Origin: a virus
Strand: one strand, 5' to 3'
DNA length: 43,470 nt
Virus record (IMG/VR): IMGVR_UViG_3300008266_000112
Location: 1 to 43,470 of that record
In this document: positions 1-43,470 of the stretch, in pieces
Position numbering within the stretch: the stretch's first letter is position 1
Layout of the letters: each line of letters opens with the position of its first letter
The notes under the pieces: model-generated
Told to the model about the DNA's origin: nothing
Database searches by the model: none
The model's input: the letters and a program-made list of their open reading frames with translations, nothing else
Translations under genes and position numbers: made by a program

Positions 1-114
1 TTCAAGGCGTTACGGTTGCGCTTGAAAATAATTCGTCGGCAACGTTTGATTATTACCCGTTGAAGATTGAAAACGCCGGAATTCGAAACGACCTAGACCA
101 ATCAATTACAATAA
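1..114. repeat. Terminal direct repeat, left copy (circular contig overlap)
   Basis: These 114 bases are identical to 43357-43470. The reading frame of the tail gene starting at 43242 continues without a break from 43356 into base 1. The repeat is therefore best read as the overlap of a circular (circularly permuted) assembly. A real virion end repeat placed inside a coding gene would be unusual. Confidence 0.95.
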
Positions 115-386
115 ATCTTGGCGACCTTGGCGAAGTATTGCCGAAGGAATTAGACGAAGTTTCTTCAAATAACGGATTTTCTATTAAACCGACTGTTATT
201 TATAGAACTTATCGTTCGGATGATTTAAGCCGACCGCTTTTCGGCCCGGTTCTGTTGGAAGTTACGACTTTCGCTTTTAATCGCGAAGGTTCTTCTTTCG
301 AAGCTAAAGCGCCTTCTTTGAACATTACGAAAACCGGAGAAGTTTATAAAATTGACCGCTTCCCAATGCTGCGGGGTTTCTTATGA
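1..386 (+). CDS. DUF1833-like minor tail protein, 3' part (gene spans contig ends)
   Basis: This is the C-terminal part of a 166-residue protein that starts at 43242 and crosses the contig junction (115 + 386 nt = 167 codons). The full protein has the length and tail-tip position of the DUF1833-type minor tail proteins that sit between the DUF2163-like protein and the NlpC/P60 and J proteins of siphophages. It is probably part of the distal tail complex. Its stop overlaps the next gene's ATG (ATGA), which suggests translational coupling. An ORF finder calling from base 60 sees only a truncated 108-residue product, because the true start lies at the other end of the contig. The family name is from pattern recognition; the gene joining is seen directly. 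Confidence 0.85.
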   Translation, partial: QGVTVALENNSSATFDYYPLKIENAGIRNDLDQSITINLGDLGEVLPKELDEVSSNNGFSIKPTVIYRTYRSDDLSRPLFGPVLLEVTTFAFNREGSSFEAKAPSLNITKTGEVYKIDRFPMLRGFL

Positions 387-1231
387 GTTTATTTGACGAT
401 GCACTAGACAAGCGTTTTACCGAAGCGCCGTTGATTTCTGCAATTAACGTAACTTCAAACGATACGCTTTTAATTCACGATTTGGAAACCGGAACGATTA
501 TGCGAATGCCGGTTTCTATTCTTTATTCCGCGCTTGGTTCCGCTTTTGCGTCGCTTATCGACGGTAAAGTTCCGGCGTCGCAATTGCCTTCGTATGTTGA
601 TGATGTTTTAGAATATGCCAATTTGGCGGCGTTTCCGGGAACTGGTGAAACTGGTAAAATATATGTCGCACTTGATACGAACAAGACTTATCGTTGGTCT
701 GGTTCGGCATACGTTGAAATTTCGGCGTCGCTTGCATTGGGCGAAACGTCTTCAACAGCTTATCGCGGCGACCGTGGAAAAACAGCCTATGACCATTCGC
801 AAACAACAGGCAACCCGCACGGAACGACAAAAGCCGATTTAGGTTTGGGCAATGTCGATAATACTTCCGACGCGAATAAGCCGGTTTCTACGGCGCAGCA
901 AGCAGCGTTGAACGCCAAAGCCAACAGCGCCCAATCGGCATGGGTTGCGCCTACGTTGGCCGGGGCTTGGTTGAACTTTGGCGGTTCTTATGAAGCTGCC
1001 GGATACTTAAAAGACAATTTCGGATTTTTGCATTTAAAAGGTTTGGTTAAAAGCGGAACAGGTGTTATTTTTAATCTTCCTGTCGGATTTAGACCAAGTG
1101 AAGAAAAGATTTTCGCAAGTATTGGAAATGGAACGCTTGCCGATGTTCGCGTAGGAACAAACGGCGACGTTTCTTTATATTCTGGCAATTCGTCGTATCT
1201 TTCATTAAGCGGCATCGTATTTCAACTTTAG
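383..1231 (+). CDS. Tail fibre-like protein
   Basis: The product has 282 residues. The middle part (about residues 65-170) carries features common in short tail fibres: a linker resembling VPASQLPSYVDDV, a YRWSGSAYVE segment, and the YRGDRGKTAYDHS / NPHGTTKADLGLGNVDNT stretch found in many phage fibre proteins. The last roughly 100 residues look beta-rich and may form the tip. It lies in the distal tail module, coupled to the DUF1833-like gene by an ATGA overlap, and is followed by the NlpC/P60 gene. A fibre gene inside the tip module before J is slightly unusual. The role in receptor contact is inferred from composition and position. Confidence 0.7.
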   Translation: MSLFDDALDKRFTEAPLISAINVTSNDTLLIHDLETGTIMRMPVSILYSALGSAFASLIDGKVPASQLPSYVDDVLEYANLAAFPGTGETGKIYVALDTNKTYRWSGSAYVEISASLALGETSSTAYRGDRGKTAYDHSQTTGNPHGTTKADLGLGNVDNTSDANKPVSTAQQAALNAKANSAQSAWVAPTLAGAWLNFGGSYEAAGYLKDNFGFLHLKGLVKSGTGVIFNLPVGFRPSEEKIFASIGNGTLADVRVGTNGDVSLYSGNSSYLSLSGIVFQL

Positions 1232-1239
1232 GGCGCTTT

Positions 1240-1590
1240 ATGTCAATCGACGTTTTCTTTAACCGCAGATACAACCGCAATTCGTACAATTGTGCGCATT
1301 TTGTTTGCGAAGTCTGGAAAGCTACGACAGGCGAAGACTTAGCCCACAAATTGCGCGGCTTCCTGCAAGCCCCGGAAGACAGACGGGCGGTACTATCAGA
1401 CCTTCGCAGCTTTAAGCGCCTGCAAACCCCGGAATCGCCTTGCGTTGCCCTTATGCAGCGCCGGGGAAGCGCCCCGCATGTGGGCATGTTCCTTCGCGGT
1501 CGCGTTTTACATATTCACGAAATGGGCGTAGAATTTCAACCGATAGACGTTGCTTCGCGCGGCTTCGAAAAGATAGGATTTTATAAATGA
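1240..1590 (+). CDS. NlpC/P60-like tail tip peptidase
   Basis: The 116-residue protein has the core signature of NlpC/P60 Cys-His hydrolases: a nucleophile-type Cys18 in the context YNCAHF at the start of a helix, and His80 in APHVGMF on the following beta strand, with a further His91. It lacks the N-terminal Mov34 part of lambda protein K and is short. Its position directly before the J-like gene matches the tail-assembly peptidase of siphophages, which may cut peptidoglycan during entry or act in tip assembly. The stop overlaps the next start (ATGA). The Shine-Dalgarno sequence is weak. Confidence 0.75.
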   Translation: MSIDVFFNRRYNRNSYNCAHFVCEVWKATTGEDLAHKLRGFLQAPEDRRAVLSDLRSFKRLQTPESPCVALMQRRGSAPHVGMFLRGRVLHIHEMGVEFQPIDVASRGFEKIGFYK

Positions 1591-4472
1591 AAATCGTAAC
1601 GCTTGCACTTAATCCGCTAGACCCGGAAACTTGGACTAATCACGAAGTCGCAGATATTCGCGAATTTTTAATGCAAGAATTCAGCGAATGGCCGCAAACT
1701 GCCCGCATTTACGAAAAGCAAGTTTCAAGTGCAACCGACGTAACGCCTTCTTCGGAAGCTGAAATAGAACGCTTGGGCGAACTTAAAGGCCCGTTTTACG
1801 TCGTTGTTTATCCAGCCGAACCAATTACGATTATTTATGCGCTTGTCGCAATTTTGGTCGTTGCTGTTGTCGTCATGGCGCAGAATCAACCGCCGTTGCC
1901 GACGCTTCGCAATACGCAAAGCCAATCGCCAAACAATGAACTTTCGGAACGTTCGAACAAGCCGCGCCCGAATGCCCGGATTCCCGACATTTTCGGAACG
2001 GTTCGTTCTACGCCCGACCTTATCGCCGTTCCTTACAAGATATTTGAAAATAACGAAGAAGTCGAATATTCCTATATGTGCATTGGGCGTGGTTATTACG
2101 ATATTCCGTCGCTTGAAGTTCGCGACGATACAACGCGCGTTTTAGATATTGCCGGAACTTCGGTCGAAGTTTATTCGCCTTTGACTTCGCCAAATTCAGG
2201 CCATGCACCGCAACTGCGAATCGGAAGCGCAATTAATACGCCAGTTCTTAACGTTGTTCGTTCGAATGCTGTTAATGGTCAAGTCTTGCGCGCGCCAAAC
2301 GACCAATTCTTGCGCGGAGATAACAACATTCGTTTTTCAACACCGAATGAAATTCAAACTTCGGCCTTTGATTTTACCGATAAATTCGCCGCAGGCGATG
2401 CAATGACAATTCAAGGCGCGGCGGAATACACAAGTTATCAAACGGAAACTAAAACCATTTCGGCATTTAGTGCGGGTTATTTTCGTTTTGTAATTCCGTC
2501 TTCTACGCTTCCGGCGCTTTATCAGGCTGGCAAAGAATGCGTTTTGACCGGCGCGACGTTTAACCAAACAGACGGCGACGGATTCATTACGACAACTTAC
2601 GACCTTTCCGGCATTTATCAAATTGCTTCCGTTGCGCTTGAATCCGAAGTAATTACGCCAGAATTCGGAGCACCTTACACGCAATATTATTGCCGCGTCA
2701 ATTTGGTTTCGCCTGCAAATGTAAATCCGAAATGGTCTTCAGCTTCCGGCCTTTCAACTAGCGCAGCAATTCGCATTCCAGACGGCGCGGAAATTTACAA
2801 TCTTTCCGGCGAATATACCGTTCTTTCTGTTTCCGATACTGTAATTACGTTGTCTAATCCTTCGGCTGTTAATCCGGCTTGGGGCGCAATTACAACGACG
2901 AATTACATAAGTCCGATTCTTTCCACTACTGGTTCTAAATGGATTGGGCCTTTCGTATTGGATAAAACCAATTTGTCGGAAGTCTTCGCAAACTTTGTTG
3001 CATTGAACGGGCTTTATAAAGACGACGGAAAAAACCAACTTCGATTCGATGTTGTTTGCGAAATTGAATTGACGCCAGTTAATGCAGACGGAAGCCCGCG
3101 CGGGGCCGCTGAAATGTTTCAAGCGACTATCGAAGGTTCCGCAACTTATCGCAGTTCGCGGGCTGTTACCTTAAAAGCGAATCCTACTTTCGAAGGTCGT
3201 TGCAAAGTTCGCGCGCGTCGCGTTACGCCTTCCGATTTGGCTTTCGAAGGTTCTGTAGTTGATGAAGTTAAATGGCGTGATGTTTATTCAGTTTCGCCTG
3301 TTTCAGAAACGCACTTCGGAAACGTTACGACAGTTCAAGCCGTAACTTATGCGACGGCTGGCGCGCTTGCTTTAAAAGAACGCAAATTAAACATGCTTGT
3401 TACGCGAAAGATTCCGGTTCGCATTAGCGGTTCCACATTTTCAACGGAACTTTACGCAACAAACAACGCCGCCGAAATTATTTCGTTCGCGTGCCTTGAT
3501 AAATACATAGGAAACCGACAAGTTGCCGAAATTGATTTCGATTCTATTTACAATTCAATTTCGGAAGTAAGCCAATATTTCGGAAGTGATTTTGCTACAG
3601 ATTTTTGCTATACGTTTGATTCTAGTAATCTTTCTTTCGAAGAAACAATTAAGTCTATTTCCGACGCTATCTTTTGCACGGCTTATAGACGCGGAAGCAT
3701 AATTAAACTTTCGTTCGAAAAAGAAACGCCGGATTCGACTTTGCTTTTCAATCATCGAAATAAGTTGCCGGGTTCCGAAACAAGAACAATTCGTTTCGGC
3801 AATCAAGACAACTTCGACGGCGTTTCGTTCCAATATATCGACCCGGAAGACGACGCGCAAATTACTTATTACATACCGGAAGACCGTTCGGCGGTTAATC
3901 CGAAAGAAGTTGAAAGTTTGGGCATTCGAAACAAATTACAAGCTTATTTCCACGCTTGGCGCACTTGGAATAAAATTCAATTTCAAAATGTGATTACTGA
4001 ATTTACCGCTACGCAAGAATCCGATTTGTTGGTAAATAACGACCGAATTTTGGTTGCCGACAATACGCGCCCTGATACGCAAGACGGCGAAATAATTTCG
4101 CAAAATGTTTTGCAGTTGTCGTTATCGCAAAGCGTCGATATGTCCAAATATCCAGAATATACGATGTTTGTTCAATTGAACGACGGAACGACGGAAGCAA
4201 TACCAGTAACCCAAGGTTCGACAGCAAAACAAGTTGTTTTGTCGCGTGCGCCGCGCCTTCCGCTGGCCCTAGATGACGACCTTTACGCCCGAACAACGTT
4301 TATACTTGTGGGCAACAACGAACCGCGTCAAAATGCGTTTTTGGTTTCTGAAAAAGAACCACAAAGCAATTTTACTTCCGTTGTTCGCGCCGTTAATTAC
4401 GACGCGCGTTATTACGGAAACGATAAAGATTTTATCAACGGGTTGATAAACGAAAACGGCGAACCTGTTTAA
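1587..4472 (+). CDS. J: Host-specificity protein J-like tail tip protein
   Basis: The 961-residue protein has the size, position and organisation of J-like central tip proteins. A hydrophobic segment lies near residues 72-97, followed by the region containing ARIPDIFGTVR, which resembles the conserved start of the J tip domain (RxPxxxGTVR). Long beta-rich stretches follow. It would form the tail tip that contacts the receptor and closes the tail channel. It follows the NlpC/P60 gene and precedes fibre genes. The hydrophobic segment fits a J-type protein that inserts during DNA ejection, but that role is inferred. Confidence 0.8.
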   Translation: MKIVTLALNPLDPETWTNHEVADIREFLMQEFSEWPQTARIYEKQVSSATDVTPSSEAEIERLGELKGPFYVVVYPAEPITIIYALVAILVVAVVVMAQNQPPLPTLRNTQSQSPNNELSERSNKPRPNARIPDIFGTVRSTPDLIAVPYKIFENNEEVEYSYMCIGRGYYDIPSLEVRDDTTRVLDIAGTSVEVYSPLTSPNSGHAPQLRIGSAINTPVLNVVRSNAVNGQVLRAPNDQFLRGDNNIRFSTPNEIQTSAFDFTDKFAAGDAMTIQGAAEYTSYQTETKTISAFSAGYFRFVIPSSTLPALYQAGKECVLTGATFNQTDGDGFITTTYDLSGIYQIASVALESEVITPEFGAPYTQYYCRVNLVSPANVNPKWSSASGLSTSAAIRIPDGAEIYNLSGEYTVLSVSDTVITLSNPSAVNPAWGAITTTNYISPILSTTGSKWIGPFVLDKTNLSEVFANFVALNGLYKDDGKNQLRFDVVCEIELTPVNADGSPRGAAEMFQATIEGSATYRSSRAVTLKANPTFEGRCKVRARRVTPSDLAFEGSVVDEVKWRDVYSVSPVSETHFGNVTTVQAVTYATAGALALKERKLNMLVTRKIPVRISGSTFSTELYATNNAAEIISFACLDKYIGNRQVAEIDFDSIYNSISEVSQYFGSDFATDFCYTFDSSNLSFEETIKSISDAIFCTAYRRGSIIKLSFEKETPDSTLLFNHRNKLPGSETRTIRFGNQDNFDGVSFQYIDPEDDAQITYYIPEDRSAVNPKEVESLGIRNKLQAYFHAWRTWNKIQFQNVITEFTATQESDLLVNNDRILVADNTRPDTQDGEIISQNVLQLSLSQSVDMSKYPEYTMFVQLNDGTTEAIPVTQGSTAKQVVLSRAPRLPLALDDDLYARTTFILVGNNEPRQNAFLVSEKEPQSNFTSVVRAVNYDARYYGNDKDFINGLINENGEPV

Positions 4473-4502
4473 TCGTTGCCCACAATTAAAGGAGTTTTGA
4501 AA

Positions 4503-7052
4503 ATGGCCCAACTGCCCGCCGAAGAAGCAATTGTACGTTTTAAAGAAAATGAAGACCGGCTTGATAAATTTGTCAATGATGACGCGGGTTATACGTCTTC
4601 AGGCGGTCAAGCCGTCGAAAGTATCCCGGCGTTTCTTGACCGAATGGCCGAAGATATTTCAGCAACCGGCGCAATTGCGACGACTGAAGCAAACAAAGCG
4701 GCAACGGCGGATTATCGCGCCGAAGCTTTGACTTATCGCAACCAAGCCGAAGCAATCAAAAACGAAACCTTTACGGTTTCCGGCATGTTTGCGACGACGG
4801 CGGCGGGTATTGCCGGAACAACTAGCGGAAAGGTTTTCGCGATTCCCGCAACCGATGCAAACGACGCTTTGGCGCTTTACAAGAACGAAGCCGGGGTTGC
4901 CGTCGATACTGGCAAGCGTCTTGTTGATACAACCGCCGTCGAAATGATCGCCGTTGAAGTCGCCGCAACGAATGGCGTTACGCCTTACGTCGGCGCTTTT
5001 GCCGACCAATGGGGCAACGTGTCGTTAGGTTTCCGCGAAGACGGAACCGCGCATATGCCGAAAGGCGCGGCTTCGCTTATGACAGTTGAAGAAAAACTTG
5101 CCGCGCCAAATACCGACGTTGAAGCAAGTTCGATTTTCGGATACGTCGAAGTAACGGTTGATAGTTTCGGCAATCTTGTTTTAGGTATTAAAGAAGACGG
5201 AACCGTGCATATTCCGAAAGCGCAAATCGACGATTTGAACGAAGCCGGTTCAACTTCGGGAAGCTGGAAAACAATCGACGCGGCAACTTCCGACAGTATC
5301 GTATTGATTGGCGACAGTTACACGGCAAGCCATTACACGATTACAGACAAAGCTTACATTTCCAATTTGTCGGCTTTCCTTAACTATCGCTTGCGCAACT
5401 TCGGTATCAGCGGTAACGACGCCCTTGATATGAATTATCGTATCGTCAATGACAGTACGTTTTTTGACGGTTCAAAATTTTCCACAATGAAAGCGAAATA
5501 CGCCCTTATCGTAACATATACGAACGACGGTCAATTTTGGTCGGCTGACCTTACGTATTATCAACGTAACGTCGAGCGTCTTATTGAAAGCGTTCGGGCG
5601 CATGGTGTTGAACCTATTCTTTGCAGCGAATTCCCGGTTAATGCGCCGGGTATGGGCGTTCTTCGCGCAATTGCCCGAAAGTTTAACGTACGGTTTATCG
5701 ACTGCAATTCGTTGAATTACGAAATTGGCGGGCTTGACGTTGGGCCGTTCCATCAAGGCCACCCCGGAACGCGAACCAATGGCGTTTTCTGGCTTCCGAT
5801 GTTGCAAGAACTTTTGCGTTTGCCCGAACCTGAAGGCGCGCTTAAAGTGTTCCGTCGTCGCCCGACGTTTACCGCCGCTTCGAATGCCGACTTGCTTTAT
5901 ACCGGCGTTGTTGAACGTTATCAAAAGTTCAAAGAACTAAGCCTTTCGCATTATCGCCTTGCCGATACGAATTTGCAGTATTTCGACGAATTGGACGGCC
6001 CTAACGTTTACAATTACGTTACAACTTCCGACGAATACAACCGCCTTACCGACGGAAGCGGCGTCGCTGTTACTGATTACGCGCTTGTCGAAGCAACGTT
6101 GCCCGGTACAGCCCGAACCCTTGACGAAGTGCGCTTGACAATGACGGCCACGGCTGGAACTGAAGTCTTCGTACGCGACTGGCTGGATTCGACCGCCAGC
6201 ATACCGGGAAGGGCGCAAGGCACGACGCCGACAACCCCGGAATACTTGGACAAGTGGAACAAGCCGCGCGGCGCTTGGCGGTCGTTAGGGGCGTATGCCG
6301 GGCCTGTCATCATTCCCGAAGCATCCTTGCCGCGTTCAATGGATGGCGACAAGATGCAAATTTTGCTTCACAAGTCTGGCGGCTTTACGTTGAATGCGAT
6401 TGCTGTTGAATATCGCGGCGAATCCGGCAAAGTTGGGAAGTACATTCCAGCGAAAGACGTTACTAACGAAACCGAACTTTTGCCGATTACAACGGTTGCC
6501 GCTGGCGATTTGGCAAGTTGGACGGTAAGCGGTACGCCGACGACGCTTGTTCCGATTGACGTTTACAACGCCCCGCGCAATCCGGCCAATTCGGCGCAAC
6601 CGATTTCGCAAGTTTGCGTTATCACTTCGGCAAACAAAATCGGGCAAACGGTAACTTTGCCGAACCCCGCAACTGTCGGCAAACGCTTTAAGTTGGTAGT
6701 GTGGGCAAGATATTTCGCGAAAGCTTTTCTTGATAATACCGCGTATAATCTTGACGCCGCCCAAGTTATCGACCGAAGCGCGCCGGGTATTACGTACGAA
6801 GCAAATTCGCCAATCAACAAGGATACCAACGACGTTCGCTTACTTCGTTTGCAATATGCCTTCGCTTCGTCGATTGCTGCAACTTCGGGCATTGAAGTTG
6901 ACGAATTCGCTTGGCTTGGCTGGCGACCTGTCGAATTCTTTATTGATGTTCCGCCCGCGCCTTTGGGAACTACGGCGTTCACTTTCGAACTGTCTTGCCC
7001 CGATGGCGAAATTCAAATTGCGAAAGTTCAACTTAAGGAGATTATGCAATGA
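4503..7052 (+). CDS. Tail fibre/spike with SGNH (GDSL) hydrolase-like domain
   Basis: The start at 4503 is chosen because AAAGGAG precedes it with proper spacing; upstream in-frame codons lack a site. The 849-residue product begins with a helical, Ala/Glu-rich stretch (about 1-90) like fibre attachment regions. It then has two similar short blocks ending in LGFREDGTAHMPK and LGIKEDGTVHIPK (about residues 175-245). A domain with the SGNH block I motif (IGDSYTAS, Ser near residue 272) follows, with a late His in GHPGTRTNG (near 419). The C-terminal 350 residues look beta-rich. SGNH domains in fibres usually deacetylate surface polysaccharide; this activity is inferred. The stop overlaps the next start. 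Confidence 0.75.
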   Translation: MAQLPAEEAIVRFKENEDRLDKFVNDDAGYTSSGGQAVESIPAFLDRMAEDISATGAIATTEANKAATADYRAEALTYRNQAEAIKNETFTVSGMFATTAAGIAGTTSGKVFAIPATDANDALALYKNEAGVAVDTGKRLVDTTAVEMIAVEVAATNGVTPYVGAFADQWGNVSLGFREDGTAHMPKGAASLMTVEEKLAAPNTDVEASSIFGYVEVTVDSFGNLVLGIKEDGTVHIPKAQIDDLNEAGSTSGSWKTIDAATSDSIVLIGDSYTASHYTITDKAYISNLSAFLNYRLRNFGISGNDALDMNYRIVNDSTFFDGSKFSTMKAKYALIVTYTNDGQFWSADLTYYQRNVERLIESVRAHGVEPILCSEFPVNAPGMGVLRAIARKFNVRFIDCNSLNYEIGGLDVGPFHQGHPGTRTNGVFWLPMLQELLRLPEPEGALKVFRRRPTFTAASNADLLYTGVVERYQKFKELSLSHYRLADTNLQYFDELDGPNVYNYVTTSDEYNRLTDGSGVAVTDYALVEATLPGTARTLDEVRLTMTATAGTEVFVRDWLDSTASIPGRAQGTTPTTPEYLDKWNKPRGAWRSLGAYAGPVIIPEASLPRSMDGDKMQILLHKSGGFTLNAIAVEYRGESGKVGKYIPAKDVTNETELLPITTVAAGDLASWTVSGTPTTLVPIDVYNAPRNPANSAQPISQVCVITSANKIGQTVTLPNPATVGKRFKLVVWARYFAKAFLDNTAYNLDAAQVIDRSAPGITYEANSPINKDTNDVRLLRLQYAFASSIAATSGIEVDEFAWLGWRPVEFFIDVPPAPLGTTAFTFELSCPDGEIQIAKVQLKEIMQ

Positions 7053-7873
7053 GTAACGCAACTGTTTACACACTGAAAAACGCCGACTTTTCCGGCCAAG
7101 GTTTGCCGTCGATTTTCCCATTTGTCGCCCAAGCCGAAGCCGAATTTGCGTACGATTTCCGTACGCGGGCAAACCGTTTGAACGACTTGACCGGGCGGCA
7201 TGCCGACCTTGTGCCGAAACGTCAAGATATTGTCGGCGGCGTAACGCGAACCGTTGACCCGACGATTATTGCCGACCAAGACAGCGGCGCGGGTATTCGG
7301 CTTGAACTTGGATACCTTGAAACCGACATTACTTGCCCGACAATTCCAATCGACGGTTCGGTACAATTTTCGGTTTTGGTTGTCGGCGGTTATTCCGGCG
7401 TTGCTTTTCCGGCTGAAAAAATTGCAGTTACGGCCCCGGCTTTGGCAAACTTGCTTGATTACGGAACCGGCATTTCTGCAAGTTCTTTTTGTTTCGACGA
7501 CGAACCTGTTACGCCGCTTATCGGCAACCGGATTAAGTCGGGCGGTTTCGTTAATGCTTCGAACAAAGGTACGTCGGCTAAAAAATGCGTTATGTTGTTG
7601 ACGTTCAACGGTACTACTTGGACACTTCACAATAAAACGCTTGGAACAGTCGTCGCGAAAACGAATACCGAACTTGGTATTTCCGGCCCGCTGGCCCCTT
7701 CGACCGCGCACGTTACAAAGGTCGTTTCGGGGCATTACCATTCAAGTTCGACGCTTGCCGCGCGTTACCCCGCGCTTTATCAGCTTGCCCGCTGGAACCG
7801 CGTTCTTACGCAAGCCGAAATCGACCGGCAATACGACTTCACCAAGGCGGCATTTCCAGCAATCGGCATTTAA
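7049..7873 (+). CDS. Concanavalin A-like (LamG-type) tail-associated protein
   Basis: The 274-residue protein overlaps the preceding fibre gene (ATGA) and ends just before a strong terminator, so it is the last gene of the rightward tail transcript. The C-terminal region (about 180-265) contains an FNGTTWTLHN strand pattern and the phrase LARWNRVLTQAEIDRQYDF. That resembles the closing helix of LamG/concanavalin A-like lectin domains (W-N-R-x-L-T-x-x-E-I). It may be a receptor-binding or fibre-tip subunit. No catalytic motif is visible. Family assignment rests on this C-terminal signature only. Confidence 0.6.
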   Translation: MSNATVYTLKNADFSGQGLPSIFPFVAQAEAEFAYDFRTRANRLNDLTGRHADLVPKRQDIVGGVTRTVDPTIIADQDSGAGIRLELGYLETDITCPTIPIDGSVQFSVLVVGGYSGVAFPAEKIAVTAPALANLLDYGTGISASSFCFDDEPVTPLIGNRIKSGGFVNASNKGTSAKKCVMLLTFNGTTWTLHNKTLGTVVAKTNTELGISGPLAPSTAHVTKVVSGHYHSSSTLAARYPALYQLARWNRVLTQAEIDRQYDFTKAAFPAIGI

Positions 7874-7889
7874 TACGCCGAATACGACA

Positions 7890-7913
7890 AAGCCCGGTTC
7901 GCCGGGCTTTTTT
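7890..7913 (+). terminator. Rho-independent terminator between convergent operons
   Basis: An 8-bp stem AAGCCCGG / CCGGGCTT with a TTCG loop is followed on the + strand by six T. It sits between the convergent ends of the tail operon (7873) and the polymerase gene (7916). On the minus strand the stem is followed by only a short T run, so it would end leftward transcription less efficiently. Confidence 0.9.
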
Positions 7914-7915
7914 GT

Positions 7916-9988
7916 TTAGAAGAACTGAAGTTGCTTTGTCGTTGCTTTTTGGTAATACCCACAATCATAAAGCATTTCGACGGCTTCGTTTATGTACCAA
8001 TCGTAATTTACGTCGTCGGGAAATTCGGCGGGCAAATCCATAAGCGGGCGCGCCCCGTCGGTCTTGCCGACTTTGTTTCCGCTGATTACGTACGAAATAT
8101 GCCCGGCTTCGCCCTTCGGGTAATACCAACGAACGACCTTGCCCAAGTATTGCCCGTTCTTTTCGCCCCCGCCCTTGACGTTCTTTACTGCAACGAAGCG
8201 GCGAATATCGCGGCATTCCTTAACCGTCTTTTCGACCGATTGTTTGTTTTTGATAAACTGTAAAACCGCGTCAATGCAAATCAGCGTTTCGGGGTTCTTC
8301 GACAAAATCGAATTCAAAGCCGACCCGCGTTCAGAAAATGCGCCTTTGGTTTTACAGCCTAAACGTTCGTCAAGAAAACGCGCGTCGGCGTCGCCGCCGT
8401 CAACTTTAACGGCAATATACGTATTAACGTCGCGACTGTAAACCGCCGAATACCGCGTTTCTTCGGTCTTGAATGCTGTTCGCTGTTCCCATTCGGCAAT
8501 AATTGCCCGAACTTCAGCATGCCGCGATTTGTGATACTTCGAAACAATGCCGTCGGTATTTCCGCTGATTACGTCAATACCGGCGTCGTTCAGCATTTCA
8601 ATAAGCATCAAAAGAACAAGTTGCCCGGTAATGGTAACTTGAAGCATAAGTTGCGGCGCGTAAAGCGTTGAATATTTGTTGCCAAGTTTGCCGAAGCTTC
8701 CGTTAATCGTAATCTTCAAACTGTCGGCAATGGTCTTCCAACGCTTCGCCCCGGCTTTGTCGCCTGTCTTCTTAGCCTTGGCGGCTTCGTTCTTGGCATG
8801 AATGCGGGTTTCGACAATGGCGTTATAAACCTGCAAGAACGCTTCGCCAAGGTGCGACGGGAAAAGCCTTTGATTTAAGATAATGCGCGGATAGAACGAT
8901 TCTACGTCGTTATCCGCCAAAATAATTTCGTCGGTCGCTTTGTGCGCTGCTTTCTTTTCGGTCGAATGCAAACCGCCCATGCCTAGCTTATAGACGCTGG
9001 AACCGATTTTAACTTTTAGTTTGTCGATTTCATCCGGCATTATCGGCGACCCTAAGCCGTCAAGATAAAACCGGGCGTTCTTGATTACTTCGAACATATC
9101 GCGCAATTGCTGCGAACGATATGAAATGAAATCCGGGGCGTTGTATTGCAAGACCAAATCGGCGGCAAGTGTGGGCTTGCGCGGATAATAGCCTAGAACC
9201 TTTTGCAGTTCGCTATTAATCACGGCTTCAGCTACTTGGGCATCTGATTTGCTGCGAAGGTCTATGCCGTATTCTTCCGACATTTCCATTCGCAATTTAA
9301 TTTCGGGCGCAAGTTCGTTAAATAGAAGTTCCGTATTCGCTAAGTCGTTGCAGCAATACGGGCGAACTATGGCCGCATCTTCTGCCGTCAAAATGTGCGA
9401 TTCGGGAAACGGCAAATCTTGCATTTGGGCCGCGTGCAAACGACCGGCATAAAGCTTCAATGAAGCCGGGTTAGCGGAAACCCCGCCATTTACCGGGCAA
9501 ACGTTAAATATGTCAATATGGTTGTATTTGCCAATTTGAATTCGATATTTCTTTTCAATATCGAACGGCGTAACTTTTTTCGTTCCGTAATTCTGCCCGC
9601 TTTTAATAATGAAGTCGGAAGCTTCTTTAAGTTCGTTGCAGCTTAAACCCTTCGCCGCAAGTTCGACCATTGGAATATCGTAAGAATTCGAATTGAAGCC
9701 CACAAGGCAAAATCGCCAAAGCATCCAACGCAACTTCATTTCGGGAAAGTCGTAATCCGGCGACCGTTCGAACGCGACAAACTTTCCATTCGCCAGACAT
9801 TTAAACGCGACATAAAAGAAGTTTCGGTAACATTCAACGTCGAAGACGAAGACGCTTCCGGCTGGAACTGCCATTAGTTCTTCGTCTGTCATAAATTCGA
9901 CAGGCCGAAGCATAAGCCGAACCGCCGACGCTATCTTGTCGATTTTGCGGTTTGCTTTTGTTTTAATAAAGCCGTTTTCGTCTAGCAT
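7916..9988 (-). CDS. Family B DNA polymerase with 3'-5' exonuclease domain
   Basis: The 690-residue protein has an N-terminal proofreading domain: Exo I FDVEC (D50, E52), Exo II GFNSNSYDIP (D104), Exo III YCCND (Y211, D215). The polymerase domain has motif A DNDVESFYPRI (D361), motif B K-x3-N-G-S-F-G (K425-G433) and motif C SGNTDG (D479). In motif C the first Asp of the usual DTD is Asn, while the catalytic second Asp is kept. It is the last gene of the leftward replication operon, 15 nt after the clamp gene, with AAGGAAA before its ATG. It should be the main replicative polymerase. Confidence 0.9.
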   Translation of the reverse strand: MLDENGFIKTKANRKIDKIASAVRLMLRPVEFMTDEELMAVPAGSVFVFDVECYRNFFYVAFKCLANGKFVAFERSPDYDFPEMKLRWMLWRFCLVGFNSNSYDIPMVELAAKGLSCNELKEASDFIIKSGQNYGTKKVTPFDIEKKYRIQIGKYNHIDIFNVCPVNGGVSANPASLKLYAGRLHAAQMQDLPFPESHILTAEDAAIVRPYCCNDLANTELLFNELAPEIKLRMEMSEEYGIDLRSKSDAQVAEAVINSELQKVLGYYPRKPTLAADLVLQYNAPDFISYRSQQLRDMFEVIKNARFYLDGLGSPIMPDEIDKLKVKIGSSVYKLGMGGLHSTEKKAAHKATDEIILADNDVESFYPRIILNQRLFPSHLGEAFLQVYNAIVETRIHAKNEAAKAKKTGDKAGAKRWKTIADSLKITINGSFGKLGNKYSTLYAPQLMLQVTITGQLVLLMLIEMLNDAGIDVISGNTDGIVSKYHKSRHAEVRAIIAEWEQRTAFKTEETRYSAVYSRDVNTYIAVKVDGGDADARFLDERLGCKTKGAFSERGSALNSILSKNPETLICIDAVLQFIKNKQSVEKTVKECRDIRRFVAVKNVKGGGEKNGQYLGKVVRWYYPKGEAGHISYVISGNKVGKTDGARPLMDLPAEFPDDVNYDWYINEAVEMLYDCGYYQKATTKQLQFF

Positions 9989-10003
9989 CTTCGAAGTTTC
10001 CTT

Positions 10004-11146
10004 TTAAAATGGAATGTCGTCTTCGTATTCGTTCGAAGCTTCGGCATTATGCGGCGTTGCGCTGTTTCTGTCAATACCTGAAAGAACACCCCGCACGTTT
10101 TCGCCGAAAAAATACGCCTTGTTCGAATCTTCGTCGAAATGAACGTTCTTAAAAGACGGTTCGACCATAAGAAGATATTTCGCATTAAAACCCATGCCTT
10201 CGGGCAAGCCTTCGATTTTATACGTCGAAGCTTCGGTTTCTTGTTCATTCGAAGCCAACATGCCGTCTTCAAAATAGACAATCCCGCTTCGACTGAACGA
10301 TTCAATCGAACGAACGGCCTTGTAAAATTCTTCGGGAACGGGCCAAGGGTTCAAGCTTTCGCAATTGAAAACGATTCCGTAATTCGGGTATTGTTCGCCG
10401 AAAAGTTGCGTCTTAATAAACGAATCATCTTCAAACCAGAACGTCGCAGACGCCCCGGAATAGCCAAACCCGGTAAGCGCCTTGCCTGCCTTGGCAATGG
10501 CGACCGCCGACGCCTTGGGAACCAGCATACCGGGCGGAAGGTCGATACCGTGCCAGTATTCGACCAGAACATGCCCATTCGTCGCGACGGCGCTTCCTGA
10601 CTGCAACAGCACGGCGGCAAGGTGCGCATGTTGCGCCCCGTCTGTCGCCAGCGGCAAGACCGCTTCGAAGGCGGCTTTAATTCGGTCGTCGATTACGGCG
10701 CAACGTTCATCGGGGCCGGTAATTTCGAAGTCGCCGAACGCAACGCACGGAACAAGCGCCTTAAACGCCCCGGAAACGACCGCAAGGGCCGTCGGCGATA
10801 GTTGGGTAATAGACAGGTCTTCGCCGACCTTGGAAAGCGCGTCGATTAGTTGGTAAGTATGTGGGCACGCGGTCAAGTCTTCTTCGACTTTCGTTGCGAC
10901 CGTAAGAACGCCGTTCGACGCTGCGGCCCAATTGCCGGAAATCATGCCGAACTGTTGTTGAACTGTTCCGGCCTTCTTTTGTGCGACGGCAACGAACTTC
11001 AACGCCGCAAGCAATGACGCCGCAGGGTTTGCGGTTGCTTTTGGCCGTCTGGCGCGATGTTTAGGCTTTGCCTTCGTTGCTTCCGGGGCTGCGGCTGGCG
11101 CTTCGCCTGTTGGAAGTGGAACGTTATTGTCAATTTGCGTTGTCAT
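10004..11146 (-). CDS. Probable DNA polymerase sliding clamp (beta-like) with SSB-like C-terminal tip
   Basis: The 380-residue product begins with a basic, Pro/Ala-rich tail (about 1-45), then a region from LLAALKFVAVAQKK resembling DnaN domain 1. The stretch LLQSGSAVATNGHVLVEYWH resembles the clamp repeat that begins a new domain, and VPKASAVAIAKAG follows. Length and position next to the polymerase fit a processivity clamp. The start is the ATG with AAGGGG in front; an upstream TTG is disfavoured. It overlaps the preceding gene by 17 nt. The last residues, EYEDDIPF, closely match the acidic C-terminal tip of bacterial SSB. The clamp assignment is by pattern and needs structure-level confirmation. 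Confidence 0.6.
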   Translation of the reverse strand: MTTQIDNNVPLPTGEAPAAAPEATKAKPKHRARRPKATANPAASLLAALKFVAVAQKKAGTVQQQFGMISGNWAAASNGVLTVATKVEEDLTACPHTYQLIDALSKVGEDLSITQLSPTALAVVSGAFKALVPCVAFGDFEITGPDERCAVIDDRIKAAFEAVLPLATDGAQHAHLAAVLLQSGSAVATNGHVLVEYWHGIDLPPGMLVPKASAVAIAKAGKALTGFGYSGASATFWFEDDSFIKTQLFGEQYPNYGIVFNCESLNPWPVPEEFYKAVRSIESFSRSGIVYFEDGMLASNEQETEASTYKIEGLPEGMGFNAKYLLMVEPSFKNVHFDEDSNKAYFFGENVRGVLSGIDRNSATPHNAEASNEYEDDIPF

Positions 11147-11366
11147 TGCTTGCCCCTTCGTTGTCAAGTTTGGAAATTGCGGCTTGAAGATAATTTGCCA
11201 TATCCAAGGCTTCTTCTAAGGCATGTTGCAGCCATGCGCGAAGCGTAAGCGGGTTATTATCGGTTGTTACGCCATACTTTGCAAGCCCGACGATAGAACG
11301 TTGCAACAACATTTCGCGGTTCTTTTCTACGTTGGAATCGGGCGATTTTTCGGGTTTGTCTGTCAT
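11130..11366 (-). CDS. Small MazG-like all-alpha NTP pyrophosphohydrolase-type protein
   Basis: The 78-residue protein contains the pattern R-S-I-V-G-L-A-K-Y-G (residues 23-32) and a helix with W-L-Q-H-A-L-E-E-A-L-D (45-55). This is a layout seen in many short phage proteins annotated as MazG-like, where the E-E-x-x-D helix would bind metal (E51, E52, D55). It carries only one such helix, so activity is uncertain. The start is the ATG four bases after the helicase stop; in-frame upstream starts lie inside the helicase gene. It overlaps the clamp gene by 17 nt. A nucleotide-pool role is inferred. Confidence 0.6.
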   Translation of the reverse strand: MTDKPEKSPDSNVEKNREMLLQRSIVGLAKYGVTTDNNPLTLRAWLQHALEEALDMANYLQAAISKLDNEGASNDNAN

Positions 11367-11370
11367 ACTT

Positions 11371-13026
11371 TCACCATTCAGCGGATAAGATTTCGGGATA
11401 TTTTTTGTTCGTCCAAACCCGAATGCGGGAAGGAACGCGCAATTCGGAAACGCGGCGTAAAGCTTCGTAAGTTGTAACGGGCGGGTCTTCGTAATGGCGT
11501 TGTCGCCACCAATCGCGGGCGCGCTTGCCTGCAATGCCGGGATGTTCTAGGCAAATCCATTCATTGAACATTTGAAAGCCGCAGAAATACGAAACCTTAA
11601 TCGAAGGTGGCGAAGTAAGAACGCCGTTTGCGTCGCGCTTTTCGTGCAAGTTGTAAATAATCTTTTGCACGTTGAAATAATCAACTATTGGCGCATCCGA
11701 CCGCAGAACGTCGCCGCCGAATGAATTTGCAAACAACTTCGTTTCGAAACTAAATTCGGTTCCGCAGTTTATGCAATGACGCGCCGACGCATGGTTATAA
11801 ACGCCGCAGTTTTCGCAGATACGAACCGGCGCGTCGCCGGGCGCACCTTTGCCGGGTTTGCGCGGTTTTACCGGGTCGTTTATCGGCCCCAAGCGTTTAA
11901 CGTTTCCGGCGAAATCAAGAAACAAGCAATTTTCTTTGTTCGTAGCTGGCGACGGTCTGGTTCCGCGCCCGCCCTTTTGAACGTGTTTGCCCGGCGACAT
12001 AGTAGGTTGAAAGTCGGCGATAAGGTCAATCGCCGGGAAATCATAACCCGTCGTATATTTATTCATGCCCACAAGTGCGCGATATTCGCCAGCTTCGAAA
12101 GCCGCCATACGAATATCGTTTTCTTTTTCGGTTAATTTCGAATGACTGGCAATGGCCGGAATACCAAACGAATTCAACATAGACGCGATATGTTCGGCAT
12201 TCTTGACGCCAGCGGCGAAGATAAGCCAATGGTTACGGTCGTAAGCAAGTTCGCAAGTTTCCTTCAAACCTTCGTAAATGACCTTTTCGGCTTCGTCTTC
12301 GGCTTGCTTGCCGTTGAAATCGCCGTTTGAAAGGTTAAGGTTCGACGTATCAATTTTCGTTGCAGTCGGGCGCGAAATCAACGGCGACAAATAGCCTTCG
12401 GCGATAAGCCGGTTAAAGGCTTCAATTCCTGTTATGTCGTAACAAACATCGGTAAAAATGCCGTCGTCTTCGGTAATCATGCCTTGTTTAAGACGGTAAG
12501 GCGTCGCCGTAAATCCGATAACCTTTAAGTTCGGATTAATCTTTTTCAGTTCGGCGATAATGTATTGATATTGCGTATCTTCCGAAGGGCTTAACAAATG
12601 CGCTTCGTCAATAATCAACAAATCGCGCCAGCCGAAATGCCGCAAATGCGGCGGCTTGTTGTCGCCAGCTTCAAGCGATTTTTTAATGGCAGGCGCGACG
12701 GATTGAACGCCGCCGAATACGATTGGCATAATCATTTCGCGGCTATTCAGGCCAGCGGAATAAATGCCCATTGGTGCGACAGGCCAAACCGACAAAAGCT
12801 TTTCGGCGTTTTGCGAAATCAACTTTTTAACGTGCGTAAGCATCATTATTCGTTGATTCGGCCAATATTCGAAAATCTTACGAATGAAGTTCGCAATAAC
12901 GACCGACTTTCCGGTTCCTGTCGGCATAGCGACGACAGGGTTTCCGACCCCGCCGCGCTGGAAATAATCGAATATTGCGTATTCCGCTTCGTCTTGATAC
13001 CAGCGGTTCGCGTAAATACTAGACAT
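11371..13026 (-). CDS. SF2 DEAD/DEAH-box helicase with C-terminal zinc finger
   Basis: The 551-residue protein has the SF2 motifs in order: Walker A MPTGTGKS (34-41), DEAH box in LLIIDEAHLL (140-143), motif III-like TATPYR (173-178) and motif VI Q-K-G-G-R-G-T-R (350-357). A C-terminal four-Cys site (C404, C407, C418, C421 in CENCGVYNHASARHCINC) suggests a zinc ribbon. This type resembles phage RecQ/RadD/UvsW-like replication helicases. It lies between the nuclease gene (8-nt overlap) and the small MazG-like gene, so it probably acts in replication or recombination-dependent replication. Confidence 0.85.
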   Translation of the reverse strand: MSSIYANRWYQDEAEYAIFDYFQRGGVGNPVVAMPTGTGKSVVIANFIRKIFEYWPNQRIMMLTHVKKLISQNAEKLLSVWPVAPMGIYSAGLNSREMIMPIVFGGVQSVAPAIKKSLEAGDNKPPHLRHFGWRDLLIIDEAHLLSPSEDTQYQYIIAELKKINPNLKVIGFTATPYRLKQGMITEDDGIFTDVCYDITGIEAFNRLIAEGYLSPLISRPTATKIDTSNLNLSNGDFNGKQAEDEAEKVIYEGLKETCELAYDRNHWLIFAAGVKNAEHIASMLNSFGIPAIASHSKLTEKENDIRMAAFEAGEYRALVGMNKYTTGYDFPAIDLIADFQPTMSPGKHVQKGGRGTRPSPATNKENCLFLDFAGNVKRLGPINDPVKPRKPGKGAPGDAPVRICENCGVYNHASARHCINCGTEFSFETKLFANSFGGDVLRSDAPIVDYFNVQKIIYNLHEKRDANGVLTSPPSIKVSYFCGFQMFNEWICLEHPGIAGKRARDWWRQRHYEDPPVTTYEALRRVSELRVPSRIRVWTNKKYPEILSAEW

Positions 13027-13990
13027 TTTGCGTTATTGCCTTATATGAAGGGCAGGCCGTCGGGATAAATTCTTTCGGAATGTTCCCGTTATGAACTTCG
13101 CAAAACCATTCGGCATTTTCAACAGGCCGGGCAAATGCGCAGCTTCGGCAATTGACTTCGACGACCGCGCCTTTATGGCAAACGTCTTTCAAATGGCAAT
13201 ATCCGCATTTGTGAAACGTTGGATTATCCGAAAGACGCGCGGGCGGCGTTTGCGACAAAATGATTTGTTCGGCTTTCATAATCATTTGTTCGCCCAAGCC
13301 GTGATTAAGCTTCACGACTTCAACATGCAACGAATCGTCGTTTTTGTTGATATTCAGATAAACGCAATATCGGAAATTGTATTTCTTGCCATACGTCGAA
13401 GTTTGCGCGAAATGTTCCGGCTTTGCGATTGGCATTCCATCGTCTGCCAGCTTGTTAAAACCCGCGCCGGTTCCGTTGGTCTTGAATTCCAACAAAACGG
13501 GTTCTTCGATACCGTAGCGTTCGGGCAAAACTGCGATGCCGTCAAGCGACCCGCCGAAGTGCCCCATAACGTCGGAAATCCTGTATTGTGGGTATTCGCC
13601 TTTTTCGTTTGGCGCTTCGTCGCGATTTTCGAACCAGACTTTAAAACCGATTCCTTCCAGCCATTCAACGAAACGCGCTTCTTCACGATGCCCACGATTA
13701 AACAACCGTTGTTGCCGCCCGGTCGTCTTTTCATGCAAACACCAGCGGAAGACGTACCAAAGATAACGCTTGCATTCGCGACCGATAAGGCTTGCGCCAA
13801 GGTGCGAACGGTGCCCGCCGTCGTAAGTGCGAACGCAATATTCGTCGATTTCTTCAAGAATGCGCTTTGCAAGGGCTTTCGATACGCCGGGCGAATCCAA
13901 ATTAACGCCTTGCTTTCCGTCGCTTAATTTCTTCGGCGCTTCGGCGCTGTTCGTTTTGTTCGCGTTCGTATTGCTTTCTTTGCTTGGCAT
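13019..13990 (-). CDS. PD-(D/E)XK exonuclease, Cas4/RecB-like
   Basis: The 323-residue protein has the nuclease core GGSLDGIAV (D150) followed by LLEFKTN (E168, K170). Cys73 lies in GRECKRYLWY, and a C-terminal C-G-Y-C-H-L-K-D-V-C cluster matches the C...CxxC-x5-C layout of the iron-sulfur domain in Cas4 and AddB-type nucleases. A further Cys-rich tail (NCRSCAF, C-x-x-H, C-P-S-Y) is present. It probably resects DNA ends for recombination together with the Sak4-like protein. The start has AAGGAAAAACAAG in front. It overlaps the upstream DUF3268 gene by 89 nt and the helicase gene by 8 nt. Confidence 0.8.
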   Translation of the reverse strand: MPSKESNTNANKTNSAEAPKKLSDGKQGVNLDSPGVSKALAKRILEEIDEYCVRTYDGGHRSHLGASLIGRECKRYLWYVFRWCLHEKTTGRQQRLFNRGHREEARFVEWLEGIGFKVWFENRDEAPNEKGEYPQYRISDVMGHFGGSLDGIAVLPERYGIEEPVLLEFKTNGTGAGFNKLADDGMPIAKPEHFAQTSTYGKKYNFRYCVYLNINKNDDSLHVEVVKLNHGLGEQMIMKAEQIILSQTPPARLSDNPTFHKCGYCHLKDVCHKGAVVEVNCRSCAFARPVENAEWFCEVHNGNIPKEFIPTACPSYKAITQNV

Positions 13991-14423
13991 CTTGTTTTTC
14001 CTTGCGGCGAATCAACGCCTTTTCATGGGTTTTCAAATAATCGGCGGATAACGTCGCAACGTCTTTCAATTGGTCTTTACTAAGCCATGAAATATGGCAT
14101 TGCGCCGGGTCGATTTCTAGCGCCGAAGCTAACCAATTATACGCCTTTGAACGCGATATTAAACCGCTTTTCCAAAGTTTGTCGAATTCGTCATGCGCCC
14201 GGCTTCGAAGTTGCCGCGTTTGACGGTCTGCCATTCGGCCCAATGGAAGTTCGGTTTTTGGATGACAACCGACCGCCGCGCGACAATCGTTGCAAAAATA
14301 AATTTTAGGCCATTCGCCATAAATGCGCCCGTAAATTTTATCGTTCGTTGTTAGTTCGATATTAACCGAACAACAGTTATCGCAATGCTTAGGCGGCGGC
14401 AATGCGTCTTTTAAGTTCGACAT
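13902..14423 (-). CDS. DUF3268-like zinc-finger protein
   Basis: The 173-residue protein has an N-terminal zinc-binding site (C14, C17, and C44, C47 in YFCNDCRAAVGCH). The phrase VGCHPKTELPLGRMAD and an R-x-x-AHxxFDxLW segment match the DUF3268 zinc-finger-containing family of phages. The C-terminal 50 residues are a highly charged helix, probably a coiled coil. Its function is not established. Its place between the DUF669 and nuclease genes points to DNA metabolism. The 3' end overlaps the nuclease gene by 89 nt. The ATG has a distant GGGGG as possible Shine-Dalgarno. Confidence 0.7.
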   Translation of the reverse strand: MSNLKDALPPPKHCDNCCSVNIELTTNDKIYGRIYGEWPKIYFCNDCRAAVGCHPKTELPLGRMADRQTRQLRSRAHDEFDKLWKSGLISRSKAYNWLASALEIDPAQCHISWLSKDQLKDVATLSADYLKTHEKALIRRKEKQDAKQRKQYEREQNEQRRSAEEIKRRKARR

Positions 14424-14440
14424 ACGATAAATAAACCCCC

Positions 14441-14465
14441 AAAGAAAGCCGGGGCCGAAGCCCCG
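14441..14465 (-). terminator. Rho-independent terminator after the DUF669 gene
   Basis: On the minus strand a stem CGGGGC / GCCCCG with TTCG loop is followed by GCTTTCTTTG. It lies 20 nt after the stop of the DUF669 gene and before the DUF3268 gene. The T tract is interrupted, so it may only attenuate, leaving the highly expressed DUF669 gene separated from the downstream replication genes. Confidence 0.6.
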
Positions 14466-14485
14466 ACTAAGTTACGACCTAGCGA

Positions 14486-15247
14486 TTAACGTTGGCCCCA
14501 AGGTGCGCCGCCAGCCGGTGCCCCGCCGCCCTGTTGCCAGCCGCCCGGCTGTTGGGCCGGTTGCTGCGCGGGCTGTTGGGCCAGTGCGCCTTGACCCCAT
14601 GCCGGGGCATTGCCAGCCGGGGCGGCGGGTTGCTGTTGTTGGGCAGGCTGACCGCCCCAAGCGGGCGCGCCGTTGCCTTGGGGTTGCGCTGCGGGCTGTT
14701 GCTGTTGCCCGCCCCATGCCGCCCCGGCTTGGGGTTGCTGCGGCTGTTGCTGGCCGAAGCCGCCTTGGGCGGCGGGTTGCTGTTGCGGTTGCGCAGCCGG
14801 TGTGCCTTGGCCCGCCTTGCCGGGTTCGTGGCCGTTAATGTCGAACACCTTTTTAACTTCGGTGTAACCCTTGGCTTCGGGATTGCTGCCGGGTTCGTGG
14901 CCCTTTTGAAAGCCAACTTCGATAATAAACGGGATATTGTGCATTTGCGCCGAATCTTGCACGTTGAACACGCCGATAACGTGGCAAATTGCGGAAAGCT
15001 GGCGATGCGCGATTTCTGCCGTTTGCGGGTTGGAATGGTACAGATTCAGGCGATAAGCGCCGGTCGTGCCTTGTTGCGGGCCGTCGATAAGCTTCAAATT
15101 CAATTGAAGATAACCGCCGTCGTTTGCCTTGTTCGCCTTCACTTCGGAAGATTCGACGATGACGGGATGACGACCGACGGGCAGGCTTCCGCCGCCTTGC
15201 GTTGGGTCGAATTGTTGTGCGTTGAACGCTTGCAAAAGTTGTGCCAT
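14486..15247 (-). CDS. DUF669 family protein (probable phage ssDNA-binding protein)
   Basis: The N-terminal about 140 residues (LPVGRHPVIVESSEVKANK, LNLKLIDGPQQGTTGAYRLNLYHSN, a predicted beta-barrel-like pattern) match the DUF669 family found in phage recombination modules. The last about 110 residues are low complexity, rich in Gln, Pro, Ala and Gly, with repeated A-W-G-G-Q / A-W-G-Q units. That resembles the disordered linker of SSB proteins, but no acidic tip follows; the protein ends PWGQR. It has its own promoter and terminator, as expected for an abundant SSB-like protein. The ssDNA-binding role is inferred from the family's neighbours. Confidence 0.7.
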   Translation of the reverse strand: MAQLLQAFNAQQFDPTQGGGSLPVGRHPVIVESSEVKANKANDGGYLQLNLKLIDGPQQGTTGAYRLNLYHSNPQTAEIAHRQLSAICHVIGVFNVQDSAQMHNIPFIIEVGFQKGHEPGSNPEAKGYTEVKKVFDINGHEPGKAGQGTPAAQPQQQPAAQGGFGQQQPQQPQAGAAWGGQQQQPAAQPQGNGAPAWGGQPAQQQQPAAPAGNAPAWGQGALAQQPAQQPAQQPGGWQQGGGAPAGGAPWGQR

Positions 15248-15308
15248 GATTTCATTACCTTTTCGAAAAGTTCCGACAGTTTAAGGCCGTCGGATTCGCC
15301 TATTCGTG

Positions 15309-15346
15309 ATTATAACGCTTCTTTTAAACTTCGCAAGCGTTACGAC
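15309..15346 (-). promoter_or_regulatory. Early promoter for the DUF669 gene
   Basis: On the minus strand TTGCGA (15336-15331), 16 nt, TATAAT (15314-15309). The -35 box is preceded by GTCGTAACGC, the same block that precedes the promoter at 16879-16916. An 8-bp perfect inverted repeat (TAACGCTT at 15313-15320 / AAGCGTTA at 15335-15342) brackets the spacer and could be an operator. The upstream end overlaps the stop of the Sak4-like gene. Confidence 0.7.
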
Positions 15347-16020
15347 ATACATTTTTTAAAGATTGCATCCAAGTTCGGCGGTTCGATTTCGTTAAGCCGC
15401 CCGCTACGGTCGCGCGCCATGATTCCGAACGTCGGCAAGCAACGGAAGCCGACAACGGGTTTCGCTTGACCGGGAATATTGACTTCGCCAAGGTGCAAGA
15501 TTTCGTCGTAAAGGTGCGGAACCTTAACGTTCAAGTCTTGACCGGGGAAATACGGCTTCTTCGTCGTTACGCCGTTTTCGTCTGCGCTTGCCTGCTTCGC
15601 AATCAAATAAATATGTTTGTTCGGGAAGTAATACAAAGCATTTACGATTTCCATAACGCGACGCGACATTTCGCCGTAAGCTTTGCGCCCGTCTTTGTTG
15701 CGGTTAAGTTCTTGCGTCAAGATGATTTCGGCAAGCTGCGAAACTGAATCAATGCCGACGGTATCGAAGTTTTTTGCTTCCGCCGAAGTGAAAAGCCATT
15801 TAAAGAATTCGTCGATACGTTCGGGCGTGTAAGCATCCCAAGCCGGAATATTTACGGCGTCGCGCATTGACAACATGCCGGGTTCTACGACGCAAAGAAC
15901 GGGGCGCGGCGCAGTCTTGATAATCGGGGTCTTGCCCATGCCCGGCCCGCCATAAACAAGCGCCTTAACCCCGAAGCGTTGCGCCAGTTCCGACGCTGGC
16001 TTTAATTGTGACATTTGCAT
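15340..16020 (-). CDS. Sak4-like RecA-fold ATPase (recombination)
   Basis: The 226-residue protein has Walker A GGPGMGKT (24-31) and a Walker B-like strand FDTVGIDSVSQL (D91), in the layout of the AAA_24/Sak4 family. These are small RecA-like ATPases that work with phage SSB in single-strand annealing. The gene lies one gene upstream of the DUF669 SSB-like gene, a common pairing, and in the same operon as a Cas4-like nuclease. The start at 16020 has AAGGAAG in front; a second ATG lies two codons in. It overlaps the winged-helix gene by 56 nt. Confidence 0.75.
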   Translation of the reverse strand: MQMSQLKPASELAQRFGVKALVYGGPGMGKTPIIKTAPRPVLCVVEPGMLSMRDAVNIPAWDAYTPERIDEFFKWLFTSAEAKNFDTVGIDSVSQLAEIILTQELNRNKDGRKAYGEMSRRVMEIVNALYYFPNKHIYLIAKQASADENGVTTKKPYFPGQDLNVKVPHLYDEILHLGEVNIPGQAKPVVGFRCLPTFGIMARDRSGRLNEIEPPNLDAIFKKCMS

Positions 16021-16324
16021 TTTTACGCTTCCTTTTGATTCGCGCCCTTAATTGTGGGCTAACGGGTTTCGGGTATGGTTCATCGTCGATTGTACCGAAT
16101 TCGTTTAATCCCCAAATGGGAACCTTTGGGCCGCGCCCAAGTTTCGGCATCTTCCAATCTTCAATATAAACCGTTTTTCTTTCGTGAAGAATTTTCATAT
16201 AAGGCCGAACATTTCGAACATGAATGCCCAACAGTTCGGCCAATTTGTAAGAAGTAAGCCCGCCCTTATCTTTCAAAAAACGTTCGATAAGGGTTAGGGC
16301 CGATTGTTCTTCCCGCTTGCGCAT
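15965..16324 (-). CDS. Winged-helix DNA-binding protein
   Basis: The 119-residue protein has a helix-turn-helix region at about residues 10-47 (LIERFLKDKG, TSYKLAELLGI, HVRNVRPYMKILH), followed by a wing-like strand and GRGPKVPIWGLNEFG. This resembles small phage winged-helix regulators. The C-terminal 35 residues are basic. The start overlaps the stop of the preceding gene by one base (TAATG), so translation is coupled. Its 3' end runs 56 nt into the Sak4-like gene. It could regulate early transcription or assist replication; the sequence does not decide. Confidence 0.6.
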   Translation of the reverse strand: MRKREEQSALTLIERFLKDKGGLTSYKLAELLGIHVRNVRPYMKILHERKTVYIEDWKMPKLGRGPKVPIWGLNEFGTIDDEPYPKPVSPQLRARIKRKRKNANVTIKASVGTGATLRG

Positions 16325-16824
16325 TATTTCGGCGCTTTTGGTGCGATGATTTCCAAAGTCGGCGCACCTTCCGAAGTTACGATAACTTCGTCGATAATCT
16401 TTTTATATTTTTCGTCAAGCTGTTTGTATTCAGTCAAAGAAAGGTCGGGCGTCCATTTAACCAGACGTTCGGCGATAAGTTCGCCGACAGCGCCGCCGAC
16501 TTTTTCAATCTTCGCCAAGGCTTTGTCGATTGCGGCTTTGTTCAACTTGCCGTCTTCGGTCTTAACGAAACCGTAATTGACCTTTTTAACAGCCTTCGCT
16601 TGATAGCCGTTGCCAAGTTCGATTCGTTCGGTTCCGCTTTCCTTGTTCGGGTCAAACGCAAAAGCGACGACGGCTTTACGTTGTTCCATTTCTTTTTCTT
16701 TGGCAACTTCCAAAGCTTTTTTGGATTCTTCCCAAGACAACAACAGACGGTCGCGTTCGGCGATAAATTCGGCTTCCGTGTAGTTCTTCACTTCGCCGGT
16801 TTCTTTGTTGGTAATTTGAATCAT
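16324..16824 (-). CDS. Conserved-looking phage protein of unknown function
   Basis: The 166-residue product starts MIQITNKETGEVKNYTEAEF, with AGAAGG in front; a longer in-frame start has no site. Residues 15-50 look like a charged coiled coil (ERDRLLLSWEESKKALEVAKEKEMEQRKA). The middle is a Lys-rich, helix-rich segment around VKKVNYGFVKTEDGKLNKAAID. I do not recognise the family. It is the first gene after a consensus early promoter in the leftward operon, ahead of the winged-helix and recombination genes, so it is probably made early and abundantly. Confidence 0.6.
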   Translation of the reverse strand: MIQITNKETGEVKNYTEAEFIAERDRLLLSWEESKKALEVAKEKEMEQRKAVVAFAFDPNKESGTERIELGNGYQAKAVKKVNYGFVKTEDGKLNKAAIDKALAKIEKVGGAVGELIAERLVKWTPDLSLTEYKQLDEKYKKIIDEVIVTSEGAPTLEIIAPKAPK

Positions 16825-16878
16825 AATGAACCTTCTTTCTTGGTTAAGCCGTCGCACAATTGCGCCGGTATGGTTCGT

Positions 16879-16916
16879 ATTATACGACGGCTTTTTAGGT
16901 TGTCAAGCGTTACGAC
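16879..16916 (-). promoter_or_regulatory. Consensus early promoter, leftward
   Basis: On the minus strand TTGACA (16906-16901), 16 nt, TATAAT (16884-16879). Both boxes match the sigma-70 consensus exactly. The -35 is extended upstream by GTCGTAACGC (to 16916), a block shared with the promoter at 15309-15346. It lies between the MazG-like gene and the gene at 16824. Confidence 0.8.
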
Positions 16917-17488
16917 GAAACTTTTTCGCCTTCTTCCAAAATACGACGTTCGCCGAACAAGTCGCGATTGTTTGCGTCGTATTCGGTGAAACGGTCGGGG
17001 AAGCGATGGCGAAGCTTCGCGATGTTGGTTCGCTGGATGCCGTCGAAGGTAAGCCCACAAGCGCGGGCCAAAAGGGCGTCGTACCAAAAGCCGTCGCCGA
17101 CTTCTTCGCCAGCGTTCGCAACGTCGAAGGGTTCGCCATTGATTGCGGTTGCTTGCAAGGCTTCCAACAGTTCGCCCGCTTCGGTTGCCTTGCCGATGAT
17201 TGCATGAATGATATTGCGGGCCTTCGCGTCTTCGTCGGGATGCTTCGAAATCCATTCGGGAAGGCTGTTGCAGTTCTGCCACACTTCGCCCGAAACATTC
17301 GTAACGCCAAGGTCGCGACCGTAGAACAAAGCTTTCTTGATGCGGTCAAGTGCGTTAAGTGCGTCGATTGCCTGTTGCAGCACTTCGCCAAAGTGCGCCA
17401 GCGGTACGCGGTCGCCGTAGAAGTGCGGGGATGCGGTCAAGTGCGCTTCGGCGATGTAGTCGAAGGGTCGTTCGTTCGTCTGGTTCAT
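16910..17488 (-). CDS. MazG-like nucleotide pyrophosphohydrolase
   Basis: The 192-residue protein has the MazG metal-binding layout: E103-A-G-E106 on one helix and E129-x-x-D132 (AGEEVGDGFWY) on the next. The C-terminal phrase NIAKLRHRFPDRFTEYDANNRDL is typical of phage MazG-like proteins. The start is the ATG after GGGGCAACCT; the longer in-frame ORF would run into the promoter region. It is the first gene of the leftward early operon. Such enzymes cleave NTPs, dNTPs or alarmones such as ppGpp; which substrate applies is unknown. Confidence 0.75.
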   Translation of the reverse strand: MNQTNERPFDYIAEAHLTASPHFYGDRVPLAHFGEVLQQAIDALNALDRIKKALFYGRDLGVTNVSGEVWQNCNSLPEWISKHPDEDAKARNIIHAIIGKATEAGELLEALQATAINGEPFDVANAGEEVGDGFWYDALLARACGLTFDGIQRTNIAKLRHRFPDRFTEYDANNRDLFGERRILEEGEKVSS

Positions 17489-17536
17489 AGGTTGCCCCGT
17501 TGGTTGTCGCCTTGGCCCGGTGCCTAGCGTTCCAGC

Positions 17537-17565
17537 ATCATAAGACAAAAAAAGTTGTCGCGCAA
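17537..17565 (-). promoter_or_regulatory. Leftward early promoter of the divergent pair
   Basis: On the minus strand TTGCGC (17565-17560), 17 nt, TATGAT (17542-17537). It would drive the MazG-like gene and the leftward early operon. The -35 overlaps a 14-bp near-palindrome. Confidence 0.65.
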
Positions 17566-17568
17566 CAA
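17555..17568. promoter_or_regulatory. Palindromic operator candidate between divergent promoters
   Basis: TTGTCGCGCAACAA is a palindrome with one mismatched pair. It covers the leftward -35 and lies 10 bp before the rightward -35. GACAA at 17544-17548 and TTGTC at 17578-17582 form a wider symmetric pair around it. The adjacent Cro-like HTH gene (17649) is the obvious candidate binder. Confidence 0.45.
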
Positions 17569-17577
17569 AATTTTATC

Positions 17578-17606
17578 TTGTCCGAAAGAATTTTTCCCGT
17601 TATGAT
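17578..17606 (+). promoter_or_regulatory. Rightward early promoter of the divergent pair
   Basis: TTGTCC (17578-17583), 17 nt, TATGAT (17601-17606), about 43 nt before the ATG of the HTH gene. It would drive the HTH protein and the primase-helicase. Confidence 0.7.
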
Positions 17607-17648
17607 GGCAGGCATTGACCGAACAACCGACCTTAGAAGGTGCCAAAC

Positions 17649-17864
17649 ATGGCCGAACCGACCAAGCTTCGCGACGAAACCCGCGAACTACTGAAAAACC
17701 GCCCGGCGACGCTGGAAATCAAGACGATAGCCGCCGACCTTGGCGTTTCTGTCGGTTGGTTAAACCAGTTTGCGCGGGGTAAAATAGAAAATCCGGGCGT
17801 CGTTACTATTTGCGCGCTTAATAACTATCTGTCGAACTTCAATAAGAAAAAGGCGGCGAAGTAA
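17649..17864 (+). CDS. Cro/C1-type helix-turn-helix regulator
   Basis: The 71-residue protein contains a helix-turn-helix at about residues 20-45 (LEIKTIAADLGVSVGWLNQFARGK), with the A-x-x-L-G-V-S-x-x-W pattern of Cro/C1-type domains, and a Lys-rich C-terminus. The ATG at 17649 has AGAAGG at good spacing; a start nine bases upstream lacks one. It is the first rightward gene after the divergent promoter and couples to the primase gene through TAATG. It probably controls the divergent promoters, as a Cro-like switch would. No partner repressor gene is seen. Confidence 0.7.
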   Translation: MAEPTKLRDETRELLKNRPATLEIKTIAADLGVSVGWLNQFARGKIENPGVVTICALNNYLSNFNKKKAAK

Positions 17865-20182
17865 TGTTAAACAACATACCGCACGAAATGCGGATTTTTA
17901 AACAATGGGTTGTTTGGCGTTACGAAGATACAGACGGGCCGAAGCCGACAAAGGTTCCTTATTCCGCTTTAACCGGAAGGCTTGCCAGCGTAACCGACCC
18001 GACAACTTGGGCAAGCTTCGACGAAGTTTCGCACGCTTACAAAACTTCCGGCATGTATAGCGGAATTGGCTTTGTATTGACCGAAGCCGACCCGTTCGCG
18101 TTTATTGACTTGGACGACACAAAAGGCGACCAAACCGGATTAGACCGCCAAATTAAAATCTTTAACGAATTTGACAGTTACGCCGAAAAAAGCCCAAGCG
18201 GCAACGGTCTTCATATCATCGTAAAAGGTTCTTTGCCTTCGGGTCGTCGTCGTTCTTCAATCGAAGTTTATTCTTCGGCGCGATACATGACCATGACCGG
18301 CGATGTTTATAGGAACGCCCCGATTAAAGATTGCGGCGAACTGTTGAACGTTCTTTGGTCGCAAATGGGTTCGGGTTCGGTTGCCGCCGCTGTTTATGCA
18401 GGCGTCGCCGAAGCCAAAGAAACCGACGAACAAGTTATAGCGCGCGCAACCGCCGCAGCCAATGGCGACAAGTTCGCCGACCTTTACGCCGGGCGCTGGC
18501 AAGATTATTACCCGTCGCAATCCGAAGCCGACTTCGCCTTGGTCGATATTATCGCGTTCTATACGCAAAACCGGGCGCAGATTTCCCGCATGTTTCGCGC
18601 GTCTGGTTTGGGGCAACGGGAAAAGGGAAAGCGCGTCGATTACGTTAATTACATGCTTAACAAATGCTTCGACCGCATGTTGCCGCCCGTAGATATCGAC
18701 GGATTGCGGAACCAACTTAACGAAGCAATCGAAGCTAAGGCGAAGGCCGAACAATCGCGCGCAATGGCACAAAGCGACGCGGCCCCGCAAGCGCCGCAGC
18801 CTGTCGCAATGCCAGCCCCGACAACCAACGTTTATTCAGTTCCGCCCGGATTAGTCGGCGAAATTGCCCAATTCATTTACGCCGCCGCGCCGCGCCCTGT
18901 TGCCGAAATCGCTTTGGCCGGGGCGCTTGGTTTTCTTGCCGGGATTGTGGGCAGGGCTTACAACGTATCGGGAACCGGGCTTAATCAATACGTCTTGCTT
19001 TTGGCCCCGACCGGAACAGGTAAAGAAGCAATCGCAAGCGGCGTCGATAAACTTATGGCGCAAGTTATACGAACTGTTCCCGCCGCCGTCGATTTTATCG
19101 GGCCGGGCGAAATTGCATCGTCGCAAGCAATTATTAAATATATGTCGAAGGGGCCAACGTCGTTCGTTTCAATGGTCGGCGAATTCGGCATTTATCTTCA
19201 ACAAATGGCCGCAGCGAATGCCGCGCCGCATCTTATAGGCCTTCGTCGTTTCCTGTTGGATGCCTACAATAAAAGCGGCGAAGGAAAGGTTTTGCGCCCG
19301 TCGATTTATTCCGACCGCGAAAAGAACACCGCCGCAGTTATCGCCCCGGCTTTTACGTTGCTTGGTGAATCAACGCCCGAAAAGTTTTACGAAGGTTTGC
19401 ACGAAGGTTTGATTTCCGAAGGTCTGTTGCCGCGTTTTACGACGATTGAATATCACGGCGACCGCCCGCCATTGAACGCAAACCACATTTACGCGCAACC
19501 AAGCTTCGAACTTATCGACCGGCTTTCGACAGTCTGCGCACATGCTTTAATGTTGAATAGCCAACATAAAGCGGTTCATGTTCAATTTACGCCGGAAGCG
19601 AAAGCCTTGTTCGACCAATTCGACGAACATTGCGATTTGAACATTAACGGTTCCGACAAAGAAGTTCGCCGCCATTTGTGGAACCGGGCGCACATTAAAG
19701 CGATGAAACTTGCCGCGCTTGTTGCCGTCGGCTGCAACCCTTACGACCCGATTGTTTCAATCGACGTTGCAACATGGGCAACGAACCTTATTGTCGCCGA
19801 CGTTCGCAATTTGCTAGAACGTTTCAACGCTGGCGAAATTGGCATAGACAACGACGAAACGAAACAGATTGGCGAAGTCGCAAAGACGATTAAACAATTC
19901 GTCGTTTCACCTTGGCAAGACGTTTCAAAGTATGCAGGCGAAGGAATGTCGAACCTTCATTCGGCGCGCATCATTCCTTATTCATTCATACAAAGAAAAC
20001 TTGCGTCTGTTGCCGTATTCAGGAAAGACAGAATCGGCGCAAGCGGCGCAATCAAACGCGCTTTGAAGACGCTTGCAGAACGTGGCGACTTGCAGGAAGT
20101 AAGCCGCGCCACTATGTCGAAAGACTACGGAACGACCGCGCTTTGTTACATGATTTCGCACGCAAAAGCCTTCGGATTGTAG
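17864..20182 (+). CDS. Bifunctional primase-helicase (PrimPol-like N-terminus, DUF3987-like C-terminus)
   Basis: The 772-residue protein starts with an archaeo-eukaryotic primase/PrimPol-type domain. FAFIDLDD (D82, D84) would bind metal, SPSGNGLHI (110-118) is the signature loop, and IEVYSSARYMTMTG (133-146) follows. A linker rich in Ala, Gln and Pro (about 285-325) leads to an ATPase domain with Walker A LLAPTGTGKEA near residue 380, as in DUF3987-type phage helicases. It would lay primers and unwind DNA for the family B polymerase. It is translationally coupled to the HTH gene and ends before a strong terminator. Confidence 0.85.
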   Translation: MLNNIPHEMRIFKQWVVWRYEDTDGPKPTKVPYSALTGRLASVTDPTTWASFDEVSHAYKTSGMYSGIGFVLTEADPFAFIDLDDTKGDQTGLDRQIKIFNEFDSYAEKSPSGNGLHIIVKGSLPSGRRRSSIEVYSSARYMTMTGDVYRNAPIKDCGELLNVLWSQMGSGSVAAAVYAGVAEAKETDEQVIARATAAANGDKFADLYAGRWQDYYPSQSEADFALVDIIAFYTQNRAQISRMFRASGLGQREKGKRVDYVNYMLNKCFDRMLPPVDIDGLRNQLNEAIEAKAKAEQSRAMAQSDAAPQAPQPVAMPAPTTNVYSVPPGLVGEIAQFIYAAAPRPVAEIALAGALGFLAGIVGRAYNVSGTGLNQYVLLLAPTGTGKEAIASGVDKLMAQVIRTVPAAVDFIGPGEIASSQAIIKYMSKGPTSFVSMVGEFGIYLQQMAAANAAPHLIGLRRFLLDAYNKSGEGKVLRPSIYSDREKNTAAVIAPAFTLLGESTPEKFYEGLHEGLISEGLLPRFTTIEYHGDRPPLNANHIYAQPSFELIDRLSTVCAHALMLNSQHKAVHVQFTPEAKALFDQFDEHCDLNINGSDKEVRRHLWNRAHIKAMKLAALVAVGCNPYDPIVSIDVATWATNLIVADVRNLLERFNAGEIGIDNDETKQIGEVAKTIKQFVVSPWQDVSKYAGEGMSNLHSARIIPYSFIQRKLASVAVFRKDRIGASGAIKRALKTLAERGDLQEVSRATMSKDYGTTALCYMISHAKAFGL

Positions 20183-20208
20183 CGCCGAAACAACGCCAAA
20201 GCTTCAAG

Positions 20209-20230
20209 CCGCCTTCGGGCGGTTTTTTTT
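20209..20230 (+). terminator. Rho-independent terminator after primase-helicase
   Basis: Stem CCGCC / GGCGG with TTCG loop, followed by eight T. Confidence 0.9.
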
Positions 20231-20241
20231 CATCTTTTTTC

Positions 20242-20279
20242 GTCGTAGGTCTTGACGAAGCTTCGAAGTCTGCTAGAAT
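20242..20279 (+). promoter_or_regulatory. Early promoter for small-gene cluster
   Basis: TTGACG (20252-20257), 16 nt, TAGAAT (20274-20279). The upstream extension GTCGTAGGTC resembles the block before the other early promoters. Downstream, GTCGCAACAA (20286-20295) in the leader also occurs after the promoter at 25028-25065. Confidence 0.7.
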
Positions 20280-20314
20280 TCAATTGTCGCAACAAACAAC
20301 CGAAAGGAAATGAA

Positions 20315-20461
20315 ATGTATAACGTTGAATGGATTGGCAAAGACGAAACGCCCGGCCAGCTTGGCGGCTGGATTAAAATTCTTTCCTATGAACAAATCGC
20401 GCCGTTCTGCAAAGAAACAATCGAAGCGGGCGGCATTATTCTTCGTATCACAAAAGCATAA
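20315..20461 (+). CDS. Small early protein of unknown function
   Basis: A 48-residue ORF (MYNVEWIGKDETPGQLGGW...) with a good AAAGGAAA site 6 nt before ATG, directly after an early promoter. It has no recognised motif and is mildly acidic with a mixed alpha/beta look. It is the first gene of a three-gene transcript that ends at the terminator at 21115. Many phages place small host-modifying proteins in such a position; the function here is unknown. Confidence 0.6.
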   Translation: MYNVEWIGKDETPGQLGGWIKILSYEQIAPFCKETIEAGGIILRITKA

Positions 20462-20473
20462 GGAACCAACGAA

Positions 20474-20689
20474 ATGCAAAAACTAAATATTAACCGTTCA
20501 ATCGTCGAAGTTACGAAGAACGAAGGCAAGGAAGTTCAACGCCTTAAAGCCCTGTTGGAAGCCAGCCGGGAACAGGCCGAACGAAGCGCCGATATTTGGA
20601 TGCGCAGCGCGCCCGACGACAAGGCCGCAGCACGACGCAAGGCAGTTTGCCGGGCCTTGGGCCTGCCTGATACCGTGCGCTTCCTATAG
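20474..20689 (+). CDS. Small helical early protein of unknown function
   Basis: The 71-residue product has a central charged helix (KNEGKEVQRLKALLEASREQ AERSAD...) and a basic Ala/Arg-rich segment (KAAARRKAVCRALG). AAGGAACC precedes the ATG, 12 nt after the previous stop. The composition suggests a helical, possibly nucleic-acid- or protein-binding peptide. No family is recognised. After the stop there is a perfect GCCCC-GGAAT-GGGGC hairpin (20701-20715) without a T run. Confidence 0.55.
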   Translation: MQKLNINRSIVEVTKNEGKEVQRLKALLEASREQAERSADIWMRSAPDDKAAARRKAVCRALGLPDTVRFL

Positions 20690-20752
20690 CTTCGCCAGCG
20701 GCCCCGGAATGGGGCTTGCTTGCCCACATTGAACCGCGAAGGACTTAGACAA

Positions 20753-21109
20753 ATGGAAATCAAACCGGAAGACTTGGAAATTTCAACGTATTGCACCGGG
20801 TCGGCTTGGATGCGTAAAGAAAACGGCGTTCGTTTGAAGCACATTCCTTCGGGTTTGATTGCCGAATGCGCCGACGACCGTTCGCAACATCGAAATAAAG
20901 CAAAAGCTTTTGAAGAACTGCAAGCCAAGGTCGCAAGCTGGAAACCAACGAAAGAAAGTTTCAACAATTCGACCATTCGCGAACGCACGCCCGGAAAGCC
21001 GCATATTGTCTTCGTTGCTGGTTACTGGCGCGTTTCGACTTGGAAACGTGGAACCGGAAGCCTTTACTATGAAGCGCATTCGTTCATAAGACGTTTAAAC
21101 AACTTTTAA
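20753..21109 (+). CDS. Class I release factor domain-like protein lacking GGQ
   Basis: The 118-residue protein aligns with the catalytic domain of class I peptide release factors. VRLKHIPSGLIAEC (26-39) matches the V-R-I-T-H-I-P-T-G strand, and DDRSQHRNKAKAFEEL (41-56) matches the D-E-R-S-Q-H-K-N-K-A segment. Where release factors have GGQ, this protein reads C-T-G-S-A-W (14-19), so peptidyl-tRNA hydrolysis is not expected. There is no codon-recognition domain. The start has AAGGA in front. It is the last gene before a terminator. Similar short phage proteins may bind ribosomes or nucleic acid; that is inference. Confidence 0.7.
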   Translation: MEIKPEDLEISTYCTGSAWMRKENGVRLKHIPSGLIAECADDRSQHRNKAKAFEELQAKVASWKPTKESFNNSTIRERTPGKPHIVFVAGYWRVSTWKRGTGSLYYEAHSFIRRLNNF

Positions 21110-21114
21110 CCTTC

Positions 21115-21138
21115 GACCGCTTCGGCGGTCTTTTTTTT
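21115..21138 (+). terminator. Rho-independent terminator
   Basis: Stem GACCGC / GCGGTC with TTCG loop, followed by eight T, just after the release-factor-like gene. Confidence 0.92.
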
Positions 21139-21194
21139 ATCTACGTTTTACCTTCGTGTATAACAGACGATACAGAAATAGAACGGTCGAAGAA

Positions 21195-21370
21195 TGGCTA
21201 AGTCGTTGATTCGTAAAGACTTATAAGGATATAACAAAATATAACAGGATTGACCCCTAGACCCCTACCGCCTGCACTCTTAATTAAAAGCTTACTATTG
21301 ATTAAGTGCTTTATTTGGTATTATATTTTGTTATATTATTATATATCCTTTAAAATCAATGACTTAGCTA
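21195..21370. repeat. Large AT-rich imperfect dyad (candidate replication origin or control region)
   Basis: Two 47-bp arms (21197-21243 and 21322-21368) face each other across a 78-bp spacer. Outer 15-mers match at 14 of 15 positions (21197-21211 / 21354-21368) and inner 15-mers match perfectly (ATATAACAAAATATA at 21229-21243 / its complement at 21322-21336). Both pairs share the same centre at 21282.5, next to the palindrome TTAATTAA (21280-21287). The spacer holds a tandem GACCCCTA pair (21252-21267). This lies in the genome's longest gene-free gap (21110-21475), which is far more AT-rich than its surroundings. No gene is seen here. Confidence 0.6.
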
Positions 21371-21398
21371 CTATACAAACCCTTCAATCTGTATAATG

Positions 21399-21415
21399 GT
21401 TCATCAATTGATTAA
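21399..21415 (+). repeat. 17-bp direct repeat with palindromic core, copy 1
   Basis: GTTCATCAATTGATTAA, containing the perfect palindrome ATCAATTGAT, lies 5 bp upstream of the -35 box at 21420. An identical copy lies at 21447-21463. A shorter ATTGATTAA occurs at 21297-21305. Confidence 0.75.
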
Positions 21416-21419
21416 AAGC

Positions 21420-21448
21420 TTGACACTTGATAAAAAGCCTGTTAGAGT
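21420..21448 (+). promoter_or_regulatory. Early promoter flanked by operator-like repeats
   Basis: TTGACA (21420-21425), 17 nt, TAGAGT (21443-21448). The two 17-bp palindromic repeats bracket it, the second covering the start point. Such an arrangement would allow repression by a dimeric protein. Confidence 0.65.
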
Positions 21449-21463
21449 TCATCAATTGATTAA
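21447..21463 (+). repeat. 17-bp direct repeat with palindromic core, copy 2
   Basis: Identical to 21399-21415, with a 48-bp period. It overlaps the end of the -10 box and the expected transcription start, and ends 2 bp before the Shine-Dalgarno core GGAG of the next gene. Confidence 0.75.
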
Positions 21464-21475
21464 GGAGTGTTGAAC

Positions 21476-21628
21476 ATGAATGCGCCGAAGAAGAAAGGCC
21501 CGCCGAAGGGTTTTATTCCGAAAGCTTCGAACTGCAAGAAATGCGGCAAAGAAGTTAATTCGAATGTCAAAGTTTGCCCGTATTGCTTGAAGAATACCGG
21601 CCTTGTAACAACCGCGAAGGAGTTTTAG
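21476..21628 (+). CDS. Small zinc-ribbon protein
   Basis: A 50-residue ORF (MNAPKKKGPPKGFIPKASNC...) with a basic N-terminus and two CxxC knuckles (C20, C23; C34, C37) spaced like a zinc ribbon. AAGGAG lies 8 nt before ATG. It is the first gene after the operator-flanked promoter, and the next gene's Shine-Dalgarno sequence lies in its last codons. The protein probably binds zinc and perhaps nucleic acid or a host protein. Function unknown. Confidence 0.7.
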   Translation: MNAPKKKGPPKGFIPKASNCKKCGKEVNSNVKVCPYCLKNTGLVTTAKEF

Positions 21629-21630
21629 AA

Positions 21631-21927
21631 ATGACCGAAGAAACAAAGAAATACGAAGTTATCGCCGCTTCGCCGAAGGCGCTTGCGTTGTGCGATGCTT
21701 CGAAGATTAAACAAGGCGAACGAATCGAAGACAAAGCGAACGCGAAGTATCCGTTTAATTCTTTGCTTGTTGGCGAATCTTTCGCCGTGCCTTTTGCTGA
21801 AACGAACCCCGGAACGCTGGCGTCTTTGCGCAGTTCTGCCAGTTCTTACAGCAAATGGCTTAACCGGAAGTATCGCGTTTTCGTGCATAACGAATTTTCG
21901 TGCGTCGAAGTCGCGCGCATTGCTTAA
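21631..21927 (+). CDS. Early protein with YPF-x3-VG-x-SF domain (paralog of 25122 gene)
   Basis: The 98-residue protein has an N-terminal segment of about 38 residues and then a domain starting YPFNSLLVGESFAV (40-53). Its pattern YPFxxLxVGxSFxV...NP...L.S recurs at residues 130-143 of the protein at 25122-25763, which ends in a matching basic strand and V-A-R/V-W-R tail. This type of domain is widespread in phage small early proteins; I believe it is the family now called DUF7303. Start chosen by AAGGAG 8 nt before ATG; earlier in-frame starts lie in the zinc-ribbon gene. Function unknown. Confidence 0.65.
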   Translation: MTEETKKYEVIAASPKALALCDASKIKQGERIEDKANAKYPFNSLLVGESFAVPFAETNPGTLASLRSSASSYSKWLNRKYRVFVHNEFSCVEVARIA

Positions 21928-21971
21928 CGGCCCAATGTGGGCATATAATCAACTTGACAAAGGGCGAAACA

Positions 21972-22163
21972 ATGGCAGATATTGCAGACGTAACAGGCGA
22001 ACGAATGGAAGTGCAGGAAGCCGCAGACATTGCCGAAATCAGACGTAAAGCGAACGAAATTCCGAAAGGCGTTCCGGGCGAATGCGAACGATGCGGCGAA
22101 CCGTCTTGGCGTTTGGTCGGCGGGGCTTGCGCGCCGTGCCGTGATAAGTTCAAATTACTGTAA
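21972..22163 (+). CDS. DksA/TraR-type C4 zinc-finger protein
   Basis: The 63-residue protein has an N-terminal helix and a C-terminal four-Cys finger (C38, C41, C53, C56 in GECERCGEPSW...GACAPCRDKF), the layout of TraR/DksA C4 fingers, though much shorter than DksA. Such small proteins can enter the RNA polymerase secondary channel; whether this one does is unknown, since the acidic coiled-coil tip is not evident. AAAGGG precedes the ATG. The short gap before it contains a TGTGGGCA motif next to TATAAT (21944-21949). Confidence 0.7.
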   Translation: MADIADVTGERMEVQEAADIAEIRRKANEIPKGVPGECERCGEPSWRLVGGACAPCRDKFKLL

Positions 22164-22173
22164 GGGGTTCGAA

Positions 22174-22320
22174 ATGTCGAAATGTTGCAACAACAATTGC
22201 AGACAGGGCCGCGATTGTCCGAATCATAAAGCGTTTTCTTTTGTCGAAGTTAAAAGAAAGTTTCAAGTATTTTTATTTATTCTTTTGTCAAGTTGGCAAC
22301 AAAGGAATAAAAAGAAATGA
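22174..22320 (+). CDS. Small Cys-rich protein with hydrophobic C-terminal segment
   Basis: The 48-residue ORF begins MSKCCNNNCRQGRDCPNH, a Cys-rich head common in very small phage proteins. A hydrophobic stretch (FQVFLFILLSSW) before a basic end suggests membrane association. AAGGGG lies before ATG and the stop overlaps the next start. The function is unknown. Confidence 0.6.
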   Translation: MSKCCNNNCRQGRDCPNHKAFSFVEVKRKFQVFLFILLSSWQQRNKKK

Positions 22321-22751
22321 CGCCCGAAATATTAGCCAAATCGGGAACCGAAGCGGCGCACCAAACCGCGTTATTCGCTTGGGCCGCGTTGCAGGTTGCA
22401 CGCTGGCCCGAACTTCGTTGGTTGCACCATATCCCCAACGGCGGAAGCCGGGGCGACGATGCGAAGTCGCGCGCTATCCGGGGTTCGCAAATGAAGGCGC
22501 AAGGCGTGCGAACTGGCGTTGCCGACGTATGCTTGCCAGTTCGCCGGGGCGAATGGTCGGGGCTTTATATCGAAATGAAGAAGCCCGCCGAAAAGCCGGT
22601 AAAGGCAACGTCGAAAGGCGGCGTAAGCGACGACCAAGCCGAATTCGGCGCTTTCGTCAAGTCGCAGGGCTTCGGCTGGATTGTCTGTTATAGTTGGGAA
22701 GAAGCCGCCGAAGTTTTAACGCAATATCTAACGTATGGGGTCGGACAATGA
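22317..22751 (+). CDS. VRR-NUC domain nuclease
   Basis: The 144-residue protein has the VRR-NUC signature: E12 in the first helix, HHIPNGGSR (37-45), G-V-R-T-G-V-A-D-V (64-71, D70), LYIEMKK (84-89, E86, K88) and a late S-x-x-Q-AEF. These form a PD-(D/E)XK-like site. Phage stand-alone VRR-NUC proteins are thought to cut branched DNA such as Holliday junctions. It lies in a row of coupled small early genes (ATGA overlaps on both sides). The product probably acts in recombination or resolution before packaging. Confidence 0.85.
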   Translation: MTPEILAKSGTEAAHQTALFAWAALQVARWPELRWLHHIPNGGSRGDDAKSRAIRGSQMKAQGVRTGVADVCLPVRRGEWSGLYIEMKKPAEKPVKATSKGGVSDDQAEFGAFVKSQGFGWIVCYSWEEAAEVLTQYLTYGVGQ

Positions 22752-22987
22752 ACAAAGCTTTTAATGCCGCCGAAGTTTTGGCCGCAATCAAGCGCAACCG
22801 CGAACGCTTGGACGGATGCAAGAAACATTCGTTCGCATATCCCGAAGACCGACCGTTGCAGTTTGGCGAAAAGCTGACTTGTAAGAACTGCGGCGGGGTA
22901 ATGGATGCGATACAAGCGTTCGTCTATTGTCAAGGCTTTGAAGCCGCAGGCGGCGACCCTAACGAAGTTATAAAGGGGTTCCGATGA
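22748..22987 (+). CDS. Small protein with CxxC zinc site
   Basis: The 79-residue protein starts MNKAFNAAEVLAAIKRNRERLDG and has Cys/His residues arranged CKKHSF...LTCKNCGG, which may hold one zinc. It overlaps both neighbours by ATGA, so the run of genes from 22317 to 23181 is translationally coupled. No family is recognised. Confidence 0.65.
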   Translation: MNKAFNAAEVLAAIKRNRERLDGCKKHSFAYPEDRPLQFGEKLTCKNCGGVMDAIQAFVYCQGFEAAGGDPNEVIKGFR

Positions 22988-23181
22988 ACTGCCTTCGCTG
23001 CGAACTTATCCGCGCCCGGTTGAAAGCTTCCGCAATGTCCCTTGTTGGTCTGTCGTCGGAAGCAATCGCCGGGCGTTTGTCCGAATGCTACGGCGTGCGC
23101 TACTATGTCGAAGGCGGCAACCTGTATCGCGCTTCGTTGCTTCCGCCGTATGAACCGCATTTAATCAAAGAAGGGGCGTAA
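22984..23181 (+). CDS. Small early protein of unknown function
   Basis: A 65-residue ORF (MNCLRCELIRARLKASAMSL...) with one CxxC near the start and a Tyr-rich end. AAGGGG precedes the ATG inside the previous gene, and the ATGA overlap suggests coupling. No recognised family. Confidence 0.55.
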   Translation: MNCLRCELIRARLKASAMSLVGLSSEAIAGRLSECYGVRYYVEGGNLYRASLLPPYEPHLIKEGA

Positions 23182-23182
23182 C

Positions 23183-23419
23183 ATGGTCGCAACATACCAA
23201 GATATAACGAAGCTTAAACATGCGAAGATGATTGCCAAGGAAGGCCGTTGTTTTATCGTAGAACGCGGCGGATACGACGACAAGGTTTTTCTTCTTTACC
23301 GCGAATGCCAGCCGCGAAACGTATTGGTCGGCAAGCGTTCCAGTGTCGAAGGCATCTTGTCGCTAGTGAAGAAAGCAACAGGCTTCGAAGAAACGAAAAA
23401 AGTTTCGAAGAAGGCTTGA
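23183..23419 (+). CDS. Small basic early protein of unknown function
   Basis: A 78-residue basic protein (YQDITKLKHAKMIAKEGRCFIVERGGYDDK...) with a mixed alpha/beta pattern and a Lys-rich C-terminus. It starts 1 nt after the previous stop with AAGGGG in front. A consensus promoter begins at its last codons, so the -35 box of the next unit overlaps its stop. Function unknown. Confidence 0.55.
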   Translation: MVATYQDITKLKHAKMIAKEGRCFIVERGGYDDKVFLLYRECQPRNVLVGKRSSVEGILSLVKKATGFEETKKVSKKA

Positions 23420-23445
23420 CACTTGCCGAAGTTTGGTCGTATAAT
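23416..23445 (+). promoter_or_regulatory. Consensus early promoter
   Basis: TTGACA (23416-23421), 18 nt, TATAAT (23440-23445), both perfect sigma-70 boxes. GC precedes TTGACA as in the promoters at 21420 and 25038. It overlaps the stop of the upstream gene and lies 28 nt before the ATG at 23474. Confidence 0.8.
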
Positions 23446-23473
23446 TAAACCAACGTAACGAAAGGGGTTCAAC

Positions 23474-23743
23474 ATGCAAACGACGGTCAAGGTTTTAGGC
23501 GGTCTGGAAATTACCGTAGAATTTACGGCTTGCGGTGCCGAACCAGACGTAGGTATTATGTCGGACTACTTCGAAGATTGGTCGATTTGCGAAATCGCCG
23601 GTCGCCCGCTGCGCAAGAAAGAATCCGCCGAATGGATTTACAAACGCCTTTCGAAGCGTGATAATGAAGCAATCGAACAAGCGATGTTCGACGCAATGGA
23701 CGACGCGCGAAACGATTATTTTGACGAACCCGACGACTATTAA
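23474..23743 (+). CDS. Small acidic early protein of unknown function
   Basis: The 89-residue protein has a beta-like N-terminus (VKVLGGLEITVEF), a helical middle and a strongly acidic end (ARNDYFDEPDDY). The ATG has AAAGGGG in front and follows a consensus promoter, so early strong expression is expected. An acidic tail could mimic DNA or contact host proteins, but nothing in the sequence proves this. Confidence 0.6.
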   Translation: MQTTVKVLGGLEITVEFTACGAEPDVGIMSDYFEDWSICEIAGRPLRKKESAEWIYKRLSKRDNEAIEQAMFDAMDDARNDYFDEPDDY

Positions 23744-23755
23744 GGAGAAATGAAA

Positions 23756-23968
23756 ATGACTTGTAAGAACTGTAACGGCTTTGGCAAGATTTGCCGTTGT
23801 CAAGATGGCGCGAACTGCGCTTGCGCCGCAATGGATAGCGGCGTAGCTTGCGAACGCGCAACTTCCGTTGTTTGCCCCGTATGCAACGGCGTTTGCGGCG
23901 TCGAAACTGCGCCGAATGATTGGCACGATTGCGACAACTGCGACGCAACGGGCAAGGTTCCGTCGTGA
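23756..23968 (+). CDS. DnaJ-type Cys-rich zinc-finger protein
   Basis: The 70-residue protein has repeated CxxCxGxG-like units (CKNCNGFGK, CPVCNGVCG, CDNCDATGK) resembling the DnaJ zinc-binding repeats without the J domain. AAGGAG suits the second ATG (23756, spacing 8) better than the ATG two codons earlier. The stop overlaps the GTG start of the deaminase gene. It may be a small zinc-binding chaperone-like or nucleic-acid-binding protein. Confidence 0.65.
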   Translation: MTCKNCNGFGKICRCQDGANCACAAMDSGVACERATSVVCPVCNGVCGVETAPNDWHDCDNCDATGKVPS

Positions 23969-24435
23969 TAGTCTATACCGACCGCGCCAGCCTGTCGAAA
24001 TGGGATGCACGTTTTCTGGAACTTGCCGAACATATAGCCGCATGGTCGAAAGGCCCGCGAAAGCGCATTGGCGCGGTTATCGTTCGGCCTGATAGGTCGA
24101 TTGCGTCGCTTGGATACAATGGCCCGCCGCGCGGCTTTGACGACAAAGCCTTTTTGGCTATGGAACGCGAAGCGCAACACGCGGTCGTAATCCATGCCGA
24201 AGACAACGCATTGCAACAGACGCACGAAGCCGAATCGGTCGCCGGTTATACCATGTACGTTTCGCCGCTGTTCCCTTGCGCACGATGCGCCGACAAGATA
24301 GCGAAAGCGGGAATCGCCCGCGTCGTTGCTTATTGTGGGCATATATCGCCAGACTGGCGCGAATCTGCGCAGGAAGCCGAACGAATTTTTATCGAAGCTG
24401 GCGTAGAATGCTTGTTTATGTTTGAAGGGGCTTAA
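23965..24435 (+). CDS. dCMP deaminase-like protein
   Basis: The 156-residue protein has the cytidine deaminase zinc site H-A-E (77-79 in VVIHAEDNAL) and P-C-A-R-C (104-108), and the N-terminal R-K-R-I-G-A-V-I-V ... GYNG pattern of dCMP deaminases. It would convert dCMP to dUMP for dTMP synthesis. No thymidylate synthase or dUTPase gene is recognised here, so the product probably feeds host enzymes. The start is GTG, overlapping the previous stop as GTGA, with AAGG upstream; in-frame upstream starts lie within the zinc-finger gene. Confidence 0.85.
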   Translation: MIVYTDRASLSKWDARFLELAEHIAAWSKGPRKRIGAVIVRPDRSIASLGYNGPPRGFDDKAFLAMEREAQHAVVIHAEDNALQQTHEAESVAGYTMYVSPLFPCARCADKIAKAGIARVVAYCGHISPDWRESAQEAERIFIEAGVECLFMFEGA

Positions 24436-24436
24436 A

Positions 24437-24787
24437 ATGCAACATAACGAAATCGAACGTTATTGGTTGGTTAAAGACGAAGACGGGAACGTTCTTGCAA
24501 TCAATACGCAAGACTTCGAAGCGCCGAAGCTGGTTCTTACCGAACAAAGCGTAGCGCCTGAATGGTTCAACGTTTTGCGCGCTTCCGCCGTAATGTATCA
24601 GCAACTAACGTTGCAATATAAGGCGCTTCAAGCCCTTATCGACCTTGGCGAAATCGTCGGCGTTAATGAAGAACTGTTGAAGCAATTTAACCAAATGCAA
24701 AACGGCGTCTTATTGGCGCAACAAGTCGCCCGCGAAGGAACCGAAAAAGTCGCCGTAGCTATTGACGCGCAAAACAAAACGTCGTAA
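24437..24787 (+). CDS. Helical early protein of unknown function
   Basis: A 116-residue protein whose N-terminal half (YWLVKDEDGNVLAINT) looks beta-like and whose second half is a long Gln/Leu-rich helix (VMYQQLTLQYKALQALIDLGE..LLKQFNQMQNGVLLAQQV), suggesting a coiled coil. It starts one base after the deaminase stop with AAGGGG in front. Family not recognised. Confidence 0.55.
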   Translation: MQHNEIERYWLVKDEDGNVLAINTQDFEAPKLVLTEQSVAPEWFNVLRASAVMYQQLTLQYKALQALIDLGEIVGVNEELLKQFNQMQNGVLLAQQVAREGTEKVAVAIDAQNKTS

Positions 24788-24821
24788 CATGGTCGCACGT
24801 TCAACAAAAGGAGTTCCCCAC

Positions 24822-25034
24822 ATGAACCGGAAACTTAAAACAATCGGCGCAGTTCTTGCAATAGTTGCCGCCTTCGGCTTTGTCGGCGCTATGGATGCGG
24901 AAGACGCCGAAGTGCAACAGGCGTTGTATTGTGACAACGTGAAATCGGGCGTTTGGCCGGATTACGAAGGAACTTACGTTTCGGAATGCGAAAAGACGCA
25001 CGGCCCGAAAAAAGTTGAAAAAATTTCGCCGTAA
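24822..25034 (+). CDS. Small secreted or membrane-anchored protein
   Basis: The 70-residue product begins with a basic N-terminus and a hydrophobic stretch (TIGAVLAIVAAFGFVGAMDA, about 7-26) that fits a signal peptide or single membrane anchor. The rest has two Cys (YCDNV, SECEK) that could form a periplasmic disulfide. Similar 60-80 residue proteins with a YCDxV-x-W motif occur in many phages. AAAGGAG lies before the ATG. It may act at the inner membrane, for example against superinfecting phages, but this is speculative. Confidence 0.6.
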   Translation: MNRKLKTIGAVLAIVAAFGFVGAMDAEDAEVQQALYCDNVKSGVWPDYEGTYVSECEKTHGPKKVEKISP

Positions 25035-25065
25035 AGCTTGACAGTCGTAAAACTTGGCGTAGAAT
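25028..25065 (+). promoter_or_regulatory. Early promoter with extended -35 block
   Basis: TTGACA (25038-25043), 16 nt, TAGAAT (25060-25065). The upstream GCCGTAAAGC resembles GTCGTAACGC of the leftward promoter at 16879. The leader shares GTCGCAACAA with the promoter at 20242. The upstream end overlaps the previous stop. Confidence 0.75.
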
Positions 25066-25121
25066 CCAAACCGTCGCAACAACAAAGCGACAAACTTTAA
25101 CCCTTCGAAGGAGAATTGAAA

Positions 25122-25763
25122 ATGGCAACTTCCAAAAACGCAACCGCAGGCAAAAAGGCCGGTCGTCGCGCAATTGACCCCGTTGTTACCGCTGTTATCG
25201 GCCTTGCCGAAATCGTTGCAGCCGGTGCAAATGGCATTTATACTTCGCCCGAAGTGCATTTGCCGCTTGTCGAAGCTGGCTTGGTCGAAATCAATCCGGC
25301 CATGACCAACGAAAACGGCGAAGTCGCAACCCGCGCAACGCAAAAAGGCATCGAAAGCCTTGACAGCGCCGCAACGGTCGCAGACAATGCAACTTCCAAA
25401 ACCCAAACCGCCGCAACCGGCGAAACTCAAAAGGTGAAAACCATGTTCAAGATTGAAAACAGCATTCCCGTTCCTACGATTTCCGGTCGCGGTCGCGGCG
25501 GTAACGTGTATCCGTTCGACCAACTGGAAGTGGGCCAAAGCTTCTTCGTCGCCAACGACGAAAGCAAGCCGAACGCCGCGAAGTCGCTTGCTTCGACCGT
25601 TTCCAGTGCAACCGCACGTTATGCCGTGCCCGCCGAAGACGGTTCGACCAAGACCAACAAGAAAGGCGAAGTCGTGCCCGTCATGGTCGAAACCCGTAAG
25701 TTCGTCGTTCGCAGCGTCGAAGAAAACGGCGTGAAGGGCGCGCGCGTCTGGCGCACTGCCTAA
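25122..25763 (+). CDS. Two-part early protein with C-terminal YPF-x3-VG-x-SF domain
   Basis: The 213-residue protein has a basic start (TAGKKAGRRAIDP), a helical N-terminal domain (about 18-85), an Ala/Thr-rich linker (about 85-107) and a C-terminal domain starting YPFDQLEVGQSFFV (130-143). That domain is paralogous to the 98-residue protein at 21631. It has its own promoter and terminator, and an AAGGAG 10 nt upstream of the ATG, so high expression is likely. An in-frame ATG at 25443 with AAAGGTG in front could give a 106-residue form holding only the C-terminal domain. Function unknown. Confidence 0.65.
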   Translation: MATSKNATAGKKAGRRAIDPVVTAVIGLAEIVAAGANGIYTSPEVHLPLVEAGLVEINPAMTNENGEVATRATQKGIESLDSAATVADNATSKTQTAATGETQKVKTMFKIENSIPVPTISGRGRGGNVYPFDQLEVGQSFFVANDESKPNAAKSLASTVSSATARYAVPAEDGSTKTNKKGEVVPVMVETRKFVVRSVEENGVKGARVWRTA

Positions 25764-25797
25764 CCTGCCCGGTTGCCCTTCGGGGCTTCCTGACAAC

Positions 25798-25823
25798 AGC
25801 CCGGCCATTGCGCCGGGCTTTTT
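25798..25823 (+). terminator. Rho-independent terminator at end of early region
   Basis: Stem AGCCCGGC / GCCGGGCT with a 6-nt loop, followed by TTTTC. It separates the early cluster from the lysis cassette. Confidence 0.88.
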
Positions 25824-25824
25824 C

Positions 25825-25854
25825 TTGCCTTTTGCATTTGTCTTCGGCTATACT
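25825..25854 (+). promoter_or_regulatory. Possible promoter for the lysis cassette
   Basis: TTGCCT (25825-25830), 18 nt, TATACT (25849-25854), in the gap between the terminator and the holin gene. Both boxes are imperfect. Confidence 0.4.
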
Positions 25855-25907
25855 TCGGCCAATATGCGTCATTCGATGCGCCGGATTACCGTAATGGAAA
25901 ACAACAA

Positions 25908-26261
25908 ATGCCAGATAAAGACCCAAACAATACGGCGTATTTCGTCGAATGGATGCGCCAATTTATGCCGTATCTTTCAACGTTCTTTCTTTCAACATGG
26001 GGCGGCGTCGTGAATCATATTACGAAGCTTCGTAACGGAAAAAAGAAGTTCCAGTTTAAAGAACTTATTTTCGATTTGGTCGTTTCTACTTTTGCCGGTT
26101 TGATTACTTTTTATTTTTGCCGGGCTGCAAACGTTAGCGAAACTATGTCGGCGGTATTAATCGCAATATCGGGCCACATGGGAACGCGCGCAATTGCTGG
26201 ATTCGAAACTATTTATCGCCGCGTCGTAAATATTAAGGAATCAAACAATGAACAAAATTAA
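25908..26261 (+). CDS. Holin (LydA/phage_holin_3-like)
   Basis: The 117-residue protein has three hydrophobic segments (about 22-38, 52-71, 80-99) and the phrase SGHMGTRAI characteristic of the LydA-type holin group. It is first in a cassette of holin, second small membrane protein, endolysin and spanins. It would form inner-membrane holes at lysis time. The Shine-Dalgarno is weak (TGGAAAACAACAA), which is in keeping with tight control of holin synthesis. Its end overlaps the next gene by 14 nt. Confidence 0.75.
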   Translation: MPDKDPNNTAYFVEWMRQFMPYLSTFFLSTWGGVVNHITKLRNGKKKFQFKELIFDLVVSTFAGLITFYFCRAANVSETMSAVLIAISGHMGTRAIAGFETIYRRVVNIKESNNEQN

Positions 26262-26532
26262 ACTTGAACTTATCGAAGATTGGCGCAATTTTTGGCGCTT
26301 TTGGTCGGTTCGTCTTGGCGTAATCGGTTCGGCGATTACTGCGGTTCTTATCGCATTTCCCGACGTTGCTTTGTCGGCTTGGGCGATGATGCCCGCCGAT
26401 TTGAAATCGGCAATTCCCGAACGTTATATGCCGCTTATTGGCGTCGTTATCTTCGTCGCTTCGTTGATTGCGCGCGCTATCAAGCAAACGAAGTTGCAGC
26501 CGAAAGAAGGTGCGGAAAATGAACGAACTTAA
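26248..26532 (+). CDS. Second small membrane protein of lysis cassette (holin or antiholin)
   Basis: The 94-residue protein has two hydrophobic segments (about 19-41 and 60-78) separated by a short loop with MMPADLKSAIPERYMP, a phrase common in a two-TM phage holin-like family. Its N-terminus is charged (KIKLELIEDWRNFWRFW) and the C-terminus basic. Overlap with both neighbours (14 nt each) ties its translation to the holin and endolysin. It may be the actual holin, a pinholin, or an antiholin to the first protein. Confidence 0.7.
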   Translation: MNKIKLELIEDWRNFWRFWSVRLGVIGSAITAVLIAFPDVALSAWAMMPADLKSAIPERYMPLIGVVIFVASLIARAIKQTKLQPKEGAENERT

Positions 26533-26998
26533 TTACGTCGCAATCGCCCGTCGCGATATTGGCTTGCGCGAAATCAAAGGCCCGAAACACGCCGGAAGAA
26601 TTGTCGAAATGCTGCGCAAGCTTGGCGCTTGGTGGCAAGACGACGAAACGCCTTGGTGCGGCGTAGCTTTGGCCGCATGGATGAAAGAAGCCGGTTTGGC
26701 GTATCCGAAGGCGTATTATCGCGCTTTGGCTTGGCTGGATTACGGCGTAGCTTGCGGCGCACAATATGGCGCAATTGCCGTTCTTACCCGCAAGGGCGGC
26801 GGGCATGTTGGAATCGTAACCGGCGTAACGCCGAACGGTTCGCATGTTCGCTTGTTGGGCGGCAACCAAGGCGACGCCGTTTCCGAAGCTTGGTTTCCCG
26901 TCGAACGGGTTTCGGCTTTCCGTATGCCCGAAGGCGTAGCGAAGGCCATTCCCGCGCCCGTTGCGGCCCTTGGCGAACTTTCAAGGGGCGAAGCATGA
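26519..26998 (+). CDS. Endolysin, TIGR02594/CHAP-like peptidase
   Basis: The 159-residue protein has the layout of TIGR02594 family cell-wall peptidases: W-C-G near residue 47 (ETPWCGVALAAWM) as the Cys nucleophile, GGGHVGIV with His96, and GGNQGDAVS with Asn116. There is no signal peptide, so release depends on the holin. It would cut peptide bonds in peptidoglycan. The start is the ATG with AAGGTG upstream, inside the end of the second holin gene. The stop overlaps the i-spanin start (ATGA). Confidence 0.85.
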   Translation: MNELNYVAIARRDIGLREIKGPKHAGRIVEMLRKLGAWWQDDETPWCGVALAAWMKEAGLAYPKAYYRALAWLDYGVACGAQYGAIAVLTRKGGGHVGIVTGVTPNGSHVRLLGGNQGDAVSEAWFPVERVSAFRMPEGVAKAIPAPVAALGELSRGEA

Positions 26999-27309
26999 CC
27001 GCGCTTCTACTGGCTGGCCTGAAACGCTTTGGCGGCTGGATTCTGGCCGCGCTATCCATTGCCGGGGCGCTGTTCGTCGCCCTTCGGTCTTCGCGTAGTG
27101 TGGGCAAGGCCGAAGCGCAGGTAGAAGCCGCCCAACAGGAAACGAAACGTAACGAAGAAATCGCCGTTCGCGAAATCGACGTAGCGCGCGAAGCTGCTAA
27201 AACCGAAGTCGAAACCGTGAAAGGGGCAAACGATGTTCAAGCAAATATTAATCGTCTTGACGCTGGCGACGCTGCTAGCAAGTTGCGCGACAAATGGGCG
27301 CGGGATTAA
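26995..27309 (+). CDS. Rz: i-spanin (Rz-like)
   Basis: The 104-residue protein has one N-terminal membrane segment (about 9-31, GGWILAALSIAGALFVALR) and then a long charged helix (KAEAQVEAAQQETKRNEEIAVREIDVAREAAKTEV...) suited to a periplasmic coiled coil, the layout of inner-membrane spanins. It follows the endolysin (ATGA overlap), and the o-spanin gene begins inside it in another frame, which is the classical Rz/Rz1 nesting. With Rz1 it would disrupt the outer membrane in the last step of lysis. Confidence 0.8.
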   Translation: MTALLLAGLKRFGGWILAALSIAGALFVALRSSRSVGKAEAQVEAAQQETKRNEEIAVREIDVAREAAKTEVETVKGANDVQANINRLDAGDAASKLRDKWARD

Positions 27310-27460
27310 AGAAACTGTCGAACAAAAGCCGGTCGTAATTGATACCGCTTGCAAATGGGTTCAACCGATTTTTATTTCGAAGAAAGACGTATTAACCGAA
27401 GGAACAGCCCGACAGATTTTGGCGCATAACGAAACATGGTCGAAGAACTGCGAAAAGTAG
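27233..27460 (+). CDS. Rz1: o-spanin lipoprotein (Rz1-like), nested
   Basis: The 75-residue protein has a signal peptide ending in a lipobox L-L-A-S-C (Cys18), so it would be lipid-anchored at the outer membrane. The mature part includes the phrase TACKWVQPIFISKKDVLTEGTARQ, which recurs in phage o-spanins. The first 77 nt overlap the i-spanin gene in another frame. AAAGGGG lies before ATG. This lipoprotein implies a host with an outer membrane. Confidence 0.85.
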   Translation: MFKQILIVLTLATLLASCATNGRGIKETVEQKPVVIDTACKWVQPIFISKKDVLTEGTARQILAHNETWSKNCEK

Positions 27461-27467
27461 TTTAAGG

Positions 27468-27496
27468 CTGACAAGCGCCGCCGCTTGCGGTATAGT
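27468..27496 (+). promoter_or_regulatory. Promoter ahead of terminase/structural genes
   Basis: CTGACA (27468-27473), 17 nt, TATAGT (27491-27496), each one base from consensus. It lies in the 65-nt gap between the o-spanin and small terminase genes and could be a main late promoter. Confidence 0.65.
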
Positions 27497-27525
27497 CGGG
27501 CAAAGACATTTGAAGGTTTCCCGCT

Positions 27526-27981
27526 ATGACCGAATCCGAAGAAAAAGCCGCATTCGCGCAAGCGATGATTTCGGCGAATATGAATCCCCTTGAAGCCGGG
27601 CAGTTAGTGCATCCCGGCAATTTCAATCGCGCCGCGCAAATCGCTTCAATGTGGCATAACGACGCCGAAGTTAAGGCGTTGATTATCGAAATCAAGAAAG
27701 CCGAAATCGCCGAAACTGGCATTTCGGAAGATGAAAAATACGTTGAAGAAAAGTTAAAAGAAATAATCGAAACGTCGCGTTTTGCCGACGATAAGATTAA
27801 GGCGCTTGATAAGCTAATGGATTTAAAAGGCTTGTCAAAGAAGCCGCAAAGCGGCCCGGCTGTTCAAGTCGTAATCCCGCGCGCAATCGAAGTTCCGACG
27901 CACGGAACGAACGAAGAATGGGAAGCCGCAGCCGCCCAACAACAACGGGAATTGCTGAATGTTAGCCGAAGCCGACATTAA
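27526..27981 (+). CDS. terS: Terminase small subunit
   Basis: The 151-residue, mostly helical protein lies directly before the large terminase and overlaps it by 23 nt. The N-terminal half (FAQAMISANMNPLEAGQLVHPGNFNRAAQIASMWHNDAEVK) has the helical DNA-binding look of small terminases with a frame such as A-x-x-W-x-x-D-x-x-V. A charged coiled-coil stretch follows. It would recognise the packaging site. AAGGT lies before ATG. Assignment depends on position and helical pattern. Confidence 0.75.
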   Translation: MTESEEKAAFAQAMISANMNPLEAGQLVHPGNFNRAAQIASMWHNDAEVKALIIEIKKAEIAETGISEDEKYVEEKLKEIIETSRFADDKIKALDKLMDLKGLSKKPQSGPAVQVVIPRAIEVPTHGTNEEWEAAAAQQQRELLNVSRSRH

Positions 27982-29575
27982 AAGCGCGGGCGAAATCGCC
28001 GAAGACGCGATTAAATCGGCCCGAATGTCGGCGGCTTTGGCGAAGATGCCAAAGCCCGAAATCATTTGGCGACCGCTTCCGGGTTCGCAGTCAATCGCGA
28101 TTGATTCCCGTTGCGACCATACCTTATACGAAGGCGCACGCGGCCCCGGCAAGACCGTTACCCAACTTATGCGATTTCTTCGCCATGTTGGGAAGGGTTA
28201 CGGCCAATTCTGGCGCGGCGTTATCTTCGATTTGGAATTCGACCATTTGGGCGGGCTTGTTGCTGAATCGAAAAAATGGTTCGGCAAGTTCGGCGACGGT
28301 GCGAAGTTCTACGAATCGACTTCGGCTTATAAATGGGTTTGGCCTACTGGCGAAGAACTGTTGTTTCGGCACGTTAAGAAAATTGCCGACTACGAAGGTT
28401 TCCACGGCCACGAATACCCGTTTCTAGGCTGGAACGAATTAACCAAACATTCTTCGTCGGAACTTTACGACAAGTTTATGTCGGTCAATCGTTCGTCGTT
28501 TGACCCGGTATTAAACACGCCGAAGAACGACAAAGGCGAATATTTGACGCCGAACGGCCTTCCATTGCCGCCGATTCCGCTTGAAGTATTCAGCACGACA
28601 AACCCGAACGGCCCCGGCCATAATTGGGTAAAGCGCCGTTTTATCAACGTAGCGCCGCGCGGAACTGTTGTTAGAACTTCCGTCGAAATCTATAACCCGC
28701 AAACCGAACAAAACGAAACAGTCGTTCGAACGCAAGTCGCTATCTTCGGTTCGTATCGCGAAAACAAGTATCTTCCGCCCGGATACGTCGCCGAACTGGA
28801 AAGCATCAAAGACCCGAACTTGCGTAAGGCTTGGCTTTATGGCGATTGGGATGTTACCGCAGGCGGCGCACTTGACGACCTTTGGCAATCGCATTTGCAT
28901 GTCGTACCGCGCTTTGTGGTGCCGTCAAGCTGGCGCATAGATAGGGCTTTCGATTGGGGTTCGTCGCATCCGTTTAGTGTGGGCTGGTTTGCGGAAGCCA
29001 ACGGCGAAGAAGCGCAAATTATTGTCGGCGACGAAGTTTATTCGTTTTGCCCGCAACCCGGTTCGCTTATTCAGATATTCGAATGGTACGGCGCAACCGA
29101 AGTCGGAACGAACAAAGGTTTAAAGCTTTCCGCGCCCGACGTAGCGCAAGGCATTATCGACCGCGAAGTTTCGATGATGGCGAACGGCTGGATTTCGACG
29201 CAACCTTGGCCCGGCCCCGCCGATAATCAGATTCGCGACGTTCGCGAAGCCGACGTAGATACTATTGAAGCCAAAATGTCGAAGAAGGGCGTTCGCTGGA
29301 TTGAATCGGACAAATCGCCCGGTTCGCGTCGCAACGGTCTTCAATTGGTACGCGACAGATTAGAAGCCGCTGTTAAAAACGAAGGGCCGGGTATATACTT
29401 CATGGCAAATTGCATTGCTTCGATAGAAACTTTGCCCACATTGCCGCGCGATAAAGAGAAAATCGACGATGTAGATACTTCGGCGGAAGATCATTGTTAC
29501 GATATGGTACGTTATCGCGTCTTGAAGGGTTCGAATCGTAGCGCGTCGAAATTCAAAATTGTTATGCCGTCTTAA
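27959..29575 (+). CDS. terL: Terminase large subunit
   Basis: The 538-residue protein has a Walker A variant GARGPGKT (59-66), a Walker B strand YPFLGWNE (153-160) with Glu as catalytic carboxylate, and the nuclease domain with an acidic strand RAFDWGSSHP (Asp near 331). The C-terminal phrase DTSAEDHCYDMVRY (about 507-520) is typical of large terminases. It would power DNA packaging and cut concatemers. It overlaps terS by 23 nt and the portal follows. Confidence 0.92.
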   Translation: MLAEADIKSAGEIAEDAIKSARMSAALAKMPKPEIIWRPLPGSQSIAIDSRCDHTLYEGARGPGKTVTQLMRFLRHVGKGYGQFWRGVIFDLEFDHLGGLVAESKKWFGKFGDGAKFYESTSAYKWVWPTGEELLFRHVKKIADYEGFHGHEYPFLGWNELTKHSSSELYDKFMSVNRSSFDPVLNTPKNDKGEYLTPNGLPLPPIPLEVFSTTNPNGPGHNWVKRRFINVAPRGTVVRTSVEIYNPQTEQNETVVRTQVAIFGSYRENKYLPPGYVAELESIKDPNLRKAWLYGDWDVTAGGALDDLWQSHLHVVPRFVVPSSWRIDRAFDWGSSHPFSVGWFAEANGEEAQIIVGDEVYSFCPQPGSLIQIFEWYGATEVGTNKGLKLSAPDVAQGIIDREVSMMANGWISTQPWPGPADNQIRDVREADVDTIEAKMSKKGVRWIESDKSPGSRRNGLQLVRDRLEAAVKNEGPGIYFMANCIASIETLPTLPRDKEKIDDVDTSAEDHCYDMVRYRVLKGSNRSASKFKIVMPS

Positions 29576-29588
29576 AGGAAAAACCAAA

Positions 29589-31091
29589 ATGCCGAACGTT
29601 GCTTTTATTCGCCCCGAACTGTCGAAACTTCTTCCGCAATATTATTTGATTCGCGATTGCCTTTCAGGCGAACCGACGATTAAAGGCGCGCGAACGGTTT
29701 ATTTGCCGATGCCTAACGCCGAAGACCAATCGAAAGAAAATAAGGCGCGTTACGAATCATACGTTAAACGCGCCGTTTTCTATAACGTAACCCGTCGCAC
29801 TTTGAACGGTCTTGTCGGTCAAGTGTTTATGCGCGACCCGGTTATTAAACTTCCGACGTTGCTTAAACCTGTCGAAGACAACGCAAGCGGAACCGGCGTA
29901 AGTCTGGCGCAACAATCGAAAAAGACCCTTTCGCTTACGCTGGCGTATTCGCGCGCCGGTCTGTTGGTCGATTACCCGGAAGTTCCCGAAGGCGGCGCGT
30001 CTATTGCTGACCTTGAAGCCGGGCGCGTTCGCCCAACGATTACGACGTATTCGCCGCAAGAAATTATCAATTGGCGTTTGACCGAACGCGGGGCCGAAGA
30101 AATCTTGTCGCTTGTCGTATTGGCCGAATCTTACACGTTCGCCGATGACGGTTTCGAAATGAAGAACGCCGCCCAATTCCGCGTCTTGAAGTTGGACGAA
30201 AACGGCGAATACGTTATGGAAATTTGGTCGGAACCGCAGCCTTCGGCGTGGAACGGCGAAAAGACGCCGAAAGGCAATTTCCAACGCACGAAAGAAGTTC
30301 GGCCCAAAGGTGCCGACGGTTTGCCGTTGCGCGAAATCCCTTTTACCTTCGTCGGTTCTGAAAACAACGATTCGCAGCCGGATAACCCGAATCTTTACGA
30401 CTTGGCTTCGTTGAATGTCGCGCATTATCGCAATTCGGCGGATTACGAAGAATCTTGTTTTATTGTCGGACAACCGACGCCAGTTCTTACGGGTCTTACC
30501 GAAGAATGGGTTAAAGACGTATTGAAAGGAACCGTCGCGTTTGGTTCGCGCGGCGGCATTCCGCTTCCAGTCGGCGGCGACGCTAAGTTGTTGCAGGCTG
30601 GCGAAAATACGATGATTAAAGAAGCAATGGAAGCCAAAGAACGACAAATGGTTGCACTTGGCGCAAAGATTGTCGAACAAAAGCAAGTCCAACGAACCGC
30701 AACCGAAGCCGAATTGGAATCTTCGTCGGAAGGTTCAACGCTTGCCAGCACTGCAAAGAACGTTCAAGCCGCGTATGTTTGGGCGCTTAAATGGTGCGCT
30801 TTGTTTGTTGGCGTTCCTGCAACCGGAATTGTTTTCGAACTTAATTCCGATTTCGACGTTAATAAAATGTCGCCGGAAGAACGCGCCGAAGCGATTAAAG
30901 AATGGCAAAGCGGCGCAATTACCTTCGAAGAAATGCGCGCCGTTCTTCGCAAGTCTGGAACCGCAACCGAAGACGACGCGAAGGCGAAAGAAAAAATCGC
31001 GCAAGAAACCGCCGCAGCGATGGCACTTGCGCAGCCTGACAACGTGCCCGGCGACGGTTCAACCCCGCCGAACAATAACAACGGGGCGTAA
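29589..31091 (+). CDS. Portal protein (DUF4055-like)
   Basis: The 500-residue protein follows terL. Its N-terminal half (RDCLSGEPTIKGA, YVKRAVFYNVTRRTLNGLVGQVF, LAYSRAGLLVDYP) matches DUF4055, a portal family of siphophages. The C-terminus is Ala/Asn/Pro rich. It would form the dodecameric ring at the head vertex. The ATG at 29589 has AAAGGAAA in front; an upstream in-frame start lies in terL. Confidence 0.85.
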   Translation: MPNVAFIRPELSKLLPQYYLIRDCLSGEPTIKGARTVYLPMPNAEDQSKENKARYESYVKRAVFYNVTRRTLNGLVGQVFMRDPVIKLPTLLKPVEDNASGTGVSLAQQSKKTLSLTLAYSRAGLLVDYPEVPEGGASIADLEAGRVRPTITTYSPQEIINWRLTERGAEEILSLVVLAESYTFADDGFEMKNAAQFRVLKLDENGEYVMEIWSEPQPSAWNGEKTPKGNFQRTKEVRPKGADGLPLREIPFTFVGSENNDSQPDNPNLYDLASLNVAHYRNSADYEESCFIVGQPTPVLTGLTEEWVKDVLKGTVAFGSRGGIPLPVGGDAKLLQAGENTMIKEAMEAKERQMVALGAKIVEQKQVQRTATEAELESSSEGSTLASTAKNVQAAYVWALKWCALFVGVPATGIVFELNSDFDVNKMSPEERAEAIKEWQSGAITFEEMRAVLRKSGTATEDDAKAKEKIAQETAAAMALAQPDNVPGDGSTPPNNNNGA

Positions 31092-31093
31092 TC

Positions 31094-32176
31094 ATGGCCT
31101 TAGCCGACAATAAACGTTTGTACGATATAGCGACGCGGCAACAAGTCTATATTGAAGGCGTTAAAGTTCAATACGCGCGCGAATTTAATTTCGCATTGGC
31201 CGAACTTCGCTTAGAACTTAACCGCCTTTTAAGCCGCGTTAAATACAAGACTTTGGACGGCTTGACGAAGGCCGAACTTAATAAGCTTGTCGTTACGCTT
31301 CGCGCTTCGCAATCGAAGATTTACAACGCATACACGCAACAGATTATCAAACAGCTTAAAGGTTTTATGGCCGCTGATTTGGAAATCAACCGTCGCGCTT
31401 ATGTGCATAGCAAATTAGAAGAAGACGCGCCGATTCCTTCCGACGAAGAAGCCGTTAAGTATTTGCAGGAAGAAAACAACCAAACGAACGTCTTTCCATT
31501 GTTCGGCCTTGCGGCGATTACCGGCAACAATGACCGGCTTTGGTCGGCGGTAACGAATGCGCCAATTCCGGCAAATGGCTTGTATCTGTTGCCATTCGTG
31601 AAGACCTTTACAACGTCGGCGCAAGCTGGCGTCGAAAACACGATTCGCAAAGCATGGGCGAACGGTTGGACAATTGAAGAAACATTGCGCGAACTTACCG
31701 GCGAAGACAACAAACAAGGCACTTCGTCGCAGCTTCAACGAATCGGCGTGCAAGCGAACGCGGTAATCGCAACCGCTGTTCAACATACCGCCTCAGTCGT
31801 TGGGGCTGGCGTAATATCGGCCCTGTTCGGCTGGTATATGTGGCATTCGGTAATGGACGGCAAGACGACCGAAATTTGCATAAGTCGAAACCGCAAACGC
31901 TATCGGTTCGGGCAAGGCCCAATCCCGCCCGCGCATATTCGGTGCCGGTCGCATATCGCGCCTATTGTGGGCATGGATGACATAGCCGCCGAAACGTTCT
32001 ATACTTGGGCGGTTCGCCAGCCTGCCGACGTTCAAGACGACATATTGGGCGAAAGTCAAGCCGACGAAATGCGCAGCGGAAAACTAAAAGAAAAAGATTT
32101 GCCGAAGTTTGAAGCGCGGCAACCTTTGACCCTTGAAGAATTCCGCCGCAAGATTAAAGAAATTTTATCCCGCTGA
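31094..32176 (+). CDS. Head morphogenesis protein (SPP1 gp7 / Mu F-like)
   Basis: The 360-residue protein ends in the signature of Mu F-like head morphogenesis proteins: HSVMDGKTTEICISRNRKRYRFG followed by P-P-A-H-I-R-C-R-S. It follows the portal gene by two bases. Such minor head proteins sit inside or near the portal and assist assembly or ejection. The N-terminal two-thirds is helical. The last 40 residues are charged. Confidence 0.85.
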   Translation: MALADNKRLYDIATRQQVYIEGVKVQYAREFNFALAELRLELNRLLSRVKYKTLDGLTKAELNKLVVTLRASQSKIYNAYTQQIIKQLKGFMAADLEINRRAYVHSKLEEDAPIPSDEEAVKYLQEENNQTNVFPLFGLAAITGNNDRLWSAVTNAPIPANGLYLLPFVKTFTTSAQAGVENTIRKAWANGWTIEETLRELTGEDNKQGTSSQLQRIGVQANAVIATAVQHTASVVGAGVISALFGWYMWHSVMDGKTTEICISRNRKRYRFGQGPIPPAHIRCRSHIAPIVGMDDIAAETFYTWAVRQPADVQDDILGESQADEMRSGKLKEKDLPKFEARQPLTLEEFRRKIKEILSR

Positions 32177-32210
32177 TTCGGTGAATCGGCATAACTTTAG
32201 GAGTCCTAAA

Positions 32211-32912
32211 ATGGCACTGAAAAAGAAACTTACCAAAGAAGAACACGCGAAACTTTCCGACCATATCAAGGCGGAATATATCGAAGACGGCGACGGCTTC
32301 CGCTTGGATATTGACGGCGACGAAGATACGGGCGCTTTGAAGCGCGCCAAAGACCGCGAAGCGCAATTGCGCCGCGAAGCCGAAACGAAGTTGCGCGAAG
32401 CGCAGGAACAGCTAGACGCATTGGGCAACGACGACGCCCGCAAAAAGGGCGACATTCAAACCCTTGAAAAGTCTTGGCAAAAAAAGCTTGAAGACCAAAA
32501 GACCGAATACGAAGGCAAGTTGGGCAAGCTTACTTCGCATACGAAAACGCAACTTGTCGATAATGTGGCGCAGCAAATCGCGTCGAAGATTTCGAACGCC
32601 CCGGCGTTGCTTCTTCCCCACATTAAAGCCCGTTTGGCTGCGGATTTTGAAGGCGACGCGCCGATTACCCGCATTCTTGACAAAGACGGCAAGCCTTCCG
32701 CAATGACTGTCGAACAACTGTCGGCGGAATTTGTTGCAAACAAGGATTTTTCTGCTATTATTACCGCATCTAAGGCCAGCGGCGGTGCCGGTAAGCCTTC
32801 GAACAATAACGGCGGCGGTGCCCCGAACCAATCCGATAAACCCGCCGACCTTGCTTCGATGAACCCCGCACAACTTGCGGAACATATCAAAGCTTCGAAG
32901 GCAACCGATTAA
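32211..32912 (+). CDS. Scaffolding protein
   Basis: The 233-residue protein precedes the capsid gene and has a long central charged coiled coil (about 45-125: RAKDREAQLRREAETKLREAQEQL...). The C-terminus is low complexity (ASGGAGKPSNNNGGGAPNQS) and ends in a charged helix, a common layout for phage scaffolds that bind capsid via the C-terminus. The start at 32211 has AGGAGT in front; the longer in-frame start lies in the previous gene. Confidence 0.8.
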   Translation: MALKKKLTKEEHAKLSDHIKAEYIEDGDGFRLDIDGDEDTGALKRAKDREAQLRREAETKLREAQEQLDALGNDDARKKGDIQTLEKSWQKKLEDQKTEYEGKLGKLTSHTKTQLVDNVAQQIASKISNAPALLLPHIKARLAADFEGDAPITRILDKDGKPSAMTVEQLSAEFVANKDFSAIITASKASGGAGKPSNNNGGGAPNQSDKPADLASMNPAQLAEHIKASKATD

Positions 32913-32924
32913 AGGTGATTCATC

Positions 32925-33911
32925 ATGGCACTTTCTGACCTTGCCGTTTATTCCGAATATGCGTATTCTTCCATGACGGAAGTTCTACGCCAAAAAATCG
33001 ACCTGTTTAACGCTGCTACGGGCGGCGCTATTCAGCTTCGCGCCGCTGCGCATCAAGGCGATTATTCCGACGTTGCCTTTTTCGCCAAAGTTTCGGGCCT
33101 TGTTCGTCGCCGTAATTCCTACGGTTCGGGCAGTGTCGCCGAAAAGAAAATGGCGCACTTGGTCGATACTATGGTTAAGGTTGCAGCCGGTACGCCGCCT
33201 GTTCGCCTTGACCCCGGCCAATTCAAATGGATTCAGCAAAACCCCGAAGTCGCAGGCGCGGCCCTTGGGCAACAACTGGCCGTCGATACGATGGCGGATA
33301 TGCTGAATATCGGCCTTGGTGCGACTTACGCCGCCCTTTCCGGCCAATCGGCTATTATCTACGACGCAACCGGCAACACTGCGCCCGAAGATACTATGTC
33401 GTTCGGCAATTTGAACAAGGGTCAAGCGAAGTTCGGCGACCAAGCTTCGCAGATTTCGGCATGGGTTATGCACTCAAAACCCATGTTCGACCTGTACGGC
33501 AAGAACCTTACCAACAGCGCGCAGCTTTTCACTTACGGAACCGTGAATGTCGTTCGCGACCCGTTCGGCAAGCTGTTGATCATGACCGATTGCCCGAATC
33601 TGTCGTATGTCGATACAACGCCCGACCCCGACGTTACGATTTATACGGCGCTTGGTCTGGTTCCCGGTGCGTTGATTATCGACCAGAACAACGACTATAC
33701 GGCCAACGAAGAAGCGAAGAACGGCGACGAAAACATTATTCGCACGTTCCAAGCCGAATGGTCTTATAACGTCGGCGTTCGCGGCTTCGCTTGGGACAAG
33801 ACCAACGGCGGTAAATCGCCGAACGATGCGGCTTTGCTGACTTCGACCAATTGGGACAAGTACGCAACTTCGCATAAAGACTTGGCCGGGGTTGTTGTCA
33901 AGGTCAAGTAA
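32925..33911 (+). CDS. Major capsid protein
   Basis: The 328-residue protein follows the scaffold, is followed by a terminator-like hairpin, and has the size and composition of an HK97-fold capsid protein. Features include an N-terminal arm (MALSDLAVYSEYAYSSMTEVL), a helical region (LGQQLAVDTMADMLNIGL) and a C-terminal VRGFAWD segment. It lacks a delta domain long enough to suggest self-cleavage, in keeping with a separate scaffold. Most Shine-Dalgarno support comes from AAAGGTG upstream. Confidence 0.85.
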   Translation: MALSDLAVYSEYAYSSMTEVLRQKIDLFNAATGGAIQLRAAAHQGDYSDVAFFAKVSGLVRRRNSYGSGSVAEKKMAHLVDTMVKVAAGTPPVRLDPGQFKWIQQNPEVAGAALGQQLAVDTMADMLNIGLGATYAALSGQSAIIYDATGNTAPEDTMSFGNLNKGQAKFGDQASQISAWVMHSKPMFDLYGKNLTNSAQLFTYGTVNVVRDPFGKLLIMTDCPNLSYVDTTPDPDVTIYTALGLVPGALIIDQNNDYTANEEAKNGDENIIRTFQAEWSYNVGVRGFAWDKTNGGKSPNDAALLTSTNWDKYATSHKDLAGVVVKVK

Positions 33912-33923
33912 CCCGCACGGTTT

Positions 33924-33946
33924 AAAGGGGCTTCGGCCCCTTTATT
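33924..33946 (+). terminator. Terminator or attenuator after capsid gene
   Basis: Stem AAAGGGGC / GCCCCTTT with TTCG loop, followed by TTTATT. The T run is short, so partial termination after the abundant capsid message is likely. Confidence 0.7.
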
Positions 33947-33979
33947 CCTTGTCAATCAAACTTCAAAGGAATTTCAAAA

Positions 33980-34369
33980 ATGAAACCCGCTAAAATTTTG
34001 TTCTTCGTCAATGGCGTTTCGCCGACCCCGGAAGACTTCGAAGCCGCCGCCAAACTGCCCGCGCAAGTTTCGTTCCGCAATGCGCAGGCCGTGCCCGCCG
34101 AAGGTTCGTTGGAAGACTGCGACGGCGTAGCCGGTTGCGTTCCGGCCCCTTACGCTGAAAAGCCGACCGCCGAAGACGCCATTAAGGCCGTTTCCGACAA
34201 GCTGGCCGCGCTGGCGAAGAAGGTAGGCGACGCCCCGGCCCCGAAAGCCCCGGCCAAGGCCGCAGGCACGCCCGCAGCCGCCGCCAAAGCTGCGCAGGCC
34301 ACCCAAGCCCCGGCAACCGCTGCGAAGCCCGCAACCGCCCCGGCTTGGACTCCCAACGCTGCGCAGTAA
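33980..34369 (+). CDS. Small head-region protein with Ala/Pro-rich tail
   Basis: The 129-residue protein has an ordered N-terminal part of about 85 residues, including two Cys (DCDGVAGC), and then a disordered tail of Ala, Pro, Lys and Thr (about 85-129). It lies right after the capsid gene, where decoration or head-stabilising proteins and neck proteins are often encoded. AAAGGAA precedes the ATG. The function is inferred from position only. Confidence 0.6.
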   Translation: MKPAKILFFVNGVSPTPEDFEAAAKLPAQVSFRNAQAVPAEGSLEDCDGVAGCVPAPYAEKPTAEDAIKAVSDKLAALAKKVGDAPAPKAPAKAAGTPAAAAKAAQATQAPATAAKPATAPAWTPNAAQ

Positions 34370-34406
34370 TTGCGGCTAGTGTGGGCAACGGATACAAGGC
34401 GCGAAC

Positions 34407-35018
34407 ATGGAAAAAGTTTTTAACCCGAAAACAAACGACTTCGAAACAATCGAAGGCGAAAGCGGGCGCGTCTTCGTATCCTTTGAATCAACAGACAAGC
34501 TAATTACTAGCGAAACGAAACCGCGCCTTCGGGTTGATGTTGCCGAAACGTCGTTCTTCGAAGGTCGGGAATTTCGAACGTTTCTTGAATTGAATATCGC
34601 CGCAGGCGCAACGCAAGTTGTTAGATTTACGGCGACGAAGAATTTTATTCTTCACGAACAAACATTGTCGATTGAATCCGGTTCGCTGCGAATGGCTGCA
34701 ATTGCTGGCGAAGGTTCGCCGGGCGGAAGTTTTAACGTTGCGCTTCCGGTTATCGGCAAAAACCGAATGACCGAACGCCCGTTGCCGTATTACGAAGCAA
34801 CAACAACGATTGCGACAGGCGGAACGCATACGGGCGGAACCGAAGTCGAAGTAATACGAATTTCAACGTCGAACGCGACGGCGCAACAATCTTCGGTCGG
34901 CGCAACTGTTGCCAGCGAACGCGGTTTGCCAGCTGGAACATATTATATTCGATTGCAGAACGTAGGAAGCGGCGCAGTCGTCGGCGTTTATACTCTATTT
35001 TGGGAAGAACGGGTTTAA
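34407..35018 (+). CDS. Predicted structural protein of head/neck region
   Basis: The 203-residue protein is beta-rich throughout (FVSFESTDKLITSET, VVRFTATKNFILHEQTLSIESGSLRMAAI, TYYIRLQNVGSGAVVGVYTLFWEE). It lies between the small post-capsid gene and the connector genes. The beta-rich, fibre-like pattern suggests a head decoration or head fibre protein. No catalytic motif is visible. The preceding short gap holds a TGTGGGCA motif. Confidence 0.55.
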   Translation: MEKVFNPKTNDFETIEGESGRVFVSFESTDKLITSETKPRLRVDVAETSFFEGREFRTFLELNIAAGATQVVRFTATKNFILHEQTLSIESGSLRMAAIAGEGSPGGSFNVALPVIGKNRMTERPLPYYEATTTIATGGTHTGGTEVEVIRISTSNATAQQSSVGATVASERGLPAGTYYIRLQNVGSGAVVGVYTLFWEERV

Positions 35019-35020
35019 TT

Positions 35021-35542
35021 ATGCCGATAACAATTACAGTTGAAAACGGTTCAAACGTAGCCAACGCAAATTCGTTCGTTACTATTGCCGAAGCCCGAAC
35101 CTATGCAGCCGAACGCGGCGTAACGTTGTCGGCTACGGATGACGACGTAGCGATTCAGCTTATCAAATCCAAAGATTATTTGGAATCGTTCGCAATGCGC
35201 TATCAAGGCGAAATCGCGAACGAAGGCCAGTCGTTGCAATGGCCGCGAATTGACGTTTATTTGTACGGAAGCGAAACCGCTTTTCCGTCGAACGCAATTC
35301 CGAAAGAACTTAAAGCGGCGCAGAATGCGACCGTCGTTGCGCTTGCGCAAGGCGTCGATATTATGCCGAACTATTCCGCAAGCGATTTCGTAACGCGCGA
35401 AAAAGTCGGGCCGATTGAAACCGAATACGCCGACCCGACGAAGGTTGGCATTGTGCCCACATTAACCGGCGTCGATTCGCTGTTGGCCCCGTTGTTTGGT
35501 TCTACTGCAACCGGCTTCGCACTTCGAACAATGCGGGTCTGA
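35021..35542 (+). CDS. Head-tail connector, DnaT-like fold family
   Basis: The 173-residue protein matches the phage family labelled DnaT-like (PITITVENGSNVANANSFVTIAEARTYAAERG, then LESFAMRYQGEI and LQWPRIDVYLYG). Such proteins are encoded between capsid and tail-terminator genes and are taken as adaptors that dock on the portal. It starts 2 nt after the previous stop; upstream in-frame starts lie inside that gene. Confidence 0.7.
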   Translation: MPITITVENGSNVANANSFVTIAEARTYAAERGVTLSATDDDVAIQLIKSKDYLESFAMRYQGEIANEGQSLQWPRIDVYLYGSETAFPSNAIPKELKAAQNATVVALAQGVDIMPNYSASDFVTREKVGPIETEYADPTKVGIVPTLTGVDSLLAPLFGSTATGFALRTMRV

Positions 35543-35543
35543 T

Positions 35544-35927
35544 ATGGCACGATTCGACGCACAAATTAAAACGGCGCTTCGGCTTATTGCCAAGAACGGG
35601 CAGGCCGCGAAATGGCGCGTCGTTCGCGACGGTGCGCCCGTAGATGCGTCGCAGCCTTGGAAGCCTTCGCAGCCTGCAACGCCTGTCGAACACGACGTTA
35701 CGATTTGCTTTCTTCCCATTACTAAAGAAATGCGCGAAACAATCGCGTATCTTCGCGGAACCGAAGTAACGACGGGTTCGGTTATGGGATATATGGGCGC
35801 GGTTGATTTCGAACCTTCTTCGAAAGACGTTGTTATTCGCGACGGCGTAGAAATGCGAATCGAAAATATCGACGTTCTTTCACCCAATGGGCAAACCATA
35901 CTTTATACGGCGGTCTTCAAAGGATGA
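35544..35927 (+). CDS. Head closure (stopper)-like protein
   Basis: The 127-residue protein lies between the adaptor and the tail terminator. Its C-terminal half (YMGAVDFEPSSKDVVIRDGVEMRIENIDVLSPNGQTILYTAVFKG) has the beta pattern of head-closure proteins. The start is the ATG one base after the previous stop; the longer frame has no site. Its stop overlaps the next start by 4 nt. Assigned by order and pattern. Confidence 0.65.
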   Translation: MARFDAQIKTALRLIAKNGQAAKWRVVRDGAPVDASQPWKPSQPATPVEHDVTICFLPITKEMRETIAYLRGTEVTTGSVMGYMGAVDFEPSSKDVVIRDGVEMRIENIDVLSPNGQTILYTAVFKG

Positions 35928-36385
35928 CAACAACTTACAGTAACGCAATTGACGAAATTAACGCCGCATTCTGGCAAGACTGGAATTCGGCTAAAAGTTC
36001 GTCGGTTGTTGGCTATGTGCCTGACATTCGTTGGCAGAACGTCGAAGAACCTTCAACGCCCGACGGTTCCAAATTTTGGGGCCGCGTTTCGACGCAAACG
36101 GTATTTGAAGAACAATCGACCCTTTCAACGTGCGAAGGTGCGCCCGGCCAAAAGCGTTACACTTCTTCGGGGCTGGTATTCGTGCAAATCTTTTGCCCGA
36201 AATCGAATGCGCAAGCAAACGAATTCGGTAAGAAGCTTGCCGAAGTTGCGCGAAACTCATTCCGGGGCAAATCAACGCCCGGTAAGGTTTGGTTTCGCAA
36301 TGTCCGAATAAACGAATTGCCGCCCGAAGATTTGTTTTATCGGTTTAACGTCGTTGCCGAATTTGAATACGACGAATTGGGTTAA
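35924..36385 (+). CDS. Tail terminator-like protein
   Basis: The 153-residue protein precedes the major tail protein, as tail terminators do. It has an N-terminal helix (AIDEINAAFWQDWNSA), a strand with FWGRVSTQT, and a C-terminal FRFNVVAEFEYDE-like strand (YRFNVVAEFEYDELG) seen in DUF4128-type terminators. It would cap the finished tail tube. Confidence 0.7.
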   Translation: MTTTYSNAIDEINAAFWQDWNSAKSSSVVGYVPDIRWQNVEEPSTPDGSKFWGRVSTQTVFEEQSTLSTCEGAPGQKRYTSSGLVFVQIFCPKSNAQANEFGKKLAEVARNSFRGKSTPGKVWFRNVRINELPPEDLFYRFNVVAEFEYDELG

Positions 36386-36397
36386 GGAGAAATAATC

Positions 36398-37936
36398 ATG
36401 GTTTGCGCCATTAACAAAATTGACAGTAACTTGACGGGCCTTGCCTTCGCCGAAGAAGAATGCTTGAAGCAACTTCCGACGACGCCGGTTTGGTATGGTT
36501 TGGAACCGAATTCTTATTCGGACTTTGGCGGCGAACTTTCGACGGTTGCCCGCGCACCTATCGACCCTTCGCGCCAGAACAAAAAAGGCACGATTACCGA
36601 CCTTGACGCAAGCGGCGGCTTTAATATCGACTTTACGAAGTCGAATCTTACCCGCATTTTGCAAGGTTTCTTCTTCGCAGACGCCCGCGAACTGCCCGCA
36701 ACGAAGCCGCTTAACGCCGCAGCCGTCGCGCTTACTTCCGTTACTTCGGGCACGAAGACTTATGCCGCAGCTTCGGGCCTTGCCGCCTTCGTAGCCGGGC
36801 AACTGGTTTTCGCTTCCGGTTTCACGAATGCAGCGAACAACGGCCTTAAAACTGTCGCTTCTTCGACCGCTGGAACCGTCGTCGTTGCCGAAACCGTCGT
36901 AAGCGAAGCCGCACCGCCCGCCGCCGCAAAGCTGCAAACGGTCGGATTCCAGTTCGCAAGCGGCGACATTAACTTGGCCGTCGTTTCGGGCGTGCCTTCG
37001 TTGGTTGCAACCGCCGCCGACTTTACGACGCTTCCCGGTCTGATTCCCGGCCTTTGGGTCTTCATTGGCGGCGATGATGCCGGAAACCGCTTCGTTAATA
37101 ATGTAGGCTATGCGCGCATTAAGTCGATTGCGGCGAAAGCAATTGCGTTCGACGATACGACCTTTACGCCGGTTGATGAATCCGGCGCGGGCAAGTCGCT
37201 TCGCGTCTTCGTCGGTACGGCCATTCGCAACGAAAAGACCCCTTCGCTTATCAAGCGCCGTTCGTATAACATCGAACGCCAATTGGGCGAAGGTCTGACT
37301 TCGACGCAAGCCGAATACTTGGAAGGCGCAGTAGCCAACGAATTTACGTTGAACATTCCGCAAGCCGACAAGTTGAACGCCGACCTTACGTTTATTGCTT
37401 GCGATAATACGCACCGCAGCGGCGAAGCTGGCGACGAAATCAAGGCAGGAACCCGCGTTTCGGCTTTGGGCGAAGATGCTTACAATACTTCGTCGGACAT
37501 TTACCGAATCAAAATGTCGGTAATTGACCCGGCTTCGTCGAATCCTTCGGCCCTGTTCGGCTATGTTTCCGAAGCGAACGTTTCGATTAACAACAACGTT
37601 TCGCCGACTAAGGCAATCGGCACGCTTGGCGCTTTCGATACCAACGCCGGAAATTTCGAAGTCGGCGGTTCGATTACCGCTTACTTTACGACGATTTCGG
37701 CGGTTCGTGCGGTTCGTCAAAACGCCGACGTTGGTTTGTCTGTTATCGGTGCCAGCAAAAACGCCGGTTTCATTTTCGACATTCCGTTGCTCGGTCTTGG
37801 CGGCGGTCGTCTGAATGTCGAAAAAGACGCGCCGATTACCGTTCCGCTTGAACCCGCAGGCGCGGAAAACGCGAACGGTTATACGATGTTCTACGAAGCG
37901 TTTTCTTATCTGCCTAGTGTGGCAATGCCTGATTAA
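36398..37936 (+). CDS. Major tail (tube) protein, long form
   Basis: The 512-residue protein stands between the tail terminator and the tail chaperones, the place of the tail tube protein. GGAG precedes the ATG. It is longer than most tube proteins (200-300 residues). An Ala/Val/Thr-rich inserted section (about 100-270) may be an extra surface domain. The ends (YGLEPNSYSDFGG near the start; YTMFYEAFSYLP at the end) look like the tube core. It ends at a strong terminator. Confidence 0.75.
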   Translation: MVCAINKIDSNLTGLAFAEEECLKQLPTTPVWYGLEPNSYSDFGGELSTVARAPIDPSRQNKKGTITDLDASGGFNIDFTKSNLTRILQGFFFADARELPATKPLNAAAVALTSVTSGTKTYAAASGLAAFVAGQLVFASGFTNAANNGLKTVASSTAGTVVVAETVVSEAAPPAAAKLQTVGFQFASGDINLAVVSGVPSLVATAADFTTLPGLIPGLWVFIGGDDAGNRFVNNVGYARIKSIAAKAIAFDDTTFTPVDESGAGKSLRVFVGTAIRNEKTPSLIKRRSYNIERQLGEGLTSTQAEYLEGAVANEFTLNIPQADKLNADLTFIACDNTHRSGEAGDEIKAGTRVSALGEDAYNTSSDIYRIKMSVIDPASSNPSALFGYVSEANVSINNNVSPTKAIGTLGAFDTNAGNFEVGGSITAYFTTISAVRAVRQNADVGLSVIGASKNAGFIFDIPLLGLGGGRLNVEKDAPITVPLEPAGAENANGYTMFYEAFSYLPSVAMPD

Positions 37937-37949
37937 TTCGGGTATCATT

Positions 37950-37977
37950 AAAGGGCCGGGCATTCCGGCCCTTTTTT
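37950..37977 (+). terminator. Rho-independent terminator after tail tube gene
   Basis: Stem AAAGGGCCGG / CCGGCCCTTT with a 5-nt loop, followed by a T run. Confidence 0.92.
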
Positions 37978-38004
37978 CTAACCAACTTCGAAGGAGTTTT
38001 GAAA

Positions 38005-38430
38005 ATGTCGCTTTATAAACAGTTTGCCACGAATACCGAAAAGGAAATCGAAGGCATTGAAGTTCAAATGACCGAAGCCGAAAACGACGACGGTTCGATT
38101 CCGACGTTCGTTGTTTCGCGCATGGGCAAGTCGAACAAACGTTATTCGAAAGCCCTTGAAGCGGCTACGCGCCCTTATCGTCGCCAAATCGAACTTGGCA
38201 CGATGAACAACGATAAGGCCGAAGAAATCTTTTTAGGCGTTTTCGTTGATACCGTCTTGAAAGGCTGGAAAAACGTTCGCGACGAATCCGGCGCGGATAT
38301 GCCCTTTACGAAGCAAACCGCAACGAAGCTTTTTAAAGACCTGCCAGAAGTTTATGAACGCTTGCAGGAAGAAGCCAAGTTGTCGGCGAATTTCCGCGAA
38401 GCTTCTTTGGAAGAAGAAGCAAAAAACTAA
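38005..38430 (+). CDS. Tail assembly chaperone, upstream frame (G-like)
   Basis: The 141-residue protein sits between the tube and the tape measure, as lambda gpG does. It is acidic and helical, with a Glu-rich end (LEEEAKN). AAGGAG suits the ATG at 38005. Its last codons are GCA AAA AAC TAA: the heptamer A-AAA-AAC ends right at the stop, allowing -1 slippage into the next ORF to make a G-GT type fusion. It would bind the tape measure during tail assembly. Confidence 0.85.
   Translation: MSLYKQFATNTEKEIEGIEVQMTEAENDDGSIPTFVVSRMGKSNKRYSKALEAATRPYRRQIELGTMNNDKAEEIFLGVFVDTVLKGWKNVRDESGADMPFTKQTATKLFKDLPEVYERLQEEAKLSANFREASLEEEAKN
38421..38427 (+). promoter_or_regulatory. -1 programmed frameshift slippery site
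   Basis: AAAAAAC in phase A-AAA-AAC, directly followed by the in-frame TAA. A -1 shift continues as CTA ACC GAA GTT TTG, in frame with 38439-38774. The extended product would have about 256 residues. Confidence 0.85.
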
Positions 38431-38438
38431 CCGAAGTT

Positions 38439-38774
38439 TTGGCGTATCTGTTGGAACTTGGCCCAATCGAACAGAACATAGCGAAACAGGCAATGCGGGC
38501 AGGGCAACCAATACCCGACCGCATAGCCAACGCGCCAGAACTTGAAATGGGCTTGCAGTTGTATTTGCAAGCCTTTTTTGATTTGGATTCGGAACGGTCG
38601 CACGCTATGGCCCCGACGCCGATTCCTTGGACAAGTATTGCAGCGTATGCAAGGGCTTTTGAATTTGACGAAGAACAAACCGAAGATTTGTTTTTTCATG
38701 TTCGAAGAATGGATGCGGAACACCTTAAACGGATTTCCGCGAAGATAGACAGTAAAACAAAGGCGAAGAAGTAA
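38439..38774 (+). CDS. Tail assembly chaperone, frameshifted extension (T-like)
   Basis: This 111-residue frame has only a TTG as first start and no good Shine-Dalgarno, whereas the upstream gene ends in a perfect -1 slippery heptamer leading into it (effective extension from 38427). It should therefore be read as the T part of a G-GT fusion. It has helical, acidic and Met/Leu-rich features (IAKQAMRAGQPIPDRIANAPELEMG, FDEEQTEDLFFHVRRMD). The T domain recruits tail tube subunits to the tape measure in lambda. It ends overlapping the next start (TAATG). Confidence 0.85.
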   Translation: MAYLLELGPIEQNIAKQAMRAGQPIPDRIANAPELEMGLQLYLQAFFDLDSERSHAMAPTPIPWTSIAAYARAFEFDEEQTEDLFFHVRRMDAEHLKRISAKIDSKTKAKK

Positions 38775-39205
38775 TGGCAAGTTTGCTAGATTTGGCGGCA
38801 AGTTTAGAACGAAAGGCAAAGTCTATCGACGAAGCCGCGTCTAAACTTGCCGTCGAAACTGCGCAAACAATCGTCGGCGACTTGGCATTTAAAACGCCGG
38901 TTGATACTTCGCAAGCTTTGTCGAACTGGATTGTAACGCTTGATTCGCCTTCGACCGGGAAGATTAAACCGCATTTTCCCGGCGAAGGCGGTTCCACTCA
39001 AAAATCTAGCGCAGCGGAAACAATCAACCAAGCGCGCGCCGTATTGGCTGCAAAGAAGCCCGGCCAAAAGATTTATATAACGAACAATCTTCCTTATATT
39101 CGTCGTTTAAATGACGGATATTCGAAACAAGCCCCGGCGGGTTTTGTCGAACGTGCGGTTTTAATTGGCCGCAAGATGCGCAAGAACTTTAAGATAAAAG
39201 GTTAA
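38774..39205 (+). CDS. HK97 gp10-like / tail completion-type protein
   Basis: The 143-residue protein has the pattern of HK97 gp10-like proteins: an N-terminal helical region (LLDLAASLERKAKSIDEAASKLAVETAQTIV), then FKTPVDTSQALSNW and a late Y-x-R-R-L-N-D-G-Y-S, plus FVERAV. Such proteins usually sit with connector genes; here it lies between chaperones and tape measure. It couples to the previous gene by TAATG. Confidence 0.7.
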   Translation: MASLLDLAASLERKAKSIDEAASKLAVETAQTIVGDLAFKTPVDTSQALSNWIVTLDSPSTGKIKPHFPGEGGSTQKSSAAETINQARAVLAAKKPGQKIYITNNLPYIRRLNDGYSKQAPAGFVERAVLIGRKMRKNFKIKG

Positions 39206-39208
39206 GAA

Positions 39209-42200
39209 ATGGCAGACGAAAATATTAGCATTGAAATTGCCGACAAGGTTTCGCCTTCCATTTCGAACAAGCTTGTAAAGATTGCCGAAAATGCCCGCGC
39301 AGCCGACGCCGCAGTTAAGAACCTGCAAACGCAACTTGCGTCGTTGAATTCTAGCGCGCTTTCAAACATTCAAGCCGCAACGCAAGGCGCAACGCAAGCC
39401 CTTCAACAAAACGCACTTGCCGCGCAACGGCTGGCAACCGAACAAGCCCGAACCGCAAGCGCAGCCGCCCAAGCCGCCGCAGCGCAGACGCGCGCCAGCA
39501 CGGCCCAAACCCAAGGCGCGACCGCTGCGCAGAACCTAGCAAGCGCCACGACCCGTAGCACGACCGCCCAAACGCAAGGCCAGACGGCGGCGCAGCGCCT
39601 AGCGACCGAACAGCAACGCACCGCCGCGCAAACGGCCAATGCCGCAGCCGCAGCCGACCGGGCCGCGCTTGCTGCGCTTCGGCTTCAACAGGCCCAAGAC
39701 CGGGCGGCGCAGGCCAGCAAGAACGCCGGAACGTCGATTATGTCGTTCGTTCGCGGCGCGGCTGCATTGGTCGGCGTAGGTCTGTCGGCAACTGCAATTC
39801 TTGGCGCAGCCGACGCATATACGGTTCTTCAAAACAAGTTGCAAAACGTTTCGGAAACCGCAGCGCAAACCGACGCAATTACGAATCGTTTGTTCGAAAC
39901 AGCGAACCGCACGCGAACGCCGGTACAGGAAACCGCCCAAGCTTTTACCCGCTTTGATATGGCGTTGAAAAACCTTGGCAAGTCGCAAGACGATTCGTTG
40001 CGTCTTACCGAAACCGTTAATAAAATGCTTGTCGTTTCTGGCGCAACTGCCAATGAAGCGGGTTCGGCATTGCTGCAACTTTCGCAGGCATTCAATAAAG
40101 GCAAGTTGGACGGCGACGAATTCCGTTCGGTTATGGAACTTATGCCGAATGCAGCCGACGCAATCGCGAAACGTCTTGGCGTAACGCGCGGCGAACTGTT
40201 GAAGCTTGCGCCCGAAGGCAAGATTACGGCGAAAGTGATGTTCGACGCATTTACGGCGGCTGCGGCTGGCATAGATGCGAAATTCGGAAAGACGGTGCCC
40301 ACATTGTCGCAGGCGATGACCGTTCTTCGCAACAATGCGACGCAAACGTTCGGCGAAATGAATAAATCGCTTGGCATTACTGCCGGGCTTTCGAAGGCGC
40401 TTATTTTCCTTGCCGAAAATATGAAGACTGTTGCTTTCGTCGTTGCAGTCTTGGGCGCTGCGCTGTTGGTCGCATTCGGCCCGGCTTTGATTGGTGCAAT
40501 TTCCGCCGCAGCTTCCGCCGTTTGGGCCTTCACTGTCGCGATTGCGGCTAACCCTATCGGCTTGCTTGTTGTGGGCATAACCGCAGCCGTTGCGGCAATC
40601 GCAATTTTTGGCGACCAAATCGCCGTAACTTCCGACGGTCTGGTTTCGTTGAAAGACGTTGCTTTGGCTGTATGGTCGTTTATTTCCGACGGTGCGGGCG
40701 CTGTTGCCGGTTTGATTAAGGAATATTGGAACATTGCAATCGACTTCGTTAATTCGAAAACCGACGGCATGGGCGAAAAGTTCCGCGATATTGGTTCCGC
40801 AATTGTCCAATTTGCAAAGACTGTTGTTAATACTTATATCGGTCTTTGGGTCGGCGTTTATAACGCGGTCGTTAATGGCTGGCAGTTATTCCCCGCAGCA
40901 ATGCGCGATATTTTCGCAATGACGCTTAATTCAGTCGTCGGCATTACCGAAAAAATCGTAAATGCTGCGCTTGAAGGTATTAACAAAATTACCGAACTTG
41001 CGAACCAAGGCGCGGAAAAACTAGGTATCGGAAAAATCTTCGAAGGCGGTTTGTCTGTTTCGTTGGACAAATACAAAATGGACGTAACCGGCGCGGCTTC
41101 GGATTTGGCCGGAACCGTGAAAGGCGCATTTTCTAGCGCATTCGGAACGGATTTCGTCGGAAGCGCCGTCGGCGCTATCGAAGCCCGCGCGCGTCAAATC
41201 AGCGGCGCACGACGCGCGACCGAAGGCGCAGGTTCCGCCTTGCGCGGCGCTGGCACTGCCCCGGTTGCTTCGCCAGACGCCAAAGCCTTAAAGGCTGCGC
41301 AGAAACGCGCCGACGAAATGGCAAAGGTTAATCGCAACCTTGACGAAGAATTGACCGCGCTTCAACGCTTAGGCCCGGCTTACGTCGTTTCTAATCGTTT
41401 GCTTGAAATTGAAAATAATTTGCTTGATAAGAAAATCAAGCTTACGGATTCAGAACGTGAAAGCATTAAGGCGAAGCTTCAAGCAATCCAAGACCAAAAA
41501 GCGGCGAACGCACTTAGCGAAATCAATAAAGAACTAGACCAACAATCGGCGATTTTGGGCAAGCTTGGGCCGCAACAAGAAATCGCCCAACAAATGCAGC
41601 AATATCAAAACGATTTGTATTCGCGCGGAATCATCCTTAACCAACAGGAAACCGCCGCATTGCAAAAGCGCCTTGAAGTATTGCAGCAAGAAAAGGCAGT
41701 TTCGCAAGAACTGAATAAGATTTATTCCGAAACCGAAGGCAAGAAACTTTCGCTTCAACAGCAAACGACCGCGCTTAATCAAGCATACGCGCAAGGCTTA
41801 ATCAACCTTGACGCATATTCGAACCGACTTGTTAAAATTGGTTTGGATATGACGAACCTTAAACTTCAAGCGCAGGAAGGAACGTTTAACGACGTTATGA
41901 TTTCCGGCCTTGGTTCGATTGTGTCGCAATATGAAGGCGTAATGTCCGGCCTGTCGGATGCTTTCGGCGGATTCTTTACAAGCTTTACCGACGGCTTCGC
42001 GAATAGCGTAGGCCGTGCCATTGTTTATTCGGAAAACTTAAACGACGCCCTTTCGAATGTTGCAAAAGAAGCCGTCGCCGGTTTGATTTCCGCACTTGTT
42101 AAACTTGGTATTCAATACGTCGTAAATGCCGCGCTTGGTCAAGCTATCGGGGCTTCGTCTTTGGCTGCGCAAACGGCGGCGTCTGCGGCGGCTGCAACGG

Positions 42201-42739
42201 CCACGGCTGCGGCTTGGGCAACGCCTGCCGCCTTGGTATCCCTTGCCAGCTTTGGCGCTAACAGCGTGCCCGCGATGGCCGGGATTACGGCAACGGCTGC
42301 GCTTACCGAAGGTCTTGCACTGGCAAGCGTTGCAGGCTTCGAACAGGGCGGCTATACCGGCAATGTGGGCACGAAAGAAATTGCCGGGGTTGTTCATGGT
42401 CGCGAATATGTATTCGACGCCGCTTCGACTGATAGAATCGGGGTCGGCAATCTTGAAGCAATCCGCAACGGCGCGTCGTATGTTTCTTCGAATACTTCTA
42501 TGGCTGGTTCTAGTTCTTCCGGCGCTGCAATTGCCGTAAATATTGAAAATTACGGCACTTCGAAAGACTTTGAAGTTCAACAAATCAGCGAAAGCGAAGT
42601 TCGAATTATTGCACGTGATGAAGCCCGCGCGGTTGTTCAAAAAGAAGCGCCCGGCGTAGTTGCTTCGCAAATCAGAAACCCGAATTCCAGCGTATCCAAG
42701 TCTTTGGGCCAAAATACGCAAACGCAAAGAAGGCGGTAA
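39209..42739 (+). CDS. Tape measure protein
   Basis: The 1176-residue protein has an Ala/Gln/Thr-rich helical N-terminus (about 35-170). The tape measure N-terminal domain follows (ADAYTVLQNKLQNVSETAAQ..., LLQLSQAFNKGKLDGDEFRSVMELMPNAADAIAKRLGV, about 200-330). Hydrophobic segments lie at about 405-470, a long coiled-coil region at about 700-890, and a Gly/Ala/Thr-rich C-terminal part with another hydrophobic patch. At 3 residues per 4.5 angstroms it would set a tail of about 170 nm. It may also form the ejection channel. It starts 3 nt after the previous stop. Confidence 0.92.
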   Translation: MADENISIEIADKVSPSISNKLVKIAENARAADAAVKNLQTQLASLNSSALSNIQAATQGATQALQQNALAAQRLATEQARTASAAAQAAAAQTRASTAQTQGATAAQNLASATTRSTTAQTQGQTAAQRLATEQQRTAAQTANAAAAADRAALAALRLQQAQDRAAQASKNAGTSIMSFVRGAAALVGVGLSATAILGAADAYTVLQNKLQNVSETAAQTDAITNRLFETANRTRTPVQETAQAFTRFDMALKNLGKSQDDSLRLTETVNKMLVVSGATANEAGSALLQLSQAFNKGKLDGDEFRSVMELMPNAADAIAKRLGVTRGELLKLAPEGKITAKVMFDAFTAAAAGIDAKFGKTVPTLSQAMTVLRNNATQTFGEMNKSLGITAGLSKALIFLAENMKTVAFVVAVLGAALLVAFGPALIGAISAAASAVWAFTVAIAANPIGLLVVGITAAVAAIAIFGDQIAVTSDGLVSLKDVALAVWSFISDGAGAVAGLIKEYWNIAIDFVNSKTDGMGEKFRDIGSAIVQFAKTVVNTYIGLWVGVYNAVVNGWQLFPAAMRDIFAMTLNSVVGITEKIVNAALEGINKITELANQGAEKLGIGKIFEGGLSVSLDKYKMDVTGAASDLAGTVKGAFSSAFGTDFVGSAVGAIEARARQISGARRATEGAGSALRGAGTAPVASPDAKALKAAQKRADEMAKVNRNLDEELTALQRLGPAYVVSNRLLEIENNLLDKKIKLTDSERESIKAKLQAIQDQKAANALSEINKELDQQSAILGKLGPQQEIAQQMQQYQNDLYSRGIILNQQETAALQKRLEVLQQEKAVSQELNKIYSETEGKKLSLQQQTTALNQAYAQGLINLDAYSNRLVKIGLDMTNLKLQAQEGTFNDVMISGLGSIVSQYEGVMSGLSDAFGGFFTSFTDGFANSVGRAIVYSENLNDALSNVAKEAVAGLISALVKLGIQYVVNAALGQAIGASSLAAQTAASAAAATATAAAWATPAALVSLASFGANSVPAMAGITATAALTEGLALASVAGFEQGGYTGNVGTKEIAGVVHGREYVFDAASTDRIGVGNLEAIRNGASYVSSNTSMAGSSSSGAAIAVNIENYGTSKDFEVQQISESEVRIIARDEARAVVQKEAPGVVASQIRNPNSSVSKSLGQNTQTQRRR

Positions 42740-42742
42740 ATC

Positions 42743-43240
42743 ATGGCTTTGACAAAATTTATAATTCCGCCTGAAAATTCGGCGTATTCGGTAACAGACG
42801 GAAAAGAAGTCGTCGCAACGCAACTTGACGGCGGCGCGTCGCGCTATCGTCGTGATATTTTAGGCGCGACTTCAACAGTTAATGTTTCTTGGATTTTGGG
42901 GCCGGATGAATACAAATATCTTCGTTCGTTTTATCGCGCTTTAACTTTGAAAGGCGCGAAGCCGTTTTTAATTGATTTGATATTGGACGAACCTACATTT
43001 ACCGAACATAAGTCTTATTTCATTCCGGGTTCGATGCAACTTACAGCGCAAAAAGGTTTGACTTATTGGATTTCCGCGCAACTTGAAGTCGCACCGGCTG
43101 AAATTGATTACGAAGCCGAAGCCGATTTTGCCGTAATTTATAGCAACTTTGGCGCAAATTGGGAAACAACTTTTCCGCCCTTTGATGACGAGTTGAACAC
43201 GCTTATTAATATCGAAATTCCAAACGACTTGGCGGTTTAA
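42743..43240 (+). CDS. Distal tail / minor tail protein (DUF2163- or M-like position)
   Basis: The 165-residue protein follows the tape measure and precedes the DUF1833-like gene, where siphophages encode the distal minor tail proteins. Beta strands dominate (VNVSWILGPDEYKYLRSFYRAL, KPFLIDLIL, KSYFIPGSMQLTAQKGLTYWISAQLEV). It would link tail tube and tip. The exact family is uncertain. Confidence 0.65.
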   Translation: MALTKFIIPPENSAYSVTDGKEVVATQLDGGASRYRRDILGATSTVNVSWILGPDEYKYLRSFYRALTLKGAKPFLIDLILDEPTFTEHKSYFIPGSMQLTAQKGLTYWISAQLEVAPAEIDYEAEADFAVIYSNFGANWETTFPPFDDELNTLINIEIPNDLAV

Positions 43241-43241
43241 T

Positions 43242-43470
43242 ATGACAACTTACGCCGAATTCTTTTTAAAATCTAAATCAAGCGTTGTTCAATTGGAAAC
43301 GCTGGAAATTTCGCATCCTGATTTTACGAAAGTTTATCGGGTTGTTCGCAATGCTGTTCAAGGCGTTACGGTTGCGCTTGAAAATAATTCGTCGGCAACG
43401 TTTGATTATTACCCGTTGAAGATTGAAAACGCCGGAATTCGAAACGACCTAGACCAATCAATTACAATAA
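43242..43470 (+). CDS. DUF1833-like minor tail protein, 5' part (continues at base 1)
   Basis: The ATG one base after the previous stop begins MTTYAEFFLKSKSSVVQLET. The frame reaches the contig end and, after removing the 114-bp overlap, continues at base 1 to the stop at 386, giving 166 residues. The function and family are described at the 1-386 entry. Confidence 0.85.
   Translation, partial: MTTYAEFFLKSKSSVVQLETLEISHPDFTKVYRVVRNAVQGVTVALENNSSATFDYYPLKIENAGIRNDLDQSITI
43357..43470. repeat. Terminal direct repeat, right copy
   Basis: Identical to 1-114; the overlap used to close the circular contig. Confidence 0.95.

Follow-up and report, generated by a model that had tools for sequence, protein, structure and literature searches.

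A strand-wise evenly spaced TGTGGGC word in a Septimatrevirus-related phage and its relatives, and the probable role of its copies as priming sites of a phage primase-polymerase

The window analysed here is a stretch of 43,470 bases that makes up the whole of a virus record and derives from a phage related to Septimatrevirus. In its right third the match to Pseudomonas phage LPPA15 is 85 %; for phage 73 and related phages the figure is approximately 76 %. The replication module is divided between the strands, with genes for DNA polymerase, clamp, RadD-like SF2 helicase, Cas4-domain exonuclease, SSB and Sak4 on the minus strand and a gene for a 772-residue primase-helicase on the plus strand. 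A small ORF (17650-17865) lies directly upstream of the primase gene, at a place that is occupied in several relatives by an annotated HTH DNA-binding protein. The genes that bear on the dispersed word TGTGGGC, the subject of this analysis, are as follows.

7916..9988, minus strand, DNA polymerase (PHROG 1252 DNA polymerase, E-value 6e-212; Pfam DNA_pol_B weak, below cut-off)
10004..11167, minus strand, DNA polymerase processivity factor, or clamp (PHROG 947)
11371..13026, minus strand, RadD-like SF2 helicase (Pfam ResIII and Helicase_C, PHROG 16), candidate reader of the word under a Chi-like alternative
13019..13990, minus strand, Cas4-domain exonuclease (PHROG 1990), candidate partner under the same alternative
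17864..20182, plus strand, primase-helicase, 772 aa (PHROG 3022 DNA primase), proposed reader of the word

The primase-helicase is laid out as an NrS-1-like primase-polymerase domain (residues ~1-180), a helix-bundle domain (~185-270) and a C-terminal DUF3987/helicase-like part. Its N-terminus matches the NrS-1 primase-polymerase (PDB 6a9w, E-value 1.1e-27) and resembles that of plasmid pRN1; the protein also matches PDB entry 7ola (E-value 4.7e-38), and Pfam recognizes both NrS1-1_pol-like_HBD (E-value 1.9e-8), which is the helix-bundle domain that follows the catalytic domain, and DUF3987. The catalytic domain is of the PrimPol-type AEP class with the acidic, histidine and third motifs, and residues D82, D84, H117 and E134 are invariant in 46 relatives. 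The six best PDB folds for an AlphaFold model of the protein (pLDDT 88.9) are all NrS-1 N300, and the pRN1 primase comes next; the full-length match of the model to NrS-1 N300 is modest (TM ~0.5), and domain orientation may account for such modest scores.

The word TGTGGGC occurs 24 times in the window, 15 times on the plus strand and nine on the minus strand, at all of the coordinates listed in an earlier note that was made from the sequence alone. Every copy conforms to DTGTGGGCW, and the flanking bases are also as claimed there, with A (8), G (5) or T (11) but never C before the word and A (18) or T (6) after it. The copies, all located by word search and all candidate priming sites, are these.

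1342..1348, minus strand, TGTGGGC word
1479..1485, plus strand, TGTGGGC word
4307..4313, plus strand, TGTGGGC word
4478..4484, minus strand, TGTGGGC word
6700..6706, plus strand, TGTGGGC word
9170..9176, plus strand, TGTGGGC word
9698..9704, minus strand, TGTGGGC word
10860..10866, plus strand, TGTGGGC word
12067..12073, minus strand, TGTGGGC word
16053..16059, plus strand, TGTGGGC word
17053..17059, minus strand, TGTGGGC word
18946..18952, plus strand, TGTGGGC word, within the primase gene
20722..20728, minus strand, TGTGGGC word
21936..21942, plus strand, TGTGGGC word
24334..24340, plus strand, TGTGGGC word
27099..27105, plus strand, TGTGGGC word
28978..28984, plus strand, TGTGGGC word
29434..29440, minus strand, TGTGGGC word
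31966..31972, plus strand, TGTGGGC word
34380..34386, plus strand, TGTGGGC word
35455..35461, minus strand, TGTGGGC word
40297..40303, minus strand, TGTGGGC word
40570..40576, plus strand, TGTGGGC word
42364..42370, plus strand, TGTGGGC word

The number of copies due to chance had been put at about five, which is too high. Dinucleotide shuffles (n=100) gave a mean of 2.85 (sd 1.6, largest 8) and never reached 24, and the expectation under an order-2 Markov model is 1.26; against this proper background TGTGGGC is the top over-represented 7-mer of the window. Most sites fall within genes, and shuffling of synonymous codons in 28 confident genes yielded 2.1-2.2 copies (maximum 8), compared with 17 in the real sequence. 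The word is also sharp, since most of its single-mismatch neighbours occur about as often as expected; TGTCGGC exceeds its expectation the most (25 versus 13.7).

Close relatives have 20-30 copies of TGTGGGC regardless of host or GC content, and their host genera are Pseudomonas, Burkholderia, Variovorax, Rhodobacter, Brenneria and Sphingomonas. There are 21-30 copies in LPPA15, 73, PaMx42, KL1 (Burkholderia), PSV3, KP1, BAPIC_0004 (Variovorax) and RcTitan (Rhodobacter), a density of about 1 per 1.4-2.1 kb, and the word ranks first or second among the 7-mers of each of these eight phages; BREN6, Pavpe01 and Lucius have 20-23. Enrichment against a background model and conservation of the motif in related phages had both been proposed as checks, and both outcomes favour function, with aligned copies kept far above background 7-mers: 17 of 17 in LPPA15 (versus 42 % of all 7-mers), 8 of 12 in phage 73 (23 %) and 11 of 15 in KL1 (20 %).

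Less closely related phages that share this replication module contain variants in the same frame, namely TGTGGTTA, TGTGGTCA, TGTGGYCA and TTGTGGGT. There are 37 and 38 copies of TGTGGTTA in slur01 and Iggy (expected 2.2 and 1.4), and 35 and 43 of TGTGGTCA in Siara and VspDsh_1 (expected ~2.5), while GH32, Vibrio 1.207.B and Baskent_P4_1 have TGTGGTCA together with TGTGGCCA; the word is TGTGGGCR in phiAxp-1, YGTGGGCA in VCLv21 and TTGTGGGT in Rosemountvirus emiel. The family among the relatives can be written TGTGGNN, with a GTG(G) core that is invariant in all enriched words of the array-bearing lineages, and GTGG lies within the top 8-mer in 74 of 95 genomes or metagenome loci that encode the primase domain, compared with 3.9 % of all 8-mers. 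A host factor is excluded by this distribution, since three phages of P. aeruginosa have three words (TGTGGGCW in LPPA15, TGTGGTTA in Iggy and TGTGGYCA in Baskent_P4_1) while one word is common to phages of alpha-, beta- and gammaproteobacteria. The suggestion that the word binds a phage or host protein is upheld for the phage and not for the host. The diverged words of the module in other lineages would correspond to changed primase specificity; no relatives of the VspDsh_1 primase were found in viral contigs.

The NrS-1/pRN1-type primase domain is present in every complete motif-bearing genome. Solent encodes it, with no clamp, Cas4, SSB or Sak4 detected, and still has an enriched GTGG word, CCCGTGG, whose copies do not lie at even intervals; in RHEph05 the word is CTGTGG and its spacing is even. 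Solent is also enriched in ATTCTTGAC (11 versus 0.4). Neither domain nor word was found in XapPhi1 and pIS4-A, no such array was found in Staphylococcus phage DSP2 and Listeria phage LP-101, which have the domain, and CRP-901 has an annotated primase/polymerase, whose N-domain is not detectably of the NrS-1/pRN1 type, and no GTGG word. The module genes are co-inherited, comparative genomics alone cannot separate the primase from its neighbours, and trees fail to single it out, with 5 word-class changes for the primase and 4-6 for RadD, Cas4, Sak4 and SSB. What makes the primase the likely reader is the enzymology of its homologues, a primer-like footprint and the partial decoupling of the word from the other module genes.

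GTGGGC is preceded by T in 88 % of 312 sites, which is consistent with initiation just 5′ of the core. Among 625 non-redundant sites the frequency of template A drops from 0.22 at position −9 to 0.11-0.12 at positions −8 to −5, position −2 favours A and position −1 disfavours C. This footprint is confined to the 8 bases 5′ of the word (−8 to −1), with a sharp edge between −9 and −8, and nothing comparable was found on the 3′ side of the same sites. Its profile is identical for sites that are sense or antisense to a gene, it holds over 34 % to 58 % GC, and it is absent from most control words; the control CGTGGGC shows it too and is perhaps an alternative site. Lineages with TGTGGTTA and TGTGGTCA show the footprint only weakly. 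Its 8 bases are consistent with an 8 nt primer and, with the T included, come to nine, one above the unit primer of pRN1.

The average spacing of about 1.8 kb given in the earlier note is correct, but the sites are regular within each strand, beyond a mere average. The coefficient of variation of within-strand spacing in the window is 0.41 (plus) and 0.36 (minus), compared with ~0.9 for control words of equal count, and evenness over 22 phages, which are related and so not independent, gives z = −10.3 and −8.3 for the two strands. Pooled strands are less even than each strand alone in most phages, as is expected if each strand is primed separately. The word is a selected, phage-encoded site system, conserved in relatives and evenly spaced within each strand.

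The further claim that there is no strong strand bias was not borne out, the ratio being 15:9 in the window, and 207 plus to 118 minus sites in 13 genomes oriented by the primase gene. If the plus-strand sites serve lagging synthesis, forks would mostly move in the direction in which the primase gene is read. The segment from 12074 to 16052, over RadD, Cas4 and SSB, is free of the word on both strands, and relatives (13 oriented genomes) are also site-poor on both strands in the segment that matches ~12-16 kb of the window. This zone might hold an origin or other special region; a strand switch marking an origin had no clear point in the 13 genomes, which show the overall bias and the site-poor zone only.

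NrS-1 PrimPol reads the template 5′-TTTGGTTA-3′ and, more efficiently, 5′-GTGG-3′, and initiates on the base immediately 5′ of the recognized sequence (PMC8718748); its recognition sequence is also given as 5′-GTGG/GTGA-3′ (PMC8718748, PMC7102993). The primase and its helix-bundle domain are homologous to those found here, the GTGG core is common to both, the slur01 and Iggy word TGTGGTTA is one base off TTTGGTTA, and a start on the adjacent 5′ base is predicted here likewise. However, the 8 nt site of NrS-1 occurs only twice in its own genome, at the centre (PMC7102993), compared with 20-40 evenly spaced on both strands here, and NrS-1 PrimPol doubles as the replicative polymerase, whereas the present phages have a separate polymerase and clamp. 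The pRN1 (ORF904) primase requires GTG in the template and makes 8 nt primers, although pRN1 is an archaeal plasmid, the motif is of 3 bases and a genome-wide selected array is not described (PMC8076596). It too has a helix-bundle domain, a T lies just 5′ of GTG in its standard substrates, and its 8 nt unit primer resembles the 8-9 base footprint seen here. T7 gp4 and bacterial DnaG likewise use short single-strand initiation sites, which are trinucleotide-based, 3-5 bases long and abundant by chance; the primase fold is unrelated, and these sites are not a selected, evenly spaced 8-mer as here.

We propose, with a probability of roughly 0.84, that the phage primase-polymerase (17864-20182) recognizes its template and initiates at these sites, a role that appears likelier than those listed in the earlier note (Chi-like, nucleoid, segregation, packaging or protective). 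The helix-bundle domain would bind GTGG-GCW on an exposed single strand, and the enzyme would begin opposite the T that immediately precedes GTG and copy ~8-9 template bases in the 5′ direction; for the primase of the phage 73 group the own-word template would be TGTGGGCA. The phage polymerase (7916-9988) would then extend the primer together with the clamp. Regular sites on each strand would set the start points of Okazaki fragments, and would be denser on whichever strand more often serves as lagging template.

A phage-encoded Chi-like system, in which the RadD-like helicase and the Cas4-domain exonuclease (and Sak4/SSB) read the word on one strand and switch from degradation to recombination, would suit a word that is asymmetric, sharp and dispersed; the RadD, Cas4, Sak4 and SSB genes belong to the replication module and are found together with the word, and in the trees they cannot be told apart from the primase. 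We nevertheless consider it improbable, as phiAxp-1 has an array without a detectable Cas4 homologue, Solent keeps an enriched GTGG word without Cas4, SSB, Sak4 and clamp, and RadD homologues are present in XapPhi1 and pIS4-A without the word. Neither the primer-length 5′ footprint nor the even spacing per strand is predicted by a Chi site, and GTGG is already a known site of primase homologues. A stoperator-like set of sites for a phage repressor, nucleoid or segregation protein, for example the small HTH protein upstream of the primase, whose gene is conserved beside it in several relatives, would also account for some two dozen dispersed, asymmetric copies, and seems less probable still. 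Mycobacteriophage L5 is temperate, and its stoperators are two to three dozen asymmetric sites across the genome that are longer, more variable and repressor-bound, whereas the present word has little degeneracy; no integrase or repressor is annotated in 73, PaMx42 or KL1, most sites are intragenic, and such a protein gives no reason for a one-sided 8-base footprint. A degenerate operator was rejected, single-base neighbours of the word being mostly at expectation.

Nick or packaging sites of a phage nuclease or terminase, comparable to the localized nicks of T5 DNA, could similarly be short, sharp, dispersed and asymmetric words on both strands. This explanation is weaker again, as GTGG words persist with unrelated structural modules and different terminases (Siara and emiel) and the known site of primase homologues is a better fit. 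Chi sites of RecBCD and AddAB are short, asymmetric and over-represented across the genome, as is the word, but they are host-specific, and the word tracks phage lineage and not host. There is a negligible probability that the host drives it, as a Chi, restriction or methylation signal, or that it arose from codon use or by chance: a host Chi or restriction word is refuted by the single word across three proteobacterial classes and the three words in P. aeruginosa phages, and chance and composition by the shuffles, with 2 versus 17 copies after codon shuffling and 0 of 100 dinucleotide shuffles reaching 24.

It is rather likely that a large group of phages hard-wires its Okazaki starts, with a separate, evenly spaced array on each strand that selection keeps in fixed positions and at a given density; the word would co-evolve with the primase, and primase specificity and the main lagging strand would be readable from sequence alone. 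Primer positions are known for few phages, and if the words are priming sites, dozens of genomes already contain a complete map of start points. With GC, TC, TT or GT following TGTGG, they would also form a natural experiment in the evolution of primase sequence preference and yield a rule, open to test, on how far apart priming events lie; an annotated but unstudied primase-helicase family would gain predicted templates, and a word that otherwise resembles an unknown regulatory or protective site would be explained. No published description of such arrays was found in the open-access literature, to which the search was confined, and the word itself gave chance matches only, one of them a sequencing primer in the Silvanus paper.

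Several other words are enriched in these genomes. GCTGGCG is over-represented in the whole window (31 versus 8.8), as is GCTGGCGC (7 versus 2.6 expected), which we take to be the P. aeruginosa Chi word; for both, LPPA15 is similar and RcTitan is not, and they are possibly host Chi sites. GAAATCA is enriched in the window (26 versus 5.4) and likewise in LPPA15, KL1 and RcTitan, and CCGCAGC/GCTGCGG is strongly over-represented in RcTitan (60 versus 8.3).
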